Virus record (IMG/VR): IMGVR_UViG_3300025889_000535
Span: 1-32,358 of that record
Length of the DNA stretch: 32,358 nt
From: a virus
Reading direction: 5' to 3' (one strand)
The notes below the pieces were generated by a model, which was not told the origin of the DNA, did no database searches, and saw nothing but the letters and a program-made list of their open reading frames with translations. Both the position numbers and the translations under genes were made by a program. Positions 1 through 32,358 of this stretch are shown here, piece after piece. Position 1 is the stretch's first letter. Each line of letters begins with the position of its first letter.

Positions 1-102
1 AAGAAAGCAGGAACTAGCAGAAGTAAAAAGAAATCTACTATAAGTGCTAAAGCTTATAAAGATATGCAGAATAACTGGGGCAAAAAGAAGAAGAAAGCTT
101 AA
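1..102 (+). CDS. 3' end of a small basic protein (partial)
   Basis: The window opens inside an open frame of 33 residues that ends in TAA directly before the terminase ATG. The visible part is rich in Lys, Ser and Ala and ends in a run of five lysines and an alanine (WGKKKKKA). In T7-like phages the gene before the large terminase is often the small terminase subunit. A short lysine-rich tail is compatible with that but does not prove it. The start lies outside the window, so neither length nor family can be given. Confidence 0.55.
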   Translation, partial: KKAGTSRSKKKSTISAKAYKDMQNNWGKKKKKA

Positions 103-1638
103 ATGTCAAAAGCTAGTATAGATCAAATAAGAGAAGCAGCAGAAGCTGATCTCTTAACGTTTATTAAGTTAGTAGCTCCTCACTTAATGTTAGGTGCTAT
201 TCACGAAGAATTAATACAATGGTGGCAACGTCAAGATGCTAAACAAAACCAATTAGTATTACTTCCTCGAGGACACATGAAGTCTAAGTTGATTGCTTAT
301 AGAACTGCATGGTGGATTACAAAGCATCCTGAAACAACTATACTCTATGTTTCTGCTACTGCTGACTTAGCTGAAAAACAACTATATGCAATTAAGCAGA
401 TTCTAGATAATCCAATCTACAGACGTTACTGGTCAGACATGATACACCCAGAAGAAGGTAAACGTGAAAAGTGGGCAGTTGCTGAGATTGCTGTAGACCA
501 TCCACAAAGAAAACTAGAAGGAATTAGAGATGCTACTTGTAAGGCAGTTGGACTTACTTCAAATACTACTGGCTTCCACGCTGATGTCGTTGTTCTTGAT
601 GACATTGTTGTGCCTGGTAACGCTTATACTGAAGATGGAAGAGACAAAGTATCAGCAGCTTATAGTCAACTGGCTTCCATTGAAAATCCTGGTGCTTATG
701 AGTGGGTTGTTGGTACTCGTTATCACCCCAGAGATATTTATGATACTATGATTAACATGAAAGAAACTCTTTATGATGATGAGGGAGAGTTAGTATCAGA
801 AGATCCAGTCTATGAATTATTCCAAAGAGTTGTAGAAACCAATGGTGAGTTTTTATGGGCTAAAAGAACAAGAGAAGATGGTAAAGCTTTTGGATTTGAT
901 GCTAAAGAACTAGCACGAATCAAAGCTAAGTATGTAGATAATACTCAGTTCTATGCTCAATATTATAACAATCCAAATAGTAATGAGACAGCTCGTATCA
1001 ATGCAGATAACTTTCAATATTATGATAGAAATGTTCTACAAAATAAAGAAGGTGATTGGTACATGCGAGATCGTAAACTTAATGTGTATGCAGCAATCGA
1101 CTTTGCGTTCTCATTAAGGAAGAAAGCTGACTATACAGCGTTAGTTGTTGTAGGAGTAGATCATCAAGGGAACTTCTATGTTTTAGACATAGATCGATTT
1201 AAAACAGAACGTATTGTAGATTATTATAATCACATTCTTACAGCATGGCAGAAGTGGGGCTTTAGAAAACTTAGAGCTGAAACCACAGTAGCTCAACAAA
1301 CGATTGTTAAAGAGCTAAAAGAAAGTTACTTAAAGCCTAATGGTATACCTCTTTCTATTGAAGAGTTTAGACCTACTAGACATTTAGGTGACAAAGAAGA
1401 ACGTGTAGGTGCAGTGCTTGAACCTAAGTATGACAACTTACAAGTATGGCATTATAAAGGTGGTAATTGTCAATCATTAGAAGAAGAATTAGTCATGACT
1501 CATCCACCTCATGACGACATAAAGGATGCTCTATCAAACGCTATAGCTATAGCTGTGATTCCTAAACAGCGAGTAGGAGCTTTTAGTGTAGGTAGAAATA
1601 TAGTAACACACTCACGCTTCGGTGGTGTATCTTATTAA
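103..1638 (+). CDS. terL: Terminase large subunit (DNA packaging ATPase/nuclease)
   Basis: This is the motor that pumps DNA into the prohead through the portal and cuts the concatemer. At 511 residues it has the usual two-domain length. The N-terminal ATPase shows a Walker A-like loop PRGHMKSK (55-62) and a Walker B strand DVVVLDD (161-167). The C-terminal RNase H-like nuclease shows AAIDFAF with its acidic residue near 334 and a late HDDIKDALSNAIA motif that supplies the last metal ligand. The ATG follows the previous stop directly and the portal gene comes 12 bases downstream. Finding terL beside the portal, rather than after the internal virion genes as in T7, may only reflect where this circular or permuted map was opened. 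The family call is firm; the packaging type (cos, pac or terminal repeats) cannot be read from it. Confidence 0.95.
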   Translation: MSKASIDQIREAAEADLLTFIKLVAPHLMLGAIHEELIQWWQRQDAKQNQLVLLPRGHMKSKLIAYRTAWWITKHPETTILYVSATADLAEKQLYAIKQILDNPIYRRYWSDMIHPEEGKREKWAVAEIAVDHPQRKLEGIRDATCKAVGLTSNTTGFHADVVVLDDIVVPGNAYTEDGRDKVSAAYSQLASIENPGAYEWVVGTRYHPRDIYDTMINMKETLYDDEGELVSEDPVYELFQRVVETNGEFLWAKRTREDGKAFGFDAKELARIKAKYVDNTQFYAQYYNNPNSNETARINADNFQYYDRNVLQNKEGDWYMRDRKLNVYAAIDFAFSLRKKADYTALVVVGVDHQGNFYVLDIDRFKTERIVDYYNHILTAWQKWGFRKLRAETTVAQQTIVKELKESYLKPNGIPLSIEEFRPTRHLGDKEERVGAVLEPKYDNLQVWHYKGGNCQSLEEELVMTHPPHDDIKDALSNAIAIAVIPKQRVGAFSVGRNIVTHSRFGGVSY

Positions 1639-1650
1639 TAAGGAATAACT

Positions 1651-3465
1651 ATGGCAGGTAAAGTAGCAGAAATCAAAAGGTTATTAGAAGGAGATAGTTT
1701 AGCTACACAGCTTTCTCATCTTTACAATAACTGGTGGATTCAAAGACAAGACAAAGAAGAAGAGTGGAGAGAGTTAAGAAACTATCTATTTGCAACTGAT
1801 ACAACTAAAACAACTAACTCTAAACTTCCTTGGAAAAACAAAACAACACTTCCTAAACTAACTCAGATTAGAGACAATCTTCATGCTAACTACATGGATG
1901 CTTTATTTCCTAATGACAACTGGATGAAGTGGGAAGGTTATAACTTAGAAGATTCTACTAAGAAAAAACGTAGAGCTATTGAGTCTTATCTTAAAACTAA
2001 ACTAAAAGAATCAGGCTTTAGAGAAACAGTATCACAATTAGTATATGATTACATTGACTATGGTAACTCTTTTGCTGAAGTAACGTATGTAAATGAAGAG
2101 CATACTGATCCTACATCAGGTGATGTTATTACTACTTATCGTGGTCCTAGATTACTAAGACTTTCTCCTTTTGATGTTATCTTTAATCCTACGGCTGTTT
2201 CTTTTGCAGAGTCTCCTAAGTTTACTCGTTATATAAAAACAGTAGGTGAATTACAGAAAGATCTTAAATATAGACAAGATCTTAACTATGATGAAGATGC
2301 TGTTCAAAGAGCTATGGAAATTCGTAAGAGTATTTCTTCATTTAGACAAGAAGATGTTAATAAAGCAGAAGCCTATCACATTGATGGTTTTGGATCTTTA
2401 CAAGAATATTATCAATCAGGCTTAGTAGAAATACTAGAGTTTGAAGGTGACATTTATGATCAACAAGAAGGTGAACTTTTAGAACGTAAATTAATTACTA
2501 TTATGGATCGTTCTATAATTATTCGTAATATGGATAATCCTTCTTACTTAGGTAAAGATAATAAACATCATGTAGGTTGGAGAAAACGTCCAGACAACTT
2601 ATATGCTATGGGTCCTTTAGATAATCTAGTTGGTATGCAGTATCGAGTAGATCATTTAGAGAACTTAAAAGCTGATGCACTAGACTTAACTATACATCCA
2701 CCGATTGCAATTAAAGGTGATGTAGAACCATTTGAATGGGGTCCTGAAGCTACAATTCATATTCCTGAAGATGGTGATGTAAGTATGATGCCTCCTAACC
2801 CTGCTGCTTTTCAAGTTAATAATGAAATAGCTGCTATATTAGCTATTATGGAAGAAATGGCAGGAGCTCCTAAAGAAGCTATGGGCTTTAGAACTCCAGG
2901 TGAAAAAACAGCATTTGAAGTACAACAACTACAAAATGCTGCAGGCAGAATATTCCAACATAAAATTAACCAATTCGAGGTTGAGTTCTTAGAACCAATC
3001 TTAAATACCATGTTAGAAGTTTCTAAACGTAACATGGACATTGTCGAGGTTTCTCGTGTAATGGATGATGATCTTGGTGTTGCCGACTTCTTATCTATTA
3101 CTAAAGAGGATATTACAGCTAAAGGTAAGCTCCGTCCTATCGGTGCTCGTCACTATGCTGCAAGAGCTCAACTTGTACAGAATATGATTGGTGTCTTTAA
3201 TAGTCCTATGGGACAACTTATATCTCCTCATATCTCAGCTAAACGTTTAGCTAATATGATTGAAGAGTATATGGGCTTTGAACAATATGAATTTATTAAA
3301 GATAACGCTGCTGTATTTGAACAAGCTGAGACTCAACAATTAGTTAATCAAGTTCAACAAACATTACGAGCTCAACAGGCAGAACCTGGTTTAGAAGAAG
3401 CTCAAATGGGAGATCAAGTGGCAGCCCTACAAGAAGGGCAAACCCCACAAGAACCTCAAGTTTAA
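1651..3465 (+). CDS. Portal (head-tail connector) protein
   Basis: The dodecameric portal forms the vertex through which DNA enters and leaves and on which the tail is built. The 604-residue product sits between terminase and scaffold, the standard portal position. It has the N-terminal helical stretch with WWIQRQDKEEEWRELRNYLF, a central alpha/beta stem-wing region and a C-terminal Gln-rich tail, typical of T7 gp8-type connectors, though somewhat longer than the 536 residues of T7 gp8. A Shine-Dalgarno AAGGAA lies just before the ATG. Assignment rests on context, length and overall character rather than a catalytic motif. Its last codons run into the capsid promoter at 3467. Confidence 0.88.
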   Translation: MAGKVAEIKRLLEGDSLATQLSHLYNNWWIQRQDKEEEWRELRNYLFATDTTKTTNSKLPWKNKTTLPKLTQIRDNLHANYMDALFPNDNWMKWEGYNLEDSTKKKRRAIESYLKTKLKESGFRETVSQLVYDYIDYGNSFAEVTYVNEEHTDPTSGDVITTYRGPRLLRLSPFDVIFNPTAVSFAESPKFTRYIKTVGELQKDLKYRQDLNYDEDAVQRAMEIRKSISSFRQEDVNKAEAYHIDGFGSLQEYYQSGLVEILEFEGDIYDQQEGELLERKLITIMDRSIIIRNMDNPSYLGKDNKHHVGWRKRPDNLYAMGPLDNLVGMQYRVDHLENLKADALDLTIHPPIAIKGDVEPFEWGPEATIHIPEDGDVSMMPPNPAAFQVNNEIAAILAIMEEMAGAPKEAMGFRTPGEKTAFEVQQLQNAAGRIFQHKINQFEVEFLEPILNTMLEVSKRNMDIVEVSRVMDDDLGVADFLSITKEDITAKGKLRPIGARHYAARAQLVQNMIGVFNSPMGQLISPHISAKRLANMIEEYMGFEQYEFIKDNAAVFEQAETQQLVNQVQQTLRAQQAEPGLEEAQMGDQVAALQEGQTPQEPQV

Positions 3466-3466
3466 C

Positions 3467-3495
3467 TTGACTTTTTAAACAATTTATGGTATACT
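3467..3495 (+). promoter_or_regulatory. Sigma70-type promoter for the capsid gene cluster
   Basis: The -35 box is TTGACT (3467-3472), the spacer is 17 bases, and the -10 box is TATACT (3490-3495) preceded by TGG, an extended -10. Predicted transcription starts at about 3502, one base before the ATG of the next gene, which has no Shine-Dalgarno. The spacer contains TTTTAAAC (3473-3480), one mismatch from the GTTTAAAC palindrome that is abundant in the right half. With the terminator at 5934-5970 it brackets a 2.4 kb unit of scaffold and capsid genes. Confidence 0.75.
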
Positions 3496-3502
3496 ATTAT
3501 AT

Positions 3503-3724
3503 ATGGATCTAAAATCAGATAAAGCTAAGTCGCTTACTAAAGATCAAGTATTTAGAGAGATAAAAGATTATCTAACAGAACAGATTGAGTTGTCAAGACG
3601 TAAATCTATAGATGAAGATAATTTCTCTTTACCTTCATGGTCTGAATATCAAGCATTCCAACTTGGCTTTCAAAAAGCTTTTACTAAACTATATAATCTT
3701 ATTCCTGACCAAGGAGAAAAATAA
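3503..3724 (+). CDS. Small protein between portal and scaffold, unknown function
   Basis: The protein has 73 residues, is mostly helical and charged, and carries a conserved-looking core with SLTKDQVFREIKDYL near the N-terminus and YQAFQLGFQKAFTKLYNLI near the C-terminus. Small proteins of this sort often lie between portal and scaffold genes in marine podoviruses. The function is not known to me. The start has no Shine-Dalgarno and falls one base after the predicted transcription start of the promoter at 3467-3495, so translation from that promoter would be leaderless. The stop overlaps the scaffold ATG by one base (TAATG), which suggests translational coupling. Confidence 0.75.
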   Translation: MDLKSDKAKSLTKDQVFREIKDYLTEQIELSRRKSIDEDNFSLPSWSEYQAFQLGFQKAFTKLYNLIPDQGEK

Positions 3725-4434
3725 TGGCTGAAGATAATAATAATACACAACAAGTTTCTGAGTCGACTACCCAAGAGGCTCAACAAGCAGATACTTCTAC
3801 CCCGAAGTTTGAGATTCCGACAGAAGCTCTAGACTTTGTAGGAGAAGGTAAGAAATACAAATCAGCAGAAGATGCGTTAAAGTCAGTTCCTCATGCACAA
3901 GAGCATATCAAAACCCTAGAGGATGAGATGGCTCAGTTGAAGGAAGAACTAACAAAACGTAAAACTACTGAAGAGTTATTAGATGAATTAAAGTCTGGCA
4001 TTCAACCAACAGAGGCTACCCCTCAAGGTGTTGAACTTGATCAAGATAGAATAATGCAGTTAGTTAATCAAACTCTTGAGCAAAAAGAAAAGCAATCTAA
4101 AGCTAAGCAAAATGCACAAACAGTAGCTAATAAGTTTACTGAACAGTATGGAGCTCAAGCTGAATCTGCTTATACTCAAATTGCTAAAGATGCAGGACTA
4201 ACTGTAGAACAACTTAATAACTTAGCTGCAACATCTCCTAATGTTGTTATGAAGCTTGCAGGATTTGAAACTAAATCTACACCAGTAGGTAAACCTTCAA
4301 GTTCTATTAATACACAAGCTTTAGGATCAACAAAGCCAACTGAGCTTTCAGCTAGAGTACCTAAAGGTGCTTCTACTAAAGACATGTTAGCTGCTTGGAA
4401 TAATGCAGGTGAGAAAGTTAAATCTCAATTATAA
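3724..4434 (+). CDS. Capsid assembly scaffolding protein
   Basis: This is an internal scaffold that guides prohead assembly and is lost before packaging. The 236-residue product has the composition expected of scaffolds: an acidic Gln/Glu/Thr-rich, disordered N-terminus, a heptad-like coiled coil around 58-80 (HIKTLEDEMAQLKEELTKRK), further Gln/Lys-rich helices and a C-terminal helix-rich part that would contact the capsid shell. It stands directly before the major capsid gene, as gene 9 stands before gene 10 in T7. A good Shine-Dalgarno AAGGAG precedes the ATG. The assignment rests on position and composition; scaffolds diverge too fast for motif proof. Confidence 0.87.
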   Translation: MAEDNNNTQQVSESTTQEAQQADTSTPKFEIPTEALDFVGEGKKYKSAEDALKSVPHAQEHIKTLEDEMAQLKEELTKRKTTEELLDELKSGIQPTEATPQGVELDQDRIMQLVNQTLEQKEKQSKAKQNAQTVANKFTEQYGAQAESAYTQIAKDAGLTVEQLNNLAATSPNVVMKLAGFETKSTPVGKPSSSINTQALGSTKPTELSARVPKGASTKDMLAAWNNAGEKVKSQL

Positions 4435-4446
4435 TAAGGAAATATT

Positions 4447-5430
4447 ATGTCACAATTAACTAGCAATACTACAGCTTTTATTGAAGCTCAACAGTATTCA
4501 CAGTTTATTCTTGAGAACTTACACGACTATCTATTGCCAGAAGGTATGTGGAGAGACGTAACTGACTTCGGTTCAGGTACAACTCTTAACATCAAGACAG
4601 TAGGTACTGTAACTCTTCAAGATGCTGCTGAGGATACTCCTCTTAACTTCTCTCCTATTGACACAGGTAACTTAACACTTGCTATTACTGATTATATTGG
4701 TGATGCTTGGAAAGTTTCTGATGACCTTCGTGAAGATGGTTCTCAAGTAGATACACTCATGGCGATGCGTGCTATGGAATCTACTCGTGCCTTAGGTGAA
4801 AACCATGAAACTAAATTCTTAGCTGCTGCTAACAGTGCTCACACTGCTGCTAACGCTAACTTAGTAAATGGTCGTCCACATCGTTGGGTTGCAGGTGGAG
4901 CAGGTGCTTCTACTCGTAACATGACATTAGATGATATCATCGCTATGAAATTAGCATTTGATAAAGCTAATGTTCCATCAGGTGGTCGTCTTGCTATTGT
5001 AGACCCAGTTGTTGAAGCTACATTGAACAGCTTACAAAACTTAGTAAACGTATCAAACAACCCAATGTTCGAAGGTATCGTAACAGAAGGTTTTGCTCGT
5101 GATCATAAGTTTGTAAGAAACATCTTTGGTTTTGACATCTACACTTCTAACTTCTTACCATCATTAACATCTACAGAAGCTATCGATGGCTCAGGCTATG
5201 GCTTAGCTAATGATACAGGTGAAATTGGTGACAAGGCTAACGTATTTATGTGTGTTGCTGATGACTCTTGCAAGCCAATCATGCACGCATGGAGACGTGC
5301 TCCTAAAACAGAAGGTTGGAGAGATCAAGAAGAAAGAGCTGACAAGTATCAAGTTACTTCTCGCTTTGGTTTCGGTGCTCAACGTGTAGATACACTTGGT
5401 GTTATTTTAACTGACGAAGCTACATACTAA
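4447..5430 (+). CDS. Major capsid protein
   Basis: This is the HK97-fold shell protein, expected in hundreds of copies per head. At 327 residues it is close to the 345 of T7 gp10A. Evidence is its position after the scaffold, an early segment of the N-arm type (QQYSQFILENLHDYLLPEG), a glycine-rich, Thr-rich E-loop-like region (FGSGTTLNIKTVGTVTLQD) and a C-terminal part with the sequence RAPKTEGWRDQEERADKYQV followed by an RFGFG turn. Codon usage is more even and C-ending codons are more frequent than in its neighbours, as expected of a highly expressed gene. It lies within the promoter-terminator bracket 3467-5970. Its first 17 residues are closely repeated at the start of the small basic protein at 7347. 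Confidence 0.93.
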   Translation: MSQLTSNTTAFIEAQQYSQFILENLHDYLLPEGMWRDVTDFGSGTTLNIKTVGTVTLQDAAEDTPLNFSPIDTGNLTLAITDYIGDAWKVSDDLREDGSQVDTLMAMRAMESTRALGENHETKFLAAANSAHTAANANLVNGRPHRWVAGGAGASTRNMTLDDIIAMKLAFDKANVPSGGRLAIVDPVVEATLNSLQNLVNVSNNPMFEGIVTEGFARDHKFVRNIFGFDIYTSNFLPSLTSTEAIDGSGYGLANDTGEIGDKANVFMCVADDSCKPIMHAWRRAPKTEGWRDQEERADKYQVTSRFGFGAQRVDTLGVILTDEATY

Positions 5431-5445
5431 TAGGGAGACGAAACA

Positions 5446-5934
5446 ATGAGTTATGAAATTGATGCTAAACGTGGAGTAGCTAACCACTACGGAGCTAGAA
5501 CAACAGATGGCAGTAAAGGTGCTCAAACAGCATCTACAGGTATTATCAAAAGAGCCCAATGGGATTTCTCTTATGATAATCTTCCTGCTTCTGGAACTAG
5601 CAATTTACAATATGTTATTCCTGCAAACGCAACAGTTGTTTCAGCTAAGTTATATGTTGATGTAGCATTTACTTCTACATCTACTACAACAGACTTAGTT
5701 GTTGGATTGTATACTTCTGCAGGTTCTGCTATTGATGCTGATGGTTTAGTTTCTGCATCAGAAGCTACACAAACAGCTATTGGCACTGCAGGTAACGTTG
5801 TTACTGGTGCAGGTGCTTTAGTAGGTAAAACAATCGGTGCTACTGCAGGAGAAGTTGTAGTTGCTCCTACAGTTGACGATTTACTTACAGGTAAAGCTCG
5901 TCTTGTCGTTGAATACGTTTACGACAAAAACTAA
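5446..5934 (+). CDS. Probable capsid decoration or structural protein
   Basis: The product has 162 residues, rich in Ala, Thr, Val and Gly, with alternating hydrophobic residues that predict a beta-rich fold (for example YVIPANATVVSAKLYVDVAF). It is read from a strong Shine-Dalgarno, GGGAGAC, and shares the promoter-terminator unit with the capsid gene, so it should be made at a similarly high level. That dosage and position suggest an outer-surface decoration protein of the head, but there is no motif to prove it. Its stop codon overlaps the base of the terminator hairpin. Confidence 0.7.
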   Translation: MSYEIDAKRGVANHYGARTTDGSKGAQTASTGIIKRAQWDFSYDNLPASGTSNLQYVIPANATVVSAKLYVDVAFTSTSTTTDLVVGLYTSAGSAIDADGLVSASEATQTAIGTAGNVVTGAGALVGKTIGATAGEVVVAPTVDDLLTGKARLVVEYVYDKN

Positions 5935-5970
5935 TTAGGATAGGGGTCTTCGGACCCCTCCTAATCTTTT
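5934..5970 (+). terminator. Rho-independent terminator after the capsid unit
   Basis: The inner stem is a perfect 7 pairs, AGGGGTC with GACCCCT, closed by a TTCG tetraloop (5949-5952). A two-base bulge separates it from an outer stem of 6 pairs (ATTAGG with CCTAAT; 5934-5939 and 5960-5965). The run TCTTTT follows. It lies between the decoration and head-fibre genes, the place where T7 has its Tphi terminator after gene 10. It should hold down expression of the tail genes relative to the capsid genes. Confidence 0.93.
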
Positions 5971-5984
5971 AGGAATATATATTT

Positions 5985-6560
5985 ATGACAATACAACATA
6001 ACATTATCACAGATCCAGATATACATGAGCCTAAGGGTGTAGCAGCAGCTACAAGTGGTAAAGTATATATTTCTAATGGATCAGGATCAGGTGCATGGAC
6101 ATATCCTCCAGGTAAAGCTCATGCTGAAATCTATATATCAGGTGGAACAACAACACATACATTAGCAGGTGCTTCTGCTTATTCTTTACTTAATCCAAGT
6201 GGAGAGTGGACTGCTTCAGGTAATGAAGACATTCTTACAGTAACTCCAGGTAGTGGTATTATTACTCTTAACCAAGCAGGACATTACTTAATAACCTTTT
6301 GGATTAACTTTACAACAACAGCTATTGCTTCAGGATCTGCTTATAACTTTAAGTATGCTCTTGATGGCTCAGTAGGAACTAGATTAAGTTCTGTTGTTAA
6401 ACCTACTAATGGTGTTGATACACTAATATTATCATCAACAGGTACACTAGCAGCAACAGCAGGTCAAACCCTATCAATATTTGTAAGTGGAGACGGAACT
6501 TCTTCAGGACAGAATATTACTCCTACTGAAGCAGGTTTAGTTGCTCTATTCTTAGATTAG
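5985..6560 (+). CDS. Head fibre protein with jelly-roll-like C-terminal domain
   Basis: The product has 191 residues. The N-terminus DPDIHEPKGVAAATSGKVY is a segment I associate with head- or virion-attached fibres of marine podoviruses, followed by a Gly/Ser-rich linker. The rest is beta-rich, with NQAGHYLITFWINFT followed by a Ser/Ala turn and YNFKYALDGS. That pattern resembles the C1q/TNF-like trimeric jelly-rolls found at the tips of phage fibres. A role in contact with the cell surface or particles is plausible. It is the first gene after the terminator, with a weak Shine-Dalgarno (TTAGGAAT) about 11 bases upstream. Confidence is moderate on fibre, low on the precise fold. Confidence 0.68.
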   Translation: MTIQHNIITDPDIHEPKGVAAATSGKVYISNGSGSGAWTYPPGKAHAEIYISGGTTTHTLAGASAYSLLNPSGEWTASGNEDILTVTPGSGIITLNQAGHYLITFWINFTTTAIASGSAYNFKYALDGSVGTRLSSVVKPTNGVDTLILSSTGTLAATAGQTLSIFVSGDGTSSGQNITPTEAGLVALFLD

Positions 6561-6570
6561 GAAATAAATT

Positions 6571-7347
6571 ATGGCTAAAATGACACTACTTGAAATGGTA
6601 CAAGACATCATGTCAGATATGGATTCTGATGAGATTAATAGTATTAATGATACAGTTGAAGCTCTTCAAGTAGCACAGATTATTAAATCAACATACTATA
6701 ATATTATAGATGGTAGAGACTTTCCTTTTTTATATGAAACATTTCAATTAGAATCAAGTGGTACAAACACTAGACCTACTCACATGGGTTTACCTGAAAC
6801 CATTATTGATCTTAAAACAATTAATTATAACTGTAGAAAACTTACAGATACTAAAGACAAATACAAAGAGATTCTTTATAAAACACCTGAAGACTTTCTT
6901 TATATCTTAAATCAAAGAAATAGTTCAGAATCTAAAGTTACTACTGTAACTGATACTACAGGTATCTCTCTATTGATTTATAATGATAGAAGTCCTCAAT
7001 ACTTTACTTCATTTGATGATGACAACCTTGTATTTGATTCTTATGATAGTGCTGTTAATACTACTTTAGTAGCAGCTAAAACACAATGTCATGGTAAACG
7101 ATCAGTAGCCTTTACATTGTTAGATACATTTACACCTGATTTACCAGTGCAAATGTTTACATACTTACTTGCTGAAGCTAAATCAACTGCTTTCTTAACA
7201 CTTAAACAAATGGCTAATCAAAAAGCAGAACAAGTATCTATATCTCAAAAACGTAGAATGTCTCAAGATGCTTGGAGATTAAAGAATGGAATTACATATC
7301 CAAACTATGGTCGAAAAGCAGGAGTGAAAGGAAAGCCTAATTACTAA
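6571..7347 (+). CDS. Tail tubular protein A (gp11-like adaptor)
   Basis: This is the adaptor ring between portal and nozzle in short-tailed phages. At 258 residues it is slightly longer than the 196 of T7 gp11. The N-terminus MTLLEMVQDIMSDMDSDEIN followed by helices with IIKSTYYNIIDGRDFPFL is characteristic of this family, as is the C-terminal helix with RRMSQDAWRLKNG. It precedes tail tube B with three small genes between. A Shine-Dalgarno GGAAAT lies before the ATG. The stop overlaps the next ATG by one base. Confidence 0.88.
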   Translation: MAKMTLLEMVQDIMSDMDSDEINSINDTVEALQVAQIIKSTYYNIIDGRDFPFLYETFQLESSGTNTRPTHMGLPETIIDLKTINYNCRKLTDTKDKYKEILYKTPEDFLYILNQRNSSESKVTTVTDTTGISLLIYNDRSPQYFTSFDDDNLVFDSYDSAVNTTLVAAKTQCHGKRSVAFTLLDTFTPDLPVQMFTYLLAEAKSTAFLTLKQMANQKAEQVSISQKRRMSQDAWRLKNGITYPNYGRKAGVKGKPNY

Positions 7348-7505
7348 TGACACAATTAACAAGCAACACTCAAGCATTTGTTCATAAAGAACAATATGGT
7401 AAATCAACTAAGAAAAGGAAGACTGCTATGAAAACTATGAAAAAACCTATGCCTAAAAAGAAACCAATGAAGAAAATGGGTAAACCTAAAAAACAAGGAT
7501 ACTAA
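7347..7505 (+). CDS. Lysine-rich small protein with capsid-like N-terminus
   Basis: The product has 52 residues in two parts. Residues 1-17 (MTQLTSNTQAFVHKEQY) match the first 17 residues of the major capsid protein (MSQLTSNTTAFIEAQQY) at 11 positions. The remaining 35 residues are extremely basic, with repeats of Lys, Pro and Met (KKPMPKKKPMKKMGKPKK) and almost no acidic residues. The start overlaps the previous stop as TAATG, so it is probably coupled to tail tube A. The structure suggests a DNA-contacting tail joined to a capsid-type leader, for example an internal head peptide, but this is inference. Confidence 0.7.
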   Translation: MTQLTSNTQAFVHKEQYGKSTKKRKTAMKTMKKPMPKKKPMKKMGKPKKQGY

Positions 7506-7506
7506 A

Positions 7507-7686
7507 ATGGGACTTTCTAAAAAACAAATGCAAGACATTATAGATAACTTTGGTGAGTATGAAGAAGATGCTCCTGCTCCTTCAAACTTTAAAAGTCCTA
7601 AAGAAGCAGCAGAAGACTCTATAGAACGTACTAATCAAGTAAGAAAAGACGAAGAAGAACGTAGAAAGAAAATGAAAGGTAAATAA
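7507..7686 (+). CDS. Small charged protein, unknown function
   Basis: The product has 59 residues: a short N-terminal helix MGLSKKQMQDIIDNF, an acidic Pro/Ala linker (EYEEDAPAPS) and a highly charged C-terminal helix ending in basic residues (RKDEEERRKKMKGK). It starts one base after the previous stop and ends one base into the next ATG (TAATG), so it belongs to the tight chain of small genes between the two tail-tube genes. I do not recognise a family. The helical, charged character is compatible with a minor structural or assembly factor. Confidence 0.62.
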   Translation: MGLSKKQMQDIIDNFGEYEEDAPAPSNFKSPKEAAEDSIERTNQVRKDEEERRKKMKGK

Positions 7687-7952
7687 TGGATACATTCACA
7701 ACTCCGAATGGTAAGGAATTAAAGATAGTTAATGCCCCTGGCACAGGTCATTATAAAATACAATTTACACAAGGTGGAGAACTTCCACAAGAACTAACAG
7801 GTTTCTATACCTCTAGTGCTGTAGCACAAGTAGCTGTTCGTAACTATCTTTTAAATAATAAAGATAGGTTTGAAAAGAAAGCAGAAAATAAGAAGTTTGT
7901 TAATGAACTAAAACAGTCATTAAAAGAAAAAGAACAACCTACCGAGGAATAA
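7686..7952 (+). CDS. Small conserved-type protein between tail tube genes, unknown function
   Basis: The product has 88 residues. The first two thirds look like a compact beta-rich domain (MDTFTTPNGKELKIVNAPG, then HYKIQFTQGGELPQELTGFY), followed by a helix with VAQVAVRNYLLNNKD and a Lys/Glu-rich C-terminal helix. It starts in TAATG overlap with the previous gene and its 3' end carries the Shine-Dalgarno of tail tube B. I cannot assign a function; in this position similar short proteins may be assembly factors or minor virion parts. Confidence 0.68.
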   Translation: MDTFTTPNGKELKIVNAPGTGHYKIQFTQGGELPQELTGFYTSSAVAQVAVRNYLLNNKDRFEKKAENKKFVNELKQSLKEKEQPTEE

Positions 7953-7955
7953 TAA

Positions 7956-10211
7956 GTGGCAGCAAAAACCGAGAAAGTCTTTAGATCCTTTGTTAAAGGT
8001 CTAATTACAGAGGCTAGTCCTCTTACATTTCCAGAAAATGCTTCTATTGATGAGCAGAACTTTGTTCTCAATAGGGATGGCTCTCGTTCTCGTAGACTAG
8101 GTTTAGACTATGAAGGTACTTACGCTAAGACATCTACAGGTTTAACAGCAGATGATATTAAAGAAGGTAAGCAATCTTTTCATAGATGGGATACACCTAG
8201 TGGTACTTCCTCTATAGCTATAGGAGTAGTTCGTGTTAAAAACAAACTATGGTTTGTTGATTTACTTACTTCTGCTCCTAGTGCTAATTTACTTAATAGT
8301 GGTAATCCTATTACAATAACAGGATTATCAAATAACAATATAGAAACATCTACACTTAATAATCAATTAATTATTGTAGGTAAAGATCTAGATAAACCTG
8401 TTGTTTTATCTTATGATTATACAACAGATACAGTATCTCAAAGAACTGTAGATATTAAAGTTCGTGATATATGGGGTCTTGATGATAGTTTAGAAGATGA
8501 TGAAAGACCTGCTACTTTATCAGATGAACATAAATATAATCTTCGTAATCAAGGTTGGAATGAAAACATTGTTACTAAGGGTGGAGGAGATGCTCTTGAT
8601 GAAACCTTTACAGCATTAAGTGCATATCCAAGTAACTCAGATCAATGGACTCTTGGTAAGATCAGTAATTCTTCTGATGCTGATTATGAAAAGTTTGATC
8701 CTGAAGTATTAGAAAAGAACTCTCAATCTAGATATTCTGTATCAAGAGGTTCTATTGTTATAGATGCTTTTGATAGAGGCTCTTCTAGAGAAGCAGGAAC
8801 AGATGTTACAGGTTTAAATTCTGATACAGAAACAGGTAATATATCTACTGTAGCTTCTTATGCTCAACGTATTTTCTATTCAGGTATAGATTCAACTGTT
8901 ACAGATGGTGATGCTAAGTCTCCTAATTATTCAGGTTATATTTTCTTTACTAAAGTTGTAACTTCAGATAGTGACTTTGGTAAATGTTATCAAGAAGCAG
9001 ATCCTACAGATCCTGGTATTAATGACATTATTGATTCAGATGGTGGTACTATTCAGATACCAGAAGCTACTCGTATTGTTAAAATAGCTTCCTCACAGTC
9101 TTCTTTACTTGTGTTTGCAGAAAATGGTATATGGGAAATCTATGGAGACACGGGAGGCTTTATTGCTTCTTCTTTCCAAGCTAATAAGATTTCTACTAAT
9201 GGTATCTTTAATGCTAACTCTGTTGTTAATATCAATGGTAACTTTATGTATTGGTCTAAAGCAGGTATCTACACTTTAGTAACAGATGCTGCTTCTGGTC
9301 GATTTAGAGCTGAGACTATATCTCTAACAACAATACAAACTTTGTTTTTACAAATACCTGATATAGGTAAAAATAACTGTAAAGGATTCTATGATGAAAA
9401 AGAAAATAGAGTACGTTGGTTATATAATGATGCAGATGACATTACTTATACGAACAATAATTATATAAATAGATATACTAAGGAACTTGTATTTGATTTA
9501 ACACTCCAAGCTTTTTATACTAATGTATTTAGTCAGTTAGCTACAAGTTCTCCTTATGTTGCTGATTATATTGAAGTACCTGGCTATGCTATATCCAGTT
9601 TTGATGAAGCTGTTTTAGTAACAAATGGTAATACTGTTATTGATAGTAATAGTGACACAGTAGTTACAACAGAAGATCTTTTACTTAATAGAAGTTCTCA
9701 GTTTAGTTATCTAACGATTGCAGGTACAAACTTTACTATATCTAAATTTAATAACTTAACATTTAAAGACTGGGTAACAGAAGATGGTACTGGTGCTAAT
9801 TATAGCAGTTATCTTGTAACAGGTTATGAATTATTTAATGATGTAATGAGAGATAAACAAACTCCTTATATATTCTTTTATTTTAATCGTACTGAAGATG
9901 GGTATACAGCAGACGGAGCTAATTTAATATTAAATAACCAATCCTCTTGTAAAGTACAAGCACAATGGAACTGGGCTAATAGTGCTAATAGTGGTAAATG
10001 GGGTAACGAGTTTCAAGCTTATAGACTATTAAGAAACTATATACCTAGTGGATCAGGTGATCCCTTTGACTATGGTGATGGAGTTATTGTAACTAAAAGT
10101 AAACTTAGAGGTTCAGGTAAAACATTAAGTATTAAGATAAGTTCAGAAGAAGGAAAAGATATGAAATTATTAGGGTGGGCAGTTCCTGCTACAACAACTT
10201 CAGTAGTTTAA
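7956..10211 (+). CDS. Tail tubular protein B (gp12-like nozzle)
   Basis: This large protein forms the nozzle of the short tail. Its 751 residues are close to the 794 of T7 gp12. It begins with FRSFVKGLITEASPLTFPEN, followed by a segment with DEQNFVLNRDGSRSRRLGLDYEG, both typical of the gp12 family N-terminus. A long beta-rich, propeller-like body follows with repeats of the kind LLVFAENGIWEIYGDTGGF and GNFMYWSKAGIYTLV. The start is GTG, chosen because GAGGA lies seven bases upstream and the family N-terminus begins there. The stop overlaps the next ATG (TTTAATGA). Confidence 0.92.
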   Translation: MAAKTEKVFRSFVKGLITEASPLTFPENASIDEQNFVLNRDGSRSRRLGLDYEGTYAKTSTGLTADDIKEGKQSFHRWDTPSGTSSIAIGVVRVKNKLWFVDLLTSAPSANLLNSGNPITITGLSNNNIETSTLNNQLIIVGKDLDKPVVLSYDYTTDTVSQRTVDIKVRDIWGLDDSLEDDERPATLSDEHKYNLRNQGWNENIVTKGGGDALDETFTALSAYPSNSDQWTLGKISNSSDADYEKFDPEVLEKNSQSRYSVSRGSIVIDAFDRGSSREAGTDVTGLNSDTETGNISTVASYAQRIFYSGIDSTVTDGDAKSPNYSGYIFFTKVVTSDSDFGKCYQEADPTDPGINDIIDSDGGTIQIPEATRIVKIASSQSSLLVFAENGIWEIYGDTGGFIASSFQANKISTNGIFNANSVVNINGNFMYWSKAGIYTLVTDAASGRFRAETISLTTIQTLFLQIPDIGKNNCKGFYDEKENRVRWLYNDADDITYTNNNYINRYTKELVFDLTLQAFYTNVFSQLATSSPYVADYIEVPGYAISSFDEAVLVTNGNTVIDSNSDTVVTTEDLLLNRSSQFSYLTIAGTNFTISKFNNLTFKDWVTEDGTGANYSSYLVTGYELFNDVMRDKQTPYIFFYFNRTEDGYTADGANLILNNQSSCKVQAQWNWANSANSGKWGNEFQAYRLLRNYIPSGSGDPFDYGDGVIVTKSKLRGSGKTLSIKISSEEGKDMKLLGWAVPATTTSVV

Positions 10212-10513
10212 TGAGAGTATTATACGAAGAAAAAGATAATGGTTTTATAGGATTAAGTTGGGAACCTACCCTAAAAGTATGGATTCTTCATATAGATTGT
10301 AAAGAGTGGAGTAAAGAAACTTATAAAAGATATAAAGAAATAGGTCAAATGATTCGAGAAGAATTAAAGAAAAAAGGTATTACAGAAGTTTATGGACTAT
10401 CTGAAACACCTAAAGAAGTTAAGTTTAACAGAATGTTTGGGGGTGAGGTTCTTCCTTATATTGTATATGATTCAGAAGGAAAACCTAATTATTTAGTTAA
10501 AGGAGTATTATAA
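10211..10513 (+). CDS. Probable internal virion protein A (gp13-like, GNAT-type fold)
   Basis: The product has 100 residues, reading from the ATG at 10211 that overlaps the tail tube B stop; an upstream in-frame ATG at 10175 lies inside that gene and is less likely. It occupies the position of T7 gene 13. The order of elements resembles a small acetyltransferase-type fold: strands around GFIGLSWEPTLKVWILHIDC, a helix with RYKEIGQMIREELKKKG, then EVYGLSETPKEVKFNRMFGG, where a residue pattern like FNRMFGGE recalls the C-terminal GNAT motif. T7 gp13 has been linked to assembly of internal proteins. The call is from position and fold pattern, so only moderately sure. Confidence 0.62.
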   Translation: MRVLYEEKDNGFIGLSWEPTLKVWILHIDCKEWSKETYKRYKEIGQMIREELKKKGITEVYGLSETPKEVKFNRMFGGEVLPYIVYDSEGKPNYLVKGVL

Positions 10514-11167
10514 GTGGGTAAGGCAGTCAAAACAGTAGCAACAGTAGCAGCCATTGGTTTTGGTGGATATGCTGCTTTTGGTCTATCAGGACCAGGTTTT
10601 GGTTACATGGGATCAGGTCTAGGAAGCTTTGGTAAATTAGGATTAGCTGCTAAAACTTTAACAGCTTCTAAAGCTCTTTCAATAGCAGGTCTGGGTTTAC
10701 AAGTTGCTTCTGCTGTCCAACAAAGAAAATATGCAGGAAAAGCAGCTAAATTTGAAAGCCAAAGAGCAGATGCAGCTAGACGATTAGAAGAATCAAGACG
10801 AAGACAAAGTGATGTAGCTGCTCGACAACAAAGATTAGCTGCTATTAGAGAACAACGTATTCGAACAGGTCAAATTACAGCAGCAACTGGAGGAGCACAA
10901 TTAGGCTTAGCAGGTACCTCTGGATTTACTGGAGCAGTAGGAAGTTTATCTACTCAAGCTGCCGCTAACATAGGACAAATAAATGTTGCTCAAGGTTTTG
11001 CTAGAGAGCAAAGTGGATATAGCCAACAAGCTGCCTCTGCTGCCTCTCAAGGAGCTTTAGCAGGAGCACAAGCTCAGGGATGGAGTCAGATGTTCTCATT
11101 AGCTACAAATATGGGTGGAGCAAGTAAAAACTTATTTAACGCATTTGATTTAAAAGCAAAGGTATAG
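10514..11167 (+). CDS. Internal virion protein B (gp14-like)
   Basis: The product has 217 residues, close to the 196 of T7 gp14, which inserts into the outer membrane as part of the DNA ejection channel. The N-terminal 65 residues are Gly/Ala-rich and hydrophobic (VKTVATVAAIGFGGYAAFG) and could be membrane-active. The middle has a long charged helix (AAKFESQRADAARRLEESRR) of coiled-coil type. The C-terminal half is Ala/Gly/Gln-rich. The start is GTG immediately after the previous TAA, with AGGAG eight bases upstream. It is followed by the two large internal virion proteins, as in T7. Confidence 0.82.
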   Translation: MGKAVKTVATVAAIGFGGYAAFGLSGPGFGYMGSGLGSFGKLGLAAKTLTASKALSIAGLGLQVASAVQQRKYAGKAAKFESQRADAARRLEESRRRQSDVAARQQRLAAIREQRIRTGQITAATGGAQLGLAGTSGFTGAVGSLSTQAAANIGQINVAQGFAREQSGYSQQAASAASQGALAGAQAQGWSQMFSLATNMGGASKNLFNAFDLKAKV

Positions 11168-11170
11168 TGA

Positions 11171-14100
11171 ATGGATTATAGTAATAGCTTTAGAATACCT
11201 AAAGAGGCAGGAAAACCTCAACTTTCAGAAGATCAAGCCTCTGATACAGCCTTATATACTGCAGGTTCTTATCCACAAACTAATGATCTTTATCAAGATT
11301 ATGAAAGAATTTACAATGAATTATTAGATAAAGGGTATTCAGAGTCTGTAGATTTAGCTAATCAAGCTTATAGAGATGAACAAGAAAGAAATAGTAAAGG
11401 TATTGTAGCTACTATTATTGAAGACCCAGAGATGCCTGTTGAACAGAAAAAAGCTATTGTTGAGATGTATAAAGACAAAGGTTTTATATCTGATAATATT
11501 AAGAATAAGTTTATGGAAAACCTAGGTATTTTAGATCTAGGTGATTCTGAAACAGACACAGAAGCTCAAACAGAATTATCAAAAAGCATTAAAACTAAAT
11601 CAATTCAAGAAGACTATAATAAGTTTGAGTTTTCAATGCAAGATGGTTATGATAAATCTATTGCAGCTTTAGCTTCAGGTAAGAAACCAGAACCTTCTGC
11701 TGATCAAGACAAGTTTTCTTTAAGTGAAATGAATGATCGCTTTAAGAAGTACATGGCAGAAGCAGGTAAAAACTATGAAGAAGGTATTGTAAACTTCTCT
11801 AAACAACTCTTTGCTGAAGGTTTAAGTGTAGCTAATTTTATCTCTGCTCTTCCTTACTTTGCATCTGACATTTATGAAACTATATATGAAGCAGAGTCTT
11901 CAGGTAAAGAATATGAAAACTATAGACAGGCAAGAGATGCTGCTCATAAAAAACTAGATAAAACTGTAGTAGCTGACATAATGCTAGGACAATATGCAGA
12001 GTCTTTAGGGGTGGCAGAACAGTATGAAAACTCTTTAATTAATAAAGGGCTTACTAAACTTGATGAAAAGATAACAGAACTTACAATTACTATAGCTGAC
12101 TTTAATAAAGAAACAAATAAACTTTATGCTGATAAAGGTATTACAGCTATACAATATTCAGAAGATCCTGAACAGATTAGAGTAGGGATAGACTTAGCTT
12201 TATTAATTGCTCCTTTTAAATATAAACCTGAAGTCTTTAAAGTAGAAACTCCTAAACAAATAAAGAATACAGTAATTGATACTGGTCGTCCTGATAGTCC
12301 TATTAACAATATGATGATTAGTAATCCTAAGATAGGTGCAGAGTTTGTAGCAGAAGCTATTATGGATTCAACAGGTCGAAATGCTAAGATACTAGGTACA
12401 ACACCTGAGGGTGCTCTTGCTAAGTATGTATTTCCTAAGTATGGTGATCTTAATCAGTTTACTTTTATACCTGATGTTAGACGTAATTTACCTAAAGACT
12501 TAGTTAATCAAAAGAACTATCCATTAACACCTGGTCAAGAGAAAGCATTACAGTATGCTTTACATGATAATGTTATTACAGATCCAGTACAAAGACTCAA
12601 TGATAAAGTAATTAGAGAGTCAGTACACGAGTATAGTAATAACCTTTACTATAATCAACCTTCTTCTGTAATCTTAATGGACTCATTTAAGTATACAGAA
12701 AAGCAAGTATATAGCCCTAGTCCTTACTACCCATATACTGCTATTGATCAGCTTAAGTTTGCTTATGATAGATTAAATCAACGTATCTTAAACAATCTTC
12801 CTATTGAAGAAAGAGGTCGTGTTCAGATAGCTGACTTAACAGAAAACAAAAGATATACGACTCCTGATGAAGTACTAAATGCTTATAGAAATAAACCTTC
12901 TGGTACTCCTAAAGAGTTTATATTAGAATGGACAACAGAGAAACCTTATGATCCTACTTTAAATCTAGGAGACAAACTATCATCTAAAAGAAAAGAAATA
13001 AGTTTACTTCCTGGTTTTCTTCCTGATTTTGATATAACTGGTATTGGTAGGTCAGTGATAGGAGAGGCTATATCAGGTTCTCCTGCTCTTGCAGATTACT
13101 TCCAAGCAGGTATGGCAGGTGGAGAGCTTAGAGCTCGTATGTTAAGCCGTGAAGGTTTACGTCCTATTAAACAACTTATACTAAATAAAGAAGCTAAGAA
13201 ACTTTACCCTGAGTTTAAACAGTTATTAAAAGATAGAGAAGCTAACTATAAAGAAGAGTACTCTATTGATGAGATTCAAACTGAATATGCAGTATCTCGA
13301 AAAGAAGCAGCTAAACTAAATGAGATGCAAGATGCTTGGATTAGAGTTAATAACTTTGTTTATTTAATGGATAACTTGACTCATCGTTCTTCTTTACAAG
13401 AAAGAGGTTTTAACAAAGGTTTATTTAGTAGTGATGGTTCAGTGTATCTTCAAGCTGTAAGACTGACCTTTGAGATTCCTGCTCCTGTTGAGGGACAACC
13501 TTTTAAAGCTTATGACTTTGATACTAAAACAGGTATAGAAGTACAAACTCTTGAAGAGAGAAGTAATGGTATCTTTGAAGTAGAAACAGGTAAACAACTT
13601 GTGTTACTAGAAAAAGCACAGCAACCTATGTGGAATGAAAGAAATACTTATGGTCTTGTAGGTAAAGACTTTAAACTAGATGTTCTTCCTGAAGAAGTTA
13701 TACCTAAAGTACCAGGTCACTCAAGACGTATACAAAAGGGTCACTTTATTGTTAGACAAGTGCCTAAAGAGTTATTTATTGATGGTATTAAAGTTACTAA
13801 TGAAATTAGACTTAAGAATGAGCATTCAACAGCAGTAGGTATAGCTCGTTATAAGAAGGATGCAGATGCTCTAGTAGCTAGATTTGAAGACAAAGACAAC
13901 TATTATACATTTAGAGAAGAAGCTAGAGAAAGTAATCTTAGAGATGTAATTACTGAGTATGAGTTTCATCATGAAAGAGTAGAAACTGCTAAAGAAAGAG
14001 GAGAAGCTCTTGAGTCTATTGATGGAGAAACTACACTAGCAGATGGTTTACAAACAATGATGAGAGAGGTACAAAGATCCTCTAATCAGTTTGCGTTTAA

Positions 14101-16120
14101 ACAGTATTATCCTGCTATGGTTAAACAGATTGAAAGAGAGTTTAGAAAGTATCTACCAGATGGTAAGTATCCTAAACGAGTTGAAGACATTCAAGATTAT
14201 AAGAAAACTAATAATAAAGAAATGCTTCAAGCAGCTAAACATGCTTATCGTAAGTTAGAGTTTTATAGACACAATGCTTTCTATAATGCTGATAAATACT
14301 ATCAAAACACTTTTCATTGGATAGCAGATAAACTAGAAGACTCAGGGTTATCAAAAGAACTTGCAGCATTATCTAGAGATCTAGGTAATCAAGGTACAAC
14401 TCTTCCTTTAGGAATAGCAAGAAAGATAACTTCTATTATGTTTATTTTAGCTCAGACTCCTTGGAGACACTGGGTAATTCAGCCTTCTCAATATGCTGAG
14501 ATTAGTTCTATTAGTCCTACATCGGCTGCTAAATCATTACGATTAATGCCTGCTGTACTAATGAACTTAATGGCAGAACATCCTACTTTAAGTGCTGCTA
14601 AACCTATTCTTAATAAGATGTTTACTAAGAAAATGACTGGAATAGATCCTAAAGATTTATCAAGAATAGTAGAGATTCTTAGAATGGATGGTGTTATTGA
14701 TGCTGTTCAAGCTAACCCTATTACTGGTGACTTCTTTAGAAGTTCTACAACTAAGTTTCAAGAAGCTTGGTTTGAATCTGTAGCTAATAAAACAATAGCT
14801 CCAATTAAAGGAGCTTTAGATGTATTAGGTTCAAGTGGCTATGTAATTGGTGAATTGATTAACAGAATTGGCTTTTGGTTACAACTAAGAGAGAAATGGT
14901 TACAGGATAATCCAGGTAAAAACTGGGATACTCCTAAAGTTAGATCATATCTAAACTTTGAATCATTTAGAAGATCAGGTGCTATGCAAAAAGCAGGAGG
15001 TACATCTCTTGATATATTCCCTGTTGCTAACTTAATATTCCAATTCCAACCTGCTCAACGTAACATCTTTAACAATTACTTTGAAAAAGGTGCTACTAGC
15101 ATGAATCAGGCTGATAGACGTAAATGGACTATCATGAGTGCTCTTTGGAGTGGTGTTGCAGGTATACCTTTTGGCTTAGCAATCTTAGATTGGATGCTAG
15201 AAAATACAGATGTCGATGAAGAAACTTTTAATATGATGACTCATGGTCTATGGGATTTAACAGGCTCTGATACAATTAAAGAATCTACTAATAAATTAGG
15301 TAATCAATCTGGTTTCTGGATTACTGATATGATTAAACAATCATTAGTATTCTTTGGTATGGCTGATAACCCATACAATAGTAGATTCCCAGGTGAAGCT
15401 GCTTTTGGAAGAATAAATAGAACACTTAGTAATGTTACGACATTCTTAAAAACTAAACCTATTACTGAGTTTACAGCAGAAGACTATAAAACTTTAGGTT
15501 GGATGATGACACAGCCTATAGCTATTGGTAAGAACATGCTTGATGCTAAAATTCTTTACGAAAGAAAAGAAATTGTATTAGGTAATGGTAAAGTAATACC
15601 AGTAGAAGATAGAGACTTAATAGATGTATTTTGGATGGCAGCAGGCTTCCCTCCTAAAGATAAACATACAATCTATGCTCTTGAAAGAACTGTAAAAGAA
15701 CATCAAGATAATAAGAAAAACTTTGTTAATAAAATTAATAACTTAATAGCACAGTCTATAAAAATACATGGTAATAATCCTGAAGAACTAGACAAGATGC
15801 TTGCAGCTACTAGCTTACTATGGTCCATAGCTGAAGAATCTGAACTATTTAGTACACAAGATGTTTATGATATGCAAACTTCTGTAATTAACTTTGTAGA
15901 TCAAACACAAGAGCCTGCTCTTTCGAACATAGTAGATTACTACTGGAACAAAGAGTATGGCGAGTCTAAAGGTAAAATGTTAGAACTTAGAAATCGTCTT
16001 AAAACAATGGGACGACAAGACATGTTAGAAATTGTAGACACTTTGGATGGAATAAATCCACCTAATAAATTAAAAGGTAAACCAATAACTGTAACAGCAC
16101 CGAAAAAGGAAAATAAATAA
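11171..16120 (+). CDS. Large internal virion protein (gp16-like ejection protein)
   Basis: At 1649 residues this is the largest protein in the window. Position and size match the large internal core protein of T7-like phages (gp16, 1318 residues), which leaves the head before the DNA and helps to build the trans-envelope channel. Acidic, helix-rich segments fill the N-terminal third. Near the last third is a segment with SLDIFPVANLIFQFQPAQRN and a hydrophobic stretch WSGVAGIPFGLAILDWML, likely membrane-active. No transglycosylase motif is visible in it; that domain is on the next, smaller protein. In T7 the smaller protein (gp15) comes first, so here the order appears reversed. The stop overlaps the next ATG by one base. 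Confidence 0.83.
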   Translation: MDYSNSFRIPKEAGKPQLSEDQASDTALYTAGSYPQTNDLYQDYERIYNELLDKGYSESVDLANQAYRDEQERNSKGIVATIIEDPEMPVEQKKAIVEMYKDKGFISDNIKNKFMENLGILDLGDSETDTEAQTELSKSIKTKSIQEDYNKFEFSMQDGYDKSIAALASGKKPEPSADQDKFSLSEMNDRFKKYMAEAGKNYEEGIVNFSKQLFAEGLSVANFISALPYFASDIYETIYEAESSGKEYENYRQARDAAHKKLDKTVVADIMLGQYAESLGVAEQYENSLINKGLTKLDEKITELTITIADFNKETNKLYADKGITAIQYSEDPEQIRVGIDLALLIAPFKYKPEVFKVETPKQIKNTVIDTGRPDSPINNMMISNPKIGAEFVAEAIMDSTGRNAKILGTTPEGALAKYVFPKYGDLNQFTFIPDVRRNLPKDLVNQKNYPLTPGQEKALQYALHDNVITDPVQRLNDKVIRESVHEYSNNLYYNQPSSVILMDSFKYTEKQVYSPSPYYPYTAIDQLKFAYDRLNQRILNNLPIEERGRVQIADLTENKRYTTPDEVLNAYRNKPSGTPKEFILEWTTEKPYDPTLNLGDKLSSKRKEISLLPGFLPDFDITGIGRSVIGEAISGSPALADYFQAGMAGGELRARMLSREGLRPIKQLILNKEAKKLYPEFKQLLKDREANYKEEYSIDEIQTEYAVSRKEAAKLNEMQDAWIRVNNFVYLMDNLTHRSSLQERGFNKGLFSSDGSVYLQAVRLTFEIPAPVEGQPFKAYDFDTKTGIEVQTLEERSNGIFEVETGKQLVLLEKAQQPMWNERNTYGLVGKDFKLDVLPEEVIPKVPGHSRRIQKGHFIVRQVPKELFIDGIKVTNEIRLKNEHSTAVGIARYKKDADALVARFEDKDNYYTFREEARESNLRDVITEYEFHHERVETAKERGEALESIDGETTLADGLQTMMREVQRSSNQFAFKQYYPAMVKQIEREFRKYLPDGKYPKRVEDIQDYKKTNNKEMLQAAKHAYRKLEFYRHNAFYNADKYYQNTFHWIADKLEDSGLSKELAALSRDLGNQGTTLPLGIARKITSIMFILAQTPWRHWVIQPSQYAEISSISPTSAAKSLRLMPAVLMNLMAEHPTLSAAKPILNKMFTKKMTGIDPKDLSRIVEILRMDGVIDAVQANPITGDFFRSSTTKFQEAWFESVANKTIAPIKGALDVLGSSGYVIGELINRIGFWLQLREKWLQDNPGKNWDTPKVRSYLNFESFRRSGAMQKAGGTSLDIFPVANLIFQFQPAQRNIFNNYFEKGATSMNQADRRKWTIMSALWSGVAGIPFGLAILDWMLENTDVDEETFNMMTHGLWDLTGSDTIKESTNKLGNQSGFWITDMIKQSLVFFGMADNPYNSRFPGEAAFGRINRTLSNVTTFLKTKPITEFTAEDYKTLGWMMTQPIAIGKNMLDAKILYERKEIVLGNGKVIPVEDRDLIDVFWMAAGFPPKDKHTIYALERTVKEHQDNKKNFVNKINNLIAQSIKIHGNNPEELDKMLAATSLLWSIAEESELFSTQDVYDMQTSVINFVDQTQEPALSNIVDYYWNKEYGESKGKMLELRNRLKTMGRQDMLEIVDTLDGINPPNKLKGKPITVTAPKKENK

Positions 16121-18507
16121 TGGCAAAAGCACCTGATTTTTCACAACAAATGGCAACCTCAAACTTTCAAGGTTATGTAGAGCAAGGCATTGTAGACAAG
16201 TCTGAAGCAATTAAAACAGCAGCAGACTTTAGTGCACTCTCTCAAGGTATAGGTTTAGCTTATGATACTTACACTGCCTATGATAAATCTAAGGTACTTG
16301 GAGGTATTTCTGAGCAAATAGATGCTTTAGCTAGAGAACAACAAGGACGTAGTTTAGTAGGTATGGAAACACAAAAGAAAGAAATCCTACAACAAAGAGA
16401 CGAATTTAATAGAACATTAGATGAATCTGATTATGATGGTTCTTATCCTTTAAATCTTAATACTTCTTTAAACAAACAAGTAGTAGAGCTCAGAGACTCT
16501 TTAATGGAGAAAACTGATCGTTTTATTAAAGCTAAAGAACAAGGTGCTATGACTGACATGGAATTATCAGAACGTCTGTCTGCTCTATATAGAGAAGAAA
16601 CAACACGAAATCCTGCTTACCAACAAGAAATTAAGTCTCATATTAGTATTTTAGAAGATCAGTATAATCTTAAAAAACGAGTTGCTTATGATAAAGCCAT
16701 AGTAGATGGTCAAGCTGACTCTACTAAAAAACTTCATACTTACATTATTGATCAAGTTAAAGACTATCCTTCTTTAAGACTAAGTGACTATCTTGACCCT
16801 GATACTCTTCAGTTTACTCAAGAGGGTATGCAGCGAGCTATACAAGACATTGAAAAGAAAGCAGCAGGAAAGGCTTTATATGAACAAGTAGAGCGTGATG
16901 TAAAGATGTCTAATCTATCTGATGAACAAGCACAGAAATACATTCTTAATAATAATATGATTCCTGCTTATGCTAATGGTTCTTTTGCTGTAGCTGAAAT
17001 GAACCTTAATGACATATTTAGAGATGTAGATCCTGAAAATGCTAGTGCTGTAGCCGAAGCTACTAATAAAGCTAATTCTTTTATGTTACAACATATTAGA
17101 AAGTTCAAAGATACTTATTCTGCTGCTCGAGGAAATGCAACAATTAATCTCTTACTTAATGAACATGAGACTGATTTAAAAGCTTTACAAGCAAACATTA
17201 AATCTTTTGCAGATGGTACTTATAAATCTGAAAGCTTAGCAAGAGTTCTTAAGATACAAGAAGACTATGGTAAGACAGAGTTTTATAAAAAGATGGGTCC
17301 TGAAAAGATTGTCTTTATTGACTATGCTACTAAGATCTTTGGTAAAGAAGGTTTTGAATTAAATAGAATGACTATGAGAGGTAAGGAAAAAGTAGTCAAT
17401 AGTATTTATGATATGCTTAAACCTGCAGGACAACAACTATTATTAGGCTTAGGTATTAATCCTGATGATCCTACATCAACAGGTGAAACTGATAAAACTA
17501 AAAATGATCGTAAAGTTATGTCACAAGTAGGTTATAACGCAAATGATCTTCTTGCTAAAGATGAAAAAGGAGTTCCTATATTAGATACTATTTTAAATAA
17601 TACTGCTAATATTGCTAAAGAGAATCCTGACAATGCTAAGCTTTGTACAACATTTGAATGTCAAATTGACTTATCATTATCTACAATTAAAGATACAACA
17701 CTTAATGAAAATGATAGATTTAAATTCCATGAACAGTTAATTAATAGAACTTCATCGGATGATTTAAACATTGTCTTTTCTAAGATAGAATCAGGAACAA
17801 GAGCAGGTGTTAAAGAGGCTGTAGATGGTTACAATAGAGTTCTTGTACAAGATATGCAAAAAGATCAGCTTGATAATCCAGATCGAAGCTATAAGTTTAG
17901 TATCGATGGCTTTGGTTATATTATGCCTGAGTCTTCTTTAAATAGAGTCTATGCTAATAAAATGAATAAAGCTTTAGGTTCTTATGCTAACGCTATGGGT
18001 AAGACTAGAAAAGAAGCTGCTGAAGAGTTTATGCAAACATACTTTCCAAGTCAAATCTCAGGTGTAGAAGCTACTCCTGATTCAGCAGTAGATGTTCAAG
18101 GTGAGCCTACAGGTGATCCTATTGAAAAAGTTGTAGATCAAATTGCTATTCAAGAATCTAGCAATAAACACATGGATGAACAAGGTAATCTAATTGTAAA
18201 TCCAAAGTCAGGAGCTGTTGGTAAATACCAGATTATGCCTGATACAGCTAGAGACCCAGGCTATGGTGTAGCTCCTTTAACAGATGATACAGAGCAAGAA
18301 CATCGTAGATTTGCTACTGAATACTACAATGCTATGTTAAAAGAGTTTGATGGTGATCCAGAAAAAGCATTAGCAGCATACAATGCAGGTCCTGGTGTTA
18401 TTAAGAAAGCGATACAACAAGAACCTGATGATTGGCTATCTCTATTATCTAAAGAAACTAGAGACTATGTAGCTGACATTCTTAAAGGTCTTTCTCAAAA
18501 GAAGTAA
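16120..18507 (+). CDS. Internal virion protein with C-terminal lytic transglycosylase domain
   Basis: The product has 795 residues: a long helical N-terminal body similar in size to T7 gp15 (747 residues) and a C-terminal SLT domain from about residue 669. The SLT signatures are IAIQESS with the catalytic Glu near 679, VGKYQIMP (700-707) and AAYNAGPG (752-759). The enzyme cuts peptidoglycan strands so that the ejected proteins and DNA can cross the cell wall. In T7 this activity is at the N-terminus of gp16, so the domain is on a different partner here. The frame ends in LSQKK and TAA at 18505, but an adjacent frame stays open and joins to the next gene (see 18506-18610). Confidence 0.9.
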   Translation: MAKAPDFSQQMATSNFQGYVEQGIVDKSEAIKTAADFSALSQGIGLAYDTYTAYDKSKVLGGISEQIDALAREQQGRSLVGMETQKKEILQQRDEFNRTLDESDYDGSYPLNLNTSLNKQVVELRDSLMEKTDRFIKAKEQGAMTDMELSERLSALYREETTRNPAYQQEIKSHISILEDQYNLKKRVAYDKAIVDGQADSTKKLHTYIIDQVKDYPSLRLSDYLDPDTLQFTQEGMQRAIQDIEKKAAGKALYEQVERDVKMSNLSDEQAQKYILNNNMIPAYANGSFAVAEMNLNDIFRDVDPENASAVAEATNKANSFMLQHIRKFKDTYSAARGNATINLLLNEHETDLKALQANIKSFADGTYKSESLARVLKIQEDYGKTEFYKKMGPEKIVFIDYATKIFGKEGFELNRMTMRGKEKVVNSIYDMLKPAGQQLLLGLGINPDDPTSTGETDKTKNDRKVMSQVGYNANDLLAKDEKGVPILDTILNNTANIAKENPDNAKLCTTFECQIDLSLSTIKDTTLNENDRFKFHEQLINRTSSDDLNIVFSKIESGTRAGVKEAVDGYNRVLVQDMQKDQLDNPDRSYKFSIDGFGYIMPESSLNRVYANKMNKALGSYANAMGKTRKEAAEEFMQTYFPSQISGVEATPDSAVDVQGEPTGDPIEKVVDQIAIQESSNKHMDEQGNLIVNPKSGAVGKYQIMPDTARDPGYGVAPLTDDTEQEHRRFATEYYNAMLKEFDGDPEKALAAYNAGPGVIKKAIQQEPDDWLSLLSKETRDYVADILKGLSQKK

Positions 18508-18610
18508 TGAGCCTGTAGCCCAAGAGGAGTCTGCAGGCAGTGACATAGTAAGAACTAAACTTTATCCAGGAGAGGATAAATACTTTAAAGAAAATCCTAA
18601 TGTTGGTGGT
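18506..18610 (+). other. Open coding-like extension between frames, possible +1 frameshift
   Basis: The 105 bases after the SLT protein have no ATG but are open in the frame of the next gene. They read NEPVAQEESAGSDIVRTKLY and then PGEDKYFKENPNVGG before the ATG at 18611. The LYPGEDKYF...NPNVGGM part looks like the natural N-terminal part of the downstream domain. Shifting by +1 near CAAAAGAAGTAA (18496-18507) would fuse the SLT protein to the downstream product, giving about 1018 residues. A single-base sequence error, a recent mutation or programmed frameshifting would all produce this picture. Confidence 0.5.
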
Positions 18611-19177
18611 ATGATGACAGAGGATAATAAAGTTATTATTAATCCATATTCTAAATTGTCAGATAAAGAAAAACAAAAAGTCATTGAAAATGAAACTATT
18701 AGATTAGGTTTTAAAACTAATAATATAGTTCCTAATATAGAAGTTACTAAGGAACAAAGAGAGTTCTTTAAAGGAACTCCTTATGAGTCAAATGAAGATG
18801 CTATGAAACAAACTATTGTAGCTCGTATTATGACAGGAGATCCTAGTGTTAATGCTACTGAAGATCAAATGGCTGAAGCAAGTATGTATAGAAGAGATGG
18901 TTCTAAGAAGTCAGCTCAAGGTTTTTTAGGTCCTATTCTAGATAATCAAGGTAGGACAATGTCTGAATTTTCTATAGGTCTTCCTATTAAACAACCTGAT
19001 GGTACTGAAAAAGAAATGGAAGTACCTAGTTTAGTTCCTGGTTTAACAGAAGAAGAAATAAATATTCTTAGGACTGATCCTAAAAATATACCTGTATCTA
19101 TAAGAATAAAAGCAGCTCGACATGCAGAGCAAAGATTAAGAGAAGGAAAAAGCGTTTTTTATGTTGATGGAGAATAA
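18611..19177 (+). CDS. Conserved phage virion-associated domain protein, start uncertain
   Basis: The product has 188 residues from the first ATG. The N-terminal part contains EDNKVIINPYSKLSDKEKQK and ENETIRLGFKTNNIVPN. The C-terminal part contains SAQGFLGPILDNQGRTMSEF, then EMEVPSLVPGLTEEEINIL and AARHAEQRLREGKSVFY. I recognise this type as a domain recurring near internal virion or tail genes in marine phages, function unknown. No Shine-Dalgarno is seen before 18611, while AGGAGAGG occurs at 18568 with no ATG after it. Together with the open upstream frame this suggests that the ATG is not the true start and that the domain belongs to a longer protein. Confidence 0.7.
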   Translation: MMTEDNKVIINPYSKLSDKEKQKVIENETIRLGFKTNNIVPNIEVTKEQREFFKGTPYESNEDAMKQTIVARIMTGDPSVNATEDQMAEASMYRRDGSKKSAQGFLGPILDNQGRTMSEFSIGLPIKQPDGTEKEMEVPSLVPGLTEEEINILRTDPKNIPVSIRIKAARHAEQRLREGKSVFYVDGE

Positions 19178-19179
19178 CT

Positions 19180-19302
19180 ATGATTAGTTGGAAGTCGTTT
19201 AAACTACCTCCAATTAATCTTTGGAACATTCCTTACCAGGATAAAAGGGATGGAAGTTGGCAGGTAGGTTTATATAATCTTGATAAAGACAAGCAGTCCT
19301 AA
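19180..19302 (+). CDS. Small protein at the end of the structural operon
   Basis: The product has 40 residues. It starts two bases after the previous stop and is the last plus-strand gene of the left half. The sequence begins MISWKSFKLPPINLWNIPYQ and continues with charged residues to LYNLDKDKQS. Trp, Pro and aromatic residues are dense, as in short peptides that are conserved rather than random. It overlaps the 3' end of the minus-strand gene at 19214-19429 by 89 bases in tail-to-tail orientation. It also contains a GTTTAAAC copy (19197-19204). Function unknown. Confidence 0.55.
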   Translation: MISWKSFKLPPINLWNIPYQDKRDGSWQVGLYNLDKDKQS

Positions 19303-19429
19303 AGTCTCTAGGCTCTACTGTTTTAATTAAACATTTATTAACGTAGTCTGTAGCATGGGCACACGATTCAAAGTTGCCCTCGTACATAGGTGTGTTGTTG
19401 ATATATACAACTAAAACATATTCAAACAT
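19214..19429 (-). CDS. Small protein, last gene of the minus-strand operon
   Basis: The product has 71 residues and reads MFEYVLVVYINNTPMYEGNF, then a Cys/His-containing helix (ESCAHATDYVNKCL), and ACLYQDYINLP near the end. Small proteins of the pattern YVLVVYING.P.Y.GNF.SC..A..Y are common in marine podoviruses; function unknown. It has a clear Shine-Dalgarno, AGGAGAC, a few bases before the ATG. A hairpin at 19452-19482 lies in its leader. It converges on, and overlaps, the last plus-strand gene. Confidence 0.72.
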   Translation of the reverse strand: MFEYVLVVYINNTPMYEGNFESCAHATDYVNKCLIKTVEPRDFRTACLYQDYINLPANFHPFYPGKECSKD

Positions 19430-19451
19430 ATATGTCTCCTGTAAAAGTATA

Positions 19452-19482
19452 GGTAGTAGAGGAGAGGCGAACCCCTACTACC
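19452..19482. other. Inverted repeat in the leader of the last minus-strand gene
   Basis: GGTAGTAG (19452-19459) pairs with CTACTACC (19475-19482). Two more G-C pairs are possible inside after a bulged A, leaving a loop of about 10 bases. It lies between the SLOG gene stop and the start of the 71-residue gene. No T-run follows directly on either strand, so it is not a standard terminator. It could be an mRNA processing or stability element, or a weak bidirectional terminator near the point where the two operons meet. Confidence 0.5.
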
Positions 19483-19494
19483 ATACACGTCTCC

Positions 19495-19869
19495 CTAGTC
19501 AGGGACTTTAACTACCATCACTGGTAGATTTCTTTTCTGGGCATACTTAATACCATACTCTGTACCTTTACTACGAGTATCCCAGATGGCTAGAACTTTA
19601 TCTGCGTTATCTATCATCTGTTTAGTTCTAACAAAGAAATACTTACTATCAAATTCTGCTGTAGGATCTATTAGATGGTAGGGTATAAACTCTACAACAT
19701 CTATTCCTCGAGCCTCAGCATACTTCTTTGATAATGGGTCGACACCCTTGGCACTCCCTAGGAGGAAGGTGAGAGTGCCCGTGCCGTGCTCTTTGATAAA
19801 GCGATCTATGATAGGAAAGACCTTTTCTGCTTTATCGATAGAGCGAGAACCAATTATACATACTTTCAT
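19495..19869 (-). CDS. SLOG/DprA-like Rossmann-fold protein
   Basis: The product has 124 residues. Its motifs are those of the SLOG superfamily (Smf/DprA, LOG and DUF2493 relatives): MKVCIIGSRSI at the first strand and nucleotide loop, LLGSAKGVDPLSKKYAEARG as the second glycine motif with helix, then MIDNADKVLAIWDTRSKGTE, where the acid and the Ser-Lys-Gly-Thr-Glu segment are typical ligand-binding residues. Such proteins bind nucleotides or nucleotide-derived ligands. In DUF2493-type phage proteins the actual ligand is usually unknown. Its place after the ribonucleotide reductase fits nucleotide metabolism, while a role in countering nucleotide-signal defence is possible but unproved. It overlaps its upstream neighbour as TAATG. 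Confidence 0.8.
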   Translation of the reverse strand: MKVCIIGSRSIDKAEKVFPIIDRFIKEHGTGTLTFLLGSAKGVDPLSKKYAEARGIDVVEFIPYHLIDPTAEFDSKYFFVRTKQMIDNADKVLAIWDTRSKGTEYGIKYAQKRNLPVMVVKVPD

Positions 19870-20006
19870 TATCTATACCACGCTAATTGAATTCTGATTA
19901 TTAATAAATCAATTAGACAATATCCTACTTCAACACCATTTACCTCTGCTTCAGTAAATTCAATGCCTAATTGAACCCCACATATAGGTTGTATAGTGGC
20001 AATCAT
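19869..20006 (-). CDS. Tiny hydrophobic protein after the reductase
   Basis: The product has 45 residues. Its ATG overlaps the reductase stop by one base (TAATG) and its own stop overlaps the SLOG start in the same way, so it fills the gap exactly and must be a real cistron. It begins MIATIQPICGVQLGIEFTEA and ends with a hydrophobic segment IDLLIIRIQLAWYR. The pattern of a short amphipathic strand followed by IDLLIIRIQ recalls tiny proteins of unknown role found in other marine phages. Membrane association is possible but the segment is short. Confidence 0.62.
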   Translation of the reverse strand: MIATIQPICGVQLGIEFTEAEVNGVEVGYCLIDLLIIRIQLAWYR

Positions 20007-21880
20007 TATATCTCACAGCTTCCTGCTGTACAAGCTAATGTTTGCTGACCTATTGTATTATCTTCCATCTCTACAAACTCTGTCCAATCAATCGTCTTAG
20101 GAGTCTTAGCTAGAAGTTCTTCATACTGTTCTTTACTACAGTCTTCGTAAGGAGCCTGTTGATAAGTATGATCACTGTGTGGTAGGAAAGATACACCTGA
20201 GATTTCATCAAAGTGTTTCCAAACCCAAGCACCAACCTCAACCCACTCATCATCTTTAACAGAGATAGTGACTGAAGGTTTATGCTCACACCAATGTCTT
20301 TGATAGATAATCCAATTCTCTAACTGCTCAAGAGCTGTCATACCATCTCTAAGAATAGCACCTTTAGGAGCTTTCATAGGGAATGTAAACACTGCTGTAT
20401 TGTCAGGTCTAAATGCTTCATCCTCTACAGCTACTCCTTTGTCTTTGAGGAATCCATAGATGGGGTCTTTTTTGTCCATTCTGATTCGTCTATAGTAATA
20501 GTCATTGTGCCGTGTATGTATACCGCTAGCAGAGTCAACCAACTGAGAAACAGTACCGCTAGGCTTAACACAAGTAATTGATGCAGAAACTGGAATATCC
20601 AATCGCTTAGCGTACTTTTCGTTTGTTTTTCTTGCTTCATCTCTTAGCCTTTCTAGCATTTCAGGGTTAGGATTAGAAGTAATCTCAGCATCCATGATGC
20701 CTGTCATTGATACTCCTAGTAATCTTTCTTCTTCTGTATTCTGTTTCCACTCAGCAGATAAGAATTTAAAGTCTGTTAGAGTCGATTGGATAGTACCAAG
20801 AATAGTGGCAAGTCGAACTTTTCTAGCAAGGGATTCTTCTGTATCATTTGCTCGTACGACCACTTCCGTAAGGTTACAGAATTGCTTATCACGGAGTATA
20901 ATCTCTGAACAAGGATTGGTTCCGTAACTAAAATCTGGACTTCTACGTCCCCACTTATTTGCTTGATCCTGTGCAGCGATTCTATTAAAGATACCTCGTT
21001 CACCTGATTTTGACTTAACCAATGATACCCATTCTTCCATGAAAGTTTCACTGTCAGGTTTCTCTGTATAGGCAACTGAGTTGTTGGCAAGACCTCGATG
21101 TGGGTGATCATTATACCAGGCTCCCATTTTAGCTTCACGCATTCTGCGATCAGTCAAGTTAGATAAAGAGATAAGAGCAGAACGTCTTACACCTCCAACA
21201 ACAACGATCTCTCCAATCATACACATAATATCATGTACTTCGATAGAGTTTAGCTTACGTCCTTTAGCATGTTTAAACGTCTCCGTTACGAATTCAAATA
21301 ACCTTTTCAATGGATCAGGACCACTGGCTCTACCACCAAATGTTTTTAGTCTAGCTCCTGCAGGTCGTACTCGAGAGAAATCAAACTTAGGAATATCACC
21401 TTCATAGAGTGATGACAGGAGTTTCTTGAAAGCCTTTGCCCAACCTAATTTACTGTCTTCGACAACGATTAAGTCATCACAGATCTTCAGGTCGAGGGGT
21501 ATGGCAGGAAGCTTATCAATCTCCTGTCGCTCACAACTAAAACCTACACCAGTCCCATTCATTAGGATGTATAGAGCTTCACTAAATGCTCGTTTATTAT
21601 TTACTGCTAAGTAAGAACAGTTGTAAGCAGAGATGTTATCTCTTTCACAAGCTTCTCCTGCAGTCATTAATAATCTCATAGAAGGCATAACTTCAAGATT
21701 AAGAACGGCTTCTTTAATCTCTTTGATTTCCTTCTTTAAATCAGGTGTCTTTGTTTCTAGGTAGGTAACTAAACGATCAACTGTTTCTGACCATGTTTCT
21801 CTTCTGTTTTTCTCAGGTATGAATCTAGCATATCGAGACATCGCAATTACATCTTGATATACTGTAGGTAAATTACTCAT
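20006..21880 (-). CDS. nrdJ: Class II (adenosylcobalamin-dependent) ribonucleotide reductase
   Basis: The enzyme converts ribonucleotides to deoxyribonucleotides for phage DNA synthesis, generating its thiyl radical with adenosylcobalamin. The 624-residue chain carries NCSY with Cys88, the active-site motif NPCSEI with the radical Cys324 and Glu326, Cys335 in FCNL, and the C-terminal shuttle pair Cys617 and Cys622 in ACTAGSC. Spacing (Cys/Glu two apart, second redox Cys 11 residues on, CX4C tail) matches the monomeric RTPR type of Lactobacillus leichmannii (739 residues), common in marine podoviruses. No small subunit is needed or seen. It depends on the host for B12. A GTTTAAAC copy lies inside at 21271. 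The start overlaps the preceding gene by eight bases. Confidence 0.95.
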   Translation of the reverse strand: MSNLPTVYQDVIAMSRYARFIPEKNRRETWSETVDRLVTYLETKTPDLKKEIKEIKEAVLNLEVMPSMRLLMTAGEACERDNISAYNCSYLAVNNKRAFSEALYILMNGTGVGFSCERQEIDKLPAIPLDLKICDDLIVVEDSKLGWAKAFKKLLSSLYEGDIPKFDFSRVRPAGARLKTFGGRASGPDPLKRLFEFVTETFKHAKGRKLNSIEVHDIMCMIGEIVVVGGVRRSALISLSNLTDRRMREAKMGAWYNDHPHRGLANNSVAYTEKPDSETFMEEWVSLVKSKSGERGIFNRIAAQDQANKWGRRSPDFSYGTNPCSEIILRDKQFCNLTEVVVRANDTEESLARKVRLATILGTIQSTLTDFKFLSAEWKQNTEEERLLGVSMTGIMDAEITSNPNPEMLERLRDEARKTNEKYAKRLDIPVSASITCVKPSGTVSQLVDSASGIHTRHNDYYYRRIRMDKKDPIYGFLKDKGVAVEDEAFRPDNTAVFTFPMKAPKGAILRDGMTALEQLENWIIYQRHWCEHKPSVTISVKDDEWVEVGAWVWKHFDEISGVSFLPHSDHTYQQAPYEDCSKEQYEELLAKTPKTIDWTEFVEMEDNTIGQQTLACTAGSCEI

Positions 21881-22064
21881 CTAAATCTATCTCCTCTTTT
21901 AAATTATCAACTTCTTCTATCAACTTATCAAAGTTATCTTCTATCTTATCTTGAAACTTTTCTACGATTTCTTCTGATTCAATATCGAGTAACTCTAATA
22001 GTTCTGTTTCTTCCATCTTACAGAGTTCTTCTTTAAGTTCTTGGAAGGTTAGGTTATTTGCCAT
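21873..22064 (-). CDS. Acidic helical small protein upstream of the reductase
   Basis: The product has 63 residues, reading from the ATG at 22064; an in-frame start farther upstream would run through the 44-residue gene and is less likely. It begins MANNLTFQELKEELCKMEET and is almost wholly Glu/Leu/Asp/Lys, with leucine and isoleucine spaced as in a coiled coil (LLELLDIESEEIVEKFQDKI). The tail is acidic (EEIDLDE). Its start overlaps the upstream gene by 11 bases and its end overlaps the reductase. I do not recognise a family; a helical dimer or an acidic mimic protein are both possible. Confidence 0.62.
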   Translation of the reverse strand: MANNLTFQELKEELCKMEETELLELLDIESEEIVEKFQDKIEDNFDKLIEEVDNLKEEIDLDE

Positions 22065-22188
22065 CTTTTTTATCGGTTTCTTTCTTATCTTTCTTACCAA
22101 AGATACGATCAAAGTTAGCATCAAACTTATCTTTATCTCTTAGTTTAGATATTATACGCTCTCCAGTATGTGGATTAGTGTCTACCAT
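22054..22188 (-). CDS. Small basic protein, unknown function
   Basis: The product has 44 residues, beginning MVDTNPHTGERIISKLRDKD, then FDANFDRIFGKKDKKETDKK. It overlaps the upstream gene by 14 bases and the downstream gene by 11, in the tight style of this operon. Two ATGs lie in tandem (22191 and 22188); AGGA is three bases from the first and six from the second, so the second is preferred. The charged C-terminal tail is probably disordered. No family is recognised. Confidence 0.6.
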   Translation of the reverse strand: MVDTNPHTGERIISKLRDKDKFDANFDRIFGKKDKKETDKKDGK

Positions 22189-22468
22189 CATCGATCCTTT
22201 CTTCATATAATAATGCCATAGCTAAATAGTTAATAGCTCCTAGCATTTCTCGTTTATACCATAAATAGTTTGTAGCTTCTTTATTCTTTACTGCTTCCAT
22301 GATCTTCTTCTGAGCCTGTCCTGTAAGGAAACCTGTACCATGTGTATCTGCTAAGCTAACCCAAGGTTGGGTCATAAAACACTTACCATTACCATGTCGT
22401 TCTTCACCTTTACCATCTGAGGCTTGTTCTACTGCTTCTTCAAAGATCTTTTCTAATGGGTGTATCAT
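22175..22468 (-). CDS. Conserved-type small phage protein, unknown function
   Basis: The product has 97 residues. The middle contains HGNGKCFMTQPWVSLADTHG and then TGFLTGQAQKKIMEA, and the C-terminal helix has WYKREMLGAINYLAMALLYE. The density of Trp, Gly, His and Arg suggests a folded, conserved, ligand-binding or enzymatic domain, but I cannot name it. It lies between the metallophosphoesterase and the reductase, so a nucleotide-related role is possible. The Shine-Dalgarno is ACGAGG nine bases before ATG, part of the upstream gene end; a consensus promoter sits at the same place (22472-22500). Confidence 0.75.
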   Translation of the reverse strand: MIHPLEKIFEEAVEQASDGKGEERHGNGKCFMTQPWVSLADTHGTGFLTGQAQKKIMEAVKNKEATNYLWYKREMLGAINYLAMALLYEERIDDGRH

Positions 22469-22471
22469 AAT

Positions 22472-22500
22472 ATTATACCTCGTTTAAACGCTTTTGTCAA
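22472..22500 (-). promoter_or_regulatory. Perfect consensus sigma70 promoter with GTTTAAAC in its spacer
   Basis: On the minus strand the sequence reads TTGACA (22500-22495), a 17-base spacer, then TATAAT (22477-22472). Both boxes match the consensus at six of six. The spacer holds CGTTTAAACG (22481-22490), a copy of the palindrome abundant in this half. Predicted initiation is at about 22465, inside the start codon of the 97-residue gene, so the transcript would mainly serve genes downstream (44- and 63-residue proteins and the reductase). A protein bound at the palindrome would cover the spacer and should repress. Confidence 0.78.
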
Positions 22501-23269
22501 GCTTTTTACCATACTTTTGTTTAAGATAATTAATACTTACTGCCATCTCATCAAAAGAACCATCATTAACTTCATGGAGCATATAGAATCCTCTCCAGTG
22601 TTGATTAGTCTGAGAACTTAAATAATCCTCATCGTGTTCGTAGCATGATCCTGCAATAATAGCTGTAATGTCTCTTCCGTCTGCTCGACTGGAGTAAGCA
22701 ATTTGTCTTCCTTGTTGATGTCCTGCGAAACATGACATGTGCTTACGAGTAAGTAGCGTTCTAGCCGATGTAATCGGTCTTCCCATGACACCACTTGCGA
22801 AATAGTGACTATAAGCAATACCATCAACAACGACCACATCAAGAAAAGGATACACAGTCCAACCATATTCTTCATATTTAAGATCTCCTATGCTAATTAA
22901 ATCTTCTAACTTACGATCATTATTGATAGCTCGATCAATACGATCCTCATGATTACCTAAAGTTAATATCATCTCAGGTTTATAAAGTTTACGTTTGTCT
23001 TTACGCTGTCTGTTTTGTAATCGAACTAGAGGAGCTGTAAGGGCATCCATAGCTTTATGAACTGCTTTAATATCTGCCTTATAAGTTCTGCCTTCAAAGG
23101 CTTTCTTACCTGTATCATACGAAGAAAGACTAGGCATATCTGCAAAGTCTCCTATACATACAATAACATCAGGTTGTTTATCTACGATGTATTGACCTAA
23201 CCATCTTAAATACTGTACCGAGTGTCCTGGTTTAACCTGACAATCAGGTATCACTAAGTGCTTTCTCAT
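22484..23269 (-). CDS. Calcineurin-like metallophosphoesterase
   Basis: The product has 261 residues with the motif series of binuclear metallophosphoesterases: IPDCQVKPG (Asp9), GDFADM (Asp41), GNHEDR (Asn106, His107), YSH (His155) and AGHQQG (His184). The DCQ form of the first motif replaces the usual DxH, as in many phage members. Substrates are unknown; relatives hydrolyse phosphodiesters in nucleotides or nucleic acids. It is placed at the end of the replication gene block, after endonuclease I and a small gene, and overlaps the latter by four bases. Its stop codon TAA is formed by the GTTTAAAC copy at 22482-22489. Confidence 0.88.
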   Translation of the reverse strand: MRKHLVIPDCQVKPGHSVQYLRWLGQYIVDKQPDVIVCIGDFADMPSLSSYDTGKKAFEGRTYKADIKAVHKAMDALTAPLVRLQNRQRKDKRKLYKPEMILTLGNHEDRIDRAINNDRKLEDLISIGDLKYEEYGWTVYPFLDVVVVDGIAYSHYFASGVMGRPITSARTLLTRKHMSCFAGHQQGRQIAYSSRADGRDITAIIAGSCYEHDEDYLSSQTNQHWRGFYMLHEVNDGSFDEMAVSINYLKQKYGKKLDKSV

Positions 23270-23463
23270 GAAAGTTTACCTCCAGAATTTATAAAATAAT
23301 CTATCTCTGCCTCAATGTCTCCTTGATCTTCTACTCTAATGACTCCCATATTAATTAATTGCATAACAGCAAATTCAATAAGAGCTTGAGCTTCTTGATC
23401 ATCTACTTCACATTTAAAAGAACAACTACCATCTTCATTTCTTAAGAAGTTTTTTATAATCAC
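23266..23463 (-). CDS. Small acidic protein, unknown function
   Basis: The product has 65 residues. It begins MIIKNFLRNEDGSCSFKCEV, has a helix QEAQALIEFAVMQLINMGVI and an acidic C-terminal half. It overlaps endonuclease I by 29 bases and the metallophosphoesterase by four (ATGA), so translation is probably coupled. The short strand followed by helix is compatible with a small alpha/beta fold. No family or motif can be named. Confidence 0.65.
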   Translation of the reverse strand: MIIKNFLRNEDGSCSFKCEVDDQEAQALIEFAVMQLINMGVIRVEDQGDIEAEIDYFINSGGKLS

Positions 23464-23821
23464 TTATCCAATCCTTTCTAGCATCAAGCCATTCGAATCC
23501 ATTATCTTCAGCCCACATCCAATAGGATGTTTTACTTCCTTTACGAATCTTAACATCAGGATTCATAAATAAGAATATAATACGAGTCTTTGGATTGCAC
23601 TGTTTAAACCACACCATTTTCTTTCTAGTCTCTAAATCTAGTTTACCTTTAGCCTCGATGTAGATCTCAGCAGTTCCAGGTTTAAAGTCAGGAATATAGG
23701 TGCGTTCTATTGCAGGTTGGATATAGGAATATTTGTTGGGTTCATACTTACAAGCTGTAAATACTTTCTTAAGTTTATCCCAAACTGTCTTTTCAAACTT
23801 ACTTCTGAATGAGGGCATCAA
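23435..23821 (-). CDS. Endonuclease I (Holliday junction resolvase, T7 gp3-like)
   Basis: The enzyme resolves branched DNA before packaging and helps degrade host DNA. Its 128 residues include the catalytic set Glu10, Asp45 (YIPDF), Glu56 and Lys58 (IEAKG). Spacing agrees well with Glu20, Asp55, Glu65 and Lys67 of T7 endonuclease I (149 residues), including the 35-residue gap between the first pair. The C-terminal part with WAEDNGFEWLDARKDW is also typical. It overlaps the exonuclease by 23 bases. A GTTTAAAC copy is at 23602. Confidence 0.92.
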   Translation of the reverse strand: MMPSFRSKFEKTVWDKLKKVFTACKYEPNKYSYIQPAIERTYIPDFKPGTAEIYIEAKGKLDLETRKKMVWFKQCNPKTRIIFLFMNPDVKIRKGSKTSYWMWAEDNGFEWLDARKDWISDYKKLLKK

Positions 23822-24497
23822 ATCTATCCTTATAATAAGAGTTTTCTTCTCGTAGAATCCATAAGCATCCTGCGTTCATAAGAAACTCGTTATCGTTACC
23901 ATAAAGGTTTCTGACAACACTAAGCATATCAAGTTCGTTTAAACAAGATGCTAACAAAGTTTTAGCTTTCTTATCACCAATCTTCTCAATACCTTTAATA
24001 TTGTCAGAGGTATCACCCTTAAGACATTGTTCATAAAATAGACGAAGACCCTCTAGTTCTGTCTGATCAACAAAAGTATCAGGTCTTGTCCATCCTTTGC
24101 CACTGATTTCCCAGGAGAAATGCTTCCCTGGTATCTGGAGTAAATCTTTATCAAGGGAACATATTATCGTATTATCTGTTTGATTTATTCCCAAAGCATC
24201 ATCTGCTTCTAACCCATCAGGGGCAAGTTCTGCATTTAAAGATTGCATCGCATAATCACGACACGCATCTAAATGCACAGGTTTAGGTGCTCGTCTATGA
24301 GCTTTGTATTCAGGATAAATAGTTTTCCTGAAATTACGAGAGCCTGTAAGAAATGCTTGATATTCACTAGATCCTGTCTTCTCAAGTATTTGATCAAACA
24401 GTTCGTTTAAACGATATATAGCAATACCTACATCATCTTTCTCAGCACTCGCTGCACATCGAAAGCACACTAAATCCATGTCGACTAAAGCTTTCAT
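23799..24497 (-). CDS. 5'-3' exonuclease (FEN family, T7 gp6-like)
   Basis: The product has 232 residues. It shows acidic metal-binding residues Asp6 and Asp8 (LVDMDLVCFRC), a helical-arch region with arginines and lysines (RKTIYPEYKAHRRAPKP), LEADDALG (Glu97, Asp99, Asp100), CSLDKDLLQIPG (Asp116, Asp118) and GDTSDNIKGIEKIGDKKA, the helix-hairpin-helix type DNA-binding element with Asp162 and Asp165. It removes RNA primers and degrades host DNA. It shares the operon with polymerase, SSB and endonuclease I, as in T7. Two GTTTAAAC copies (23937, 24405) lie in the gene, both coding Leu-Asn-Glu-Leu. Confidence 0.92.
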   Translation of the reverse strand: MKALVDMDLVCFRCAASAEKDDVGIAIYRLNELFDQILEKTGSSEYQAFLTGSRNFRKTIYPEYKAHRRAPKPVHLDACRDYAMQSLNAELAPDGLEADDALGINQTDNTIICSLDKDLLQIPGKHFSWEISGKGWTRPDTFVDQTELEGLRLFYEQCLKGDTSDNIKGIEKIGDKKAKTLLASCLNELDMLSVVRNLYGNDNEFLMNAGCLWILREENSYYKDRFDALIQK

Positions 24498-25015
24498 TAT
24501 AATGGAATATCGTCTTCCATATCTGCAACTGAATTAGCAGAATTGTTATCCATTACAAAGTTCTCAAACTCTTTAGCCATACCTAGAATGTCTGCTACTG
24601 ATGGTCTTTTACCTTCAGCAGTTAGAGCAGTAATAGCAGAAGAAATTGATGACTGTCTTACGATCATAACTTGACGTTGTGCTCGTTCTTCTTTAGTTTC
24701 ATAATTACTACCAGTGACTCGTGTAGTTGGTTTAGCATTACTTGAAGTACTTGTAGCTTGTGCTATTGCATCAGCTCCAATACTAATCCACTGCCAATAA
24801 CCATTGTCATCCTTCTGAGTATTGACATCTACTGTATCACCTTTTTGCCATTCTTTAGCCTGTTTAAACACATCAGGATTACTGAATGACATTAGCTTTT
24901 TAGATTGCACTTGACCACTATCATTCTTGTATGTTACTTCCATTGACTGATATGATCTACCATTCTTAGTTGAATGAGTATTAGGTTGTCCTACATCAAT
25001 TACTGTGATTTGCAT
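24497..25015 (-). CDS. Single-stranded DNA-binding protein (T7 gp2.5 role)
   Basis: The product has 172 residues. The first 85 read as an OB-fold (MQITVIDVGQPNT, YQSMEVTYKNDSGQVQSKKL, GDTVDVNTQKDDNGYWQWI). A Ser/Thr-rich linker and a helical region follow. The end is the acidic tip DMEDDIPL, which resembles the terminal acidic tail by which SSBs contact polymerase and helicase. The gene lies between polymerase and exonuclease and overlaps the former by 20 bases and the latter by one. The family assignment is by fold pattern and position; the acidic tail is the best evidence. It contains a GTTTAAAC copy (24862). Confidence 0.78.
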   Translation of the reverse strand: MQITVIDVGQPNTHSTKNGRSYQSMEVTYKNDSGQVQSKKLMSFSNPDVFKQAKEWQKGDTVDVNTQKDDNGYWQWISIGADAIAQATSTSSNAKPTTRVTGSNYETKEERAQRQVMIVRQSSISSAITALTAEGKRPSVADILGMAKEFENFVMDNNSANSVADMEDDIPL

Positions 25016-25721
25016 TTATAATCTCCATATCACCCCATGTTTGTCCAACTTGACATTCGACTCGCATAGGTAAATTAAATTCTACTCCGAATAACCTACT
25101 AAAATTATCAGGAATATCCTCGAAACATTTATCAACTATGTTGACCAATGTAACATTATCCCATACTTTTGGATCAAAGTCAAGGATAATTGAATCGTGA
25201 ACAGTATTCACCATCTTCACTCCATCACGACCTTTAAGACGATTCCTCAATGACACTCGAGCTATCGCCATTAAATCTGCACCTAGTCCTTGAACTGGAT
25301 AATTTAATATCTTTGTTCGAGGATACTTCATCTTACCATACTTAATCTCAGGCTCATAAAAGTAAGTTCGTCCTGTTGGCATGATAAGCTTATGATCTCT
25401 TGTAGCTTTAAATACAATCTCTTCGTGCCACTGATAGAGTTGTTTGTATTTACCATAGAATTCTTTAATGATCTTTTCCCAGTAGTCTTCATTACCTACA
25501 TCTTTGAAGTTAGGATCATTAGCATAAGACCAGGCACTACCTCCATAGATCAATCTAAATACGAATGTCTTAGCAATCAATCTACTAGGTAATCCAAATC
25601 TCTTCTGATTATCAGAGTGCATATCTGTGCCTTGCCATATCTCATCAATCGCTATTTGATCTTGAGACAGATAACTGGCACCTACCCACTCTAGTTGTTT
25701 TGCATCTGCTTGTAATAACAT
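24996..25721 (-). CDS. DNA polymerase family A, C-terminal palm/fingers piece (split)
   Basis: This 241-residue protein starts just before motif A and holds the whole active site. Motif A is LLQADAKQLEW (Asp6). Motif B is RLIAKTFVFRLIYGG (Arg47, Lys51, Phe55, Tyr59). Motif C is TVHDSI (His175, Asp176). Phe55 equals Phe762 of E. coli Pol I. Length from motif A to the end resembles T7 gp5 (about 230). The N-terminal piece, with the exonuclease and thumb, is a separate gene at 26166-27323, and two small genes lie between. Since all motifs are present across both pieces, they probably assemble into one enzyme. Starts by TAATG overlap with the 84-residue gene. Confidence 0.93.
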   Translation of the reverse strand: MLLQADAKQLEWVGASYLSQDQIAIDEIWQGTDMHSDNQKRFGLPSRLIAKTFVFRLIYGGSAWSYANDPNFKDVGNEDYWEKIIKEFYGKYKQLYQWHEEIVFKATRDHKLIMPTGRTYFYEPEIKYGKMKYPRTKILNYPVQGLGADLMAIARVSLRNRLKGRDGVKMVNTVHDSIILDFDPKVWDNVTLVNIVDKCFEDIPDNFSRLFGVEFNLPMRVECQVGQTWGDMEIINANHSN

Positions 25722-25975
25722 TAGTAATGCCTCTTAATATAATCTATTAATTTCTTTTTAGATGGAACAGACAAATTCTTCATGAGAAACTCAACACCTT
25801 CAATCATAATTAAATCTTCAATGTCTTTAGATATATACTGCATCCAAGCTCTATCAAGTCCCATCTTTTCAATGTGTTCATATAACTCGTTTAAACGATC
25901 ACTACGAGGATTATCATTACGAAAGTAATCATCTATACCTGTAATAGCTACGCTTATTTTCTTGCTATGACTCAT
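25721..25975 (-). CDS. Small protein inserted in the polymerase split (second of two)
   Basis: The product has 84 residues, mainly helical. It contains DYFRNDNPRSDRLNELYEHI and DRAWMQYISKDIEDLIMIEG, and ends GVEFLMKNLSVPSKKKLIDY followed by IKRHY. Its last 25 residues align without gaps to those of the neighbouring 64-residue protein, with 8 identities and many similar residues, so the two are probably paralogues. Starts and ends are TAATG overlaps with its neighbours. A GTTTAAAC copy (25889) codes Arg-Leu-Asn. It may help the two polymerase pieces to assemble, or it may simply have landed in a tolerated site. Confidence 0.72.
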   Translation of the reverse strand: MSHSKKISVAITGIDDYFRNDNPRSDRLNELYEHIEKMGLDRAWMQYISKDIEDLIMIEGVEFLMKNLSVPSKKKLIDYIKRHY

Positions 25976-26169
25976 TAATAGTGTTTAGCTAGCCACTTAA
26001 CAATCTGTTCAGTAGAGTAATCATTAAGATGTTCCATAACGATCTCAACACCTATTTCTTGAATGATTGTGTTTATGTCATTAACTGTATGCACTACATA
26101 AGCTTCTTCCTGATCTGATTGAAGTTGCATACCCTCATCATAATCAGGTGTGTAATTGTCACTGTTCAT
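25975..26169 (-). CDS. Small protein inserted in the polymerase split (first of two)
   Basis: The product has 64 residues. The N-terminal half is acidic and polar (MNSDNYTPDYDEGMQLQSDQ). The C-terminal half is a helical domain INTIIQEIGVEIVMEHL and then EQIVKWLAKHY, related to the C-terminus of the adjacent 84-residue protein. It begins in ATGA overlap with the stop of the polymerase N-terminal piece, with AAGGAGG just upstream, and ends in TAATG overlap with the next gene. Translation of the four cistrons is therefore probably coupled. No known family recognised. Confidence 0.7.
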   Translation of the reverse strand: MNSDNYTPDYDEGMQLQSDQEEAYVVHTVNDINTIIQEIGVEIVMEHLNDYSTEQIVKWLAKHY

Positions 26170-27323
26170 ACTGCCTCCTTATATCTTGATAATAATAGAC
26201 CTTTGATTTCACTATCAAAGTTTTGTAAATTAGGTTTACTACTTGATAGTCTACCTGTCCTTGCTACGCACTGGTTAAGTTGACCATAAATATGACCTCG
26301 TTCCCAGTTTTGTTCTGTAATCAAATTAACTAAACCTTTATAGTATGCTGTCATTCTCTTCTCTAAAACGGCTCTTGTCAATATGATCTTAATAACTTCT
26401 GAAGCTTTCTTCGATCCTGCTAAACTCCTAAGTGTTTGCTCATCAGTAGAATATAAACCTTCTTTTTCTAATTCTGAGCCTTTTAATGGTTTAACAAGCC
26501 TAGGTAATTCTAGTTCTTTGTCTCTCCATCTCATTCTTACTTCACCTTTTTTCTGTCCTGATTTAAATATACCATCAGGTTCTTGCTCCCTATACTTAAT
26601 AGTGCCACCATAAAGAAGAGCACTGACGTGATCGACACTACTAGCATTAAAAGAGGGGAAGTTATGGTAACTATACAATCTCTGATCAAGCTTAGCAATC
26701 TGTTCCTCCAATTCATTACCTAAAATCTCTGACTTATCCTGATCGTATAAGACTCCATTAAACTCCATTTCCTCAAGAACAAGTAAGTCCTGATTGTGTA
26801 AGCTGATTAGTCTTTTAAGATGTGAGTTAGCCTCAAGATCTTCTAACTGTTTTAAATATACTTGCTCTGTAAGATCTAAATCTTTCTGCAAATACTCCTC
26901 TAGAATATCACGAGGAATCTCATTAGTATCAATGCCATTCTTCCAATACTCTTCTTTAACTATGTCTAGTTTAGTCTCTAGTCCATAGTGTTCACAAACT
27001 TGATTCAAGCTAGGATATGGTTTTGATTGACCTGTTAGCATGAAATGCACCAACTGACAATCCCATATTCTCTTCTCTTGAAAGTCTATGCCATATTTAC
27101 GAATCCAATGTAAATCAAATTTAATATTGAATCCTACAAGCATATCATGATTGTTGATGACCGACTGAACATGATCAAGATCATCACGATATGGATGTTC
27201 TGTATACTCGATGTCATAGATACCATTGTCTTTGAGACCTATGAGACAGAGCTTGTTTAAACGACTGAAGGGATTACCTTTATTCTGAATCGTTGTCTCT
27301 ACGTCTAGCGTTAGATGTTTCAT
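26166..27323 (-). CDS. DNA polymerase family A, N-terminal exonuclease/thumb piece (split)
   Basis: The product has 385 residues. The 3'-5' proofreading domain is intact: LTLDVETT (Asp7, Glu9), GFNIKFD (Asp70) and EYLQKDLD (Tyr144, Asp148). The thumb and first palm element follow, ending with ARTGRLSSSKPNLQNF, the conserved sequence that precedes motif A in whole enzymes. The chain then stops after LSRYKEAV. The missing part is encoded by the gene at 24996-25721, beginning at motif A, so the break lies exactly between NLQN and motif A and nothing essential is lost. The 5' end overlaps the zinc-ribbon gene by 44 bases. It replicates the phage genome together with the helicase and primase downstream partners. 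Confidence 0.93.
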   Translation of the reverse strand: MKHLTLDVETTIQNKGNPFSRLNKLCLIGLKDNGIYDIEYTEHPYRDDLDHVQSVINNHDMLVGFNIKFDLHWIRKYGIDFQEKRIWDCQLVHFMLTGQSKPYPSLNQVCEHYGLETKLDIVKEEYWKNGIDTNEIPRDILEEYLQKDLDLTEQVYLKQLEDLEANSHLKRLISLHNQDLLVLEEMEFNGVLYDQDKSEILGNELEEQIAKLDQRLYSYHNFPSFNASSVDHVSALLYGGTIKYREQEPDGIFKSGQKKGEVRMRWRDKELELPRLVKPLKGSELEKEGLYSTDEQTLRSLAGSKKASEVIKIILTRAVLEKRMTAYYKGLVNLITEQNWERGHIYGQLNQCVARTGRLSSSKPNLQNFDSEIKGLLLSRYKEAV

Positions 27324-27447
27324 TCTTACAAACCCCTTTTAGATTAAATTCACCAAACCCTGACTCGACTCCACACCACCATTTCTTGTCAAAGTATATT
27401 GTACCCTTACTACCACACACATTACATTTTACATTAGATATCTTCAT
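27280..27447 (-). CDS. Small zinc-ribbon protein between helicase and polymerase
   Basis: The product has 55 residues from the ATG at 27447; a longer in-frame reading exists but begins inside the helicase gene. It starts MKISNVKCNVCGSKGTIYFD, continues KKWWCGVESG, and has another Cys near residue 40 (KGVCKNE). Four cysteines (8, 11, 25 and 40) could hold one zinc ion. The C-terminus is Arg/Asp-rich. It overlaps the helicase by 14 bases and polymerase by 44. Its place between helicase and polymerase suggests a replication accessory, unproved. Confidence 0.66.
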   Translation of the reverse strand: MKISNVKCNVCGSKGTIYFDKKWWCGVESGFGEFNLKGVCKNETSNARRRDNDSE

Positions 27448-28675
27448 AACGAGCAACCTCAGGTCTGATAAGAACCTGTGTAGAACCATGTCTTAACTCA
27501 GGTAGAGTGTCGACATCCCCTATCAGTTTGTTCTTACAAATGTTTAAGAAACGAAGTCTTGATGTATTGTCTTGTTCTTTACCAATACCAAGAATCCAAT
27601 CTGCCTCGCCTTGCTTACCTGTTTTAGAACCATCTACCATGTCCATTGTAAGCCATAACTTACCCTCAGCCTCACCACTAGCCTGAGATACTGCAATCAC
27701 TGGGGCATATCTCTTTGCTATTTCCCTTGCCCATTGATAAATCGCCTTAAGCTCCAAGTCGTTACGATCAGCTTTAAAGCCTTTGATCTTATCGATCTGA
27801 TCGAAAATAATCAAGGCAGGGGTAGATTCCTTGAGTATTGCATCGATCCTTGAAGCTCGAGACGAATCATCAAAATCGTAAATCTTAATTCGTCCTCCAC
27901 CTAGAGAAATAAACTTCTCTTGATTGTGTTCTTTGTCATTGAAGAGTGGATCTAATTCTAATCCAAGCATAGCTTGAAAGCATCGTATAGCTACTTTCTT
28001 ACCTTGTTCTTCGTTGTTGAACCAAATAATTTCACCCTCTGTTTGTTGAACCATCTTTGTTACTTCACTAGCTAAGAATGTTGTCTTACCTGTTTCTGGT
28101 CTTGCGAAGATAAAACCAAAATCACCTTTTCTGAGTGAACCTAGTGCTTGGTTTAGCCATTTCAATCTCCATCGTAATCCAGGAGTTTCTATCTGAGAGT
28201 CATAGAGTTCGTTTAGATCCATGATAACTTCCTGTGCCTCATCTGCCTCAATCTGTGAGTGGTCGAACTCGTCATAGATCTTGTGGAGTTCCTCGATATC
28301 TGCCTTGCCATCCTCTACATCGAGAGCAATACGAGCAATCTCACCTGAGAGACATCTCTTACGATGTTCTTCGAGTAAGTCTATAACTGCTTCAGGGTTT
28401 GTGATTTCAATAGCGAAGATGTCTTCGATCAGAGAAGTGATCTCTTTTCGTTCCATCTCGTTTAGGAGGTAGTTAGAATTGTATGCTAATTCTAATTCAG
28501 ATTTATTAATATTATTATTATTAATATATTTATTATAATAATTATTTATAATAATAAATAATTTATATATATTAATATAATTAATTTTAATATAATTAAT
28601 ATTAACATATTTATAAAACTTTGTAAAGAGATTTCTATCTTCACAAAATAACTTAATTATCTGCTTTTCAACCAT
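27434..28675 (-). CDS. Replicative DNA helicase (DnaB/T7 gp4B-like)
   Basis: The product has 413 residues. The C-terminal RecA-type motor shows a Walker A-like loop ARPETGKTTF (191-200), a Walker B strand ALIIFDQID near 290-300, and later SQASGEAEGKLWLTMDMVDG with GSKTGKQGEADWILGI, the loops that contact DNA and the arginine-finger region of hexameric helicases. The primase is a separate gene just upstream, so the T7 gp4 fusion is divided here. Residues about 24-58 are encoded only by A/T codons (Asn, Ile, Tyr, Lys, Leu, Phe), giving a low-complexity segment (see 28501-28605). It overlaps the primase by 19 bases. Confidence 0.92.
   Translation of the reverse strand: MVEKQIIKLFCEDRNLFTKFYKYVNINYIKINYINIYKLFIIINNYYNKYINNNNINKSELELAYNSNYLLNEMERKEITSLIEDIFAIEITNPEAVIDLLEEHRKRCLSGEIARIALDVEDGKADIEELHKIYDEFDHSQIEADEAQEVIMDLNELYDSQIETPGLRWRLKWLNQALGSLRKGDFGFIFARPETGKTTFLASEVTKMVQQTEGEIIWFNNEEQGKKVAIRCFQAMLGLELDPLFNDKEHNQEKFISLGGGRIKIYDFDDSSRASRIDAILKESTPALIIFDQIDKIKGFKADRNDLELKAIYQWAREIAKRYAPVIAVSQASGEAEGKLWLTMDMVDGSKTGKQGEADWILGIGKEQDNTSRLRFLNICKNKLIGDVDTLPELRHGSTQVLIRPEVARYEDI
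28501..28605. other. 105-base tract with no G or C, candidate replication origin
   Basis: Between the G at 28500 and the C at 28606 every base is A or T. The tract lies in the helicase gene and stays open on the minus strand by using only AT codons (AAA, AAT, ATA, ATT, TAT, TTA, TTT). It has many short inverted and direct repeats of the ATTAAT and TATTAT type. Such a tract would melt easily and is the kind of sequence found at phage origins next to the primase and helicase genes. No initiator site is proved. Confidence 0.55.
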
Positions 28676-29352
28676 TCTACAATTTCCCCTTTTGTATATT
28701 CTTTTGGATCTTTATCGGTAACGATCACTCTACTGTCTAATCCTCTGCTTGTCAACTTCCTCTTGATTCTCAGAGCATTCAGTGCTTTGTCTCGATCAAG
28801 CCAAACTGCAACCTGTTTAAACGACTCTACGATTTGATTCTCAAATTCGTAAGAGAGTGAAGACCCCAACAATGGAGCTGAACAAAAACCACTTCGAGTC
28901 CTTGCAACTCTCATCGCTGAGATAATGTCTTCAACAAGCACGAGAGTATCACCCTCACCATAGATTGTCAATGGCTTTATACCACTCGACATATATTTAA
29001 TTTTACTTGTTGGATCGAACACTCGACCTTGCCAATATTTAGCCGTGTCAAGTAGCACTAATAATTGTTTTTTAGCATCCCATTTGATGTCATATTCCTT
29101 AACTTCATCTTGGGAGATGCCGTAAGATAGCAACCATTTCATAGCATTTCGTGGTATTTCAGCGAAGTTACCTATCATATCTACCCCTTTATCGTCCTTA
29201 TTTTTATTGTAAATTCTACTACGAATACTGCCAATATCGTTCTTTAATTTGTAATATTTACAACCAAAGCAATATTGATGGTCATCGTAATCACCTAAAT
29301 TATCTCTTGAGCCACACTGTGGACAAGGTATATGTCCTAAAAATTGACTCAT
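28657..29352 (-). CDS. DNA primase (zinc-binding and TOPRIM domains)
   Basis: The product has 231 residues from the ATG at 29352; a GTG three codons upstream at 29361 is an alternative, but the GAGGGG Shine-Dalgarno is too near it. The N-terminal zinc domain has CPQC and CFGC with an intervening His in DDHQYC. The catalytic TOPRIM part shows LVLVEDIISAMRVART (Glu) and VAVWLDRDKA (Asp-x-Asp). It makes RNA primers for lagging-strand synthesis. Size and motifs correspond to the primase half of T7 gp4, the helicase half being the next gene. It is transcribed away from pqqA, sharing a 105-base intergenic region. Confidence 0.91.
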   Translation of the reverse strand: MSQFLGHIPCPQCGSRDNLGDYDDHQYCFGCKYYKLKNDIGSIRSRIYNKNKDDKGVDMIGNFAEIPRNAMKWLLSYGISQDEVKEYDIKWDAKKQLLVLLDTAKYWQGRVFDPTSKIKYMSSGIKPLTIYGEGDTLVLVEDIISAMRVARTRSGFCSAPLLGSSLSYEFENQIVESFKQVAVWLDRDKALNALRIKRKLTSRGLDSRVIVTDKDPKEYTKGEIVEWLKSR

Positions 29353-29405
29353 ACTTTTCACTACCCCTCAATCATGTTTAAACAATATCTAATAATTTAA
29401 TATTG

Positions 29406-29414
29406 TGTTATAAT
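29406..29414 (+). promoter_or_regulatory. Extended -10 promoter for pqqA
   Basis: TGT followed by TATAAT (29409-29414) is a perfect extended -10 box. No good -35 lies 17 bases upstream. Instead a GTTTAAAC palindrome (29376-29383) is centred at about -41.5 relative to the predicted start at 29421, the usual place for an activator that contacts the sigma/alpha subunits. The surrounding stretch is almost all A/T. The distance to the pqqA ATG is about 46 bases. Confidence 0.68.
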
Positions 29415-29419
29415 ATTAC

Positions 29420-29441
29420 TATATACTGAAAAAAGTATATA
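29420..29441. repeat. Perfect inverted repeat in the pqqA leader
   Basis: TATATACT (29420-29427) and AGTATATA (29434-29441) form a perfect 8-base inverted repeat with a six-base loop GAAAAA. It begins at the predicted transcription start. In RNA it would form a 5' stem-loop that could stabilise a short abundant mRNA; in DNA it could be an operator. No T-run follows, so it is not a terminator. Confidence 0.6.
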
Positions 29442-29466
29442 AATTTCTAAAGAAAGGAACATCACT

Positions 29467-29538
29467 ATGTGGACAAAGCCATCAGCAACTGAAATGAGAT
29501 TCGGTTTCGAAGTTACAATGTACGTTTGCAACAAGTAA
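29467..29538 (+). CDS. pqqA: PqqA, precursor peptide of the cofactor PQQ
   Basis: PqqA is the ribosomal peptide from which pyrroloquinoline quinone is made: PqqE (radical SAM, with chaperone PqqD) joins Glu and Tyr side chains, and the product is cut out and oxidised by later Pqq enzymes. The 23-residue product starts MWTKP and holds MRFGFEVTMYVCNK, with Glu15 and Tyr19 in the EVTMY motif at the same positions and same total length as Klebsiella PqqA (EVTLY). AAGGA lies eight bases before the ATG. It has its own promoter and is the only plus-strand gene in the right half, ending directly against the stop of the next minus-strand gene. No other pqq gene is in the window, so host PqqB-F would be needed. 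Confidence 0.92.
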   Translation: MWTKPSATEMRFGFEVTMYVCNK

Positions 29539-29739
29539 CTACAATTCATCGAAGGGATCATCTTCTACATCAGGATTGATGATCTCTTCATCTCTCAAAT
29601 CTTCCCTCTCATACATCGGTGTATCGCTACTAATAGTGCTATAACACCAGTTACATAAGTCAATGAACTCACCAGTTTCTGTTGATTTCCTTGTAGCCTC
29701 GAAATCACTCAACGCTTTATTACACGCTTTACATCTCAT
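29539..29739 (-). CDS. Small zinc-finger protein
   Basis: The product has 66 residues. Two CxxC pairs, CKAC at residues 3-6 and CNWC at 29-32, make a likely single zinc site. The core MRCKACNKALSDFEATRK with FIDLCNWCY is a pattern I associate with small zinc proteins encoded by many marine phages. The C-terminal half is acidic (EEIINPDVEDDPFDEL). DNA- or protein-binding is possible; function unknown. The stop codon abuts the pqqA stop tail-to-tail. Shine-Dalgarno AAGGAAC precedes the ATG. Confidence 0.75.
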   Translation of the reverse strand: MRCKACNKALSDFEATRKSTETGEFIDLCNWCYSTISSDTPMYEREDLRDEEIINPDVEDDPFDEL

Positions 29740-29747
29740 ATTGTTCC

Positions 29748-29930
29748 TTAGAATAGTGCCTCACCAACTTGTTTAAACAGTTCCTCTCTGATCTGTTCAT
29801 CTGTCTTGAAGTTCAATCTAATTATCTTGCAATCGTGTTTAAGACGTAAGAACCACTCAGCTTGGGAGAGAGAGTAAAACTTTCTGAGTGGCTCTCCTTC
29901 GTCATCAACTACAAGGTATTTAAATTCCAT
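29748..29930 (-). CDS. Small phage protein, unknown function
   Basis: The product has 60 residues from the ATG at 29930, preferred over a GTG five codons upstream. It begins MEFKYLVVDDEGEPLRKFYS, then LSQAEWFLRLKHDCKIIRL, and ends ELFKQVGEALF. The pattern of a strand, a helix with WFL and another strand resembles short alpha/beta proteins found among early genes of related phages. No function is assigned. A GTTTAAAC copy at 29771 codes Phe-Lys within FKQ. The Shine-Dalgarno is not obvious, so the start is less sure. Confidence 0.65.
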   Translation of the reverse strand: MEFKYLVVDDEGEPLRKFYSLSQAEWFLRLKHDCKIIRLNFKTDEQIREELFKQVGEALF

Positions 29931-29960
29931 ACCCAAGACTACCACAAAAACTATTGCTTG

Positions 29961-30113
29961 TCAAATACAAACTACAATTCCTGTGGAATCTGTCGAGCAT
30001 TGTATGATCGAACCATCAGGCATAATGATTGTAGTCGTGTCTGCCATCGAATCATACATCATAAACAGTGTTACTATAATTATTCCAACAAACGCTATAT
30101 TAACTAATCGCAT
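29961..30113 (-). CDS. Tiny exported or membrane-anchored protein
   Basis: The product has 50 residues. The N-terminus MRLVNIAFVGIIIVTLFMMY is a signal-peptide- or anchor-like hydrophobic segment with one early Arg, followed by DSMADTTT, where cleavage after SMA is possible. The mature part has IIMPDGSIIQC and ends GIVVCI, so two cysteines could form a disulphide in the periplasm. Tiny proteins with a leader and a MPDG...C...C pattern occur in other marine phages. A role at the envelope, such as lysis or exclusion of other phages, is possible but unproved. It overlaps the previous gene by 10 bases. Confidence 0.65.
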   Translation of the reverse strand: MRLVNIAFVGIIIVTLFMMYDSMADTTTIIMPDGSIIQCSTDSTGIVVCI

Positions 30114-30274
30114 TCGTAATCTCCTTCATCAAAATCACCTTTATTAAATCTATCCTTAGCCGAATCAGATGCCAAAATACAAGCCTGTTCACCTATGAAT
30201 CCTTGTTCATGCCAAAATTCTAACTCTTCCTCATATAGTTTTTCAAGTATTAAATCATTTTCTATACAACTCAT
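30104..30274 (-). CDS. Small acidic protein, unknown function
   Basis: The product has 56 residues, beginning MSCIENDLILEKLYEEELEF, then WHEQGFIGEQACILASDS and an acidic tail FDEGDYECD. It starts in TAATG overlap with the previous gene and overlaps the following one by 10 bases. AAGGAG near its 3' end serves the following gene. No family recognised; the tight overlaps on both sides support its being real. Confidence 0.63.
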   Translation of the reverse strand: MSCIENDLILEKLYEEELEFWHEQGFIGEQACILASDSAKDRFNKGDFDEGDYECD

Positions 30275-30525
30275 TAGTCTGTCCCTCCTACTTTAAATGG
30301 TTCAATTTCATGAACTAAATCAGTTTGAAAACCTGTTTGATCGATTACATATGTTCCGTTGTAATCAGCAACTAACTCTTCAATAGCTAACTCTTGGGCT
30401 TCCTCTTCATCAAATGCCTCAACCTCTACCTCATAAGTAACTACCTCACTCATTCGAACTACATACTTCTTTGGTTTATCAGTGAGATGTTCATCACCAT
30501 GCCATAAATCATTACTTGATTTCAT
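30274..30525 (-). CDS. Small protein of the beta-beta-alpha early family
   Basis: The product has 83 residues. The core YVVRMSEVVTYEVEVEAFDE is followed by a helix EEAQELAIEELVAD. The arrangement of a strand, a strand ending VEVEA, and an acidic helix is shared with the proteins at 31235 and 31426. It resembles DpnD/PcfM-type small phage proteins of unknown function. The Shine-Dalgarno AGGAGAATA lies before the ATG. The stop overlaps the next start (TAATG). Confidence 0.7.
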   Translation of the reverse strand: MKSSNDLWHGDEHLTDKPKKYVVRMSEVVTYEVEVEAFDEEEAQELAIEELVADYNGTYVIDQTGFQTDLVHEIEPFKVGGTD

Positions 30526-30527
30526 AT

Positions 30528-30671
30528 TTATTCTCCTCTTTTATATAAAATATCTTCAATAGATTCTCTAAAATAAATATCACTCATGCCATAACTAGAA
30601 TGTTTTATTTGATAATCTAATTCTTTTAATAAATTTAATAATTTATCTGTTGACCAATATTTGTATTTCAT
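30528..30671 (-). CDS. Small protein, unknown function
   Basis: The product has 47 residues: MKYKYWSTDKLLNLLKELDY, then YGMSDIYFRESIEDILYKRG. It has an AAGGAGG Shine-Dalgarno about eight bases before the ATG, one of the strongest in the region. The start overlaps the upstream stop as ATGA. The two short helices may form a helical hairpin. No family recognised. Its 3' end supplies the AGGAG for the next gene. Confidence 0.65.
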   Translation of the reverse strand: MKYKYWSTDKLLNLLKELDYQIKHSSYGMSDIYFRESIEDILYKRGE

Positions 30672-30847
30672 TTTAAATTCCTCCTTAAATCATCAGTGTA
30701 ACTATCGTGATATACAATGTCAACAGGTCTCTTATATCGTTTAAACGCTTCCTCTACTGCACTCTCGTAACTAATCGATTTAATATAACCTATTGATTCG
30801 TTTGAAGTTAAATCAAATACTTCGTAAATGTAATCAATCTTTTGCAT
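30668..30847 (-). CDS. Small protein, unknown function
   Basis: The product has 59 residues: MQKIDYIYEVFDLTSNESIG, then a strand and the helix YESAVEEAFKRYKRPVDIVY. The order of strands and helix suggests a small alpha/beta fold. It overlaps the upstream gene by 14 bases and the next by four (ATGA). A GTTTAAAC copy at 30739 codes Phe-Lys with a GCG codon before it, unusual for this AT-rich gene set. A weaker promoter-like sequence lies in its 3' part (30695-30723). Confidence 0.63.
   Translation of the reverse strand: MQKIDYIYEVFDLTSNESIGYIKSISYESAVEEAFKRYKRPVDIVYHDSYTDDLRRNLK
30695..30723 (-). promoter_or_regulatory. Possible sigma70 promoter within an early gene
   Basis: On the minus strand TTGACA (30723-30718) is followed after 17 bases by TACACT (30700-30695), which matches TATAAT at four of six positions. 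It would start transcription about 17 bases before the ATG of the 47-residue gene, with its AGGAGG site in the leader. It lies inside coding sequence, so it may be chance. Confidence 0.35.
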
Positions 30848-31064
30848 TGTCTACTCTCCGTATTCGATAATCTTCTAAAGAGTATTCATCTTTGATGAAC
30901 CCTCTCTCATAAGCTTCTTGCTCTTCTTTAAGAAACAAATCTAAACTTTCCTTTGCCTCTTTCTTTGAGTGGAAAACCACTGGCTTATCTTCATCATCCA
31001 TCCAACAGTTTTCCCAATCATTGAGCATTGAGCGTGTCTCTACTACATACCTCCTACTGCCCAT
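30834..31064 (-). CDS. Small charged protein, unknown function
   Basis: The product has 76 residues: RRYVVETRSMLNDWENCWMD, then VVFHSKKEAKESLDLFLKEE and SLEDYRIRRVDN. The YVVETR...ENCW...F.SK.EA pattern is similar to small early proteins of other marine phages which have a strand-strand-helix form. It overlaps the upstream gene by 11 bases and the next by 14. Function unknown. AGGAG precedes the ATG inside the upstream gene. Confidence 0.68.
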   Translation of the reverse strand: MGSRRYVVETRSMLNDWENCWMDDEDKPVVFHSKKEAKESLDLFLKEEQEAYERGFIKDEYSLEDYRIRRVDNAKD

Positions 31065-31242
31065 ATAAATCTCCTAACTTTCTATCTATGTCTCGAAAGA
31101 TAGCATCTAATGTTTCGTCTGAGATCACTGAACTATCGAACTCATGGTATTCAATGAAGTCATCGTTTAAACGCAATCTAATCTTCAACTTAATATCTAA
31201 ATCATAATCTTCTAATTCACTAGCTGTGTATCCACTACTCAT
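31054..31242 (-). CDS. Small protein, unknown function
   Basis: The product has 62 residues from the ATG at 31242. This start is chosen because AAGGAGG lies six bases before it; a start seven codons upstream has no such site and would overlap the Shine-Dalgarno. It begins MSSGYTASELEDYDLDIKLK and continues IRLRLNDDFIEYHEFDSS with a C-terminal helix. It overlaps its upstream neighbour by eight bases. A GTTTAAAC copy at 31165 codes Arg-Leu-Asn. Unknown function. Confidence 0.66.
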   Translation of the reverse strand: MSSGYTASELEDYDLDIKLKIRLRLNDDFIEYHEFDSSVISDETLDAIFRDIDRKLGDLYGQ

Positions 31243-31423
31243 GAGCAACCTCCTTTTCATCAAGTTCTATACTATCTATATCGACTGTTGCATCATAACA
31301 CTCAGCCGAATCCCAATCAGTTTCGTTACGATTAAACATTTCTCTTACCTCTTTCTCGTTATCAGCTTCTACCTCAACGACATGATATAAAGTTTCTATC
31401 ATATATAAATTAAATTTAGGCAT
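31235..31423 (-). CDS. Small protein of the beta-beta-alpha early family
   Basis: The product has 62 residues: MPKFNLYMIETLYHVVEVEA, then the helix DNEKEVREMFNRNE and an acidic end. The VVEVEADNEKE core resembles those at 30274 (VEVEAFDEEE) and 31426 (IEVNADNEDD), which suggests three diverged copies of one gene. Its ATG uses the last base of a GTTTAAAC-ATG junction: the previous gene ends in the TAA of that palindrome (31424-31431). GGAGG lies about 10 bases before the ATG. Confidence 0.7.
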   Translation of the reverse strand: MPKFNLYMIETLYHVVEVEADNEKEVREMFNRNETDWDSAECYDATVDIDSIELDEKEVAHE

Positions 31424-31425
31424 GT

Positions 31426-31635
31426 TTAAACAACCTCCTCTATGTAATCTAAATTATATTCATCACAATAACCTGTCTCTATTCTGAAGTCATCACCTCG
31501 TAATGCCTCATTAATCTTGTCATCGTAATCCCCTTGTTTGATACCCTCAATAGCATCATCTTCATTGTCTGCGTTTACCTCGATTGTTACTTGCTTTGAA
31601 AAGTAAACGTTTACATCTGCTTTGAACTTAGCCAT
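31426..31635 (-). CDS. Small protein of the beta-beta-alpha early family
   Basis: The product has 69 residues: MAKFKADVNVYFSKQVTIEV, then NADNEDDAIEGIKQGDYDD and DDFRIETGYCDEYNLDYI. The order strand, strand ending IEVNADNEDDA, helix matches the proteins at 30274 and 31235. Its stop codon is the TAA within a GTTTAAAC copy. AAGGAGAAAGG precedes the ATG. DpnD/PcfM-like proteins of similar form are of unknown function; some small phage proteins of this size inhibit host enzymes, but there is nothing here to show that. Confidence 0.7.
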   Translation of the reverse strand: MAKFKADVNVYFSKQVTIEVNADNEDDAIEGIKQGDYDDKINEALRGDDFRIETGYCDEYNLDYIEEVV

Positions 31636-31646
31636 AACCTTTCTCC

Positions 31647-31907
31647 TTAAATTACAGGTAGCACCTGTGGTTCACCACTAATAGCTAAAGCACCACCTCC
31701 GTTACCCTCGTCATCACGTTGTGGCACAACCCAACTCCCATCATCAAAAAACAAAATGATTGATCGTTCATACCAACCCATCTTGTCAGCCTCATCCTGT
31801 GTCATATATCTTGCCTCTTTGATTGTCCTACCCACTAAAGCTTTTCTAGCTAAGTCATTCCAATAGGCTCGTGTATCATCTTCTGTTTTAAATAATCTCT
31901 CAGGCAT
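31647..31907 (-). CDS. Conserved small phage protein, unknown function
   Basis: The product has 86 residues: LVGRTIKEARYMTQDEADKM, then GWYERSIILFFDDGSWVVPQ and RDDEGNGGGAL. The pattern GRTI..ARYMT..EA..MGW..R...L.FDDG....P..DDEGN.GGAL is one I recognise as widespread in phages of many hosts, annotated as hypothetical. It is likely a compact beta-rich fold. It overlaps the upstream gene by eight bases, and AAGGAGAAA precedes the ATG. Confidence 0.76.
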   Translation of the reverse strand: MPERLFKTEDDTRAYWNDLARKALVGRTIKEARYMTQDEADKMGWYERSIILFFDDGSWVVPQRDDEGNGGGALAISGEPQVLPVI

Positions 31908-32322
31908 AACTTTTCTCCTTGTAGTTTGGATTTCTATTTAATAGTTCCATGTAATCATTGTATGTATAATCTGAAACTGTTTCGTCCAAGTCATTCCACA
32001 AAATAATATCAGCATAACCAAGCAACCAATATGTTTTACCCTTGTATGTCATCTTGTGCCTTTCCTCACTGTCTTTATCAAACATATTCTTTGTTGCTTT
32101 CTTTGTTGACCAAAAAGCTAAGGTGCTACCATCAACTGATTCGACTGCTTCCTTGATCTGTTTAAACGACCTCGACTTACTTACCACCCATTCCATAGAG
32201 TCATTAACTGATATATAAATATCGTTATAACTCAATGCGTTAAGAACTAAACCTTTCCATGATAGTCCTGAATTATCAGGATTCTCATAGGTGTCAAAAA
32301 CTTCTTGTAAACTTAATTTCAT
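31900..32322 (-). CDS. Early-region protein, unknown function
   Basis: The product has 140 residues: MKLSLQEVFDTYENPDNSGL, SWKGLVLNALSYNDIYISVN, then KGKTYWLLGYADIILWNDLD and a C-terminal Tyr/Asn-rich end. No known motif is visible. It is the first complete gene of the minus-strand operon in the window, with a good Shine-Dalgarno AAGGAG six to seven bases before the ATG. The 36 bases to the window edge hold only this leader. A GTTTAAAC copy at 32160 codes Phe-Lys with TCG before it. Confidence 0.68.
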   Translation of the reverse strand: MKLSLQEVFDTYENPDNSGLSWKGLVLNALSYNDIYISVNDSMEWVVSKSRSFKQIKEAVESVDGSTLAFWSTKKATKNMFDKDSEERHKMTYKGKTYWLLGYADIILWNDLDETVSDYTYNDYMELLNRNPNYKEKSYA

Positions 32323-32358
32323 AATTTCTCCTTCGTTAGCGAGTATCTACTGCTTACC

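Follow-up and report, generated by a model that had tools for sequence, protein, structure and literature searches.

The DNA analysed here, referred to as the window, is a 32.4-kb virus record whose relatives MEP401 and MEP402, Zobellviridae phages of Methylophilales, are about 72% identical to it. Its late genes are carried on the plus strand and its early and replication genes on the minus strand, the latter encoding a primase, a helicase, a split DNA polymerase, an exonuclease, endonuclease I and a ribonucleotide reductase. The 8-letter palindrome GTTTAAAC is present in 18 exact copies (556 per Mb), two in the left part and 16 at 19197-32167. Under a second-order Markov model no other 8-mer of the window is as strongly over-represented, with a both-strand count of 36 as compared to 2.2 in this model and 4.8 in a fourth-order model, and dinucleotide shuffles of the window yield a mean of 0.89 copies (maximum 5 in 100 shuffles). 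Single-mismatch forms are at chance in the window (34 copies with at most one mismatch, 20.7 expected). Synonymous codon shuffling of all ORFs leaves 1.49 copies expected where 13 are found (maximum 6 in 300 trials), and that of the minus-strand ORFs 0.94 where 11 are found (maximum 3). The word often reads Phe-Lys in coding frames, and its copies use both usable frames as well as stop codons and gene junctions. Selection thus acts on the DNA word itself and is unexplained by codon choice. This is what a sequence-only reading of the window had proposed: its counts of a strong over-representation were right (18 found, 0.9 in shuffles), the site positions bear out its description of copies in different frames, at stop codons and between genes, and the codon-shuffling null that it had named as a possible refutation gave no similar count.

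Both copies of the left part lie in the late gene 11171-16120. The one at 13213-13220, an outlier in the late half, is kept in the near-identical relatives G007 and G001 and reads GTTTCAAA in G017, and the one at 14095-14102 is kept in all three. The copy at 19197-19204, between the convergent ends of the late and early genes, is kept in 8 of 8 aligned relatives. Further to the right, the site in the ribonucleotide reductase gene (21271-21278) is also kept in G016 and G014, which are about 74% identical, its counterpart being GTTTAAAT in MEP402 and GTTTGAAT in MEP401. The site at 22482-22489, which overlaps the stop codon of gene 22484-23269, is kept in all aligned clade relatives, as is that at 23602-23609 in the endonuclease I gene (23435-23821), which is also found in G016 and G014 and corresponds to CTTTAAAC in MEP401 and MEP402. 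The 5'-3' exonuclease gene holds two variable sites, one at 23937-23944, present in three relatives and altered in others by multi-base changes (for example to TGATAAAC), and one at 24405-24412, which is ATTCATAC in several relatives; the site at 25889-25896 in the small gene 25721-25975 is variable too (ATCTAAAC in several relatives). Conserved are the copies at 24862-24869 (gene 24497-25015; every aligned clade relative and G016), at 27255-27262 in the gene for the N-part of the DNA polymerase (all aligned relatives), at 28815-28822 in the primase gene 28657-29361 (4 of 4) and at 29376-29383 just upstream of the primase gene start (2 of 2). Small early genes contain the sites 29771-29778 (gene 29748-29945; kept in 2 of 2 aligned relatives), 30739-30746 (gene 30668-30847; kept in the single aligned relative, G005) and 31165-31172 (gene 31054-31263; 2 of 2). 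Finally, 31424-31431 coincides with the stop/start overlap at the junction of genes 31235-31423 and 31426-31635, and 32160-32167 lies in the early gene 31900-32322 and is kept in the aligned relative G005.

In relatives of about 74-88% identity the sites are retained more often than frame-matched 8-mers (3 of 5 versus 0.52 expected in G016, 2 of 3 versus 0.32 in G014, 7 of 8 versus 3.2 in G003 and 5 of 6 versus 2.5 in G017); in the nearest relatives retention is not clearly above that of frame-matched 8-mers. Some sites appear or vanish among the aligned relatives by several simultaneous base changes. Loss of the motif in close relatives, the other outcome that the sequence-only reading had considered fatal, was thus looked for in the aligned relatives and did not refute it. 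Relatives with the replication module of the window are enriched in the octamer, with up to 17 copies in 12.4 kb. Late-strand ORFs of relatives also hold it (4 copies in G010, 9 in G016), so that of the proposed confinement to the minus-strand half the split of 2 versus 16 copies stands, but as a bias only; a strand signal, also suggested, is at odds both with these late-gene copies and with the palindromic nature of the site. In a comparison of clade A, clade B and non-motif contigs for a co-varying early protein, the clade B contigs lacked the early region.

What, then, goes with the word? The search for a matching regulator, which the earlier reading had advised, led to a phage SprT-like protein that accompanies the motif across many phage lineages. 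Among 161 motif-rich loci, the SprT-like metallopeptidase is the most widely shared family (30 of 57 nucleotide clusters, with helicase in 16 and terminase in 13). In a blind test, loci were chosen by SprT homology alone, the motif being ignored, and portal-chosen loci served as control. The first SprT set contained 812 sites versus 13.7 expected (59-fold; 79 of 79 loci enriched at p<1e-3) and the second 874 versus 31.7 (27-fold; 67 of 81 loci), the control word CAAATTTG numbering 7 and 38, respectively, whereas the portal-chosen loci contained 61 sites versus 31.2 expected (2-fold; 2 of 80 enriched). With sprT and 300 bp on each side removed, the SprT loci still have 1444 sites versus 39.4 expected. 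In the reverse test, on motif-pair loci, sprT was found in 84 of 164 motif-rich as compared to 1 of 38 motif-poor pieces (Fisher p 2e-9). Among the 91 SprT loci that are enriched and at least 9 kb long, sprT alone occurs in every one of the 24 nucleotide clusters, the runner-up family being found in 8, and in 22 of the 24 no 8-mer is more over-represented than GTTTAAAC. Dereplication at 75% identity left 101 proteins, 90 of which have an enriched locus, part of these loci coming from the motif scan. The octamer is associated with sprT across phage lineages, and the pairing, although strong in phages of proteobacteria and in the metagenomic lineages, has exceptions. In the literature searched we found no paper describing the word or its link to sprT, and the co-occurrence suggests an as yet undescribed phage DNA-binding system.

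The window itself carries no sprT. In its clade the gene is found at 2643-3299 of locus L087 and 1195-1845 of L107, and when the end of the window is aligned to L087 and L432, the gene would fall about 0.8-1.2 kb past position 32358, on the minus strand. The Zobellviridae relatives MEP401 and MEP402 and the 44-kb relatives G023 and G024, in which no sprT was detected, have 0, 2, 2 and 1 copies of the octamer, respectively.

The preferred form of the site is YGTTTAAACR. In 58 non-redundant sites of the window's clade, the symmetrised flanks show a pyrimidine at -1 and a purine at -5, which are absent at control words. The -1 pyrimidine is found in about 80-87% of 3035 distinct sites and in every GC class; the -5 purine, strong in the window's clade, is weak or absent in GC-richer phages and thus not part of the general site. 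Of twelve single-base variants tested, only GTGTAAAC (3.2-fold) and ATTTAAAC (2-fold) are clearly raised. A wider scan of viral contigs for pairs of YGTTTAAACR recovered contigs whose GC contents span 0.30-0.63 and which hold as many as 45 copies per 10 kb, one of them with 39 copies in 9.3 kb versus 0.31 expected and no control word. No isolates close to three motif-dense contigs were found in phage records.

Along the sprT strand, site density is 0.13/kb at -10 kb, reaches 1.1/kb at sprT and remains at about 1.2-1.65/kb out to +9 kb downstream, as in the window, with a roughly tenfold lower density upstream. Non-ORF sequence makes up 12% of the bases and is touched by 35% of the sites. There are 16 tight clusters of 4-6 sites spaced 30-75 bp apart, mostly between genes, several of which begin 2-3 bases past a stop codon; the window has no tight cluster, and neighbouring sites show no helical phasing. 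General autoregulation of sprT was considered and rejected, as in only 20 of 68 cases is there a site within 170 bp before the gene, hardly more than the local density would give; individual upstream sites lie about 25 bp before sprT in L087 and L107 and about 20 bp before it in phage Bas97.

The protein matches the Pfam SprT-like family PF10263 in 35 of 43 members at E<=0.01 (best 5e-10), the L087 protein scoring 20.3 bits, below the cut-off of 25.6, and none of the members of the HExxH-less group A6 matching the profile. The AlphaFold model of the L087 protein (pLDDT 91.4) aligns with SPRTN structure 6mdw over 103 residues at a modest Z of 8.2 (rmsd 3.8) and with 6mdx at Z 8.2, and a model of an HExxH-less protein (pLDDT 77) reaches Z 6.5 to 6mdw; Foldseek alone returned no significant PDB match and a weak one to CapP. 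HExxH is present in the window's clade and most relatives, with H80, E81 and H84 invariant in alignment A5, and is absent in 21 of 247 full-length members. On a tree of 112 sequences built by a quick method it was lost at least twice (three changes counted) while the motif stayed, the motif state being positive throughout except for an actinophage clade, a CN2/Epa5 clade and a few single rows. The HExxH-less lineages are dense in sites, a figure biased by the origin of these loci in the motif scan. Members with and without HExxH keep the same ends, that is (N/T)RE.WL near the start and YPHA...KQ(S/T)TR..K followed by a zinc-ribbon-like end, which points to a non-proteolytic, DNA-directed core function of the SprT-like protein.

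Cultured phages show both the pairing and its limits. Dinoroseobacter phage R5C has sprT and 17 sites in 77.9 kb, 8 of them in 37.9 kb versus 0.02 expected; Burkholderia phage Mica has sprT and 7 sites (4 versus 0.07 expected in the piece tested), and E. coli phage Bas97 sprT and 6 sites versus 0.69 expected. These three carriers of the word infect an alpha-, a beta- and a gammaproteobacterium. No site is found in Bordetella phage CN2, where alignment A1 shows SprT to be missing the KQxTR and zinc-ribbon residues of its C-terminus, nor in the sprT-carrying tree neighbour of CN2, Epa5. Actinophages with an intact SprT C-terminus show no clear enrichment (Emotion 0, Zeta1847 0, Percival 2, JackieB 1), and no common replacement palindrome was found among SprT actinophages, the alternatives being different in each (TACACGCGTGTA in Zeta1847, GTATA-n4-TATAC in Percival); Emotion has five parS-like TTTCACGTGAAAC sites.

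Of the roles envisaged by the sequence-only reading, an operator- or nucleoid-type DNA-binding site is the best class. With a probability of roughly 0.6, we believe that the GTTTAAAC copies are dispersed sites of the form YGTTTAAACR for a phage SprT-like binder that decorates the early region. The SprT-like protein would recognise YGTTTAAACR directly, the palindromic site implying a two-fold symmetric and probably dimeric binder, and recognition would be carried in the conserved protein ends, chiefly the C-terminal KQ(S/T)TR..K and zinc-ribbon part. In this clade sprT would be transcribed towards the window, and its product might coat the early and replication region downstream of its own gene. 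Early transcription would most likely be blocked or silenced at many sites, or else the protein would have an architectural role. We would also give slightly better than even odds to a wider proposal, namely that the SprT-like (pseudo)proteases of proteobacterial phages are a new class of sequence-specific DNA binders that read YGTTTAAACR at tens of dispersed sites and form a phage-wide control or chromatin-like system, which would pass between unrelated phages as a single gene together with its word and in which the protease activity is dispensable.

Such a system would work most like the stoperators of Cluster A mycobacteriophages (L5/D29 type), which are likewise many short sites dispersed in and between genes and served by one phage-encoded protein; stoperator repressors also halt elongation at numerous sites (PMC9283540). 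The outcome may thus be stoperator-like, yet the parts differ. Stoperators are asymmetric and read by an immunity repressor, whereas here the site is a perfect palindrome, with flank preferences that, measured symmetrised, fit both sides, and goes with a SprT-like zinc protein; a Pfam search found no repressor among 20 minus-strand proteins of the window. SPRTN/SprT metallopeptidases share with the phage protein the protease-domain fold, the Pfam family, the C-terminal zinc-ribbon pattern and a DNA-linked function, but SPRTN acts on DNA-protein crosslinks, and several of the phage lineages have lost HExxH. No SPRTN-type protein is known to read sequence, a point against direct recognition. ParB-parS also combines palindromic sites with a DNA-binding protein; it was rejected because there is no shared ParB, no second family exceeding 8 of the 24 clusters, and because the sequence differs from parS.

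The SprT-like protein could instead be a partner that regulates or cleaves another phage protein bound to the sites, in the manner of ImmA/IrrE or CapP. Metalloprotease-repressor pairs are known, and the zincin fold (Z 8.2 to SPRTN) and weak CapP match would suit such a pair, but a second family as candidate binder is found in no more than 8 of 24 clusters and lineages without HExxH retain the sites, densely, which makes this unlikely. It is distinctly unlikely that the sites serve replication, repair or packaging, by loading the SprT-like protein to clear roadblocks or crosslinks or as origin iterons. In eukaryotes, SPRTN resolves DNA-protein crosslinks as a DNA-dependent protease (PMC5127644), the replication genes are covered by sites, and the 16 mostly intergenic clusters would fit such a role; the loss of HExxH in dense lineages, however, argues against a proteolytic role, and most sites are spread inside genes over many kb, unlike an origin, the window having no tight cluster at all.

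Could a host protein (a nucleoid factor, regulator or recombination enzyme) bind the sites, with sprT as an accessory? Multi-site palindromes are typical of chromosomal organisers, and HIP1, the cyanobacterial GCGATCGC octamer, is also an extremely over-represented palindrome inside genes. HIP1, however, is a feature of the host chromosome, whereas here the word follows a phage gene: in 369 Gammaproteobacteria genomes GTTTAAAC is mostly near or below the control word and peaks at some tens per Mb, as compared to 556 in the window, so that a HIP1-like host octamer was rejected. Moreover, the same word recurs across alpha-, beta- and gammaproteobacterial phages with GC contents of 0.30-0.63 and is lacking in same-family phages without sprT, and we regard binding by a host protein as very unlikely. 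A restriction-modification methylation site, which the sequence-only reading had also listed, is barely credible: GTTTAAAC is the recognition sequence of the type II enzyme PmeI, but restriction selects for avoidance, whereas the word is enriched 27- to 59-fold in the blind SprT loci, and no methyltransferase family was seen among those common to motif-rich clusters. That codon use, composition or protein motifs alone produce the pattern, as the frequent Phe-Lys reading might suggest, is refuted by the codon shuffle, by the use of both frames and non-ORF positions and by GC-rich R5C, where 8 of 8 TTTAAA in 37.9 kb are GTTTAAAC.

One phage gene thus predicts a word scattered over the genomes of phages that differ in host and base composition, and one may ask what function tens of sites have in an early region. 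If the SprT-like protein reads the word, the common phage annotation 'protease' is wrong or incomplete. A metalloprotease fold would then have become a sequence-specific binder, in part at least without catalysis, and for a large set of phages that are uncultured the regulon would be recognisable in the sequence alone.

In two viral loci of the window's clade that carry sprT, the gene for a SprT-like metallopeptidase, a copy of the palindromic 8-mer lies about 25 bp upstream of this gene and forms part of an inverted repeat that is longer than the site and GC-rich, GGGCGTGTTTAAACGYCCCC (L087:2600-2625 and L107:1860-1885). Other sprT-carrying phages contain repeated words as well. Arthrobacter phage Emotion, which encodes a SprT-like protein and has two proteins annotated as DNA-binding, contains five parS-like sites, TTTCACGTGAAAC, at 1165, 2844, 3206, 8278 and 28149, and in Microbacterium phage Zeta1847 the palindromes TACACGCGTGTA (n=6) and CGAGCTCG (68 copies as compared to 13.6 expected) are over-represented. 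In E. coli phage Bas97 the word AACAA-n3-TTGTT, which is likely a repressor operator, occurs 7 times as opposed to 0.05 expected.

The late half of the window (1-19190) contains CACCTGAT in excess, with 8 both-strand counts as compared to 0.53 expected under a second-order and 2.4 under a fourth-order model.

The contig G012 (74.8 kb; L117-L119, L131 and L132) is much longer than its Zobellviridae-like relatives and is possibly chimeric; one of its ends contains the replication module of the window and the other related sequence. Finally, the DNA polymerase A coding region of the window (24996-27323) consists of two separate ORFs with two small ORFs between them, the first (26166-27323) encoding the exonuclease and the beginning of the polymerase domain and the second (24996-25721) the remainder of the polymerase, and the annotation of the Zobellviridae phages MEP401/402 shows a similar split.
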